DNA of 64,000 bases, taken from positions 22,175-86,174 of the forward strand of contig JAQGDQ010000873.1 of assembly GCA_030141605.1 (NCBI GenBank), given 5' to 3'. Source of the stretch: Tubiluchus corallicola (taxonomy: Eukaryota > Priapulida > Priapulimorpha > Priapulimorphida > Tubiluchidae). The notes beneath the pieces were generated by a model. The model saw only the letters and a program-made list of their open reading frames with translations. It did not search any database and was not told where the DNA came from. Positions 1 through 64,000 of the stretch are shown one piece after another; position 1 is the first letter of the stretch, and the number at the start of each line of letters is the position of its first letter. Made by a program: the position numbers and the translations under genes.

Positions 1-1359
1 GTTCATTGGGCATGAAGTCTGTTTCTGTCAGTTTTTGTTACCCTATGATGAACCACAGTTCAACTCGTAAGATTGTTCTATATTCCTACTAGCTTTTGTT
101 GTTATTGTTGTGAAGGAGGGAGCATTAGTAAAAGAAGACGCCATTACTTTTTTTTACAATCGTTCCTATTATGTTGCCACTGAGACTTCAACGTAGTACA
201 AAAAATGGCCATTAGTGAATTACTTGATAAAATCAACACTGCTTAAACAAGTTATCTTACTAAATAGTATTAAACTTTTATTTAATATGAGTTTGTGGTG
301 AATTACTTGTAAAAGGCCATTCATGAAATGTAAAATCCTTTTAAAACGTTTATGAAGCAAAAGTCTGAATAATGTAATCAACAAATTTGTAATTAACTAG
401 CAACCTGAGATTCCGTGTTAATTAAACGTGCAAATTTGGATTCAAGTCTGCGTCACAGTGATGTCACAGAAATGGCGAATCTCGGGTGATTGTAGAATTG
501 TGAATTTTGTTGAAGTTGCTTTTGTACTGTATTGTTTGAAACTTTTGGAAAGTAAAACTTCTCAGAGTTTTATCCTATCCAGAATGGCAGTTTTAGTGCA
601 GGGCTTTCCTGAAATTCCCTTACTTGCATGTAATTTATTTAGTCTCGGTGACTTAGTATAAAACGTAGTATAAAGTAAAGAGCTGTGAAGTGATTAGTCT
701 TTCAGTAAATAAAATATAATAAAATGAAATAGTTAAAAGCTAAAGGGTAGTTAACTAAAGTTTTTTTTGCAACAGACAACGGTGTCTTTTTAACATCTAT
801 TCACATATATATTTATTTTGGATAACATTTTACACGGTGACGATTTATTGTACTACCTCATAAACACATAATAAAAAAAGCTAAGCTAGATCTGCATGAT
901 TTAATGGTCAGGTGTTAGCTTTTTTATTGAACATTAGCTGCAACTAGTGTGGTTATTATATGTGACTATAGTGCACAGTTCTTTAATGCATCATTGAGGA
1001 GTTTTTGAGGAAAAGTAAAGAAAAAAAATTAGAAACTGACATTATTGATCTGCTATTACAAATACCCGGTATATGTCACACACAAGAATTATTTTACATA
1101 AATGACTTACAATGGAATGAATAATACTTTTCCAGTAGTTTTCTTGATAAACATATAATAATCGTAATTACCAACTTGTGACAGGATACTAATATTTCCT
1201 CTTTGTACCTGTCCAATCTCAATACAAGTTTGACAGATGGTAGATTTCTTCTCACCTTCAAGCTAAAATGATTCCTCCTGGACCTGTAACTTACGTGAAT
1301 GGTCTCCAATGCAGTAAGGTCTACTCTATACTTATTGACTCTGTCCACTGGAATACTGG
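1..1359. other. AT-rich sequence downstream of gene A
   Basis: No gene is recognised here. The short open frames have no splice signals or familiar motifs. On the minus strand this is the 3' flank, probably the 3' UTR, of the secreted-protein gene ending at 1360. Possible minus-strand AATAAA signals (TTTATT on the plus strand) occur near 811 and 920, but neither is close to the stop codon. Confidence 0.4.
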
Positions 1360-4300
1360 CTAAAATATTAAAAGTTTGCTGTACGCATTTTCATAAAGAT
1401 CTGAATTGGCATTACTTGCTGAACTTTTGTCTGATATAGGCGCTGATACTACCTGTATAGGTTTGTTGCCAGAAGGTGTCACTACACTCTTGCTTGAACT
1501 AGTTTTTGCGTCTGCATTTGATGATGGGGGTTCTTGTGATTTTAAATTTCTATTGAAGAAGTCGTCATCTACATGTGGTTTCGATTGTGTTGTGGTTGCT
1601 AGCTTGCTGCCAAAGTTTCTGATTTCTTTACTCGGTTCAATTATTGTTAGTTTGGTGTTTCTTTGAGCTGGCGCTGCTTGCATACGTCTGTCTTTAATTG
1701 ACGAATATCCATCTCTTATGTAGTAACCTGGTGGATATGTTGTTACGCTTATCTGCCTGCTTCCTTTTGATCCAAAGTTGTTCCTTTGGTTAGAATATAA
1801 AGAGCCACGGTTTAGTAGTTTATTTACTGTGCCTCTTATTTGAAATGGCATATCATCTGCATGCTGGAACCTGTTCGTTTTGCTCCTGCTTCCTTTACCT
1901 AAGTTCAGTGTCCAAGATCCATCATCCATATTAGGAGATTCCCTTATGTACTTGTTTGGTTGCGTATCACTGGCGTAGCTGTTTGATTTTCTTTCATTTC
2001 TGTTGAATTGTCTTCTGCGTGGCATTGCTTCAGCAGACATTGATTCTCTTGGCAGATACCCTTGTGCTTGCTCCCTTCCATTCTTTGCTCTGTTATGTTG
2101 ATAATTAGAGGTACTAGTTCCTCTTTCACCATATCCCACAAATTCCTGTGTTTTGGAACGTATATCTGAGTTTGCAGATAGTGAAGGGAAAAATCTGCTC
2201 AGAGAACTTGGAGTAGTTGGTTGATCATAATCTTCCATATAGCTTGGTCTTTTTGCAGGTTGCATATTACCATACTGACTTCCGTACATTACTGGCCTGT
2301 CGGTGCTATTGTAGATTTTGAATCCTTGTACATAATATGGAGATGTCGTATTGACGTATGCCTGGTAGAATAAAGGTTCAGTTGTGAGAAAAGGTGGTGC
2401 TGGAGTAAAGTGACGTGAAACGGGGCGAGGATATATGCCTTGGGGATTGTCATGTACACTGTAATAGTGGGTATTTTGTGGAGCTGCTCCTAGAACTTGT
2501 GCTTGCAGTGGTTCTATTTGGCCTCCAACATATTGTTGTGAAGGGATAGTGTATCCAGGATACATCACTTGGTTGGGTAAAGCATAACCTTGTTGTCCTG
2601 AACTCTGAGCAGCTTGCAGTAGTTTTCGGATTTGTGCTTCCCGAAGTTGTTTTTGATTAACGGCGGTGCCTCCTTTCTTATTTCGTCTCTTGTTGCTTTG
2701 TCGCCTGTTTTGTCGTTTCCGTTGCTTTTGCCTTCCTTGTTGTCTGCCACGTCTTTTTCCATTTTGTTTAGCTTTGCGTTTTCGAGCAAGCCTTGAATTT
2801 CTTCTTCTCGCCCGTTGTTTTCTGTTAGTATTTTCTTGTTGCCTGCTGGAAGTTCTGCCATTATTGCTTCTTCGTTTAACAAAGTCACTTGGTTCCCAAG
2901 TTGCTGTGGTTTCAGTAAACTCACCTGTGGATTCAGTAATGTCTTCTTGTCCATTGTCAGAACTTCTTGCTAGTAAACTCCGTGCATTTGGCTTTTTAAG
3001 CCTTTCTAGATTTCGCCTGCGCTTGTTAGTATTGGCCTTTTTATTTCTCATCATGCGGTTGTTTTTATTGCGCGATGATGTTGAACTTGACTGAGTGTCA
3101 CTATTCCATGTGTCGGTAGTGCCTGTAAAAGCACCTGTAGTTTCTGTTGTAACAAGATCGTCTAGTCTGCGGTTACTCTGCCTGTTTCTTGGCTTACCAT
3201 TTCTTTGTTTTTGACGTCTTTTCGCCTTTCGCATCGCTTTCATCTGTCTTCTTCGTTCATTTATCTGCCTTTGTTTTTTCTCTTGCTCGATTTGCTTTTG
3301 TAGATATTTTACTTGCTTTAATATTTGTCTTTTCTTTGCTAATAACAAGATCTTCTTTTTTTCTCTTATATCTCTTTCTTCTTCTGTCACATCTTGCATT
3401 TCTGTATTCGTTGCATCTGTGTTCAAAGTTTTTGCATCTGCCATTGCAGACGCATGAGATTCTTCATCATCCTCAGCAATTTCTTCTGTTCGCTTATCTT
3501 CTTCTGCCTTTATTTTCTGTTTTTCTGTTGGACCATTAATCATTTGCACTCGACTTTTGTAGTTGCTTAAATGTTCATGATATTCTGTTGCAATAGGACT
3601 AGAGCCACGAATTTGAACGGGTCTTCCATTTATGAATACCCCTTGCGGAATCTTGTCGTCTAATTCCCTTAGAGCGGCCAGCAATTCATCATTGTCATTT
3701 TCTAGAAAAAATTATTTAGATGTAGATGTATTGTAGTCCTAGCAGTTAAAGTTTCTCTACCTAAAATGATATTATTTAGTTCTATTATTATATTGTTGGA
3801 CTTGTCTTAAATTTTTTAACTAAAGCTAAAAATGTGTTGCTTAGTGGTGTAGTTTGAGGTAAAGCATTACTGAGGTCAAAATTTGTTCAATTTCTTTTAC
3901 ATGGTTAAGTAGCAATGTTGCTTTCAAATTTTTGAATTTAATTTCATGATACGTGTCACTTTCTGCTTTACAGCCGGCTTTATTTTGATTCCAGTTAAAG
4001 CACGTCCTTGTACCCTTGGATTATGATGGTTTTTGTAGTTTTTATCAACATTTTGTGATCCTAAAAATTAGAAAAATAATACTGGAGAATTGTAAATACT
4101 CCTGGCTCCTGAACTGTTAAAGTAAGTAAGGTCACTTCAAGCATACCTTCTGTTTTAATAACAACTTTGGTTTCATCGTCTTTGCTGTCAGTGTCATCAT
4201 AATCAGCTGATTCACTTGCTTCTGTGGATGGTGCTATTGATGTTGTTGTGTACTCCGGCGCTTCTTCTGTCTGACTTGATGCATCTGTGACAGCTTCCAG

Positions 4301-5787
4301 TTTGTGTGTAGCAACATCTTGCCGTTCTGGCTCTACGAGCGTTATGCCTCTTCGTCCCAGCGTTACTGTAGGTTCAGGCTCCGTGATTGTCACCGATTTT
4401 TGTGCAAGTGTCACAGTGGGGCCTTCTAACACAGACGCCAGTGTAGCTCCTCGTCTTCTAGTTGTGGATGCGACTCCTTGCCGTCTAAGTGGAGTTGTCA
4501 TGACTCTTTGTCGTCTAGATGTTATTTTTGCATAATTGTCCACAGGGACGTATCCAGAATCGGTGGTTTGCAGAGAATTTCGATTGCCGGATCTCATTCC
4601 TCTCGTGCTCCACTAATTTGTCAGCATCAATGGAAAAGCAATTAAATATACTGTGATAGTAACAAACAGTTGAAATTTCATCTTAATATTTAAATCATAA
4701 GTGCAGGGAAAAGCTGGGAAGAAGAAGAAGAAGATTTAAATCATAAGTGCATTGACACACTTTCAACTCTCGTCTGAATACTTAAAATATTTGAATCTTT
4801 TTTCCTTGCAAATATAGGATGCTAATCTATGTCAAGTTGAATGGCTCTTGCTAAATTCTTTGCTAGTATTTATCATCGATTTTTGTTATTGTTCATTCTC
4901 TCTGAGGTTTTTATTGATTATTAAGTTCACTTGCTTCAAGTCTTTTGTCCTGAATAAGATACTAAAATAAGTCTAGCCTTCACCAGAATTTTGTATCCTC
5001 ATTTAGGTAGCAATTTGAACTTGACAGTGATTGTACTGCATCTTTTAGTTGTGCAATAGCAGTTGCTGTACTTACGCTCTTTTCATATTGCTGATCCGTT
5101 TCAGTAGTTTGCTTGTCATAACTGTGATACGATTTCAGGTTTTCTCCTTGACTAACAATGGAAAAGGTCTGTAAATCCAAGAGTACTGATATAGTAAATA
5201 ATCATAATAATCTTTATTTAAATTCAGCTTTTGGGTGAACAATTAACATTAGCTCAAAGAGCTATTATCGCCTACTGTAAATGACAACCTACAGATACAT
5301 AACAGAAGCTATTATTACCCCATTTTTACCCTAAATACCATGCGCCAGGCAGGGCAACAGCAGGTACCATTTTTGAAGTCGTTGGTATGACCCGACCACT
5401 GTATTGAACTCCCAGACCGAAAGCGGACGCGTTATCGCAAGGCTAAACCGTCTAATTATAAGGTGGAAACAGTCCAAACTAAATTTCACAGTTAATAACT
5501 TCGACATAATATTATTATCTATTATGCTACTCATAGAAGCTGTGCTTCGTATACTGACATTAACTGAAAAAGCTTTTGTACAACAGTATATCAATTATGC
5601 ACATTTGAAACCCTGTCCACAGATTTTTCATACTGCCCCAGGCATGAACATATTGTGAGTTTCTAATTATAGCACTGAAATACCTATTAATGTTTTCAGT
5701 ATTGAGAAAAACAAAAAATCTTCTAATGGACGATCACCTTACCAAAATTATAAGGCAGCAGCGCAGTAATCCTTGTTCCATATGCAT
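1360..5787 (-). CDS. Gene A: secreted, Lys/Arg/Gln-rich low-complexity protein, four coding exons, about 981 aa
   Basis: Assembled by eye from splice signals. Exon 1 is 5787-5743 (15 codons, donor GTAAGG, phase 0). Exon 2 is 5168-5076 (31 codons, donor GTAAGT, phase 0). Exon 3 is 4612-4147 (donor GTATGC, phase 1). Exon 4 is 3701-1360, starting after a CTAG acceptor and ending in TAG. Exons 1+2 give a signal peptide (hydrophobic LLRCCLIILTFSIVS, likely cut before QGEN). Exon 3 has repeated TVTL..R..T..EPE units and a Ser/Thr/Asp-rich end. Exon 4 starts acidic, has a basic predicted coiled coil at about residues 309-372, then two Thr-rich blocks (TTETTGAFTGTTDTW near 386 and STGEFTETTATW near 459) between Lys/Arg-rich tracts, and a Pro/Gln/Tyr-rich tail of about 400 residues. 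The basic coiled-coil stretch resembles that of gene B. No known domain was recognised. It could be a matrix, cuticle or secretion component, but that is a guess. An acceptor 4 nt before the ATG implies a 5' UTR intron. Confidence 0.75.
4613..4681 (-). other. Signal-peptide-like open frame ending in TAG at the exon 3 acceptor of gene A
   Basis: An ATG at 4681 opens 22 codons (MKFQLFVTITVYLIAFPLML, then TN) with the shape of a signal peptide. The frame is the same as exon 3 of gene A, but it stops at TAG 4615-4613, the acceptor of that exon. It may be a relic or alternative first exon, or chance. A weak in-frame GTATAT donor occurs after ten codons. Confidence 0.3.
5215..5480 (-). repeat. Degenerate tRNA-derived SINE
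   Basis: The reverse strand of about 5395-5460 carries a tRNA-like stretch. An A-box-like TTAGCCTTGCGATAACGCG is followed about 20 nt later by a B-box-like GAGTTCAATAC, and then by a non-tRNA tail running down to an A/T-rich end near 5215. Pol III A and B boxes at this spacing are typical of SINEs. It overlaps intron 1 of gene A. Confidence 0.4.
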
Positions 5788-5790
5788 GTT

Positions 5791-7721
5791 CTGAAATGTA
5801 ACAAAAGTAGCATAAAGCAACCTCTTGTGATGACTAATTCTTTTGTATCTTTATTAGGCAAAAGGTCATATTTGTAGGCACCCTGTAGCAATTCATAATG
5901 AGCATTTTTTGTAAAACTGGCTAAAATTTAGGAACCTCTTATCAAGATATTTGCTCGATTATCAGCCACCCAACCTTTTTCTTTTGTAAGATCAGTGCAT
6001 CATGCTCTAATAACGAAGCCTGTAATAGCATCAGCATGAAGTTCTTTTGCAGTTCGGCTTATGGTACGGGTCATCCTATCTGGTGCGAAAATTTTTGAGT
6101 TTATTGCTAATTCCCTTCATCGGCTTACCACGTGATATTGGGTGCTACACGGAAAAAATGTACTAGCTTAGTCAACAAGAAAGTTGAATGCAAAATTCTA
6201 TTTACCTGACAGACGCCCATGTTACTCATCCTGTTATAAACATTATAGTCGATTATAGACGATTATAGAATCATTTTTGCACCATTTGTGCGTCATGCTT
6301 TGCTCTGGGTTTGATACAGCTTGAACAGCTGAGACTTCCACTTAATAGCAAGGCCTAATTAATGCTGACATTGTGGCAGTACTAACCATAGCTAATTATC
6401 TAGGAAATAGTCCTCTAAGATCAGGAGATATTAACTAATAGAGGTGCTTTATCCAGTCTCCACGGAACAAAAAATGGTGGTCAGTTTGGCTGATGAAACT
6501 AGCCATAAGCAGTTTTCTAATCTTCACCTACTCACTAAAGAAACAGTCATGCCCTCTCATTTATTCTACTTGCCAAGAAACGCATGCGCGAGTACTAAGG
6601 GATCCTCCATCTTTGATAAAGCTTTCCTCTTACAGCAAAAGGACCTGTTACAATTTTGCTTAAATATATTAAAGCAAGAATGTCAGGACCAAAATGTTAT
6701 TTTATTTAACTGTTCATCATTGAATAGGGTCGACGCACCATTTTAGCAGGGATGACCATATGTGATGTCTCTTTATCATAGAAATTAACGATAATTTTAA
6801 ATTATACTGTGAGACAAAAAAGAATTTTATTCTGTCATGTACAAAGTTTTCAACTAAGCAAGACAAATTACCTAAAGTATGTTTGATCAGTAAACAGCTA
6901 TACCAAAGGTAGCAATGAGTTAAAAATACCTTTATAAAAACACATAAAATTAAAGACAAGCAAATTGTCTTACCTGTCTGCAGTAGAGTAAGTAATAAAT
7001 GCCTTCTGTAGACCACCCAAGTTGATTAACCTTTTAATGCACAGGTATCTCTCATTGCAGCTTGTTGTGCCTAAATGATGTGCTCATCACAAATTGTTCA
7101 GTGAAAGCTTCCAGTAGTAGCTACTCACATTCTAGTCAACTTTCTATGTCATAGCAAAGTGAGTTTTACTTTTGTCCGCGCTAAACCAGAAGTAATCTAA
7201 GTTTAAGTCTAGTAAATTAGTATTACCACCCAAAACCTGTGTTGGGACATGCTAACCTAACAACATTGTTAACTCCAATTAAAAGAAAAAGTATTTTCGT
7301 ATGCTGCCAGTTGTGTGATTAGGTAAGTGATCAGGCACTTTTCAGGAAATGTAACAACTGGTAAAGAAAAACTGGTACCCGTGTGTACGATGTAGTGCAC
7401 GGAGACACAATTTAATGTGTTAAGAGACTAAATAATTCACCGCTGGACAGGTTTGCATGGGATCTGTGTTACTGTAACCCGTCTTCTTTCCGTATTTGAA
7501 CTTAATAGGCCATTGAGAAATAATAATTGCGTTTTTATCCAATAATGTCAGCTTGCTAAGCTTTTGAAAACGAAAAATTTTCCACAGTGGTTAATATCCT
7601 TATCAATTGAACTCTGCAGGGATATAGCACTGTTTTTTAATACCTGGCACTTTTATATTATTTTTGAAAATTCAGTTTCATAAATTGTTAATATATATAT
7701 TTTATTTATATATTATTATAG
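5791..7721. other. Intergenic, no gene recognised
   Basis: AT-rich sequence upstream of gene A. It should hold the untranslated first exon and promoter of that gene, which I cannot place. A dispersed-repeat copy lies at 5977-6079. A minus-strand open frame near 6717-7016 has no ATG and no family resemblance and was not called. Confidence 0.35.
5977..6079 (+). repeat. Dispersed repeat copy 1 (about 100 bp)
   Basis: Nearly identical to 8066-8171. Both run from a T-rich start through ATCAGTGCATCATGCTCTAA to GGTACGGGTCATCCTAT. The family and mobility mechanism are unknown. Confidence 0.6.
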
Positions 7722-8040
7722 TGTACTGAACACGCGTTTCACACAAAATATAAGTTTCTGTTGAAGCCAAGTTATGCATCTGGCCTGTATAAAAGCGGCC
7801 GTCTCTGCTCTTTTACTGGTTCAGTTAGCTTAATCCACGACAGTATAAACTCTATTTAATCATTATTTTTGAATCTACTTGATGTAATGTGCCAATAAAG
7901 GTATCGTTTTTCTCACACATCATTCTGTTGTTTCGTGGATGGATGTCGGAAGAGTTAGTCTGCTTACCCTCCGCATCTGCTGGTACCGAACCAACCTGGG
8001 TAGTTTTACCACTTGTCGGCGAGGTACCGCCAGCAGTTCA
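7722..8040 (+). mobile_element. Solo-LTR-like fragment with TATA box, initiator and poly(A) signal
   Basis: A 319-bp segment starts TGTACTG and ends CAGTTCA, near-matching inverted termini of the TG...CA type. It contains TATAAAAG (7788-7795), an initiator-like TCAGTT (7821-7826) and AATAAA (7894-7899) in the order expected for an LTR. The flanking 5-mers (TATAG and ATATA) are not a clean target duplication, and no gag/pol frame is present. If real, it is a solo LTR or an old remnant. Confidence 0.4.
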
Positions 8041-8065
8041 ATATATTATAGTATATATATATATA

Positions 8066-8171
8066 TTTTTTTTCTTTTGTAAGATCAGTGCATCATGCTC
8101 TAATAACGTAGCCTGAAATTGCGTCAGCATGAAGTTCCTTTGCAGTTGGGCTTATGGTACGGGTCATCCTA
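8066..8171 (+). repeat. Dispersed repeat copy 2, between TA microsatellites
   Basis: Second copy of the repeat at 5977-6079. It has TA dinucleotide runs on both sides, as if it had inserted into, or expanded from, an AT microsatellite. Confidence 0.6.
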
Positions 8172-8398
8172 TATATATATATATATAAACTACAGAAATG
8201 GCCCTCTCTGCTTATCTCTGACAACTTTCCCAATTTTGAATATCAAACGCTGCAGAAATTCGAATGTATCTGAATCGTGTTTTATTGTATAACATCAAGC
8301 AATGAATGCAGCAACTGCTGAACTTACCTTTTGTTGCCTTAATTTTATTTGTTTGTACATTCTTTGATTACATAAGTTCTGTAATATTAATAACAATA

Positions 8399-10136
8399 CT
8401 AGCCAAACCCCACAAAAAGAATTTTGTGCACAAATCAACACAAAACCCACACCACACCACTCCACCTCATCACACCACACCATACCACTCCACCACATCA
8501 CACCGCACAGCACCACACCATAATACCACACTGCACCACACCACCCACCCACCTACACACCACACCACCCACACCATACCACTCCACCACATCACACCAC
8601 ACTGCACCACACCATACCACTCCACCACATCACACCACACTGCACCACACCATACCACTGCACCACCCACGCACCACACCACACCACCCACACCATAATA
8701 CTCCACCACATCACACCGCACAGCACCACACCATAACACCACACTGCACCACACCACCCACCCACCTACACACCACACCACCCACACCATACCACTCCAC
8801 CACATCACACCACACCGCACCACAACATACCACTGCAGCACACCGCACGACCCACATACCACACCACACCATACGACTCCACCACATCACACCACACTGC
8901 ACCACACCATACCACTGCACCACACCACACCACACCGCACCACCCACACACCACACCATAATACTCCACCACATCACACTGCACTGCACCACACCATAAC
9001 ACCACACCGCACCACAACACCCACCCACCCACACACCACGCCACCCACTCCATACCACACTACCCACACCACACCCCACACACCCTATCACCCCACCACA
9101 CCATCCATAGCACAACACACAAAGCACACCACCACCACACCACATCAAATCCACCACCTCACGTGGTGATCATGATGTTGATGATGATGATGATGATGGT
9201 GGCAACGATGACAACACCTATAGCACAAGCACCAACAGCACAGCATTACAGCAAAACCATTCCAATCATTTTTCACAAATTTGAAACTATGTGCTATAAT
9301 ATAATAAATAGCAAAGGCCCCGCAAAAGATTTTGCATATAAATACACGTGTAATCAATAATACGCGAACATCCTACCTAGTCCACATTTATAACACAAAG
9401 CCCGTAACATCGTGTCTACTGTTTGTTTAACTAACGCAAAGCCTGTAGCTTTTTGCTGAATTAAAGTTATAAGATTATAGACAGAGTACAATGGATGACG
9501 TCACAACAATGCCTTTGCGTCAGCAATTTTCTAAGCGAAAATTGCCGAAAATAGAACTCCTAACTAACTCGTTGATACTCCTCTCGGTGGACCTGCCCTA
9601 AAATAGTGCCCACATCATCGTGTAGCCCTGTTTTTCCTCTTTGTAAAGAGCTATATATCTCCTTCCGAGAGTCCCACCGGGCGCCGCTAGAACGTTTTTC
9701 CCGCATGCTGTTTGGTCAAAATTTCGAAAAAATCGCGAGTTGGGTCCGGGAAAACGCCCGTTGCGGGGCGCCCTGGCCCTCTCGGGAATTCTAAATACGC
9801 CTACTACACCCACCGCTGAACGGGCTATCTATCCATACCCAGCACCCCCCTCGGCCCGTTCCCGTTCTCTACATCTCAGCCGTATAACTTTTGCAAAAAA
9901 CGGCCGAAAAAGGGCCATTTTTGGAGGTTTTTCGCCTCCCCCTCCTCCCGGTGGGCCCGATTCGAAAAATAAACCATCAATGGCACGACACTAGATCGAG
10001 ACCTTTCGTTTGATATATAGATCGCCGCAAATGGTGCCCTCGTCCGGGCTGTAGCCTCGAATCTTATATATATATAAATAAATAAATAAATAAATATATA
10101 TATATATATATATACCAAGAATATTAATATAAGAGA
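8399..10136 (-). mobile_element. Non-autonomous Helitron copy H1, complete
   Basis: On the minus strand it begins TCTCTTATATTAATATTC at 10136 and ends CTAG at 8399. The flanking bases are A before and T after, the A|T insertion rule of canonical Helitrons. A perfect 7-bp stem (CACAAAA/TTTTGTG, 4-nt loop) lies 8 nt before CTAG. From 5' to 3' it contains a TA/TAAA run, a conserved body of about 600 bp, a (CAT)n run and a G/T-rich minisatellite. There is no Rep/helicase frame. It is the inverted relative of the array at 57990-64000. Confidence 0.8.
8448..9155 (+). repeat. CA/CCA-rich minisatellite inside Helitron H1
   Basis: Degenerate units built from CACCACACCA, CATACCACTCCACCACATCA and CACTGCACCACACC. 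There are almost no stop codons in several frames, which creates long meaningless open frames on both strands. Confidence 0.85.
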
Positions 10137-10508
10137 TAAATTAGTAAACAATAAAGTTAACACAATAAATTTTTAATTACACCAAATGACAATTTTCTGA
10201 AAATGTTGAACAAACTAAACTAGGTGAGTAATATTGTAGATGAGTGTAAGCTTAAATAATTATTAATGATATCTTTCTTGCACAGAAATGATATCAACAC
10301 ACAACATCTAAATTATATTACAAATCATCATTCTTCATCTCTAAAGGAATATCAGAAAAAATCACTACCTGTAGTTTCCAAAAGCAATTTCAGACAAATT
10401 AAATCTGATGTCGGCCAAGTTTCATTTGTGCAGAATGTCTCCTTTTTTGGGAACCACAATTAAAAATAAACCTGAAGAGGCATAATGAAGAAGAGATGAT
10501 CAGACACA
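10137..10508. other. Short AT-rich spacer between Helitron H1 and the IR array
   Basis: No gene or clear element. It is the 3' flank of the first IR gene, which ends at 10509. Confidence 0.4.
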
Positions 10509-11933
10509 TTACCCACATAACTCCAATGTTGAAAAATTTGCACATTTGCTTGCTTTTCTTCTTGGAATTTTTACTCTATGGTACAGTTTCTCGCCCAGAA
10601 AAACAGCTATTCCAATACCGTGTCCAAGCAGAATCATGAAGACGTATTTAATGTGTTCCATACTTATGTGTTCTGCACCAACGGTTGTCATAGGCTTATT
10701 TAAACAGATATTTGCTTCCTCTAGCTCAGCTTCCAAAAGAAATTTTCCTATTCCACCTTGCATTATGCTGGCAATTCCATAATTTAACACGTCAGTGATG
10801 TTGCTGTTTCTAGGTACTGCAAATGAAAGTGTCTCAGGAGTCGACCTGAATGGTGCGAAAGTATATCTGCACTTTTTGTGCAACACGACATCTCGCTTCA
10901 TGAACAGTTTACCATAAATGTCTGAGAGGAAGTATGCGTACTTTCCTGTTGTCGTTAGTTCCAATGCCCTTTGGTAACTGTTGACAACTGAATTTGTGTC
11001 GCTTTGCATCTTTAACCAGAGCTTGTTGTACAGAGTGCCTGGATGACTGCGTCGCAATAGTCCTTCAAGATTAGTGCCTTTAATAACAACTGGCATTACG
11101 TCACTGTCTAGTAACTCTTGTGGTGTGTTAAAAGGGTATTTGGGGTGATTTATGGAGAGCTGGCAGATCAATATTCCCGTATATGTTGTGGTCACTATGA
11201 TAGCAAATGGCCACCACAATCCAATGACCATTCTAACAGACATTCGTTTCGATAAGTTTGTTCCTGCTTGCTTGAGAAATGCTGAGAACATAAACAGTGT
11301 GAAGTATGCTATGTCAGCAGCATGCTTGCTTGATGCACTACGAAATTTCGCTTGACTGTGAAGGATGGATACAGCTATTGAAACTAAAGCACAGCTAACC
11401 ATCAAACCAACCCAGACCAGTCCTTTAAATGGTGCCCATAAGTTGAACTCAGAGACTTCTTCTTCTGGTCGCTTTATCAGAAACACTTGAGATGTGTAGG
11501 CAAGTGGATGCAAGTGTTTGACCAGTCCTAAACGATGCCTGTTTGTAGTTAACAGTGCAACGATGATATCAAGTTCATTTTCAGTAGCTACTTTTTTCCA
11601 TTCGTATGTTGAATAATGCGTTTCTGTGTATGTGAAGTTCAAGTGATTGCTTAACATCTGCAGTATATCTTTCATCACTTTTTCAAAATTGCTGTGGAGA
11701 AGTGCTACTTTGAGATGTGCACCATCTAGTGAATGTTTTTCATGCACAAATTGTTTGCTGGTGTAACTTGCATGTCTGTATTGTGGCATCCCTAGTCGCA
11801 TCCAGGTTGCATTATTTTTGTTGCTAGTTAGTTCTTTTTTCTCCATATAATTTTGGTTGAAATTGTTTGCCACTTTAAACATGTAGATCATTGAAACACA
11901 ATTGATAAGCATTGCAAGAGAACTCCACCTCAT
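10509..11933 (-). CDS. IR1: divergent variant ionotropic glutamate receptor (IR), 474 aa, single exon
   Basis: A complete intronless frame. An N-terminal hydrophobic segment (residues 5-20) is a probable signal peptide. The S1 half of the ligand-binding domain is at about 72-165. Arg134 sits nine residues before Pro143, as the ligand-contacting arginine of iGluRs sits before the Pro of SKP. TM1 is at about 172-192, the pore loop/TM2 at 208-226 and TM3 at 233-260, with WWPF and YTGIL matching the W-W...Y-x-G-x-L pattern of IRs. The S2 half starts near 268 with LLRRS...W like the FFRRS...W of iGluRs, and TM4 is at about 427-449. The large amino-terminal domain of synaptic iGluRs is missing, as in divergent IRs, and the acidic S2 ligand contact is not conserved, so it is unlikely to be a glutamate receptor. 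Probable role: ligand-gated cation channel in chemosensory cells. It is a diverged paralogue of the three IR2 genes that follow. Confidence 0.9.
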   Translation of the reverse strand: MRWSSLAMLINCVSMIYMFKVANNFNQNYMEKKELTSNKNNATWMRLGMPQYRHASYTSKQFVHEKHSLDGAHLKVALLHSNFEKVMKDILQMLSNHLNFTYTETHYSTYEWKKVATENELDIIVALLTTNRHRLGLVKHLHPLAYTSQVFLIKRPEEEVSEFNLWAPFKGLVWVGLMVSCALVSIAVSILHSQAKFRSASSKHAADIAYFTLFMFSAFLKQAGTNLSKRMSVRMVIGLWWPFAIIVTTTYTGILICQLSINHPKYPFNTPQELLDSDVMPVVIKGTNLEGLLRRSHPGTLYNKLWLKMQSDTNSVVNSYQRALELTTTGKYAYFLSDIYGKLFMKRDVVLHKKCRYTFAPFRSTPETLSFAVPRNSNITDVLNYGIASIMQGGIGKFLLEAELEEANICLNKPMTTVGAEHISMEHIKYVFMILLGHGIGIAVFLGEKLYHRVKIPRRKASKCANFSTLELCG

Positions 11934-12459
11934 TTTCGCTTTACTGTGCAGTCTTCATCTTTGTTGGTGCTTGCTAACGATTTCTGTTTTTATAACTGAC
12001 TGTGGCAATGATGACATCGATACCATGACATTGATACACGTTGACCAAACACACCTGCTTCTGTGATATTTATGCCTAAATGGAAGTGATATGTAGCAAA
12101 TTCAAATACATCAGTAAAAGATTGGTGATGGAAAATTTATTTCCGTGTTGAGACTTCAGTAACATTTTGATCATGAAACTCATAAACCATTAGTGATGTA
12201 AAAGTAAACCGAGGTTGTCTTTTTCAGCACCGTGATTCAAATTTTAATACATTTAAAAAAATAAAGTTGAGTAGATCAGATGTTCTTTTGCTTCTCTTGA
12301 CTACCGTTTTGTCATTTGAGTAAAATGTCGCTGTTAAATTATCAGACTAATGTATTGTTAACAGATACAAAAACAATGCGCTTGCAGTCAAACAACGAGG
12401 TTGCAGTCATGTTCCTTCTTTTTCACATTTTCCTCATTTTCACATTTCTGTTTGAGTTT

Positions 12460-13857
12460 TTATGGACCACAGCTTTGTGTTATCTTTTTGTAGAGGCATT
12501 CACTGAGAATCGCAAAACATGCAATAATCACGCCTGTGAATAGTAGCGAAAAAGTGAGTGACAATTCAAGGATGCGTATTGTCCGTGCAGCAACATTTTG
12601 AGCAGGAGCTTGTAGACATTCTTCACAATGTGCTAGTGACGATGCTATAATTTTATTCATCAGTCCACTCTGTAGCATGCTCTTTAATGCTCGGTTGAAT
12701 GTTTCTACATGCACACTGTCTTTCGGAACTACGATGGACATCGGTGACAGATAATTTTCAGATTTATATGGAGCAAATGAAAACCGGCAACTTTTGTGCA
12801 ATTTCACATCCTGAGAAATAATTGCCTTTCCATAGAATTCTGATATGAACAAAGTGTACCTCTGTGATGCTGTAAGTTCTAGTCCAGTAAAATGATTGTC
12901 AGCTGGTGTTTCATCATCATCTTGCATTTTCTTCCACAGCAAGCCAAACTGTGTATCTGGAGGGCTGTTTCGTAATAGAGCGGTATCCGAAAAATTGCCT
13001 ATTGTCGTTAGTCTCATATCGCCGTCAATCAGTTCTTCAATGTTGTTAAAGGGATACGCTAGGTTGCTTACAAATAACTGACTAGTCAGGATGCCAGCAT
13101 ATATTGCTGTCACAATGAGAACGAAAAGCCACCACAGTATAATTAGAATCCTAGCAGGCCAACTTGCCGGCACATATGTACCACCTACATGAACTATAGA
13201 TCCCAGAGAATACTGGATAAAATAAGCCAGGTCTTTAGGTTGATGTTTAGATCGAATTTTTGGTCCATGCCGATCAAGGTAATAAATTATACATGCAGTC
13301 ATTATACTGAAGGCAATCAAAAGCATCCATACTGTTAGCGTAAATGGAGATGTTAGGTCTAGTGCTTCGTAATACTTCTGATGAACAATGAATATTTGAG
13401 GTGAATATGCAATTGGATACAGGAAAGTCATAAAGTTAAGACGGTGCTGGTTAACGTTAAATAAACCTAGCAGGAGGTCTACATCTTTGTATGTTACCAC
13501 TTCTTCCGGAGTTTTGCTTGTTGAAATCCATTGTATCGTATAAGTGAAATTTAATGCTTGTTGTAGGTAATCCAGTAATTGAATTAGCATCTCTTCAAAT
13601 ACGTCATTGATCCACATAGCTATGCGAAGTTCTTTTCCTCTTAACGTGTGGCTTGTTGTTTCGTTTGTGTTTTTACTGCATCCAGCGAAAGATTTTGCAC
13701 TGCCTTCCATGGCTCCTATAGCTGGTTTAGAGACTCCAATTACAGTTCTCTTTTCTATGTCTGCTTTCTTACTGTTACTAGGTAATGAGTGCTGACTACT
13801 TAATATGATGATGCATACGCTGAAGATCTTAATTTGGTAACACCGTCTCACATCCAT
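12460..13857 (-). CDS. IR2a: variant ionotropic glutamate receptor (IR), 465 aa, single exon
   Basis: Intronless and complete. Signal peptide at about residues 8-22, S1 lobe at about 76-165 with Arg139 nine residues before Pro148 (the iGluR binding-arginine position), TM1 174-193, pore loop/TM2 211-228, TM3 236-262 (ILWWLF...IYAGILTSQL), S2 lobe from about 268 (YPFNNIEEL, then LLRNSPPD...LLW) and TM4 428-452. As is usual for divergent IRs, there is no amino-terminal domain and the canonical acidic glutamate contact is missing. Probable ligand-gated cation channel of chemosensory neurons; the ligand cannot be inferred. It differs from IR2b only at residue 379 (Lys versus Asn), so the two are a very recent duplication or have been homogenised by gene conversion. 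Confidence 0.92.
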   Translation of the reverse strand: MDVRRCYQIKIFSVCIIILSSQHSLPSNSKKADIEKRTVIGVSKPAIGAMEGSAKSFAGCSKNTNETTSHTLRGKELRIAMWINDVFEEMLIQLLDYLQQALNFTYTIQWISTSKTPEEVVTYKDVDLLLGLFNVNQHRLNFMTFLYPIAYSPQIFIVHQKYYEALDLTSPFTLTVWMLLIAFSIMTACIIYYLDRHGPKIRSKHQPKDLAYFIQYSLGSIVHVGGTYVPASWPARILIILWWLFVLIVTAIYAGILTSQLFVSNLAYPFNNIEELIDGDMRLTTIGNFSDTALLRNSPPDTQFGLLWKKMQDDDETPADNHFTGLELTASQRYTLFISEFYGKAIISQDVKLHKSCRFSFAPYKSENYLSPMSIVVPKDSVHVETFNRALKSMLQSGLMNKIIASSLAHCEECLQAPAQNVAARTIRILELSLTFSLLFTGVIIACFAILSECLYKKITQSCGP

Positions 13858-14689
13858 TGTGGCACAAATGTAGTAGTCATCAGTGCCTTACATTACCATT
13901 GTGCTAATGTATCGATAATATACTTAAACTTAATGGTTTGCTAATATTTATCCATTTGTTTAGGGCCTTGGAAATTTTCTGATTCATGCATTAAAGCTTC
14001 ACTTGCTCACTTTGCAATAAGCCATTTCTATTGTATTACCTTATGGAAAGCAAACAGCAATATATATCATGTTAGATTCTCTGTTGTTTTTGTTGGTTTA
14101 GTTATTTGCATGTATAGCCCAATAGCAAACACCATTTATTGTCGTAGAGTTCTCAATGTTATCATGACTGTCACTTTCCTTTGTTGTGGTTTCAGAGCCA
14201 TTAGAACTGAGTTTGCTGACTTTATCTGCAATGAATGAAAGTGCCAACTTTCATTTAGTTTTTTTCTACTTTTGGGCTGCAGCCCTAACTGGCCTTTGGA
14301 CAGTTTTTTTTAATGTTAGAATAACTTCCTTTTGTTGTTGGTCACCCACTCAAGTGCTTGTATCAGAAGTATTGAAGTATTTGATTGGTCCATGAATTTG
14401 CTTGAATGTCAGCCCTTTAACAATCCACAGCTTGTTGAAGTTGGCGCAGAGCTTCATATCGTGTTTGATGCACGCTATGTGCGAGAAAAAGTTCTTTCGC
14501 GTACCCATGTTTTTTTTGCTAGTTTATTCATTGATCATAATCTTCCTTCATATTTGTACAGCAGCATAAAGTGTAAAGCAGTTATGCAAAATTCGTGGCC
14601 TTTATGTTGCCTGATTGCATTAGGTTGCAAAAATGCTTCTCCGAAGGTGCCTCATGGAATGATGTTCTTCAACATACAAAAAGATACAG

Positions 14690-14910
14690 AAAGTCAGCAG
14701 ACAGAATTTTGTGCTATCACTTTGTGTTTCCATTTCTGTTTCGTGTACATGTGTACACTCATAATTTTTCATTAGGCCTAATAATGCACACTGTGGTTAA
14801 ATGATTTTTGTACCTTACTTTGTGTACTATTTCCATTTCATGCACATGTGCACACTCGGAATTTTGCATTAGGCCTAATAATGCACATTGTGGTTGAATG
14901 CTTTTTGTAC
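14690..14910. repeat. 97-bp tandem repeat, two copies, in the spacer of unit A
   Basis: CATTAGGCCTAATAATGCACA recurs at 14770 and 14867, a 97-bp period. The same repeat has three copies in unit B. Confidence 0.7.
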
Positions 14911-15147
14911 CTAAGTGCGCACTGCTGCTTTTCGTTAAACAAAGTAAAATTCTGTTTGTTTTTGGTTCATCAAATAAGTAATCTGTAAAATAACATATTT
15001 GCTGCTTCACATAACAGATAATAATTGCTAGTGGCTTTGTTTAACTTTTCAGTACTTTACCCAAATGTGCAGCACAAAAATGGCTATTTTAGTTATTTTT
15101 CGTTGTCATTATGTCGATTGTGCACCCGTTATTTTTGTTGTCTTTTG

Positions 15148-15324
15148 TCGCTGGTGTAACTTGCATGTCTGTGCAGTTGACATTCCTTGGTTACCAGGTT
15201 ACATTGTTTTTGTTGCTAATCAAATTTTTTCTCCACATAAGTTTTGGTTGAAATTGCTTATTATTTTAAACATGTAGATCATTGGAACAGATTTGATAAA
15301 CATTACAAGACAACTGCACCTCAT
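15148..15324 (-). pseudogene. 5' remnant of an IR1-like gene (unit B)
   Basis: The ATG at 15324 opens a frame colinear with the IR1 start (MR at the N-terminus, MIYMFK kept, then NFNQN), but it stops after 34 codons and homology to IR1 ends near 15148. Only the first 60 or so codons of the ancestral gene remain. The identical location in unit C shows the remnant was part of the duplicated block. Confidence 0.8.
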
Positions 15325-15856
15325 TTTCACTGTACTGTGCAGCATTTTATTTTATTTTTTGTATGTTGCTAGCACATTCTGTTTTTATATCTTACTATGG
15401 CAGTGACATTGATACCATGAAATTGATGCAGGATGACCAAACACACTTGCTGCTGAGAAATTTGTGCCTAACAAAAATAAATGGAAGAAGTGATATGTAG
15501 CAAATTCATATGCATCAGTAACAGACTGGTGATCGAAAATTTATTTCCATATTGAGACTTCAGTAACATTTTGATCACGAAACTCATAAACCATTAGTAA
15601 TGGAAAAGTAAACCGGTTTAGTCATTTTCGGCACCGTGATTCAAATTTTAATATATTTAAAAAAAACAAAGCTGAGTAGATCAGATGCTTCTTTTGCTTC
15701 TCTTGACTACCGTTTTGTCATTTGAGTAAAATGTCGCTGTTAAATTATCAGACTAATGTATTGCTAACAGATACAAAAACAATGAGCTTGCAGTAAAACA
15801 ATGAGGTTGCAGTCATGTTCCTTCTTTTTCACATTTTCATATTTCTGTTTGAGTTT

Positions 15857-17254
15857 TTATGGACCACAGCTTTGTGTTATCTTTTTGTAGAGGCATTCAC
15901 TGAGAATCGCAAAACATGCAATAATCACGCCTGTGAATAGTAGCGAAAAAGTGAGTGACAATTCAAGGATGCGTATTGTCCGTGCAGCAACATTTTGAGC
16001 AGGAGCTTGTAGACATTCTTCACAATGTGCTAGTGACGATGCTATAATTTTATTCATCAGTCCACTCTGTAGCATGCTCTTCAATGCTCGGTTGAATGTT
16101 TCTACATGCACACTGTCATTCGGAACTACGATGGACATCGGTGACAGATAATTTTCAGATTTATATGGAGCAAATGAAAACCGGCAACTTTTGTGCAATT
16201 TCACATCCTGAGAAATAATTGCCTTTCCATAGAATTCTGATATGAACAAAGTGTACCTCTGTGATGCTGTAAGTTCTAGTCCAGTAAAATGATTGTCAGC
16301 TGGTGTTTCATCATCATCTTGCATTTTCTTCCACAGCAAGCCAAACTGTGTATCTGGAGGGCTGTTTCGTAATAGAGCGGTATCCGAAAAATTGCCTATT
16401 GTCGTTAGTCTCATATCGCCGTCAATCAGTTCTTCAATGTTGTTAAAGGGATACGCTAGGTTGCTTACAAATAACTGACTAGTCAGGATGCCAGCATATA
16501 TTGCTGTCACAATGAGAACGAAAAGCCACCACAGTATAATTAGAATCCTAGCAGGCCAACTTGCCGGCACATATGTACCACCTACATGAACTATAGATCC
16601 CAGAGAATACTGGATAAAATAAGCCAGGTCTTTAGGTTGATGTTTAGATCGAATTTTTGGTCCATGCCGATCAAGGTAATAAATTATACATGCAGTCATT
16701 ATACTGAAGGCAATCAAAAGCATCCATACTGTTAGCGTAAATGGAGATGTTAGGTCTAGTGCTTCGTAATACTTCTGATGAACAATGAATATTTGAGGTG
16801 AATATGCAATTGGATACAGGAAAGTCATAAAGTTAAGACGGTGCTGGTTAACGTTAAATAAACCTAGCAGGAGGTCTACATCTTTGTATGTTACCACTTC
16901 TTCCGGAGTTTTGCTTGTTGAAATCCATTGTATCGTATAAGTGAAATTTAATGCTTGTTGTAGGTAATCCAGTAATTGAATTAGCATCTCTTCAAATACG
17001 TCATTGATCCACATAGCTATGCGAAGTTCTTTTCCTCTTAACGTGTGGCTTGTTGTTTCGTTTGTGTTTTTACTGCATCCAGCGAAAGATTTTGCACTGC
17101 CTTCCATGGCTCCTATAGCTGGTTTAGAGACTCCAATTACAGTTCTCTTTTCTATGTCTGCTTTCTTACTGTTACTAGGTAATGAGTGCTGACTACTTAA
17201 TATGATGATGCATACGCTGAAGATCTTAATTTGGTAACACCGTCTCACATCCAT
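15857..17254 (-). CDS. IR2b: variant ionotropic glutamate receptor (IR), 465 aa, single exon
   Basis: Second IR2 copy with the same signal peptide, S1, three-helix pore region, S2 and TM4 as IR2a and the same Arg139. The only protein difference is Asn379 for Lys379 in the S2 lobe (VVPNDS), and by eye I see about two base differences over the 1.4 kb. The shared upstream spacer suggests it is under the same transcriptional control as IR2a. Its downstream flank (plus-strand bases just below 15857) has a small deletion relative to IR2a that does not touch the coding frame. Confidence 0.92.
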   Translation of the reverse strand: MDVRRCYQIKIFSVCIIILSSQHSLPSNSKKADIEKRTVIGVSKPAIGAMEGSAKSFAGCSKNTNETTSHTLRGKELRIAMWINDVFEEMLIQLLDYLQQALNFTYTIQWISTSKTPEEVVTYKDVDLLLGLFNVNQHRLNFMTFLYPIAYSPQIFIVHQKYYEALDLTSPFTLTVWMLLIAFSIMTACIIYYLDRHGPKIRSKHQPKDLAYFIQYSLGSIVHVGGTYVPASWPARILIILWWLFVLIVTAIYAGILTSQLFVSNLAYPFNNIEELIDGDMRLTTIGNFSDTALLRNSPPDTQFGLLWKKMQDDDETPADNHFTGLELTASQRYTLFISEFYGKAIISQDVKLHKSCRFSFAPYKSENYLSPMSIVVPNDSVHVETFNRALKSMLQSGLMNKIIASSLAHCEECLQAPAQNVAARTIRILELSLTFSLLFTGVIIACFAILSECLYKKITQSCGP

Positions 17255-18084
17255 TGTGGCACAAATGTAGTAATCATCAGTGCCTTACATTACCATTGTG
17301 CTAATGTATCGATAATATACTTAAACTTAATGGTTTGCTAATATTTATCCATTTGTTTAGGGCCTTGGAAATTTTCTGATTCATGCATTAAAGCTTCACT
17401 TGCTCACTTTGCAATAAGCCATTTCTATTGTATTACCTTATGGAAAGCAAACAGCAATATATATTATGTTAGATTCTCTGTTGTTTTTGTTGGTTTAGTT
17501 ATTTGCATGTATAGCCCAATAGCAAACACCATTTATTGTCGTAGAGTTCTCAATGTTATCATGACTGTCACTTTCCTTTGTTGTGGTTTCAGAGCCATTA
17601 GAACTGAGTTTGCTGACTTTATCTGCAATGAATGAAAGTGCCAACTTTCATTTAGTTTTTTCTACTTTTGGGCTGCAGCCCTAACTGGCCTTTGGACAGT
17701 TTTTTTTTATGTTAGAATAACTTCCTTTTGTTGTTGGTCACCCACTCAAGTGCTTGTATCAGAAGTATTTGATTGGTCCATGAATTTGCTTGAATGTCAG
17801 CCCTTTAACAATCCACAGCTTGTTGAAGTTGGCGCAGAGCTTCATATCGTGTTTGATGCACGCTATGTGCAAGAAAAAGTTCTTTCGCGTACCCATGTTT
17901 TTTTTGCTAGTTTATTCATTGATCATAATCTTCCTTCATATTTGTACAGCAGCATAAAGTGTAAAGCAGTTATGCAAAATTCGTGGCCTTTATGTTGCCT
18001 GATTGCATTAGTTTGCAAAAATGCTTCTCCGAAGGTGCCTCATGGAATGATGTTCTTCAACATACAAAAAGATACAGAAAGTCA

Positions 18085-18400
18085 GCAGACAGAATTTTGT
18101 GCTATCACTTTGTGTTTCCATTTCTGTTTCGTGTACATGTGTACACTCATAATTTTTCATTAGGCCTAATAATGCACACTGTGGTTGAATGATTTTTGTA
18201 CCTTACGTTGTGTACCATTTCCGTTTCGCGTACATGTGTACAGACAGAATTTTTCATTAGGCCTAATAATGCACACTGTGGTTAAATGATTTTTGTACCT
18301 TACTTTGTGTACTATTTCCATTTCATGCACATGTGCACACTCAGAATTTTGCATTAGGCCTAATAATGCACATTGTGGTTGAATGCTTTTTGTACCTAAG
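18085..18400. repeat. 97-bp tandem repeat, three copies, in the spacer of unit B
   Basis: CATTAGGCCTAATAATGCACA recurs at 18158, 18255 and 18352. Unit A has one copy fewer, and a single partial copy lies near 22608. Confidence 0.7.
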
Positions 18401-18617
18401 TGCGCACTGCTGCTTTTCGTTAAACAAAGTAAAATTCTGTTTGTTTTTGGTTCATCAAATAAGTAATCTGTAAAATAACACATTTGCTGCTTCACATAAC
18501 AGATAATAATTGCTAGTGACTTTGTTTAACTCAAATGTGCAGCACAAAAATGGCTATTTGAGTTATTTTTCGTTGTCATTATGTCGATTGTGCACCCGTT
18601 ATTTTTGTTGTCTTTTG

Positions 18618-18794
18618 TCGCTGGTGTAACTTGCATGTCTGTGCAGTTGACATTCCTTGGTTACCAGGTTACATTGTTTTTGTTGCTAATCAAATTTTTT
18701 CTCCACATAAGTTTTGGTTGAAATTGCTTATTATTTTAAACATGTAGATCATTGGAACAGATTTGATAAACGTTACAAGACAATTGCACCTCAT
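18618..18794 (-). pseudogene. 5' remnant of an IR1-like gene (unit C)
   Basis: Near-identical to the remnant at 15148-15324, with the ATG at 18794 and the same early stop. It was therefore already truncated before units B and C separated, or has been homogenised with it. Confidence 0.8.
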
Positions 18795-19334
18795 TTTCAC
18801 TGTACTGTGCAGCATTTTATTTTATTTTTTGTATGTTGCTAGCACATTCTGTTTTTATATCTTACTATGGCAGTGACATTGATACCATGAAATTGATGCA
18901 GGATGACCAAACACACTTGCTGCTGAGAAATTTGTGCCTAACAAAAATAAATGGAAGTGATATGTAGCAAATTCATATGCATCAGTAACAGACTGGTGAT
19001 CGAAAATTTATTTCCATATTGAGACTTCAGTAACATTTTGATCACGAAACTCATAAACCATTAGTAACGTAAAAGTAAGTTAGTTTAGTCATTTTTGGCA
19101 CCGTGATTCAAATTTTAATATATTTAAATAAAAAATAAAGTTGAGTAGATCAGATGCTTCTTTTGCTTCTCTTGACTACCGTTTTGTCATTTGAGTAAAG
19201 CGTCGCTGTTAAATTATCAGACTAATGTATTGCTAACAGATACAAAAACAATGCGCTTGCAGTCAAACAACGAGGTTGCAGTCATGTTCCTTCTTTTTCA
19301 CATTTTCCTCATTTTCACATTTCTGTTTGAGTTT

Positions 19335-20735
19335 TTATGGACCACAGCTTTGTGTTATCTTTTTGTAGAGGCATTCACTGAGAATCGCAAAACATGCAAT
19401 AATCACGCCTGTGAATAGTATCAAAAAAGTGAGTGACAATTCAAGGATGCGTATTGTCCGTGCAGCAACATTTTGAGCAGGAGCTTGTAGACATTCTTCA
19501 CAATGTGCTAGTGACGATGCTATAATTTTATTCATCAGTCCACTCTGTAGCATGCTCTTCAATGCTCGGTTGAATGTGTCTACATGCACACTGTCATTCG
19601 GAACTACGATGGACATTGGTGACACATAATTTTCAGATTTATATGGAGCAAATGAAAACCGGCAACTTTTGTGCAATTTCACATCCTCAGAAATCATTGC
19701 CTTTCCATAGAATTCTGATGTGAACAATGTGTACCTCTTTGATGCTGTAAGTTCTAGTCCAGTAAAATGATTGTCAGTTGGTGTTTCATCATCATCTTGC
19801 ATTTTCTTCCACAGCAAGCCAAACTGTGTATCTGGAGGGCTGCTTCGTAATAGAGCGGTATACGAAAAATTGCCTATTGTCGTTGGTATTATATCTCCGT
19901 CAATCAGTTCTTCAATGTTGTTGAAAGGATACGCTAGGTTGCTTACAAATAATTGACTAGTCAGGATGCCAGCATATATTGCTGTCACAATGAGAACGAA
20001 AAACCACCACAGTATAATTAGAATCCTAGCAGGCCAACTTGCCGGCACGTATGTACCACCCATACGAACCAAAGATCCCACAGAATACTGGATAAAATAA
20101 GTCAGGTCTTTAGATTGATGTTTACACTTAATTTTTTGTCCATGCCGATCAAGGTAATAAATTATACATGCAGTCATTATGCTGAAGGCAATCAAAAGCA
20201 TCCATACTGTTAGCGTAAATGGAGATGTTAGGTCTAGTGTGTCGTATTGCTTCTGATGAACAATGATAAATGTTTGGGGTGAATACGTAATTGGATACAG
20301 GAAAGTCATAAAGTTAAGACGGTGCTTGTTATAGCTAAATAAACCTAGCAGGAGGTCTACATCTTTGTACGTTGCCACTTCTTCCGGAGTTTTGGTATCA
20401 GAAATCCATTGTATCGTATAAGTGAAATTTAATGCTTGTTGTAGGTAATCCAGTAATTGAATTAGCATCTCTTCAAATATGTCATTCATCCACATAGCTA
20501 TGCGAAGTTCTTTTCCTCTTAACGTGTGGCTTGTTGTTTCGTTTGTGTTTTTACTGCATCCAGCGAAAGATTTTGCACTTCCTTCCATGGCTCCTATAGC
20601 TGTTTTAGAGACTCCAATTACAGTTCTCTTTTCTGTGTCCATTTTTGTATTGTTACTAGTTAATGAGTGCTGAATACTTAATAAGATGATGCATACGCTA
20701 AAGATCTTAATTTGGTAACACCGTCTCACATCCAT
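19335..20735 (-). CDS. IR2c: variant ionotropic glutamate receptor (IR), 466 aa, single exon
   Basis: Third, more diverged IR2 copy, intact from signal peptide to TM4. It has one extra residue before TM1 (TFIIVHQ in place of IFIVHQ). Replacements are scattered in S1 (for example YNKHRL for VNQHRL), the TM1-TM2 loop (QKIKCKHQSK) and S2 (YTALLRSS), while TM3 (AIYAGILTSQL) is unchanged. Changes concentrated in the ligand-binding lobes rather than the pore would fit a shift in ligand preference, which is inference. It keeps the arginine at the iGluR ligand-contact position. Confidence 0.92.
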   Translation of the reverse strand: MDVRRCYQIKIFSVCIILLSIQHSLTSNNTKMDTEKRTVIGVSKTAIGAMEGSAKSFAGCSKNTNETTSHTLRGKELRIAMWMNDIFEEMLIQLLDYLQQALNFTYTIQWISDTKTPEEVATYKDVDLLLGLFSYNKHRLNFMTFLYPITYSPQTFIIVHQKQYDTLDLTSPFTLTVWMLLIAFSIMTACIIYYLDRHGQKIKCKHQSKDLTYFIQYSVGSLVRMGGTYVPASWPARILIILWWFFVLIVTAIYAGILTSQLFVSNLAYPFNNIEELIDGDIIPTTIGNFSYTALLRSSPPDTQFGLLWKKMQDDDETPTDNHFTGLELTASKRYTLFTSEFYGKAMISEDVKLHKSCRFSFAPYKSENYVSPMSIVVPNDSVHVDTFNRALKSMLQSGLMNKIIASSLAHCEECLQAPAQNVAARTIRILELSLTFLILFTGVIIACFAILSECLYKKITQSCGP

Positions 20736-21589
20736 CGCAGCACAAATGTAATAATCATAGGTAGGTGCCTTCCATAACCATTACGCTAATGTATCAATAC
20801 TATAGTTAAGTTAATGGTTTGTCAATATTTATCCGTTAGTGTAGGGCCTTGGAATTTTTCTGATTGGCACATCATTGTATTGATTTCTATTGTGTTAGCT
20901 TATGGAAAGCAAAGGTTATGTTAAACTCTCTGGTGTGTTTTTGTTAGTCCTGTTTGTATTAGTTTGTATAACCCAATAGCAAATACCATGATAGAGTTCT
21001 TGTGTTAACGTAATTGCCACTTTCCTTTGTTGTGGTTTCAGAGCCTCAGAATTGAGTTTTGCTGAAGCTGAAATGTGAAGTTTTAAAGTATTATTTTTTC
21101 ACATTTAGCTCTGTAGTAACGTTGGTGACAAATTTATCAATATTCTTACATCATAAGGTAGTATTACGCTTTATACACTATCATTACCGCAAACGAATAA
21201 TTATACTGCACTTATTTGCAATGAATGAAAGTGCTAAAAAATTTGTACTATTATTGTTTTGTTTATGCTATAGTTGATTGCTTAGGTATGTTTAAGCAAG
21301 ATTCTGAATTTTGCAAAGCTTTTGTCATAAATGTCTTGAGTGGCCAGTTTGATACAGGTTTTTCAAAGCAAAGTTGTGTTTTTCTAGATACAAGTTATCT
21401 TTCGGAATGGCTATTAACAAGGTGCAGGAAATTAATGTATTTGACAACGATGTCAAACAGTAGAAACTGTGTTACGGGAAGTCTGCTGCTATACTTTGGC
21501 ATAAATCTCTGGAGCGAAGGCCGTGGACCTTCCCGTTTCTGTCAGTACTAGAGTTTCAACCGAATATTCTGCTGGCACAGTCGTTCATT

Positions 21590-22050
21590 CTCATCTTTCT
21601 TCCGTAACTTACCGTAGTCTGTATCAGGAGGACTATTTATCAGCATGTGTTGGACTGTCCATGAGTTCTTGAAGATTGTTGAAAGAGTACTCAAGTTTAC
21701 TAACAAACAGTTTACTTCTCAGAATACCTGTGTAGGTGGTACCTACTGTAATGGCTAATGGCACATCTATTTACCATCCTTGCAGGTGCATCTAGCAAAT
21801 TACTAGTTTCCAGAATTTTGACACGATCATATGAATGTGTGCCAGTGTTTTGTGTTAGTAGTAAAATGTAATGAATTGCTAATGCTACACTTTAAAAGTA
21901 GATGCCAACTTCCATGGTAAAAGGCATCCTTAGATTTCTAGTTCGTCCTAAATCTGTCATAGGATAACGAATACTTGTGGCGAGTATGCAACTAAATATG
22001 TGAGGAATGTGAGGATTCACGTCTTTCCATTGTTAGGTGAAGTAATGAAA
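21590..22050 (-). pseudogene. Decayed IR fragment
   Basis: The minus strand of about 21670-21775 reads TTYTGILRSKLFV, then YSFNNLQEL, matching the TM3/S2 start of IR2 (AIYAGILTSQLFV, then YPFNNIEEL). A stretch near 21965-22000 resembles the pre-TM1 segment of IR2. Stops and frameshifts interrupt the rest, and no full frame remains. Confidence 0.65.
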
Positions 22051-22316
22051 TGGTAAATCATTGTCATAATTTTTTTCTTATGTGAAGCCATATATGTATG
22101 TTAATTCATATGGGTCATATAAGTAAAGTCAAAGGATTTGCTCACCCATTCTAGTATTTGTATCAGAAGCACTGATTGGTCCATGAAGCCACTTAAATGG
22201 GAGCACTTTAAGACTGTACAACTTCTGTCTGTTGAATTGTTCCTTCTTGAAATTGGTACAGAGCTTCCTGTCGTGTTTGGTGCTCACAATGTGTAAGAAA
22301 GAAAAGTTCATTTCTG

Positions 22317-22401
22317 TACCTTTCGTTTTTGGTCAACTTGTTTGTTGACCATAATCTATACCTTTCGTTTTTGGTCAACTTGTTTGTTGACCATAATCTA
22401 T
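22317..22401. repeat. 42-bp tandem duplication containing a hairpin
   Basis: Two adjacent 42-bp copies, each with the inverted repeat TGGTCAAC/GTTGACCA around a 6-nt loop. Confidence 0.75.
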
Positions 22402-22828
22402 CTTCGTCTTCTTACGACAGCAAAAAGTATAAAGCAGTTATAGAAAATTCATGGTCTTGTGTTGTCTAGTGGCATTGGGTTACACAGATCTACAAAAATG
22501 CTCCTCTAGAAATGTCTCTTGGAATAATGTTCTTCAACTAAAAGAAAGACAACGGAATTTTTATTTTGTGCACCATTTCCATTTCATGCATATGTACACT
22601 CAGAATTTCATTAGGCCTAATAATTGGGTAAATGATTTTTGAAGCTAAATGTGCAGTACAAAAGATTCCTATCTTAAGTATTATTTTTATTTTCATTACA
22701 TTGTTTGTACACTTGTTTTTGTTTGTTTGCATTTAGTTTTAAATATTTCGAAAATTTTCAGTAGCTTTTTTATTACTTTTTTCTTGGGATTCACAAAAGT
22801 CAATGTTTTATTTTATTACATAAATAAA

Positions 22829-22834
22829 TTTATT
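22829..22834 (-). promoter_or_regulatory. Poly(A) signal of gene B
   Basis: AATAAA on the minus strand, 30 nt past the gene B stop codon. Confidence 0.6.
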
Positions 22835-22863
22835 AAAACACGTTACACATTTACAAAGTGGGG

Positions 22864-24736
22864 CTAATTTCTACGCCGAAACCGGAGTGTTCTTAGCTGA
22901 AATCTTCTGATTCTGTTTTGCCTTCGACGTCGCCTGCGTGCTTGAAGCTTACGCTTTTTGATTTGGGCTTTACGACCTGCTTCTTCCATTAACTGGTTTA
23001 TAATGTCCGCATCATCTGCATTTTCGACCAAACTTGCTGTTGTTGCCTCCGTAGTTACTTCAAGAAATAGTGCGCCCGGATCGCGTCTCCTAAGCGCCCG
23101 CTCATCCCGTCGCAGCTGCTCTTTCAAGAATTTGATTTGTTGTTCTAGTTCGATTCGCTTTCGCAGCAGCGCTACTCTTTGTTTTGCTGTCAATGTCTTT
23201 TTCTCTGCCCCATTTCTGTCATCGTTTTCTGTAGTGTTGGCCTCGTCTTCAGACCGTATGCCTACAATGGTTTCTGTCTGGATGTTATCAATTTGTGGAA
23301 GCTGATTCTCGCTAGTTTCCTCTTCATCTATTGCAGACACTCCGTAAGTTTTGGCATCCTCGTTTGCACTCGTTTGATTAACAATAGTGTTGTTGTATTT
23401 CCTTATTACAAGAGTTTCTTTTTCTGACAAATTATGTGCATCGTCAGAATGGTAGTTAAAGACAAACGTGTGGTGATGATAAATGTGCTTGTTTGCAGCG
23501 TTCTGCAGCAGACTTTGGTTGTAAGGTGCTTCCGCTAAAGACCTACTCGCTATTATTTCCGCCATAGGATGAAAATTACGATGTCTGTTTGGGGATCGCA
23601 GGAAGGTGACGCCTTTGGAGTCGCGTCTTGAAGGGTTTTCTTTTGCTCGTTCAATGACATGTCCATGTCCTTTGGAGTCGCGTCTTGAAGGGTTTTCTTT
23701 TCCTCGTTCGATGACATGTCCATGTCCTCTATCTAAAAACACCTGTTGCAAAATGATTAAAGGAATGGTATAAATTGTTTAATTTATGAAGTTAAATGAT
23801 GCTACAGAAAGTGAAAAAAGCTGCTATAGAATACGATATGATTATGTCTGCTCACAGAAAAACCACAGAAAAGATTTGGCCCAGTTCCTTCAGCCAGCTG
23901 TGAAGTGAAAAAATATACTGTAGAATACAGTGTTGTTACGGCTGCTCGCAGAAAAAATTACACAAACATACCAAAAAAGAAAAAAGTTCAATGGACTTTC
24001 CTTATTACAATTTCAAGGAAGTTTGAACATTTAAGTTGTAAAGAAAAGAGTAATTTTTAGTGTGGAAACTAAGATTTTTTACAAGGTATCCGGATTTATT
24101 TGTTTTGCAGTAGCAATTATGTCAAGTATTATCAAACAACATTGTTTTATCATTCTTGATCTACGGTGATTTATTTCAAATGCAATATATTTTTAAAAGC
24201 AAAATATCACTTTAAACTTGCCATGCAATTAAGCACTTACATGTTCGAAAATTCTATTATGTTTCATCTTTCTGTCATAATGGATCCAGCTAAACTAACA
24301 CTATCATTTAAACATTAGTGTTTAAATACCTAACTACAAAAAAAAGGAATTAAATGTGTAAACATTTTTTGCAGATTCTAGAAAATCTTAATTCTAGAAC
24401 TTCAATTGAAATTTAGAAGCAACGCAGCATTTTATAATCCTAGTAGCATACAAATATAAACCGAGCAAGGTTCTCCGGCTTTGTATAAACTGCTGCTAAA
24501 AATATTAGAAAAAGCTGTATGGCAAGAATTTGGCAGTTTACCTGTTTTTGTAATGAACATATATAGCTGGAAATTATTTTGCTGGTATATATGAAGTAAG
24601 CAAGCAAATGATAAGGACACATTTCGCAAATGGCGAAAAACCAACTGTCTGGTGTACCACTAATTTCTGTTAAGCTTTATCAACTTACCAACAATGTCAG
24701 AAGCATGAACGCATAAACCGCACAGACTTTCCCCAT
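22864..24736 (-). CDS. Gene B: secreted basic coiled-coil protein, two coding exons, about 308 aa
   Basis: Exon 1 is 24736-24689 (16 codons, MGKVCAVYAFMLLTLL, donor GTAAGT, phase 0). Exon 2 is 23742-22864, starting after a GCAACAG acceptor. An acceptor (AAATTTCAG) 28 nt before the ATG implies a 5' UTR intron. The mature chain begins with two 19-residue tandem copies of a KGHGHVIER-KENPSRRDS unit (57 bp each, 23612-23725). A mixed, partly acidic middle follows, then a long basic heptad-like stretch (KQRVALLRKRIELEQQIKFL) resembling the coiled coil of gene A, then FLEVTTEATT (compare the Thr-rich blocks of gene A), and a C-terminal tail of Arg clusters. No known domain was recognised. The basic stretch and shared exon plan make it a paralogue of gene A. 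A secreted structural or nucleic-acid/polyanion-binding role is conceivable but unproven. Confidence 0.8.
23612..23725 (-). repeat. 57-bp in-frame tandem duplication in gene B
   Basis: Two 57-bp copies (19 codons) with only about three base differences, at the start of the mature chain. Confidence 0.85.
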
Positions 24737-24764
24737 ATCTGGTACTCAGGTTCCCTATCAGGTA

Positions 24765-27116
24765 CTGAAATTTAACAGGAGCAGCATTAGCAGAAAAGAA
24801 TTATTAAATCAAGAAATTTCTCAAAGTTCAAGCTTGTCTTCTGAAGCTGAAGGGTATCTTTCCAATGGCGTTAATAGTGGTCTTATAGCTGTCAGAAATC
24901 AGCATTAGTTACAAGAACTGGGTAGAATGCAGCGCTAAATATTGTTTTCATAGACAAGGCTACACACGTTTTTCATTTATCAGGCAGTAAATAAACACGG
25001 TCTGAGACAATGATTGAACATGTAAGAGTTAAAATCGAAATAGAATTTAACAAATGAATTTTCAAGTGGTGAATTGAGTTTAGTTGCCAAACTATACTCA
25101 TTTCTGTCGCTTAGCTTTTTAATCTTAAAATGTTTTCCAAGCTTCTTCACTATTCAGATGTGACATCTAACGAAATCTAGATGTTTCCGTAATAACAACA
25201 ACAGCAGCAACATCAAAGCAATTTCCAGCAATTCAATTTTTATTCATCTAGCATCGATTTTCTCACACTAAAGCACAAACCTTTCCTTTTGCACAACTTC
25301 GTCTGGAATTACAATGATAACCTTCATCATAACCTTCACAGAGCTTTTCTATCATCCACGCACCTGGTTGTCACAATCGCCTTGTGGACTGGTCAGATGT
25401 ATGACACTTGCCACGTCTTTAGTATGAACTACTTCTGGTAATCCCACGTCTGGATTTTCCAGTAGTTCTTGTGCAGGATAGTATACTGCCCTGCTGATAC
25501 ACTTTCTTACTGTGTCAGCAGAATGATGTTTCCCCAAACATTGGCTAGATGTATCATAATACCTATTCAACCCTTTCTTTACGCCTAGTGGGTGCGTTTA
25601 TAATTGGATTGCTTGATCCAAGGTTGATTTACCACGTCCAGTTTTGCTAATTGCGTTTTATCAGGCATGTCTGTTTCTGGGTTATTTGTAGGAGAACTGA
25701 ATGTGAGAATCCTATTATTCTGGTCAGTTGTCCAATGTCCTCTTCTGTTATTGATTTTTGTGTAAGTGGATTTCTCTAATAAGAGTTTTTTTAATCCTAA
25801 TTCAAATAAGGAAATGCAGTATAAACTTGCCAGACCGGTCTGGTTTTCCGAGTTTGTTAGAATCCGGTAATTACGTACTGTGATGAGAGAGTTGGAGGAA
25901 TGTTTATGTCGGATGGTATTTCCTGCTCTGTGGCAAACATTGTTCAGCTGAGTTCCTGAACTTTGTTTGGATTGCGGGACTGCGGTATTAAGTGATTTTA
26001 AATATCATTTCGGTATAAGAGATATTACAAGTCATTACAACGAATTACCAGAAATATTCTTTATTATTTACTGAGATGGTTTGTGCCATTCTTGCTGGCC
26101 ACACATTCCTGATTGAAAATGGACGATTATCTGTTGTGCTAACAGATATGATTTTAATTTAAAGCTTAATCAAATAATCTTTAATTGGTGTTTAATGTGT
26201 GTAAGTCAAGAGGTTAAACTGTGAGTACTTATTGCTGAAGTTTGGCTTTTTCAAATAAAGACCTGCATTAACTACACATTTGCTCTGATAGTTCTTAAGT
26301 ATAGCCATCATTACCACTATCACCTCGGGATAACATGCCATTTGCTACCACTACTGTGGCTATACCAGCACTACCTGTTACATCATCAGTGTTAGTTTTA
26401 CCAGTTATCTTCATCTAAACATGGAATGACAACTACACACAACCAAACGCGAAACAGTAACATCAAAACTCCTGGCACCATTGCAGAGTGGTGCTGACAG
26501 GTGACTACTACTACGAGGGACACAAAGACATGTTTGACTTTTACTAGCTTTTATTTACAAGCATTTATACTGCTAGTGTAAAGAAAGTAGCAAAGACATG
26601 TAAAAAAAGAAACTCAGTTATAGTCAGTTATATTAAATTATGATGCTGTATAAAGCAATCAAAGTACCCTTGCAAAACTCTCTGAAACACTTTTTATGCT
26701 AATTAGATTTGCTTGATGCTCACTATAATCCTATTTTATGATAATGATGGCACCATTTCTCATGAGATTTCAGAGCAGGTTGCTTTGATCAAATGTTGTT
26801 TAGCATGCTGAATGCCATATAGTAGTTTTGGGTCAAGGCACTATAGACGATATTAAGGTATCCTAGAATCTACAAGTGAGCTGGCGTCAGGGTGTTTTTC
26901 TCAACATTTCTCAATCGTGTGGTTGATCGCATAGTCTCACAAATATTATTTCAAAACAGTTCCACTAATTGGGTGATTTGTACACGCGTCTTATTTCTAG
27001 TTCTTATCCATGATCTATTTAAGCTAGAATTAGGAAGGCTAGATACGAAACTGATAAATTGACGACTTGTCCCTCCATTTATGATGTGGTTGTACACTTT
27101 TTTTTCCTGTATTAAG
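24765..27116. other. Spacer between genes B and C
   Basis: Holds the upstream region of gene B and the unresolved open frames at 25352-25974. The rest is AT-rich with no recognisable gene. Confidence 0.35.
25352..25974 (-). pseudogene. Unresolved coding-like region with a frameshift, possibly a decayed gene
   Basis: Two overlapping minus-strand frames. About 126 codons without a stop run from about 25974 to 25593 (Asn/Ser/Thr-rich, no ATG near the start). A frame shifted by one continues to 25352 with RYYDTSSQCLGKHH, then YYPAQELLENPDV. The last part weakly resembles the S2 start of IR1 (YPFNTPQELLDSDV). A possible phase-0 acceptor (AACTCAG) and a GTGCGT donor flank it. No signal-peptide exon was found. 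It could be a broken member of the secreted family, an IR relic or chance. Confidence 0.3.
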
Positions 27117-29552
27117 CTACCTGTTCCCGTTGTTGTTCTTTGCCAGTTGTTCCATTGTTCTGTCTGCGTTATCGAAGGCTGCTTTGTTATCAGCATTGTC
27201 TTCTGCATTGTTAAAAACTGCTCCTTCGTTATCAGCTTTGCCTTTTACTCCGTTTGTGCTGACATTATCTTGTGCATTGTTGAGAACAGTTTTTTCCGTG
27301 TCGTCGTTGTCCTTTGTGCCTAGAGCCACCAAATGAGCTTCAGCTACGTTCTCCTCCAATGATGGTTTCAACTCAGCACCCAGTTGTGCATAGCCTTCAG
27401 GTTCATTGAGTACTTCTACTGCATTCGCGTCTGCTGTTCCTAGAGCAGCTAGCTCGGCTGTATCTCCTCCATTCAGGTCTTGAGCACTAAGAACTGTCAA
27501 CTGAAAAAGTTAGGAAATTAAGTTTTCATTAGAAACGTTGAGTGGCTATCGTGTTGTTGTGGCTTTTTTTCTTATTTTGGTCGTGTGGCTGTGGCGGGGT
27601 GAATAACTTCATGTGAATGACGTGGGTTCGATACTCATTCTGGGTGTTCATTAACCTTGTCTGTTCACCTTGTAGGGGAAGTAGTTTAAACTCAGACACC
27701 TCTACCGGTTAAGTAACTCATCTTATTCCGGTTCTGATCACGCCACGAACATCTTGTTGAGGAAGGCGTGGTTCTAAGTGCTTTCCACCATGCCGCGTGT
27801 TATAAAAAAATTATCAAATGTTTCAGTGTGCAATATAGCCACCTTTCACACGTGACCAGGGCCCAATTTCACAAAGCTGTCACAAAGTTAATGACGTCGT
27901 AATTAATAGTTCAGTGAATGTAGTATGGACGTTACAAACTTAGTGGAAGCTTAGTATAAGGGTCCTAGGTCTAAATTATATTTCCATTGAATGAATGAGC
28001 TCCTTATTTAAATTACATTGTTCTTTTATCAAAGATTAATTGCCATTTGCTCTGTATGCCTTTGTGTGTCAATACAGGAAGAGCAAAACAAGATTTGTGT
28101 TTTTAGTACAGGGCTTGCTACTGGTTCTAAAGCTATATATGCGTACACATGCAAGATTTTTTGTAAATAATTTGTTTAATTGTTGACAAGTTTTTTTTAA
28201 AATGAATACGTTTTAAGAGAGTTGCTGTTGAGGTTAGATCTTAAACCGTAGTGGTTTTTAGCGAAAAGCCCCGTCAAGCCGTCTCTCTGTTCAAATATCG
28301 GGCAACTTGCGTGAAGTAAAGTTAAATGTTAAGCCTAATAAGTATTTAAAAAGCTTTGCATTTAGTAGTTTCAGCAGGATGTTTGGCATTCAAGGCAAAG
28401 TGACATTTATAGAAGAAATAGAATTAGTTAATTTATTAGATTAAATCAGCTTGACCTGCTTTTCCATGGAATTCGTTATGTTCCCCTGATGAGAAACTAG
28501 GGTTAGCAATTGTTTCGGTTTTGAATAATTTCTTTTTATTTTTCCTTTGCAGACCTTTGTTTATTTCTAGAAAATTTTTGTAAAAGAAACCCGACAACCT
28601 TAAATGATATTTTTACTTAACCTGAGATAAACTTCACAATTTTTTTTAAATTTTCTCTGTAACAGTAAACATGTCTATGTATCCGTGTTACTAGAACGAG
28701 TTCATATATTTTGATAATGTGAAGGAGTTGACAGACCCGAGATGGTCTATATTTTTTAGTGCAAACTGGTTTTAAGTGACCCATTATACCATGTCCATTA
28801 TACCCAGTAAGTTATTAGTAAGGTCTTGAGTTCAAGACCCTGTAGAGAAGCAAAATGTTTTTCAGACTTTAATTTAGAATGCTGCTTAATAGCCTAGATT
28901 TGTTGAGAAAAGTACCCCAGTCTAAAAAAGATTCAGTAAACCTTCTCAGGAACAGACTAAACGAGTAGCCTCAGTATAAACATGCTGAATAGTCATGTTC
29001 AGTATCAATGAGCTGAGTAAATAAATGGTTTCTAAGCAAACACTTTAAACAATCCAACTAAGTAACAACCCGGTTAGTAAACTATATCAGTGTGAACAAA
29101 CTAAAGAAGTACAGTACAAAGTGGCTGAAAAAGTTCCTTGGTGTTCATATACAGTATGGAACTGTTTCAATGTAAGTCTGGATCATTTTTCGTAAACTAA
29201 TTAGCCTCTTTAGTCCGACGTGTAAAAAGCCTGCAAATAAGGCTTAATCAAACCATTTCAGTGTGAATAAGAAATAACGTAAATAAACAAGCTGGTGTGT
29301 ATATCCTCTTTTAACATATTAAGGCCAAGTAAACTATTTCAATATAAATAGGGTAGCTGAGTAAACAATATCTCATTCTAAATAAGCCTGCTGCATCATT
29401 ATAAAATTTAAACTATAAGTTTTTAATATTAATGATAAAATAATGATAATTAAATATATTGAATTAGTTTTGGTTAAATAGCACGTGCTTAAAATATACA
29501 CAAAACTTACCAAAACTGCGCACGCAACAAGGAAAGTTTCAAACTGGTGCAT
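27117..29552 (-). CDS. Gene C: secreted acidic Asn/Ala-rich protein, two coding exons, 141 aa
   Basis: Exon 1 is 29552-29511 (14 codons, MHQFETFLVACAVL, donor GTAAGT, phase 0). Exon 2 is 27500-27117, starting directly after a TTTTTCAG acceptor and ending in TAG. An acceptor (AGATTTCAG) 16 nt before the ATG implies a 5' UTR intron. The joined N-terminus is a good signal peptide with a predicted cut after LTVLSA. The mature chain is acidic and rich in Ala, Asn and Asp, with loose internal repeats (AALGTADAN...VALGTKDND; VLNNAQDN, VFNNAEDNADN, AFDNADRTM). There are no cysteines after the signal peptide and no known domain. The intron is about 2 kb and contains a SINE. It shares the exon plan of genes A, B and D but has the opposite charge. 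Confidence 0.8.
27578..27815 (+). repeat. tRNA-derived SINE
   Basis: A tRNA-like head with the B box GGGTTCGATACTC near 27624-27636 is followed by a body of about 160 bp (TTCATTAACCTTGTCTGTTC, then AGGAAGGCGTGGTTCTAAG) and a short A-rich end. It lies inside the intron of gene C. Confidence 0.5.
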
Positions 29553-29568
29553 TTTCGTATTCGCTTCT

Positions 29569-31561
29569 CTGAAATCTAAACGATTGTGCCTTTTCTGCTT
29601 CCAGTTTTATAATCGCAGAGATTTCCTCACTGCTTCTCAAACATTTTTGTCCTTTTTCGCCCTTTTGAAGGTAGACTATTTTCCAAATAGATTATTGTGT
29701 GTAAACAAGAACAGGTTTTGTAAATTATGCTCAATCTTAGACGTTCACTAAGGAAAAGTGGTGCTGAAGGAGTTGATTGGGATGCTGGGCTGAGCTAAAC
29801 TAATGCAGTCTTGGGTTGGTAACAAACTGAATACTTGTAATTCCTGTTCTTTTACTTTCTAAAACACTTTTGAAGACAAAAACTCTTGGGTGTTTGCATA
29901 TACACTATATTTTTATGCATGTATTTGATACTTGCACAGTGCAGTATTTTTGCCGCTGTTCGCCTCATACAAGCCAACAAGCATCATTTGCGTACGCCCG
30001 TCTTTGGTGCGCAATTAGGCAAATTTGGTTCCCTCCGGATGTTTTTTAACTTTGTGTGTTATACACTTACACAATACACGTCATGCTGCGCCATCTCTTG
30101 GCAACCTTTTTATTAGCGCTTTCGTTGTCAAACATTTTCTAAATTTATCCTACCTAAACGTAAAATAAACGTTGCTTGACAAATATTTTATACAGTTCGC
30201 TTTAGTATTCGGCTGCCATTATTGTTCAAACTTACTGCTAAGATACAGGACTTTGTTAGTTTTTTATGTAGTTTCCGAAAGCATTGAAAAAGAATATGGT
30301 TTTACAAAGTCAACGTTGTTTGAGAAATATTTTGTGCGGTTTACTTTGAGATTCAGCTGCTGTTAGTCTTCAAACTGTGTTCTTCTACTAGGTGTAATAG
30401 CTTTTATGTAGCTTCAAAAGCGTTGAAAAACAATATAGTAAACAGACTTAGCTCGTATATACACAATATTATGCATATTTCTAATGCATACAGGTTGAAG
30501 TGTTTTTTCTCACATTACTACACTATTTGGTCAACTAGATAAAAAAAGACAGTAACAACGTTCTTCAAGTTTTTTCATTAAATAACACATTTTACATTTA
30601 TAATAATTGTTTTGCTAGCTTTAAAGCTATAACCAGGGCACATAAATACTAACAATTTAGTATACATAAATCATGAAGATATCAAACAAATTATATGATT
30701 TTAAGAATGCACAAGTTGGTACATTTAGGTTACAACAACAATTAGAATCACTAAACGGTTTACAAATTAGTCAGACATCAAATGAATTATGTCATATTAT
30801 GCGTTAGTGCTCAAGCTGAGTGTTAAACGTATTTTCTGCAATATAATCCGTATCTTGCTTAGCTTTTTATGCCCCTAATACTGTTATATATAAATGTGTT
30901 TTAAAAGTTCTGTAGCAACTATAAAAAAACTGGTATTCAGCAATCAACAGCCTCCTTATAATTGTTGTAATATTGTGTGCAATATTAATCAAATAATACA
31001 AATTATGGAGATAGGACATCATTTGATACTTATACTATCAAACTTTCTTTTTAGGCCGCGTAGTTAGTAAACCTCCAAGAGGCTGTAGTCTACATTGACA
31101 TGCATTTCATTTAGCAAAGATAACACTTAAGGTACTTGCATACTGAAACAGCTGAAGTACATTGTGTCCCTAAACAACGTTAAAATTTTGCTCTTCCCTC
31201 TCCCGATTTTTGTTTTACCTCCGTGCTTTAATCCCTGATGTAGGTTTTCTGACAAATATCTTACAAAAAGCCCTCGCTGCAACATGAAAAGTATTACCTA
31301 AATTCTGCGACAGAGGAACTATTTTTCAGTTGTTTTTGCATAAGATCAAAAACTCTTAATGATGTGTAACTAATGGATCACCAGTAATGGAATGATTGTG
31401 GAATGAATGAAAAGAACAATTATGGCTGCCTGTGGACAGCGACGTATCTGACGGAGTTTCTTAGTTATTGTAGCGTTTCTACTGAATGGGATCGTAAATT
31501 ATTCATTTTCTGTCTTAATGTGTGAACTACGTGATGGAAAGGAATGGGCACCAATTGAGAT
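29569..31561. other. Spacer between genes C and D
   Basis: AT-rich with no recognised gene. It should contain the non-coding first exon and promoter of gene C and the 3' UTR of gene D. Short plus-strand frames here show no protein similarity I recognise. Confidence 0.35.
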
Positions 31562-33159
31562 TTATTCATCCCCGGCACCTGCCCGCTGTCGTCGTCGTCG
31601 ACCTCCTCGCCCTCGTCCTCTTCTGCCACGGCCGAGTGTTCCATCCTGCGCTTCGGCTTCTTCTTCGAGCCTACGAAGCTTTCGTCTTATGTTGCCACGT
31701 CTCCTCCTGGCCCGACTCTTTCTTCTCTTATTTCTGCGTCTGGAGCGCCTCTTGCCCTTGTTTCTGGCCCGTCTGATTTTGGCTCTGGTCCTCGCGCTGA
31801 TATCCAAAGCGAGGTTGCCTGCTTCCACCGCGGTGTCCTTGTCGTAGACAGCCAAATCACTGCCTGCTTCTTCGTCATATTCCAGTGATGCTATGCGATT
31901 GTCGGATTCAGCTTCTGATATGGTTCCTTGTACTGCCAGACCAAGCTGGAAATTTGATACAAAATGTCATCAGTTTTATATTTTTATTCCTGGAATTTCT
32001 TTAGCTCATCTGGAAGCTACATAGTCAACACAGTAAATTTGCTGTAGTGTTGTCCCTTTGTCACCACAGGGAATTCCCCACAAGAGCATTTAAGTTTTCC
32101 TATGTGCAACTAAGGTTATTATATTATATAAGGTCCTAGTATATATAATCCTATATAAATCCCGTACTGGTTAAATAGAGTCAGTACTTTTGAAAAAGGA
32201 ATTATTATTCGTGTAAGTTAATACGGGTCAGTCAGAAGAGAAGTGAATTAGGAAATTTAAGTTACACATTAAATCAATTTAAAAGCTTTTTCAGGGGTGT
32301 TCGGGATAGGGGTCGTCATGACCCCGACCCCCGTAACCTGACCCCATAGTTTTCCCAAATCCCCGACCCCATTCATTCCCGCCTCTAACCATCACGGTGA
32401 TGACGTATTTTACGTTTTACATCATTGACGATCAGTTTTTCTAAACGTCTTATGATCTTATAAGAAGTTTAAAATAAACGTCTAATTATCTTTTCGTGGC
32501 GCACAACAAGCAGAGTGCATACAGCCTTCTGTTTGTGTAACCAATTTATAGATCAGACAAAGAGAATTAACATATCTTCAGATGAAATGTAAACAAAGAA
32601 TTTTGATATAATTTCATATCTTCAGGGATCATAATATATATATGATCGAAAAAATTAATCATTTATAAAGTTTCTACCAATACACGATTACAGATTATTC
32701 GCAGACTTGTTACCTATAGTATTGTATTTTTATGACAGTAATACATGGGCATAGATATAGAATTGCAGTGCTTAACTATATATCACATTGCATTTATGTT
32801 ATCTTTGTTGTTCTCGATGTTTGGTAACGTCTCTCTGAACTATAATTTTTTTCTGGTTACCCACTATTATAGTGTATTTGTCTCGAATTAAGTTGAATTA
32901 TAGTCAGTAAACTAATTAACTAACTAACTATGGTTCAAGGTCGGATACCCCGATCCTGACTTGTACCTCGACCAGCCCTACCTGTAACTGCTGAAAGGAG
33001 CGCTAGAAGCCGAGGAATAGAAAAAAGAAATATTGAAATCGCCAAGGACTTGAAATGTTTTGTTACGAATGTTACGAATACAAAGAACGAAATGTAAAAC
33101 GTGGGACGTACCAGAACAATTTGAACAAATGCTGTCCATATTAATCTGTGGAGCTGCAT
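31562..33159 (-). CDS. Gene D: secreted Arg-rich protein, two coding exons, 143 aa
   Basis: Exon 1 is 33159-33112 (16 codons, MQLHRLIWTAFVQIVL, donor GTACGT, phase 0). Exon 2 is 31945-31562, starting after a TTTCCAG acceptor and ending in TAA. An acceptor (CTCTGCCAG) one base before the ATG implies a 5' UTR intron. The signal peptide runs through the junction (IVL|LGLAVQG), with a likely cut near AVQG. The mature chain has an acidic first third (SEAESDNRIASLEYDEEAG), then a dense Arg/Lys block of about 40 residues, a short acidic LEEEAEAQDG, and a Gly-Arg-rich end (GRGRRGRGRGG). The acidic-then-basic layout could be a propeptide masking a basic mature part, but no dibasic site stands out from the Arg background. 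The family is unknown. Arg-rich tails raise the possibility of RNA, DNA or polyanion binding. Confidence 0.82.
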
Positions 33160-34739
33160 CCTGGCAGAGCAACCTGTTGAGTAAAGCAAAACGTTAACCG
33201 CGCATTGATACGTTAGGGTTTCATGTAGTGCATCGTCTCGTGGTATAATCGGTCCGGCAAAATTTCAAGTAGTAGAATCTATCTTTCATGAATATATTAC
33301 TTGTCTTTAACACATCAATCAAAAATGTGGTAAAGGTTTTAAGTAACTAGTCGTTGGGTTACTCGCTTAATCAGTTTTTTCTACTCATCTGTCTGGATAT
33401 GTCACTTAGAACGCCATTTACCGTTGCCATGAATCTGATTTTTCGTAAAAATTAACAAACGGAAACGTCACTGTATTAAAAATTGAAAAAACGTTACTTG
33501 AGCAACGAGAACAGAATAGCATTTCGGCAAAACAAACCTCTTTATAGGGTTATTACACAAGCAAGTAACCCAGTGATTTAGAGTGTCTGAAAATATGGAC
33601 TAGTAAGGCAAACATCCTAATAATTTGGTAAAGCAAGCACAATGCATGCATCTAATAAATCCACATCTTTAGTTTTTTTATTCAAGATGAATTTCAACAA
33701 TCTTGAATTCAGAATTTTTTTAAAACTTTACACGTAAACACAATCACTATACTTACCAGGTGTAGTACTCTATTTGATAACACTTATAAAAACCCCTAGC
33801 AGCATGAAACATTCACTATAATATGAGGCCCTTCTTGTCCCCTTTGTCTTTTAAGTGAGGGCAAAACTGGACTGAAACCTGGCTTAAACCAGACCTAGTT
33901 TATTAACACACTTATTACGTGTTAATTAATAACGGTTCACAGTGCCGCATCATACCAGCCTTGTGAAACTGGTTTCACACTGACCTTTGACTTAACATCT
34001 ATCTATCTACTTTTCACAGACCACTTAATCTGAGAGCAAAATACAGTTAAATACTGAAACGTTTCACGATGGGATATTTGTTTCAAGTTTGTTACCATGA
34101 CAACGCAGAATCCTCATCGTGCGAACGAGAGTGATGATGCTTACAGCTGAAAACAAACCTTTGCTTGCATTTTAATGTTCGGAGGCAATTTTACTAATTG
34201 TTTGTGGAATATTATGAATAATTGACGTGTAGCAGTCGAAGGCCCAGTTCCTATTACACGACCTTCTTAAGATTTCTGGGTTGAACATAAACGGGTGGTA
34301 TAAAGCATTGTTTGTTTGTAATGTTTTTAGTAAATGGCTGCCTGTAATCTTAGTCCTAGCTTTTTGGTGATCTTTTCTAAGCTAATGTATTTATGCGCCC
34401 GCGGCAAATCATGTGGTTTATGTCCTAGCAAAACTGGGATATGCGTTTTTTGTCGTCCTGGCTGCCGTGATGATGATGTAATCGTGAATAGTGAGGGGGT
34501 GGGAGGGATGGTGGCAAACTAGTGAATTCGTTTCGTCGACTGAGTTGAGTTTTAGATGATAAGAAGAGCATTAGATGTTGTTTCTGGACTTTGTAATTTA
34601 TAGTACTGAGTACTGAATTGAATTGAGTATAGGCGATGAAATAGTTGTTCACATTTCTACTTTTAAATTAATTCCGTTGAGCTGAGTATAGGTGATGAGT
34701 GTCTTTCACACTTTTGCCTTGCTGTTTGACAGCGACAAT

Positions 34740-35164
34740 AACAGATTGAAAGTGTTAAACTTATCTTACCGTTATAAATATATATCAGATTGAAAGTCTT
34801 AAACTTATCTTATAAATACGTATCAAAACTTATAAAAATCTTATAAAAACTTATCTTATAAACTTATCTTATAAATACGTTATAAATACATATCAGATTG
34901 AAAGTCTTAAACTTATCTTACCATTAGAAATATATATCAGATTGAAAGTGTTAAACTTAATTTACCGTTATAAATATATATTAGATTGAAAGTCTTAAAC
35001 TTATCTTACCGTTATAAATATGTATCAGATTGAAAGTCTTAAACTTATCTTATAAATACGTATCAAAACTTATAAAAATCTTATAAAAACGTATCTTATA
35101 AACTTATCTTATAAATACGTTATAAATACATATCAGATTGAAAGTGTTAAACTTATCTTACCAT

Positions 35165-35203
<39 letters not shown>
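34740..35203. repeat. Higher-order AT-rich tandem repeat ending in (TA)n
   Basis: Short modules (CAGATTGAAAGTCTTAAACT, TATCTTATAAATACGT, AAAACTTATAAAAATC) recur. A composite block of about 110 bp near 34786-34893 is repeated near 35027-35134, and the array ends in a TA run at 35167-35203. Confidence 0.75.
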
Positions 35204-35209
<6 letters not shown>

Positions 35210-35824
35210 TGTATCTAATGATAATCAGGTGACTTTTGTTTGAAATACAAGGCATTACGCGCCGTTTAATCACCTGATTTGCCCACAATTAGGTTACCAA
35301 ATAATGGATTCCTGTTCTGCCGGAATTTAATGCGAGCTTAATTTCTTTGACCTGATCAAACAACAATCACTAGTCATTGACTTTTGCTTATGTGTGGAGT
35401 TATGAAAAACGCGTGATTATTGTTTTTCTAGTGTGCAATAACGGATCGATAATTATCGGTGCACTGGGTTGTAAGAGTGAGCTCGTTTGGAAGGAGTTTT
35501 GTTTGGGGCCTCTGTTGACGGAATCACTATATATAGCTGTAAAACGGTGTAAGAATTTCTTTAAAAAGGTTTAAAAATGCAAAACACAATCGAAGTGACT
35601 ACAATTATAATATTGTCGTCATGTTTCAACACTTTTACATTATGTATTTATGTATGATCACAAGTTATAATACGATTATCGTCACTATTCTTATTATTGC
35701 GACCATTTTACAATAGAATGCCAGTCCAGCGCAATGTCCACTACAGTACTGAGCCCGAATCATTAATTTCTTATAGCCTAACAGTCAACTCCGTATTACC
35801 AATGGTTTATATACTCAATACTGT

Positions 35825-35915
35825 AGTAATTTCTAACTGTGGTGGGTGTAACGTTGCGTTTGCGGAAAATCATTGGTTCAAATCGCGGTTGAGTCCGACT
35901 TTTTCTCATTTACTT
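35825..35915 (+). repeat. Possible degenerate tRNA-derived SINE head
   Basis: GTGGTGGGTGTAACGTTGCG, then GGTTCAAATCGCGG about 20 nt later, resembles Pol III A and B boxes. No clear tail was found, so this is weak. Confidence 0.25.
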
Positions 35916-36230
35916 CTCTCGTACATGTTTGGTTGAAAGTTCACTACATGTGACTAGTAATTTTCGCAGCCAGTACCACGGGGAAAACATGGTCTTCGTA
36001 AGATCTCACTGTTAAACATTCAATTTTGTTTTGTTCTAAGTGACCGGGATTTTTTTAGCCTAAGTTACTACAAGTATTCATATTAGTTAGTTATTTGTTG
36101 ATTAAATTACCCTTTTTTTATTATCAATGTACTTATGATTGTAGTGCTTCTTATCAAATAAAAATATTGTTTAAACTAAGTGTTCGTATTTAGTATAGCA
36201 TTTTAGCATGGATTTCGTTTGTTCTTTCAG

Positions 36231-36308
36231 TTATATGATCGTATCAACACAAAGCAGCCTTCTTCCGTGAAAACTCCCACCTCGGATGCTTTAACTAGAG
36301 CTAAGGAG
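36231..36308 (+). CDS. CASK: CASK/Lin-2 exon, second L27 domain, N-terminal part (26 codons)
   Basis: Bounded by a strong acceptor (TTCTTTCAG) and donor (GTAAGT), phase 0 on both sides. It encodes LYDRINTK followed by a Pro/Ser/Thr linker and a SDAL-TRAKE end, matching LYDKINTK...SDAVQRAKE of vertebrate CASK and LYDRINT of the insect orthologue, recalled from family knowledge. CASK is a membrane-associated guanylate kinase scaffold with CaMK-like, L27, PDZ, SH3 and GUK domains at synapses and epithelial junctions. The L27 domains bind partners such as Dlg/SAP97 and Lin-7. The exon border after the AKE codons also fits the known gene structure as I recall it. The next exon is 20 kb away. Confidence 0.87.
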
Positions 36309-37359
36309 GTAAGTTTTTCCTTTGTTTGCTTGCTTGTTTGTATGTCTGCTTGCTTTTTGCTAATTTTGCTGTTTTCTTAATCAAATTTTAGTCTTCATAT
36401 TTAAGTCGTTTAGTTTATTTTCGTGTGAACAATGAATGTATAGTTGAGGTGTATAGAGAGTCGGTGTTCGTGGTATTGAGAAAGTGAAACAGACAATTGT
36501 GGTGTCATCGACACAATTATTAAAAGTTTTTTTTTTATAAACTGATAAAATGTGTGGAAAGTTTTTATTTTGCAAGCTGTTTAGGAGCCACAAGAAGAAG
36601 TTCAATTTATTATATTGATTGTCATTTGTAACAATTAAATCTTTATTATCAGCAGTACTAACACTAATACACTGTGGCATAGCGCTTATAAAAATGTTCA
36701 TCACTAACCTGACTAGATGACCAATTGGGCTTTCGCTGCCTTTTCTTCACATTTTTTTCCAAATTAGTTGTATTATAACTGTGCGTGTGTTGCAAGATAA
36801 ATAAAAAAGATTATTATTACTTTTTAAGTCAGACATTTTTCATCCTCACATTTTGAAGTACCATTTAGCACACCTCTACTAGTGAAATTCTCGTACTTTT
36901 CGTGTGCTCATAAAAGCGTGATCCAGTTTTGCTGCTATTTGAAAATATGATTTTCACGCAGTTTAATAAAATTTACCACCATTTGATGAAAAACTTGATA
37001 ACTTCACTGCTGAATGTTGTCTTTCTGTCCACATCTAAATAAATGATGTTCAAAGGTACAATTAGAAAATAAAAAGTAACTGAAATGAACTAATAGATAA
37101 ATCATTGAATAAGTGATTAAAAAACAGCTAATCACTTATCCATCGAGTATTTGAATATTGTGAGTAAATAAATAATTGATTGAATAAACAAATAGATGAA
37201 CGAGCGAACGATTTATAATGAATGTACTGCAATGAGTGAATGAATAAACGAACTGATGAATGTATAAATGATGCGTTTACTTATACAGTACCAACATATA
37301 CTGTTACTGAAACTGACACTTGCAAAGGAACAGCGCTGCTGCTTCTAGAAAGAGCGTTA

Positions 37360-37663
37360 TCTCTTATATTAATATTCTTGGTATGGGCTTTTTATATTTA
37401 AGATTCGAGGCTACAGCCCGGACGAGGGCACTATTTGCGGCGATCTATATATCAAACGAAAGGTCTCGATCTAGTGTCGTGCCATTGATGGTTTATTTTT
37501 CGAATCGGGCCCACCGAGAGGAACGGGGGGCGAAAAACCTCCAAAAATGGCCATTTTTCGGCCGTTTTTTGCAAAAGTTATACGGCTGAGATGTAGAGAA
37601 TGGGAACGGGCCGAGGGGGGTACTGGGTATGGATAGATAGCCCGTTCAGCGGTGGGTGTAGTA
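37360..37663 (+). mobile_element. Helitron copy H2, 5' fragment
   Basis: Begins TCTCTTATATTAATATTC after an A, exactly like the other copies. It follows the conserved body to GCGGTGGGTGTAGTA and then breaks off into unrelated sequence. The 3' half, minisatellite and CTAG terminus are missing. Confidence 0.8.
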
Positions 37664-38999
37664 TTAAAAATTAATGGCATAGTTTGTACAATCAAGCCCT
37701 TTTGTCATATATTTACCAGCGCTACATATACGAATGAATAAGTAATAGTACAATTTCATAGGATGGAATAAACTATAAACCAGCATGTTTGATTGCTTAT
37801 TATTGCATTTAATGCCGCTAGCGAATTTAGAGGTCATGAAAATTGAATAATAACTTCTGAAAGCTATGTAGACTAGGTTGGTTGTGCAGCTGTCAAGTGG
37901 TGCCATCTTTGTTGTGAAAAAGAAACCACTAAAAAAGCTGACATCGCTATATCATTTACTCTTCAGAATTAATTGTCATTGGTAACAACAGTCATTTTAT
38001 TTATTTATCAATATATCGGTTTATTTGTTTGTTTGTTTATTTATATGTAGAAAATTTATTTACTAAAAACAGCTTTCATAAAAAATACGAAAATTGCTTT
38101 TATTCAACAACTTCTGTACATGTATTCTTTTATGATAGAAAAATGGAATATTTTCAATGAAAAATAAAATTGGTCATGACGCAATTGAGTTACCCCCATT
38201 ACATCTTGTATAGCTGGGTTCATGCTTAAGCTGTGTTCACATGTATTAATAAATTGGAAAGATAAGTCAAAAGTTTTAAAAGAACGACGTCTATTCGTAT
38301 TATATTATTCTCTTACATTATCATTTCCGCGTATCTTTGTACCAGTAAGAATGTCTTCTTCTTTTGCCAATTTACCAGCTGCTGCTGTTTTCAGTTCCGG
38401 ACAGTTGAATTGTTGTTTTGAATGATTAATTTACTGGGCACATGACTTGGCCAATTGCTGTACGCTCAATGGTTGTTTGTTGATATGCTTATATTTGCTG
38501 CAGTGCTAAAGTGGATGCAAAACACATAGAAAGAGGGGCAGAACTTAATGATAACCTCGTCAAAAGAGTAAATCACTGCTGTTATTTGAAGCCACAGTTG
38601 TTTTGTCATATGAATGGAAAGGTCAAAGGTCGTAATCTCTTTTGTGGAATAAGTAGTTCATACTGTTAAGTGCTTTCTAAGTTATATTCGTGACGACTGC
38701 AAATAAGCGTGAAAGACCCCCCCCCCCCCATTAAATTCCCCCTCTCGAAATTCACTTGTTTCCCCCTCCCCCGCGCACAGTTTCACCCATTATATAGACA
38801 GCATCGTTGTGATACGTGCAACATTTTTCTGCTAGGGACCTGTCTGACTGAATAATTGTATGCACTCTGTGTTGCAGATCCCTCGGGGATGTACTCGTTT
38901 TGGAAAACCGTCTGAATCTTTCATCATCTTTGCAGAGCTCTTTATAAGCTAGAAAAGCCGTGCAGTAATTGTTTTATGTACGGTTGACATTAACTTGGA

Positions 39000-39520
39000 A
39001 ACAGCTCATTAACGCACGCCCGAGTTCAGACGTCATTTACAAGTGTGTTCACGTTTCCAAGACGCGGCGTCGCTAACAACGGGACGCGGAAAATATTCAC
39101 GTGACCTTACGTCACGGATTGACGGTAAACGTGACGTCGTTCCTGGACTTATTTTAAAATTTTCCGAATGTTCTCTGACTTCGCGACACGCTTTTAACGA
39201 CAGATCTTCCGGCATTTCCTGGACTCGTTTCCGGTAGGAATGGCGACGCATCAAGAGAATGTCGCGTTTCTTCCGGGCTGGATTTTCACTTTTTGCTTAG
39301 CTCGTTTTCCTGGCTAGTTTATTAGGTACGGTGACGTCATAGGCTCATAGCGCAGAATGTTCTATTTCTTGAATTTGTTCACATGGCTGTAGGGTTAAAT
39401 CGTCATCGTGAAATGCCAGGCAAAACCTTGCAAGCAATTTCTTTCAAAGAAGATGGCGCTATGTTACAAAAAAGAAAATAAAACGTCAGCGCCCTTCTAA
39501 GCGGTGACGTGGTTTTTTTC
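39000..39520. promoter_or_regulatory. CRE-rich, CpG-rich patch in the CASK intron
   Basis: At least five ACGTCA-type motifs occur in about 500 bp: GACGTCAT (39030), TACGTCAC (39106), TGACGTCG (39133), full TGACGTCA (39332) and ACGTCAG (39483). The GC and CpG content is higher than the surroundings. It could be an intronic enhancer or alternative promoter; there is no direct evidence. Confidence 0.3.
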
Positions 39521-39739
39521 ACAACTCTTACGTTTCAACATCAAGACAAGGTGTCATAATCAAAGTAATTAATGAATGTATCTGCAAGAATGAGAAATAA
39601 TTTTGCAATGCAGAATCGGAATAATAAAATTGAAAATGGAGTAAATTTTACAATTTTCGGGAAATGTGTTGAAATAAATTAATGGTTATCATAATTACAT
39701 AGAGTTGCAAAGAAACTGAGAAATGAGAAGAAATCATTA

Positions 39740-39788
39740 ACTAACTATCTAACTGACTAACTAACTGACTAACTAACTAACTAACGTT
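39740..39788. repeat. (AACT)n-like microsatellite
   Basis: Runs of AACT/GACT/ATCT tetramers. Confidence 0.8.
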
Positions 39789-40339
39789 TTCACTTTTGCT
39801 AGCCAAGAGATGGCGACCTTTCATGTATTGACTGTATACACAATTTTGATAATTTGCTGGGACCAGTTTAGACACTCAAGAAAAAAACATAATTTTTTAC
39901 CCATGTAGTTATGCACGTTTTATTTATAATGCTAAAGTGTTAACAGTATTTTAGGATTTTTAATGACATTTTAGGGGTTATTTTGACATCAGTTATTCTG
40001 ACATTTTAAAATGTGCATTACAAATGTGCGTGATGTCCTGCATCAACATTAGTGTGGCCTTTGTTATTGGCTAGTAAAAACAGTGCAGTATTCACACTGA
40101 CCACAAAAAGCTAACGTGTTACTCTATATAATTCCTAGCATAAGTAATCTTATCACCTTGAAGTAATGTTAAGTTTTATTGATGTGTTCTTTAGCACCTG
40201 CTGCAGTTAAGGATGCACTAGTACACTGAGGTATTGGTTGATGTCATTAATCATTTAGTGGCTTTGTTCATTTTAGACCTTTACTTAGGACGTGATTTGT
40301 CGTTGCAACTGATATGTGACCATGTCCACGTGGATATCC

Positions 40340-41275
40340 TTAAAGCACAAGAAAACCCACAACTTACATAAGGCTTAAAACAGTGGTTCCAAAACTTTCT
40401 CGGACCGTTACCCAATTCGGGAAACCCGGTCGTGTCCATTACCCCCCACCTAGTACTACTTCTCCAACTCAAATGACGAAAACTACGTAAAATGCATTCC
40501 GAGCGAAGTTTTAAAAATTTCCAGGAGTGCCCGTTACCCCCCCCCCCCCCCCAAAATCAAATTACCCCCCCCCTCCCCGGGGGGGGGGGGGGTAATTTAC
40601 CCCTACTTTGGGAACCACTGGCTTAAAAACTTGTCTTGAAATTTTATACCACTTACGTACTGTCTTTTTGCATATTACACTTGCGTCGGCAATAACGCTG
40701 TATAAAATATGTAAATGTAAACTCCCGCGATGATCGCTAGACGCAGCTATTTTGAGGATAAGTCATTGGAAACAAGTTTAGATAACATTCAGTAAAATTT
40801 GAAAAATAATCAGAACATTCGTAGCGCACATGTCACAAAGTAAAATTTAAAATTACTGTATCTTCTCTATAAAATTAAAAATACGTTTTTGGTTAGTGAG
40901 TGGTGTACTTGGCGAGTGAGTCAGCGACATTTTAGCAATTGGTGAAAGCATTTTAAATAATTAATTTTCTTTTATAGTTACATAAGTCTTTCAAGCAGAT
41001 AAGCGAAGTGCTAAGTAATATAATTTTGCGTCGAATTCTTTTTTTGGTACATAGTTTAACATGGACTTTTCTTCCCCTGACTTACCTTTGCGTAAGTGAC
41101 GTCATGTAATGGCGCCATCAGAACAGTATTGCAGGAGATCTAAAAAATAAAAACAAACAAAAAAATCCTTTTAACGCGAGAACGATATACGCATAAAATT
41201 GCTGTAAAGTAACGGTAATTTTTTAAGGCGATTTTTCTGAAACGTACTTCAGATACCCCTTTTCTTGTCCTTTAA
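40340..41275 (+). repeat. Interspersed repeat family R1, copy 1, interrupted by a hAT MITE
   Basis: Aligns by eye with 50722-51398 over about 680 bp (shared blocks TTATACCACTTACGTACTGT, GTCGGCA-TAACGCTGTATAA, GTGACGTCATGTAATGGCGC). The MITE at 40381-40620 is an extra insertion. There is no coding capacity and the class is unknown. Confidence 0.8.
40381..40620 (+). mobile_element. hAT-type MITE (240 bp) with perfect 8-bp target duplication
   Basis: Terminal inverted repeats CAGTGGTTCC-AAA and TTTGGGAACCACTG. It is flanked by GCTTAAAA at 40373-40380 and again at 40621-40628. An 8-bp duplication and CAGTGGTTC-type ends are typical of hAT elements. The interior is C/G homopolymer-rich. The empty site is visible in the sister repeat near 50760. 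Confidence 0.88.
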
Positions 41276-41488
41276 GCGCGTTTCTACACTCAGCTTGCTT
41301 GTGCATGCTACGCATTTTCGGTACTTAATAAATCGATGCTGCCGTGTCATTATCATTAGGGATGGAGCAATTGATCTTCATACTGGGACGCCTTTAGCTG
41401 CAGAGGTTTGCGTTTTATTGGACTGAGTCGATTCTGGTTAGTTGATTTGTTTCACGCTCGCGGACGTAGTGTTTGCCGTGCCACACTC

Positions 41489-41800
41489 GTGACCCACTGA
41501 AAAGTGGGATTTCGTTTGGGTTGTGAAACTAAGCGTCACGGAGAATGTAGGTCAAGAGCACGTGGGTCTCTAAACGCGCAGTAGTGATCGTGGAAAAACA
41601 GCGATTTTACTCCTGTGAAGCTAGACGTCGTAGAGAAAGTGGGTCAAAGGCACGTGGACTTTGCTAGACATAGTAGTGGTCGTGGAAAAACCGCGATTTT
41701 ACTCCTGTGAAGCTAGACGTCGCAGTGAAAGTGGGTCAAAGGCACGTGGACTTTGCTAGACATAGTAGTGGACGTGAAAATACAGTGATTTTTCTCTTGA
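41489..41800 (+). repeat. 92-bp tandem repeat, about three to four copies, each with CACGTG
   Basis: GTAGTG-TCGTGG recurs at 41581, 41673 and 41765, a 92-bp period, with a diverged first copy before it. Three of the units carry the E-box CACGTG. Confidence 0.8.
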
Positions 41801-42697
41801 CCTCAAATATACTTTCTGCATCCTCAGAACGAAAAACGTGTGCCTTTAATAAGATATTAACTTGCACACGCTAATTATTTAATTAGCTTCCCAATTATTT
41901 TACACTAGTTTGGGATGCATCTTTGCCTAGACCTTCAACTTTTTTATAACGGTTCCTTCATTTCTTCCTTTTCAACTTAGCTATCTTAAATCGTGCGCGT
42001 TTGTGATCCGTTTTTAAATACTATGAAAAATAGAAATGAAATAATAATTTAATTCCTAATTTGCACGTGCCGTTTGGAAGTAAAGTTGACTCTGTATCAG
42101 CCATCACCAGCTTTATGAAAATATTTTATTGTATTTTACAAACACAAACAACAGAAATAGCTTGTGACAAAAATGCTGTAGTGAAAAATCTATGCAATGT
42201 TAAAATTTTCGTATCCCACATGGTCCAAAAACAATATGCATTAGTCTTGTCGTTTTACAATGTGGGAAATTTCCGCGAATTTTCGCCTCGTTTTAAAATA
42301 AATTACAATCCTTTTCCAGAAACAAGTAAAATTTTGCCATTATGAGCTTTGCATGCTTGGTAATGATTTGTGGCCGGGTAATAAATGCGCCGTGTCGTAG
42401 GCTTAATCAGAAAACTGAGCGCACAAATTAAATTAAAAATCTCTTCATAGATTGCTGTAAAGCCGTATAAGCGCAAGCGGGCATAATTAGCTGTTATAAC
42501 GCGTTTTTCGTGACGTGAAAGTCATTTTAATGTTCTGTTGCTTAAGGAAGAGGAGGAGGAAGAGGAGGAAGAAGCTGCCGTCATTGATTGTAATAAAACA
42601 TTATTAAGGCAAGTTGACTGTATCACTGTTGCCAAGCTGGAAAGTGAACTAAAGTAACGTAATTGAAATCAGTTGAATCAGTTGTTCAAAGAATGCG

Positions 42698-43199
42698 CAG
42701 GGATGAGAATTTTCCGCGGATACGCGGAATTTCGAGTTTTTGGAAGACCAGTAGTGCCATTTTTTGTAAATCGCAAAAATTCGTTGAGAAAATTTTTACG
42801 GACCAAGTACATTATTTCACAAGCTGACCGCTAGTTGGCAGGCCGTGACTTTGTTTACATCACGTACATCAGTGTAGCCACGTGTATATCTCTATGTATA
42901 AAAATATAGAATTAATTGTGCGGAGTTATTTGAGTCAATTGCAGACAGTTTTTATATACTTTTGCATAGGAGCGGCCAGTACTTAGGCGTTTTTGAGACA
43001 ATTAGGTATCCTTGACAGCTGTGTATTTTAAATTATGCATGAAACAAGGTAACTGATATTTTAAGTCCACTTAGGGCTCTCTATGGTCACAAAATTGCAA
43101 TTTGTTGCTTCGCCCCCTTGAACCCCCATGGGGGCTTATGCGGTCCCCAAACCCCCGGCCTGTTTCAGAGTTTTTTGCAATTTGTCCTTCTCATCCCTG
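42698..43199 (+). mobile_element. hAT-type MITE (502 bp) with 7-bp target duplication
   Basis: Ends are CAGGGATGAGAA and TTCTCATCCCTG, a perfect 12-bp inverted repeat. It is flanked by GAATGCG at 42691-42697 and 43200-43206. The interior has no coding potential. Confidence 0.82.
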
Positions 43200-43234
43200 G
43201 AATGCGGCGGACGCGACTCACCTGCATGGCTTCA

Positions 43235-43275
43235 CTTAACGTGCATCACGTGACGTTAGTCGAATCACGTGACAG
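43235..43275. promoter_or_regulatory. Pair of TCACGTGAC E-box palindromes
   Basis: TCACGTGAC occurs twice about 22 bp apart, just outside the MITE. This is the core bound by MITF/TFE- and USF-type bHLH factors. A function here is speculative. Confidence 0.3.
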
Positions 43276-46200
43276 TAGCCGTGACTTGCGTGCTCGTGTC
43301 TAATTCAGCTGTGTATCGGGTCATGCGTGTGTCGTAAACGTGAAACCTGCGTAAAGTTTTTCCTACGGTGAGATTTACAAGGTTTCTTTAGTTTTTATAA
43401 CCTCATAAACACTGAAAAACAAGGGTACGTCCATCGAGCGAATGCAGTGTCAGTGTCGTGTGAGTAACAGACGAAACAAGTTTATGAAGCCAAGTCACCT
43501 TTAAGAAGTGACTCCAAGCTTTTCCTTTAAGAACTTCCATGTCTGGCTAGATTTTAGGTGAAAACGACGCAGGCGGCGATACGTGAAATGCGTGTGGTTA
43601 CATCGAGTGCATTTCGTTAAACACTGCGTATTCTGGAACCTCAGGGTTTACCTCAAAGACTCACTAACAGACGGTTCGGGATATTGAAGTCTTGGATTAC
43701 AAACAGTCAAATTATTTCAAATGAAGGTTTTTTCAAAATGATGGTCTATGACGCACTTGTAATAGATTCTTAGAATACACCAAGGTCTTATGATCCCAAA
43801 TGAAGGCCTTTTCAAAGTGACGCCCCCAGATGGTAATGATTGCATTAACACGACTCATTAATGTCTGCAGCTGAGAAGTTGGACAGGTCGTCTTGCAACT
43901 TAGCATTTCCAAAAATGAGTGCTGAAAAATGCGCCTCTTGGCTTCAGAAGAAATGGGAATTTCCCTAATGGCCTAGTGCACACTGGCTTCTCAATTACAC
44001 CTGAAATTGATATGACTGTGCGTGGCTTGATTAAATGAAAGCGGTAGGAAGCCACTGCCGCGTAATCAAAGTCACCGCCAGTTCCTGTCCTAAATGAACA
44101 TGATCTGGTGAAGCCATTGGTTAGTTTGTTGTGGACACGACGAAGGGGAAGGAGTTGACGTCCATCATGTTCACAATACTCAACATGAAGGTAGGTTCAC
44201 ATTAGTCACTAGGTCGTAAGACAAGGCAGGTAAGCTTAGTTTGTCAAACAGCATTTTCCTTTCATTAGTCGACTGCGGGGACTTCTAAACAAATAGTTCG
44301 AGTGTTTGGTGCATGAAGACAGTAATTACCGTAGTTGCAATATGTCAAAGTATTTCAATGTTAAAGTCGACGACGATGGATTATATTGCGACTACTGTTT
44401 GTGCGGTCAGAGTATGTCTGTACCCAAAAGGTGTTACCAAATTGATCCTTTTCCTAACACTTTGCAAAAAAAACTTAGTTTCCTGGCCTACGCAGCAATT
44501 GTTTGTTGATTTCATACCTGGTAACTGATATTTATTCCATTCCTTAGCTTTATGCTGTAGTATTACTTTATCTTTGGCCTATCCAGCTGTTCTAATCGTC
44601 TTTCTAATTTGCACTTCGCGTCGTCAAGGCTCAAGACTGTGACAAAGTTCTTGTGGTAACTAAAACTATGTCATGACCTGGCAAATGCACGTGTACGGTT
44701 TTTTTTTCATATCAGACAGAACTTCAGCCTTTAACTCTGTCATCTGATACTTGCGATTGATTTGACGTCACGTTCGCACTAATTACACATGAATTCGCCG
44801 GAAATTACACCGCCTGCTGGTCAGGTCATGCCAACTTAATAGGCAGATTAATTATGAAACACGAACACCCATTTGCGAGGCCCATGATTGGATTATCATA
44901 GCAATCGGCCTAGTGGGATGATGAAACTGCCGGTTCGTGTCATTAGCGCTTATGAGATTAAATTAGTCTGAGGTATTTAGGCCATGTTCATTAGCATCAT
45001 CTTCCTTGCAGGAGAACCTGAAATGTTTCTCTGAATGTCAGAGTAATTTATTTTCATAAATCCGAAGTGTTAAATGTAGCCGTGTGTATACAAAGGACAA
45101 AGCCTACTGCACAAAGCACTAGGCACAAAGTTTATAACACAAAATTTGCATTCTCTTAGACTAGTAACCAGTAAGTGGTAATTACTATATAGTTAGGTTA
45201 ATGCAGGAACAAACCGTATACTTTAAGACTTTACTGGTACTTTATAGAAAATGAGTTTTGTCTTATTAGTAAGCTGGAAAGACTTATAGTGCTATAGAAA
45301 ACTTCATATTGCTTGCGTGGTGGTAATTCCTTATGTATCTGGTTAATGAAATAAAAGCACGAAAGACAATGTACATACATATTATAGTGCTCAGTTTTTT
45401 CTCACTACTGTCAGAAAATCTTAAGCCATTCTTATTCGACATTCAACCGAGCTTGTATTATGCAAAGCCATTATGCTAATTCCTGTAAGTTTGTTGTAAA
45501 AGTCAAATATGCGTTAGGTGGTAAAGTCAAAACTGCAATGCCATATATGCCTATATATCTATATATGTGCAAAGCAAAAAAACTAAGACTAGTAGAAATT
45601 ATCATGAGAATTACAATTATAGTCTCGCCATCATTGTCAACTTAGATAACATCAGGGCATTTGAGCACATTAATCATTCAGTCATTGTCGCTGTCGTCAT
45701 TGTCATCATCGTCAGCACGTTTTGACTTGGATGATGTTCGGTTTCTATAACTTGTTCTGGGTCGAGCTTTTTAGTATTGTTTTCTTATCGACAGACGTTT
45801 TTACTTTAGAGTTTCTAGAACATTCTTTACTTGTGGTGGGTGTGAACCTCTGAGTCGGAATAGTCTCGCAGGAGTCCTAGACTATTGGTTGCACTTTACT
45901 AACAAGCAACATGCTCATCTTACCCTATTCACTTTTATTGTGTTCCTAGTGAAATGTTAATAGTTAGCTGATGTGTCCAGCATTCAACCGACATCATGAA
46001 TTTACCGTAGTAAAACGATTAATAATGCATTCAACTAGCGTGTCGTCACCTGTCGGAAAACGAGTAAAGCATCTTAATGGAAGGCCTCGTGGGGACCACT
46101 GGTGAAATGATGGACGACACGCAAGTGGCTTTATAATTCTTTCAAATCGAAATACTCTGTTAAAAGTCCATTTCTAATTCCTGTTTTCTGTTGATTACTG

Positions 46201-46303
46201 CACAGTGGCAACTGAGGTATATACATATATACTATACATACACACGCACGCACGCACACATGCTAAATGCACGCGCGCATATATATATATATACACGTGT
46301 ATG

Positions 46304-46919
<616 letters not shown>

Positions 46920-48220
46920 CGTGTATGTGTGCGTGCGTGCGTATATTTAGCATGACTTTCTCTCTATGTATATATAGAGGCATGAGATGCCGTGGTACTG
47001 ATGCTGCTGCTGATCTAGGTATAATGCGAGAGCGGATTTGCAGAGGTGTTTTCTCTGAAACACACTAAGCCTGGCTACATTGACATTTAAGAGAAACGTG
47101 CAAGTGAGGAATTTAAAACAGGCTCTCCGGTATGACGTTTTGATGTTGGATTTTACGGTCGACTGTAGACGCGCCTGAGTTTCAGAGGACCATTACTGTA
47201 ACTAATGCATTTACCATTTGATACTAACTAAAACGTTAATGGCATTTTTGCTTTAGCACGTGCTATATTAATGTCGTATTTTTCGTCCCATCTATAAAAA
47301 CCTAATAGGGTAAAATGGGGATATTTCCTTGCACTTTACCCAATGAGTTGTGCTGCTTTGATAGATACGTAGTATTTTTGTCTCCAAATCTTTCTTTTTC
47401 GTTTTGTGTATTATTTATGACGTGGGCAATGGTTACCAAATCTATTATAATTAGGATTTTATTTCTTCGCGTTAAAACAGCTTTTGCCAATCAAAGTTTT
47501 CTCGATGGTCTTTCTTCTAATGGAAACGTGTTCGACAAATGTGGTGACGTAATATACACAACATGCAAACTACCCAGTTCCAACACACATTCACTGCTGG
47601 AAGCTTCTCTCTGGATCCATAAATCTAATTTGTTTCACTTGGTAAACACACAGTTCAGAAGAAACGGACATAACTAACCCATTGTGTTGCCAGGCTAATT
47701 CTCTGCCAATGCCTAATCACGTCAGTGACTGATTTGAAATAACCGGGTAAGCACTTGACTATGGTAATAGCAGAGCATTGGCGTAAGCGATTATTCTATT
47801 GCCTGGCTGTTTAATAGCCACCGTTTTGGTTTATTGCTAAACATTTATACAGTTTGTAGTTATATGTGTGCGGATTTGAGGCTATAAAGAATGCAGTTAG
47901 TCATTTATACTTGCTCAGAAGAATTTCAATGCTCGTTATTCATTACTCTAATTGTTCAGACCAACATAAGTGAATCCGGTATAGTAACATTTCCTTACCA
48001 GTTAGATAGAGTAGTTGAACCTACAGAACAGAAAGAAGGGGGTGCACCTGTGTGATCTGGGCTCAATCGGTGCTACTTTCGTTTACAGCTTGTTGTTAAG
48101 ACATTTTGTACGGCAAAATAAACACCTGCTAAAACGAAGGATACCATGATTCCGTGAACTTTAGCACTCTTGTCAATACAAACCGACTTAGTTTGATGCA
48201 CATTGCAGTTCTTGCCAATA

Positions 48221-48613
48221 TGACCTTCGTATTATAGACCTTTGACCTCTGTCAGACTTTCGTTTGATCTTATCACAAACTATATTGGTTCGTTAGCCAA
48301 CTGACATGTCCAATGAACATTAAACAGGAGCAATAGTGTGAAGCAAGAAGTATGACCTTCGTATCATTGACCTTTGACCTCTGTCAGACTTTCATTTGAT
48401 CTTATCACAAACTGTATTGGTTCGTTAGCCAACTGACATGTCCAATGAACATTAAACAGGAGCAATAGTGTGAAGCAAGAAGTATGACCTTCGTATCATT
48501 GACCTTTGACCTCTGTCAGACTTTCATTTGATCTTATCACAAACTGTATTTGTTCGTTAGCCAACTGACATGTCCAATGAACATTAAACAGGAGCAATAG
48601 TGTGAAGCAAGAA
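48221..48613. repeat. 132-bp tandem repeat, three copies, each with a DR1 nuclear-receptor motif
   Basis: TGACCTTCGTAT recurs at 48221, 48353 and 48485 (period 132). Copies 2 and 3 carry TGACCTTTGACCT (48368-48380, 48500-48512), the reverse of AGGTCA-A-AGGTCA, a perfect direct repeat with 1-bp spacing. Copy 1 has one changed base. Confidence 0.88.
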
Positions 48614-49924
48614 ATGAGGTATCGTCAGTGGATACAGATCGAGCAACAGTTCAACTTACTAAACATACTACTGCATTTGATTAGCAATAACGCTCACAGC
48701 AACCCGTATACAGTACGTTTATGCATAGAATGCTGTTCCTTGAAATTTATGGACTTTTAATCCAGAAAAGAGTAAATCTTGGAATCAGTGGATTGTTTAC
48801 TTCGACTAGAAATCATCACTCACCATTTTAAAATGCTGATTTAAATCCTCGGTTTCGCAACAATTTTGGTTACAGATTTCTTATACAGACTGTAAGAATA
48901 TTACGTATCATGTAGGTGTTATGCATTATACCCTTGACGAAGTCATTAGCTTCTGTATTGCCACACTTCAATCTCTTTTCTTGAGATTAAGCTGCTTTCA
49001 CTATGTATTAGTGCGTGTGTATAACCAATATTTCCCAATGGTGCTCATTGAAGCTTCACGTTGAATATTTGCTCTGCATAGTTACCGTTCTAGATAGAGT
49101 GACTGAAGTGCTCCCAAACCAAGTAACCTCGCAGCTACTTGTGAATGGTCCTACAGATGTAAAATATTGACCTAATACTCTCATGTGCTGACTACATTTG
49201 AATGTCGGAGGATGTTGAGAGCTTCTGAAGGCATTGTTATTGAGCACACAGACGACGGCAATATTACTGAAGACTCGTGAAGCCAGTGGCAAAGTTGCTG
49301 TTTGCATCTGTGTTAGTTGGCCAACCATGCATTGTGATTTCACGTATCTGCTTACATGCTAAAAAACCAATGTTGTTTAATCTTTGGAAGCCGAGTCATG
49401 CTAAAACAGCATCAAGATACTAATCCATGTGAAGCCCATCTTTGTGGCCATTCAGAACTGTTTCACTAGTCCTGACGTCAGAGTCACCTAGCGGGATGTC
49501 TCTTTGCTGGTGGTTTACTGTCTCATCAGTGTGCAATATACTTTAATGGGTTTTCTGACCTATTAGTAATTTACTAGCAATAAAATGGTGTTTATCATTA
49601 ATTCGCTGCCTGTTCATCAAATAATGATAACTGATGCTGAAGCCATATAACAATGTACCATAAAGCGCTTCAGTTTGTATTGGCCTTACAAAGCGAAGGT
49701 GAATCACTTGTACATGCAATCACTACACCTTGCCATGGATCAGGTTGCGATTAATTACTCTAAAGCTTTTTTAGTTGTTGCAGTGTTCGCCATGAAACAT
49801 GAGTTACTGAATCGTTTGTCAAAATAACTGCTCTTGTTACTTTGTTAGTTGTTTCTCAAAGAGAGATTTATGTGTTGTGTATCAGTTTGTTTGCGTGTAG
49901 TAGGTCAGCAGGTACATTTTAGGG

Positions 49925-50480
49925 CCTTAATTATTTTATTTTATTTTTGTTTAAGAACATTTATAAAAAGAATTATAAAAGGAAATGGCAGCAGGCATGT
50001 AGCCCTTATGCTCGTCATGATAATACAATATAAGATAATTTGCAACGTATTTACAATCACAGTTAGAAGGCAAATACATTTGCATTTATCATTAAACGCG
50101 AAAAAACGTAAAAACTTAAACGAAGAGAGACTACAAGTAAAGAAAAAATAGCTTACACAAGAACCATTAAAGTGGCAATAGCTTTAAAAATTGCAGTTTT
50201 TTAGTCTGGGGTTGAAACTGACGATGCTTGGTGCATTCACCACGTCATAATTGAGATCATTCCAGATAGGGACTACTCTATTTACGAACGGATATTTGTA
50301 TACACCAAATCTGGAATAATGTTTGGACACATTGTAATTGTGACCGGGTGAATTTTGGGTAGGAGCATAACAAAAGAAATCACCAAATGACAAATCTGCT
50401 CATTTATGGCATATTTTATAAATCTTAAGATCAAAAATTATTCGACTGACTTCGAGAGGTTGTAAATCTAAGATGCGCAA
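49925..50480 (-). mobile_element. 3' end of a non-LTR retrotransposon (LINE fragment)
   Basis: The minus-strand frame ending at 50184 contains HYSRFGVYKYPFVNRVVPIW, then NDL and VVNAPSIVSF. This is the R/F...WN-L...F motif set typical of the extreme C-terminus of CR1/Jockey-like reverse-transcriptase proteins. It is followed by a 3' UTR and an (AAAAT)n-like tail near 49925. Everything upstream is missing (5' truncation). Confidence 0.6.
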
Positions 50481-50721
50481 CCTGTCTAAGTATAATTAAA
50501 AATACCAAGTTGACAACGGGCAAATGATCTGCGTGCAAATAATTTGATCATTAGCTTTTGTTTGTAGTGCGTGATTGTCGTTTCGTTTGTCAGTTATTAT
50601 GCAAGACAGCCGCTAGGTGTCTTTTGTGTACATGTCCTCTTTTTCAGGGTCCTACAACTGGCACATTAATTTTGATATTTTAATAAAGATGAAATAATAA
50701 ATAATTGAAGAATGTTCGAAG

Positions 50722-51398
50722 GCATGCTTAAAGCTCAAGAAAACGCTCACCATACATAAAGCTAAAAAATTCGTCTTGAAATTTTATACCACTTACGTAC
50801 TGTCTTTTTGCATATTAGACTTGCGTCGGCAGTAACGCTGTATAAAACATGTAAATTTAAACTCCCGCAATGACCGTTAGACGTAGCCATTTTGAGGATA
50901 ATTCATTGGAAACAAGTTTAGATAACATTCTGTAAAGTTTGAAAAAGTAATCAGAGCATTCATAGCGCACATGTCACAAAGTAAAATTTAAAATTACTGT
51001 GTCTTGTCAATAAGATTAAAAATACGTTTTTGGTTAGTGAGTGGTGCGCCCTGGCGAGTTAGTCAGCGACATTTTACCAATTGGTGAAAGCATTTTAAAT
51101 AATTAACAATTTTCTGTTCTAGTTACATAAGTCTTTGAAGCAGGTAATCGAAATGCTAAGCAAATAACTTTGCATGAAAAGTTTTTTGGGACATAGTTTA
51201 ACTCGTACTTTTCTTTCCCTGATTTACTTTTGCATAAGTGACGTCATGTAATGGCGCCGTCGGGACAGTGTCGCGGGAAGTTAAAAATGAAAACAAACAA
51301 AAAATCCTTTCAACGCGAGTACAATATACGCATGAAATTGCTATAAAGTAGTATAATTTCTTAAGGCGATTTTTCCGATACCCCTTTTCTTGTCCTTC
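50722..51398 (+). repeat. Interspersed repeat family R1, copy 2 (empty site)
   Basis: Sister of 40340-41275, differing at scattered positions and lacking the MITE. CATAAAGCTAAAAAATTCG near 50755-50775 is the unoccupied insertion point. Confidence 0.8.
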
Positions 51399-51911
51399 AA
51401 TTATTTGTTGACTGTGAATGCCTGCGTGGTATCACAATTGTAGACTATCTATGTACATCTACGTTTTTGTGACGACGAGCTTAAGCTGTGAAGCCAAAGG
51501 CAGTGGCTTCCCTAGCTAGTCAGTGTTAACGCATATTGACATATGACAGAAGTATACAGCGTAAAGGTTCTCACACGTGCGTGTTTTCAATTTTCTCATT
51601 TTTACCAAACTTCTGTTTTCATTGCCAGTTACATTCGCGTGCGTTCTGACAGTGATGCCCTTGAAGGTATAACAGAGCAAACAAAAAGCCACGTGGCAGC
51701 TGTTGGCTGGTATTTTAATGCTGCTTAAAGTACAGTGTTTTTCGTTGACTGCATCCTGAACTAGTTACTGGATAATCTATCGCCGGTCAATATGTACATT
51801 GTACGCGCTTTATTGATCAATAAATGGGATTGGAATTTGGGGAGTATTCTATTAATTATATTGAAAACAGTAATGAAACCCAAAAAGAAGCAAAAGTACA
51901 GAACGAGGACT

Positions 51912-53262
51912 CAGCCCTGGGTTGACCATTAAGTAAAATAAGCACTTGCTTAGGGCCTCGAGGGAAGAGGCCACCAAACGTTTTTTTCAATTCGAATAAT
52001 TGCCCAAAAGTAAAATACATACCGGACCGGATTATTTGGGGCGGCAGATATGCTGAATGGCTGTCCTTTTATAATCTGATATCACTTTTTTACACAATGT
52101 ATAGCTGATGCCCGAGCATTTACTGTAAATGAATCTTACTGCAAGTTTTTTTTCATTTGTAAACTTAAAATTTCATTTTACTGTTTAGCATTATTTTTAT
52201 TCTGAATTACGCATATACGCATGAGGATACCCGTATGGGGATATCCGTATGGTATGGTATATATGAGGATACCCGTATAAGGATATCCGTATGGTATGGT
52301 ATATATGAGGATACCCGTATAAGAATTTCCGTATGGTATATATGAGGATACCCGTATAAGGTTATCCGTATGGGGATATCCGTATGGTATATATGAGCAT
52401 ACCCGTATAAGAATTTCCGTATGGTATATGTGAGGATACCCGTATAAGGTTATCCGTATGGGGATATCCGTATGGTATATATGAGGATACCCGTATAAGA
52501 ATATCCGTATGGGGATATCTGTATGGTATATATGAGGATACCCGTATAAGAGTATCCGTATGGTATATATGAGGATACCCGTATAAGAATATCCGTATGG
52601 TATATATGAGGATACCCATATAAGGATATCCGTATGGTATATATGAGGATACCCGTATAAGGTTATCCGTATGGTATATATGAGGATACCCGTATAAGAA
52701 TATCCGTATGGTATATATGAGGATACCCGTATAAGAATATCCGTATGGTATATATGAGGATACCCATATAAGGATATCCGTATGGTATATATGAGGATAC
52801 CCGTATAAGGATATCCGTATGGTATATATGAGAATACCCATATAAGGATATCTGTATGGTATATATGAGGACACCCGTATAAGGTTATCCGTATGGTATG
52901 TATGAGGATACCCGTCTAAGAAGATCCGTATGGTATATATGAGGATACCCATATAAGGATATCCGTATGGTATATATGAGGATACACGTATAAGGATATC
53001 CGTATGGTATATATGAGAATACCCGTATAAGAATATCCGTATGGTATATATGAGGATACCCGTCTAAGAATATCCGTATGGTATATATGAGGATACCCGT
53101 ATAAGAATATCCGTATGGTATATATGAGGATACCCGTATAAGGTTATCCGTATGGTATATATGAGGATACCCGTATAAGAATATCCGTATGGTATATATG
53201 AGGATACCCGTATAAGGATATCTTTTCAGTGCTTAGGGCCTTGAGGTCTTAATCCGCTGCTG
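51912..53262 (+). mobile_element. Possible hAT-like element hosting a minisatellite
   Basis: Starts CAGCCCTGG and ends CCGCTGCTG. The flanks CGAGGACT (51904-51911) and CGAGCATT (53263-53270) agree at six of eight positions. The right end, reversed, reads CAGCAGCGGATTAAGACCTC, a hAT-like terminus. The left terminus matches it only loosely, so the boundaries are tentative. Confidence 0.4.
52213..53222. repeat. Minisatellite of about 37-bp units (ATACCCGTATAAG...ATCCGTATGGTATATATGAGG)
   Basis: Some 25 units with small variants (ACCCGTATAAG/ACCCATATAAG; GAATATCC/GGTTATCC). Some units lack one half, giving local periods of about 37 or 55 bp. The long minus-strand Tyr/Ile-rich frame is an artefact. 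Confidence 0.92.
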
Positions 53263-53328
53263 CGAGCATTAATGCACTACGTGGACGTGCATGCATGTTT
53301 GACGTTTCTCGGTGCTAGTAAATTCAAT

Positions 53329-53420
53329 ACCCTCATCACTTGTACCCAGAAACACCTGCATCCAGAATCTCTGCACCCTCATCACTTGTACCCAGAAACA
53401 CCTGCATCCAGAATCTCTGC
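53329..53420. repeat. 46-bp tandem duplication
   Basis: ACCCTCATCACTTGTACCCA recurs at 53329 and 53375. Confidence 0.85.
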
Positions 53421-53726
53421 AGCCCGCATTTAGAAATCTAGAAAATCTTTAAACGGTCAGCGCCCATAATCTGTTCCGACACGTTGCAGTGATAAATTGC
53501 GTCCAGGCAGCTGAATGTATTATCAACTTTCCCTGCAAATGAGGTCATTAATGGGGAAAATAGCGTCTGTGATAATTGCTCTGCCAATATTACACGCATT
53601 CGGAATATTGCTCAGATAATTGATGCATTGGTTTTGCCATACTTTATGCATGTCTCAAATCTCTGGAGGAGGAAAGATCGTACATCAAATGAGCGAAGCC
53701 GCTGGAAAATGTGAATATGTACTTAA

Positions 53727-53855
53727 GTTGTGATAGGTAGCTATGTTTGAAGCTTAGATTGTGATAGGTAGCTATGTTTGAAGCTTGGGTTGTGATAGGT
53801 AGCTATGTTTGAAGCTTAGGTTGTGATAGGTAGCTATGTTTGAAGCTTGGGTATG
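53727..53855. repeat. 31-bp tandem repeat, four copies
   Basis: GTGATAGGTAGCTATGTTTG recurs at 53730, 53761, 53792 and 53823. Confidence 0.9.
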
Positions 53856-56565
53856 CTGCATAGGTAGCTTTCCTGGGTAAACAATTGTAAATTTTTTTTA
53901 AAGTTTAAAATGGTTTTCGATATTGCGTATTAATAGCATTCCATTCTCTCTTTACTGAATTATCAAAGTTCATTTTCACCGAAATTAGTGAAATTAGCGA
54001 CTCAAATTAGTAAAGTTATAGAAAATTAGCATAATTAAAATATCCACGCTTCCGCTGTCGCTCTGTTAGCTACTTTTCTGCTTATATAGACTTCAGCGAG
54101 TCATTGCCAGACTTATTCAAATGTACGCATGCGCCATTATGGAAACGGCGCCATTATGTTGTATGCACTCATGGTTTCCTCAAAACTGTGTTTTGGGGAA
54201 ATGAGTTTAACATGACAATCACTTAACGCCACGAGGTAAAGAAAGAGAATATGAGAAGCCAGTCAGGGAAATCTTTTGATATTTTTATGTATGCATCTTT
54301 CTTTATTTCATTTTTCTTCTTGCCTGTCATTTTACAATTGAATAACAGTCGACTTTGGCTGTGCAACTGAAGGTTGCTTGGAATAATACAATTACAATCT
54401 ACGGGATTGACGATTTTACATATTAAATTAACGTGCTTTTAGTGAAGCCATGCAGCGCATTGCTGATCAGTATGGCTTCCATTCGAACTGCATTATGCGG
54501 CGGGACAAAATGAGTAGACTAAATTGCGTGTTAAGCCGAATGCAAGCCCATTTAGTTTTGTCTTTCATGACAAAAGCTTGTTTGTGTACCTGTATGAGAG
54601 AATACATGTATCTAAGCTTGCCAAAATGGCGCGATGGTGTCAGATATGGAAAGATCTGCATTCAAAACTGTAAATTTCAACAATTACTATTGGTAACACC
54701 CAGTAGTTTTTAGACGATTGTTACTTTGTCACTTCGAATGCGGAGCAGTCCTATGTCGTTAAAATAATGGTTGTATACATAGTCTGTATGTGATTCCAGG
54801 TTCAACTGTAGTTGCATCAACTCTTAACACAAACAAATACCGTTGCTCTATTTTTGGAGACGCTGCAACCGTTATAGTTGTACAGCTAACAGCTTTTTAG
54901 ATGATCTTTTGTTTTATAATGTGTTTGTAGTTTTTTTTAACTAAACGTTTTTGAATTATTTTCAAATAGGGCTTGCGTTGTAGTACACAAAGAAGGTGGG
55001 AGTGGCAGCTCCGTTTTCCGTTTTTCATTTCATTTAATTCCGTTTTCATTTCATTTCTCGTTTTGTTTCTTTTTCATTGAAACTGCGCACTGACAAGCTT
55101 TGAGTAATGCAATTCTCTGTTCAATTATTCACGTGAATCTCACAAGAGTTTTCTGTTCTTTCTAGCTGTATGTACTGGACGCCTTCCAACAGGTTTGAAT
55201 TAAAATTTCTATTTTCTACTCTGTCACTTTTTCATCTTCTCGGGTCGGTGCGGCTTTTTCAACTATTCACAATTATTATAATCTGCTATTCTTATTTGCT
55301 TAGATTTTCTATGCAGCTTTGTTTTTTGGCTTATTGCGAATAATTTGACTGTTTTTTCCTAATTGTGCACGGCATTGTACACATGTTACGCAGTGACACA
55401 GGGAAAGTGCAAAAGTTGCTGTTAGGGCACAAATTACTTGAATGTATTAAAGTTTTCTTATAGCCATAGTCTTTGAGCGTATGGTATTTTTTTCTTACTG
55501 TACCTTATGCACGAACCTTTTTACTTAAGTACAGCATTTACATGTACAAAAAACTTTACTACTTACAATTACTTTACTTATTGTATTTTCTTTCTATATC
55601 ATTTCTGTAATGTTGTGATCAGAGATATTTTAATTTGCGCTACGCTTAAACTTGATACACCTAACAGGAACCCGAGTTGCTTGGCATAGTTTTTATACGA
55701 ACAATGCAAACGTATTTGTCTTTGATTGAACGTCTATGCAAAATATTACACATACATTTTTTTATACCTGTAAATGTGTATAACTTAGGCAATGAAGATT
55801 TTATATATGCCATTATTGCCATGCAACCGGGCATCAATGCGTTTTCTAGTTATGTTATTAGCGACCCAAATATGCAAATTTCGAGCAACAATGAAGGAGG
55901 GGTGCAAAGGTGTTTTTTGTCCCACGTTCCGTGGAAAAATTTCTTCGTAACTTTTAACTTCATATAAGTATTGTATTTAGAATCAGTTTGGTTTAGTATT
56001 CAGACTTTGTAAGATACACTGTAAAGACGTGTTAACATTCATTGGGCAATGACCGTGGTAATTTCATAAGTTTATCAATTTATTCAACGCGAAATCATCT
56101 GTAAGTTTTACGAAGTTCGAGCAAAAAGTTTATATAGTTGGGAATTATTTGTTCAGTTATATACATTCTCACAGACATTGTGATGTGATTATGCAGTTCT
56201 TTCAGCAAATAGCAAGTATTGATTTGAGCTGCTTTTACGGTATAGTGACACAGCAAATTATCGAGGTGGCAGTTTTTAGTTCACAAAGATCAGGTTTCAG
56301 CATTGTCAAAATGCAATGCATTACAATGCTTTGTGCTTTGTAGTTATGATGCTGGTCACGTGATTAAAGTTGAATTTGGAGATTTGTGACTTTTTGGATT
56401 TTTTATTTTAGCGTTTGTGTTTGTGTGAAAGTGGTGATTTGCTTAGTTCATTAATTGTTATTTGCAGTCATTGGTATGTTTTCAATTTTAACACTACTAA
56501 TGCACGTTATACGAACGTTTGTTGTTTCTGAGTTTTGACTACATATGTCTGGCTTTTCATTGCAG

Positions 56566-56649
56566 GTTTTGGAAACACTGAGAGACTTTACTGAAACTAG
56601 CCACGAGGCGGCAGAATTGCATACTATCCTTACCAAACCTCACTTCAGG
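56566..56649 (+). CDS. CASK: CASK/Lin-2 exon, second L27 domain, C-terminal part (28 codons)
   Basis: Acceptor TTTTCATTGCAG and donor GTAAGA, phase 0 on both sides, directly continuing the exon at 36231. It encodes VLETLRDFTE, then AAELHTILTKPHFR. The vertebrate counterpart, as I recall it, reads VLEEI..., KELKRILTQPHF, and the exon border after PHF- is the same. The next expected segment (ALLQTHDVVAHEVYS-like) was not found before the window end, so the rest of the gene lies to the right. Confidence 0.87.
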
Positions 56650-56844
56650 GTAAGAATATCATCCTTGGTTTTTGCTTCTTCTGCTTTAAATAATTGCAAA
56701 TGTTTAGCAGCAGAGTAGCCAGTGACAATCTTCCATCACCATAAGTAAAACCAACTGTTATGTAAGTAAAACGTCAAGATTCTCTTGCTTGATTTCATCC
56801 AACGGGATGTTGTTGCGCGCTCCTTTAATTGTTGTTTGCTCTGT

Positions 56845-57070
56845 CACTCTTATAATTCGTGCATACGTGTGTTCGCTTGTCTGTTCGTTCGTTTCTTCGC
56901 TTGTCTGTTCGTTCGTTTGTTCGCTAGTTTGTCGGTGTAGGCGTTCGTTTGTTTAACTTGTCTGTTCGCTCGATTGTTTGCGAGTTCTCGCGTTTGTTTG
57001 TCAGTTCGTTCGTTCGTCTGTTCACGTTTTTCTTCATTCATGTGTTACGCTGTCTGTTTGTTTATTTATT
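56845..57070. repeat. Degenerate (CGTT/CTGTT)n simple repeat
   Basis: Interlaced GTTCGTTCGTTTGTTCGCTTGTCTG units. The minus-strand Asn/Arg/Gln frame is an artefact. Confidence 0.75.
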
Positions 57071-57189
57071 TGCTTGTAAGTGTGAAATCCACTTCATGTG
57101 GCACTAGATTAATTTCTGTCTAATGAAGTCCATTTCAAATGGTCTTGTGGGAGATCATTCCCCTTTGTTTTGCGAAATTAAACGCGCGA

Positions 57190-57870
57190 ATAATAATAAT
57201 TATTATTATTATAATTCTTTATTTAAAATTTAAAATTGTACGCATATACAAATATTTACATAAAATACATACAGGGACCCTCTATTTGCAGGGTATGGTT
57301 AAAAAAACTTTATAATTAAAATAGCTGTTATATTCGCAAGACTTTTAAATACCAATAAATCAATATACCAATAAAAGAACAACTAAAATCGAATAGTACC
57401 AATTTACACAAATTTACACAAAACGACCTGTATAATATAAAAGTGACAGATATAATATAAAAGTTCAATATTTTATACTAAAGTTTGTAAAAACGTATCA
57501 CAAACTCAGAGAAAGCAACTAGCAGGTTTTTGTCTCGAGACGTGTAAATTTTACTAATGTTCTGTGATTGTAGGATATTTGCGAGCGCTAATCTTTTGTT
57601 TTCGTCGACCAAAGTACAATTAAAAAGCAAATGCTCAACTGTTTGTGCTTCCCCTGAGCATATACAGGCATTTTCGTGTATATATCCAATTTTAAAAGTA
57701 AGCGCGAATAAGTAAGCGGTACTTTTGGTGAGAATCTCACCGTGACATAAAAGACTAAAATTCACGTTGTTTAATTGTCCATTTAGCATACCATGCTAGC
57801 GTAGATTTTTTTTATAACCAGATAGTACAATGATAAAGTAAGTTAAAAAAAATTTTTAAAATTATTAACT
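57190..57870 (-). mobile_element. 3' end of a non-LTR retrotransposon (LINE fragment)
   Basis: The minus-strand frame 57789-57478 (103 aa) contains CICSGEAQTVEHLLFNC, the C-x-C...E-x-x-x-H-x-L-x-x-C motif found after the reverse-transcriptase region of many LINEs. The 3' flank runs to a (TAA)n-like tail near 57190. The 5' part is missing, and an in-frame stop precedes the open segment. Confidence 0.65.
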
Positions 57871-57989
57871 CAGACTACAGACAGACTATGTATATATGTA
57901 TGTTTGTACAGGATGGACAAAAAGTTAAAACTAATTAAAGATAAACACACGAAAAAAGCCTAAAGCGATGCAGCATCTACTATCTACTA

Positions 57990-59807
57990 TTATATTAATA
58001 TTCTTGGTATATATATATATTTATTTATTTATATATATATAAGATTCGAGGCTACAGCCCGGACGAGGGCACCATTTGCGGCGATCTATATATCAAACGA
58101 AAGGTCTCGATCTAGTGTCGTCTCATTGGGGGTTTATTTTTCGAATCGGGCCCACCGCGAGGAACGGGAGGCGAAAAACCTCCAAAAATGGCCATTTTTC
58201 GGCCGTTTTTTGCAAAAGTTATACGGCTGAGATGTAGAGAACGGGAACGGGCCGAGGGGGGTGCTGGGTATGGATAGATAGCCCGTTCAGCGATGGGTGT
58301 CATAGGCCTATTTAGAATTCGCGAGAGGGCCAGGGCGCCCCGCAACGGGCGTTTTCCCGGACCCAACTCGCGATTTTTTCGAAATTTCGGCCAAACAGCC
58401 TGCGGGAAAAACGTTCTAGCGGCGCCCGGTGGGACTCTGGGAAGGAGATATACGGCTCTTTACAAAGAGGAAGGACAGGGCTACACGATGATGTGGGCTA
58501 TATTTTAGGGCAGGTCCACCGAGAGGAGTATCAACGAGTTAGTTAGGAGTTCTATTTTCGGCAATTTTCGCTTAGAAAACTGCTGACGCAAAGGCATTGT
58601 TGTGACGTCATCCATTGTACTCTGCTGTAATCTTATAACTTTAATTCAGCAAAAAGCTGCCTGCTACGGGTTTGCGTTAGTTAAACAAACGGTATGCAGG
58701 ATGTTACGGGCGTTGTGTTATAAATGAGGACTGTGTAGGACGTTCGCGTATTATTGATTACACGTGGTTTTTTATGCAAAATCTTTTGCGGGGCCTTTGC
58801 TATTTATTATATTATAGCACATAGTTTCAACTTTGTGAAAAATGTTTGGAATGGTTTTGTTGCAATGCTGTGCTGTTGGTGCTTGTGCTATAGGTGTCGT
58901 CATCGTTGCCACCATCATCATCATCATCATCATCAACATCATGATCACCACGTGAGGTGGTGGGTTTGATGTGGTGTGGTGGTGGTGTGCTTTGTGTGTT
59001 GTGCTATGGATGGTGTGGTGGGGTGATAGGGTGTGTGGGGTGTGGTGTGGGTAGTGTGGTATGGAGTGGGTGGCGTGGTGTGTGGGTGGGTGTTGTGGTG
59101 CAGTGCGGTGTGATGTGGTGGAGTATTATGGTGTGGGTGGTGTGTGGGTGGTGCGGTGTGGTGTGGTGCAGTGGTATGGTGTGATGTGGTGGAGTCGTAT
59201 GGTGTGGGTGATGTGGTGTGGTGTGTGGGTGGTGCGGTGTGCTGCAGTGGTATGGTGTGGTGCGGTGTGGTGTGATGTGGTGGAGTGGTATGGTGTGGGT
59301 GGTGTGGTGTGTAGGTGGGTGGGTGGTGTGGTGCAGTGTGGTGTTATGGTGTGGTGCTGTGCGGTGTGATGTGGTGGAGTATTATGGTGTGGGTGGTGTG
59401 GTGTGGTGCGTGAGTGGTGCAGTGGTATGGTGTGGTGCAGTGTGGTGTGATGTGGTGAAGTGGTATGGTGTGGTGCAGTGTGGTGTGATGTGGTGGAGTC
59501 GTATGGTGTGGTGTGTGGGTGGTGCGGTGTGCTGCAGTGGTATGGTGTGGTGTGATGTGGTGGAGTTGTATGGTGTGGGTGGTGTGATGTGGTGGAGTAT
59601 TATGGTGTGGGTGGTGTGGTGTGGTGCGTGGGTGGTGCAGTGGTATGGTGTGGGTGGTGTGGTGTGTAGGTGGTATTGTGTGGTGCAGTGTGGTGCGATG
59701 AGGTGGAGTGGTATGGTGTGGTGCAGTGTGGTGTGATGGGGTGGAGTGGTGTGGTGTGGGTTGTGTGTTGATTTGTGCACAAAATTCTTTTTGTGGGGTT
59801 TGGCTAG
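57990..59807 (+). mobile_element. Non-autonomous Helitron copy H3, first of the tandem array
   Basis: Starts TTATATTAATATTC after an A (the initial TCTC is missing or altered) and ends CTAG at 59804-59807, with the 7-bp hairpin at 59778-59795 just before it. It contains the conserved body, (CAT)n and a GT minisatellite at 58962-59768. It joins directly to H4. Confidence 0.85.
58962..59768. repeat. GT/GGT-rich minisatellite inside H3
   Basis: Units such as GTGGTGTGATGTGGTGGAGT and GGTATGGTGTGG, strongly G/T on the plus strand. The same array, at other lengths, occurs at 60775-61160 and 62160-62990. Cys/Val/Trp-rich frames here are artefacts. Confidence 0.9.
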
Positions 59808-61200
59808 TCTCTTATATTAATATTCTTGGTATATATATATATTTATTTATATATTTATTTATATATAAGATTCGAGGCTACAGCCCGGACGAGGGCACCA
59901 TTTGCGGCGATCTATATATCAAACGAAAGGTCTCGATCTAGTGTCGTCTCATTGATGATTTATTTTTCGAATGGGGCCCACCGCGAGGAAGGGGGGGCGA
60001 AAAACCTCCAAAAATGGCCCTTTTTCGGCCGTTTTTTGCAAAAGTTATACGGCTGAGATGTAGAGAACGGGAACCGGCCGAGGGTGGTGCTGGGTATGGA
60101 TAGATAGCCAGTTCAGCGGTGGGTGTCATAGGCCTATTTAGAATTCGCGAGAGGGCCAGGGCGCCCCGCAACGGGCGTTTTCCCGGACCCAACTCGCGAT
60201 TTTTTCGAAATTTTGACCAAACAGCATGCGGGAAAAACGTTCTAGCGGCGCCCGGTGGGACTCTCGGAAGGAGATATACGGCTCTTTACAAAGAGGAAGG
60301 ACAGGGCTACACGATGATGTGGGCTATATGTTAGGGCAGGTCCACCGAGAGGAGTACTGGCGAGTTAATTAGGAGTTCCATTTTCGGCAATTTTCGCTTA
60401 GAAAATTGCTGACGCAAAGACATTGTTGTGACGTCATCCATTGTACTCTGTCTATAATCTTATAGCTTTAATTCAGCAAAAAGCTGCTACAGGCAAAGTA
60501 AACAAACAGTAGACACGATGTTACGGGCTTTATGTTATAAATGTGGACTAGGTAGGATGTTCGCGTATTATTGATTACACGTGTATTTATACGCAATCTT
60601 TTGCGGGGCCTTTGCTATTTATTATATTATAGCACATAGTTTCAACTTTGTGAAAAATGTTTGGAATGGTTTTGTTGTAATGCTGTGCTGTTGGTGCTTG
60701 TGCTATAGGTGTTGTCATCGTTGCCACCATCATCATCATCATCATCAACATCATGATCACCACGTGAGGTGGTGGATTTGATGTGGTGTGGTGGTGGTGT
60801 GCTTTGTGTGTTGTGCTATGGATGGTGTGGTGGGGTGATAGGGTGTGTGGGGTGTGGTGTGGGTAGTGTGGTATGACGTGGGTGGTGTGGTGTGTAGGTG
60901 GGTGGGTGGTGTGGTGCAGTGTGGTGTTATGGCGTGGTGCTGTGCGGTGTGATGTGGTGGAGTATTATGGTGTGGGTGGTGTGGTGTGTGGGTGGTGCAG
61001 TGTGGTGTGATGTGGTGGAGTGATATGGTGTGGGTGGTGTGGTGTGTAGGTGGTGTGGTGCGGTGCGGTGTGGTGGTATTGTGTGGTGCGATGAGGTGGA
61101 GTGGTATGGTGTGGTGCAGTGTGGTGTGATGAGGTGGAGTGGTGTGGTGTGGGTTGTGTGTTGATTTGTGCACAAAATTCTTTTTGTGGGGTTTGGCTAG
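59808..61200 (+). mobile_element. Non-autonomous Helitron copy H4
   Basis: Begins TCTCTTATATTAATATTC immediately after the CTAG of H3 with no extra base, and ends CTAG at 61197-61200. The minisatellite (60775-61160) is about half as long as in H3 and H5. Confidence 0.87.
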
Positions 61201-63034
61201 TCTCTTATATTAATATTCTTGGTATATATATATATTTATTTATATATATATAAGATTCGAGGCTACAGCCCAGACGAGGGCACCATTTGCGGCGATCTAT
61301 ATATCAAACGAAAGGTCTCGATCTAGTGTCGTGCCATTGATGGTTTATTTTTCGAATGGGGCCCACCGGGAGAAGGGGGAGGCGAAAAACCTCCAAAAAT
61401 GGCCCTTTTTCGGCCGTTTTTTGCAAAAGTTATACGGCTGAGATGTAGAGAACGGGAACGGGCCGAGGGGGGTGCTGGGTATGGATAGATAGCCCGTTCA
61501 GCGGTGGGTGTAGTAGGCCTATTTAGAATTCCCGAGAGGGCCACGGCGCCCCGCAACGGGCGTTTTCCCGGACCCAACTCGCGATTTTTTCGAAATTTTG
61601 ACCAAACAGCATGCGGGAAAAACGTTCTAGCGGCGCCCGGTGGGACTCTCGGAAGGAGATATATAGCTCTTTACAAAGAGGAAGGACAGGGCTACACGAT
61701 GATGTGGGCTATATGTTAGGGCAGGTCCACCGAGAGGAGTATCAACGAGTTAGTTAGGAGTTCTATTTTCGGCAATTTTCGCTTAGAAAACTGCTGACGC
61801 AAAGGCATTGTTGTGACGTCATCCATTGTACTCTGTCTATAATCTTATAACTTTAATTCAGCAAAACGCTGCCTGCTACGGGTTTGCGTTAGTTAAACAA
61901 ACAGTAGGCACGATGTTACGGGCTTTGCGTTATAAATGTGGACTAGGTAGGATGTTCGCGTATTATTGATTATACGTGGTTTTTTACGCAAAATCTTTTG
62001 CGGGGCCTTTGCTATTTATTATATTATAGCACATAGTTTCAACTTTGTGAAAAATGTTTGGAATGGTTTTGTTGTAATGCTGTGCTGTTGGTGCTTGTGC
62101 TATAGGTGTCGTCATCGTTGCCACCATCATCATCATCAACATCATGATCACCACGTGAGGTGGTGGATTTGATGTGGTGTGGTGGTGGTGTGCTTTGTGT
62201 GTTGTGCTCTGGATGGTGTGGTGGGGTGATAGGGTGTGTGGGGTGTGGTGTGGGTAGTGTGGTATGGAGTGGGTGGCGTGGTGTGTGGGTGGGTGGGTGT
62301 TGTAGTGCAGTGTGGTGTTATGGTGTGTGTGGTGCAGTGCAGTGTGATGTGGTGGAGTATTATGGTGTGGGTGGTGTGGTGTGGTGTGTGGGTGGTGCGG
62401 TGTGGTGTGATGTGGTGGAGTCGTATGGTGTGGTGTGGTGTGTGGGTGGTGCGGTGTGCTGCAGTGGTATGGTGTGGTGCGGTGTGGTGTGATGTGGTGG
62501 AGTGGTATGGTGTGGGTGGTGTGGTGTGTAGGTGGGTGGGTGGTGTGGTGCAGTGTGGTGTTATGGTGTGGTGCTGTGCGGTGTGATGTGGTGGAGTATT
62601 ATGGTGTGGGTGGTGTGGTGTGGTGTGTGGGTGGTGCAGTGGTATGGTGTGGTGCAGTGTGGTGTGATGTGGTGGAGTGGTATGGTGTGGGTGGTGTGGT
62701 GTGTAGGTGGTATGGTGTGGTGCAGTGCGGTGTGGTGGTATTGTGTGGTGCAGTGTGGTGCGATGAGGTGGAGTGGTATGGTGTGGGTGGTGTGGTGTGT
62801 AGGTGGTATGGTGTGGTGCGGTGTGGTGTGATGTGGTGGAGTGGTATGGTGTGGGTGGTGTGGTGTGTAGGTGGGTGGGTGGTGTGGTGCAGTGTGGTGT
62901 TATGGTGTGGTGCTGTGCGGTGTGATGTGGTGGAGTGGTATGGTGTGGTGCAGTGTGGTGTGATGAGGTGGAGTGGTGTGGTGTGGGTTTTGTGTTGATT
63001 TGTGCACAAAATTCTTTTTGTGGGGTTTGGCTAG
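61201..63034 (+). mobile_element. Non-autonomous Helitron copy H5
   Basis: Begins TCTCTTATATTAATATTC directly after H4 and ends CTAG at 63031-63034. Minisatellite at 62160-62990. Confidence 0.87.
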
Positions 63035-64000
63035 TTATATTAATATTCTTGGTATATATATATATATATAAGATTCGAGGCTACAGCCCGGACGAGGGCA
63101 CCATTTGCGGCGATCTATACATCAAACGAAAGGTCTCGATCTAGTGTCGTCTCATTGGGGGTTTATTTTTCGAATCGGGCCCACCGGGAGAAACGGGGGG
63201 CGAAAAACCTCCAAAAATGGCCATTTTTCGGCCGTTTTTTGCAAAAGTTATACGGCTGAGATGTGGAGAACTGGAATGGGCCGAGGGTGGTGCTGGGTAT
63301 GGATAGATAGCCCGTTCAGCGGTGGGTGTCATAGGCCTATTTTGAATTCGCGAGAGGGCCACGGTGTCCCGCAACGGGCGTTTTCCAGGACCCAACTCGC
63401 GATTTTTTCGAAATTTTGACCAAACAGCCTGCGGAAAAAACGTTCTAGCGGCGCCTGGTGGGACTTTCGGAAGGAGATATACGGCTCTTTAGAAAGAGGA
63501 AGGACAGGGCTACACGATGATGTAGGCTATATGTTAGGGCAGGTCCATCGAGAGAAGTACCGACGAGTTAATTAGAGGTTCCATTTTCGGCAATTTTCGC
63601 TTAGAAAATTGCTGACGCAAAGGCATTGTTCTGACGTCATCCATTGTACTCTACTCTGCTTATAACTTTAATTCAGTAAAAGCTACAGGCTTTGCGTTAG
63701 TTAAACAAACAGTAGGCACGATGTTAAGGGCTTTGTGTTATAAATGAGGACTAGGTAGGATGTTCGCGTATTATTGATTACACGTGGTTTTTTACGCAAA
63801 ATCTTTTGCGGGGCCTTTGTTATTTATTATATTATAGCACATAGTTTCAACTTTGTGAAAAATGTTTGGAATGGTTTTGTTGTAATGCTGTGTTGTTGGT
63901 GCTTGTGCTATAGGTGTCATCATCATTGCCACCATCATCATCATGATCACCACGTGAGGTGGTGGATTTGATGTGGTGTGGTGGTGGTGTGTTTTGTGTG
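63035..64000 (+). mobile_element. Non-autonomous Helitron copy H6, cut by the window end
   Basis: Begins TTATATTAATATTC directly after the CTAG of H5, the same shortened 5' end as H3. The body is conserved, and the window ends at the start of the GT minisatellite. Confidence 0.85.

Follow-up and report, generated by a model that had tools for sequence, protein, structure and literature searches.

Genes with split signal peptides and mostly charge-segregated products in the priapulid Tubiluchus corallicola: candidate proteins of an extracellular material

A 64,000-nucleotide stretch of the genome of Tubiluchus corallicola (hereafter the window; contig JAQGDQ010000873.1, positions 22,175 to 86,174) carries on its minus strand, within 32 kb, four sets of exons that raise the question whether they are genuine spliced genes for secreted proteins and, if so, whether they belong to one family. 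The initial annotation had described them, as genes A, B, C and D, as a family with a shared signal-peptide micro-exon. Coordinates below are those of the window, and all exons of A–D lie on the minus strand.

Gene A begins with a signal-peptide micro-exon of 13 codons at 5743..5781, with an acceptor 9 nt upstream and the donor TTG/GTAAGG (the slash marks the exon end); an alternative upstream ATG at 5787 gives 15 codons. The second coding exon (5076..5168; 31 codons, phase 0 on both sides) completes the signal peptide and is followed by a third (4147..4612), threonine-rich and then acidic, and by the last (1360..3701), in which an acidic part, a basic coil-like part, Lys/Arg blocks and a disordered tail succeed each other; the coil-like stretch was placed by eye at about residues 310–360. 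Gene B has a 16-codon micro-exon (24689..24736; acceptor 28 nt upstream, donor TTG/GTAAGT) and a main exon (22864..23742) with an acidic middle, a basic coil-like stretch, seen by eye, and an Arg-rich tail. In gene C a micro-exon of 14 codons (29511..29552; weak acceptor 16 nt upstream, donor TTG/GTAAGT) precedes a main exon of 384 nt (27117..27500) that is acidic, Asn/Ala-rich and devoid of a basic tail. The main exon of gene D, also 384 nt long (31562..31945), encodes an acidic head and an Arg-rich tail with the motif KLRRLEEE and is preceded by a 16-codon micro-exon (33112..33159; acceptor 14 nt upstream, donor CTG/GTACGT).

All six introns, at 5743/5168, 5076/4612 and 4147/3701 in gene A and at 24689/23742, 29511/27500 and 33112/31945 in genes B, C and D, were found at the positions first proposed, with exact GT-AG borders and the reading frame kept, giving joined products of 979, 308, 141 and 143 aa for A, B, C and D. 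Each product starts with a hydrophobic signal peptide that is split by a phase-0 intron; the GT donors after the signal exon were exact in all four genes, as had been claimed, and the last codon before them is a leucine codon, TTG or CTG. A first coding exon of 14–16 codons had been described, which holds for B, C and D (16, 14 and 16), whereas gene A has 13 codons counted from its second ATG and 15 from its first. With the upstream acceptors in use, the signal exons of A–D would measure 48–76 nt. A Pfam scan of the four products gave no match above any family cut-off, the chitin-binding R&R domain (PF00379) included; sub-threshold matches to unrelated families, at 0.016 for B, 0.059 for C and 0.086 for D, were discarded as composition effects.

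An acceptor close upstream of each ATG had also been noted. When ranked against 2148 background ATGs, the sites of A, B, C and D reached 0.024, 0.076, 0.25 and 0.028, and an acceptor-like site 18 nt upstream of the ATG of paralogue E, described below, reached 0.089. Combined by Fisher's method, the sites are jointly unusual (0.004 for A–D, 0.002 with E added), whereas that of gene C, with its rank of 0.25, is not significant by itself. For the first exons, all ATG..GT stretches of 5–29 codons within 4 kb upstream of each main exon were compared, donor strength and signal-peptide form being judged with simple home-made scores. The exon of the model was the sole passing stretch in genes B (1 of 51), C (1 of 34) and D (1 of 33). 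In gene A 19 of 160 stretches passed; the top two were its own exon read from its two ATGs, and the next ten inspected all lay in a GTGTGG satellite.

The same kind of first exon was then sought from 181 acceptors followed by 20 open codons (93 on the plus strand and 88 on the minus strand), in a scan that skipped repeats and the initial 4 kb of either strand. Eight acceptors found a passing first exon; all were on the minus strand and all used the first exons of A–D, four of them being the acceptors of the models and four nearby alternatives. No first exon of this kind besides those of A–D was found on either strand of the window outside masked repeats; the cut-offs were set after A–D had been seen, and the scan measures specificity rather than independent discovery. 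The open frame of gene C by itself has a length expected by chance. Its codon score (0.457) exceeds those of D (0.373) and E (0.321), while four chance frames ranged from −0.09 to 0.13. Shifted frames of gene C also reached 0.23, above the chance frames, and from synonymous codons alone C stood out at 0.108, D (−0.002) and E (0.014) being unsupported by this measure. The result for gene C is partly one of composition, since its shifted frames score high and synonymous codon use adds little, and the codon score gives weak support to its coding nature. Taken as a whole, genes A–D appear to be genuine spliced genes, to judge from their sequence, and the gene-finding of the initial annotation is accurate. 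That they are expressed, begin with a non-coding first exon and are secreted is what we infer from the models.

The strongest support for the gene models comes from outside the window, from a paralogue of gene D that has the same layout and yet was matched through its cargo. A search with D against the 343.5 Mb genome of the same species yielded a single convincing relative, E, which lies on a contig of 3.19 Mb (G000:C1874:534529-535125, locus L007); the match (3.8e-6) is confined to D residues 45–114, in the mature part. In the DNA upstream of the match, an acceptor precedes a signal exon of 16 codons, which ends in TTG before GT; a phase-0 intron follows, its acceptor immediately adjoining the main exon. 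The main exons of D and E align with 48% identity. In the reverse genome search E found D at 0.005, and in plain BLASTP E reached A at 0.022 and D at 0.077, weak values of the kind expected of such biased sequences.

No paralogues of A, B or C elsewhere in the genome were seen among the scored candidates. Weak matches of A (L020–L022) proved by eye to be mostly microsatellite, one of B (L012) nucleoporin-like and one of D (L008) to lie in a repeat beside a collagen-like stretch. The weak matches of E were likewise set aside after inspection by eye: L026 is a Thr-rich, secreted-looking frame with an unsplit signal, L025 is receptor-like with fibronectin-type stretches, and L028 and L029 are microsatellite. 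Over some 9.5 kb to each side of E no further members were seen, in a scan so strict that it missed the signal exon of E itself.

Are the genes one family? All five, A–E, share an exon plan in which a phase-0 intron follows 13–16 codons. D and E look homologous by sequence, as none of 1000 block shuffles reached their similarity at any of three block sizes. The similarity of A and B was reached by 2–10 of 500 block shuffles and that of C and E by 4–13 of 1000; judged after ten comparisons, these two relationships are suggestive to marginal. The mature chains of the pairs A-D, A-E, B-E, C-D, A-C, B-C and B-D were null against shuffles. Among the ten pairs of the N-terminal 28 residues of A–E, none clearly beat composition shuffles, the lowest value being 36 of 500. 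Because of this last result, the micro-exon is to be seen as a shared architecture, with position and phase in common, and not as a shared sequence, contrary to the initial description. Layout alone is no mark of a family either, since an intron in the signal peptide has also been described in arthropod cuticle genes (PMC1626468; PMC2259329). The arrangement of four genes on one strand within 32 kb stands as a layout; as evidence of kinship it is weak, because the receptor genes lying between them share that strand. The family claim thus holds for D and its paralogue, whereas among A–D themselves no pair is clearly related and A-B is marginal; as first put, it exceeds what the sequence would allow.

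The receptor genes in question are four intronless ionotropic-receptor-like genes, which form an array between A and B (10509..20780, minus strand) and are not part of the family. Three of the four frames were scanned against Pfam and all three matched the channel domain; all four were among the channel-domain (PF00060) matches of the genome. There, all 150 scored candidates, of 208 candidates, matched PF00060, a tally that includes ordinary glutamate receptors and possible assembly duplicates; most of these matches lie, by eye, in single open frames of about 440–530 aa. Ionotropic receptors have been reported across protostomes and are, in that report, apparently absent from deuterostomes (PMC2924276); by these receptors the host is a protostome.

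A charge pattern is what the cargo of most of these genes has in common. Genes A, B and D had been called basic and C acidic, and their net charges of +58, +15 and +21 as against −16 bear this out. The charge-hydropathy line puts the products of A, B, D and E on its disordered side, and their mature parts contain no cysteine in A, B and D and one in E. When divided into an acidic and a basic part, they carry −19/+78 in A, −7/+21 in B, −10/+30 in D and −20/+29 in E; the split points were chosen for maximal contrast, and the shuffle test is independent of them. In that test the observed charge segregation was reached by 0 of 60 shuffles for A, 1 of 200 for B and 0 of 200 each for D and E. By a second measure, charge decoration, B was only modest (6 of 200). 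Gene C showed no charge segregation (138 of 200 shuffles reached it), being acidic throughout. The feature common to A, B, D and E is therefore an acidic first part followed by a basic, cysteine-poor, disordered tail.

We give about an even chance to the reading that A–D encode secreted, disordered, lineage-restricted proteins, charge-segregated except for C, which serve as structural components of a self-condensing extracellular material. A non-coding first exon would be followed by an exon of 48–76 nt in which translation starts and most of the signal peptide is encoded; beyond a phase-0 intron, the coding sequence would supply the rest of the signal and the cargo. In A, B, D and E this cargo would be a polyampholyte with its charges segregated, an acidic part preceding a basic one, and in C it would be purely acidic. 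The secreted proteins would become a structural part of mucus, cement, tube, cuticle or mineral matrix, where opposite charges may cause condensation with each other or with acidic polysaccharide. As to function, a structural material would be the most likely setting of A–E. We count in favour of this reading the exact in-frame junctions, the scan that returned the first exons of A–D and no other, paralogue E with its layout and its similarity to D, and the low cysteine content, disorder and charge segregation of A, B, D and E. Against it stand the missing segregation in C, the modest charge decoration of B, the want of clear homology in any pair but D-E, which BLASTP by itself would not reveal either, and the synonymous codon use of D and E.

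A plainer account, a real possibility to which we give somewhat less than an even chance, is that A–D are unrelated secreted genes of ordinary structure, neighbours by chance, with only D and E related. On this account many secreted genes of animals start with a non-coding exon and have an intron within or close to the signal peptide; the signal peptides of A–E are indeed unlike each other, and for most pairs the mature chains show no similarity beyond shuffles. Arthropod cuticle genes are known to have phase-0 introns within the signal peptide: among Drosophila signal-peptide genes a phase-0 peak has been reported at position 5, comprising 88 proteins of which 38 were annotated as cuticle and 46 were without annotation (PMC1626468), and in Anopheles the signal peptide is reported to be interrupted by an intron in 86% of those CPR genes that have introns (PMC2259329). 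Near cleavage sites of signal peptides, however, the excess usually seen is reported to be of phase 1 and not of phase 0 (PMC1626468). Against the plainer account also stand the 13–16 codons, the phase, the (T/C)TG before GT, the upstream acceptor, the paucity of cysteine and the charge order, all recurring in A, B, D and E, and the hydrophobic starts of the four window receptor frames and of L026, which by eye are unsplit, the receptors being intronless throughout. Among surveyed conotoxin genes, all superfamilies but one have a first intron of phase 1; the exception, I2, has phase 0 (PMC3862624).

The acidic heads and Arg-rich tails of D and E would, by their charge, also fit precursors of cationic antimicrobial peptides, in which an acidic pro-piece masks the tail until furin-like cleavage frees it; RX(K/R)R motifs number 6 in D and 12 in E, and dibasic pairs 12 in D and 20 in E. 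The myticalins of mussels, whose precursors are Arg-rich and cationic, carry an anionic extension, and in their genes an intron lies right ahead of the ATG (PMC5577615). Their charge order is, however, the opposite, cationic and then anionic, signal and mature peptide lie in one unsplit exon, and they are much shorter (PMC5577615). A and B, at 979 and 308 aa, are far larger and C lacks a cationic part, and we regard an antimicrobial role as quite improbable.

For the structural reading, a close likeness is with the cement of the sandcastle worm Phragmatopoma, in which secreted proteins of three kinds, polybasic, polyacidic and zwitterionic, are reported to be mixed and to condense (PMC11277488). 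The resemblance lies in oppositely charged secreted chains, judged here from sequence charge and signal peptide, and is one of description; the cement relies on DOPA and phosphoserine, which are not visible in sequence, and in four of the present five proteins, A, B, D and E, a single chain bears both kinds of charge. In molluscan mantle secretomes, too, disordered secreted proteins of low complexity are common, and the repetitive ones are similarly lineage-restricted and rapidly evolving; these are described as usually Gly/Ala-rich (PMC4897951), unlike the Lys/Arg and Asp/Glu blocks found here. With arthropod R&R (CPR) cuticle genes, A–E share the intron that interrupts the signal peptide, of phase 0 in Drosophila (PMC2259329, PMC1626468), so that the split-signal architecture is a variant of a known theme and not a new kind. 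First exons of CPR genes contain 3–36 coding nt (median 12), as against 39–48 here, and the chitin-binding domain of CPR proteins is not present in A–D. PF00379 gave no match in the T. corallicola genome, nor in any control genome, which leaves its absence unproved, and with this caveat the host is probably not an arthropod; the molluscan haemocyanin domain PF14830 was likewise not found there, nor in any control genome. PF03142, PF00059 and PF00060 do match in this genome, with at least 13 exon matches to chitin synthase (PF03142) on four contigs, by eye about seven genes, and with C-type lectins among its products (PF00059); for the brachiopod Lingula, 31 chitin synthases have been counted (PMC4595640). 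No contig with COX1 was found.

It is doubtful, and in our estimate rather unlikely, that these genes represent an undescribed animal family of secreted diblock polyampholytes, with acidic head and Arg-rich tail, that together with the acid-only partner C would form a clustered module with an interchangeable, intron-bounded signal micro-exon and build a self-condensing extracellular material. Among the titles and abstracts covered, none describes the A–D set, which is not to say that it is absent from print. Genes of this kind readily escape notice, since their first coding exon is tiny, their cargo is of low complexity and, in A–D, no domain is recognised. If the charge pattern is not functional, the locus would be a clean case of ordinary secreted-gene structure being taken for kinship. 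If it is functional, the cluster would offer natural examples of protein blocks that are opposite in charge and condense outside the cell, and with the micro-exon as a handle more such genes may be found.

Three tandem copies of a unit of about 3.4 kb carrying receptor genes were delimited by sequence comparison at window positions 11757-21065. Likeness among these copies was 95% and 88-92%, and the receptor proteins encoded by the first two, as judged by eye, were almost identical. In the T. corallicola assembly as a whole, the channel-domain search returned 208 candidates and all 150 that were scored gave a match. Ordinary glutamate receptors are counted among these, and some of the matches may be duplicates arising from the assembly. 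Many of the channel-domain matches lie in tandem arrays, with at least 27 on contig C1556 alone among the matches listed.

The C-type lectin domain PF00059 was matched by 144 of the 150 candidates scored out of 264 in the same assembly. At least 13 of those listed had the same score, the same frame length and three TAA stops while lying on different contigs. Judged from score, frame length and stops alone, this is the pattern expected of a mobile element or of assembly duplicates, either of which may account for it.

Two kinds of repeat were also observed in the window. A GTGTGG-rich, satellite-bearing element was present as one copy in one orientation (8383-10136) and as tandem copies in the opposite orientation that reach the contig end (57987-64000), the copies being ~88-92% alike; a 270 nt piece of it was found again at 37.4-37.7 kb. 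Long open frames within this element are repeat sequence. A minisatellite with short units (52218-53222) has open frames rich in YGYPHIYHTD-type repeats.

Elsewhere in the genome, a secreted-looking frame at locus L026 (C2265:651782-652147) is Thr-rich first and basic after, coil-like and, by eye, has an unsplit signal peptide. The style of its cargo is similar to that of the secreted-protein genes A-E; its gene plan differs.

The ionotropic-receptor-like (IR-like) genes of T. corallicola, a protostome outside the arthropods, are short and intronless and form a very large set, in the window (10509-20780) and in the rest of the genome. The IR counts listed for single species in a broad 2010 survey run from 3 to 85.
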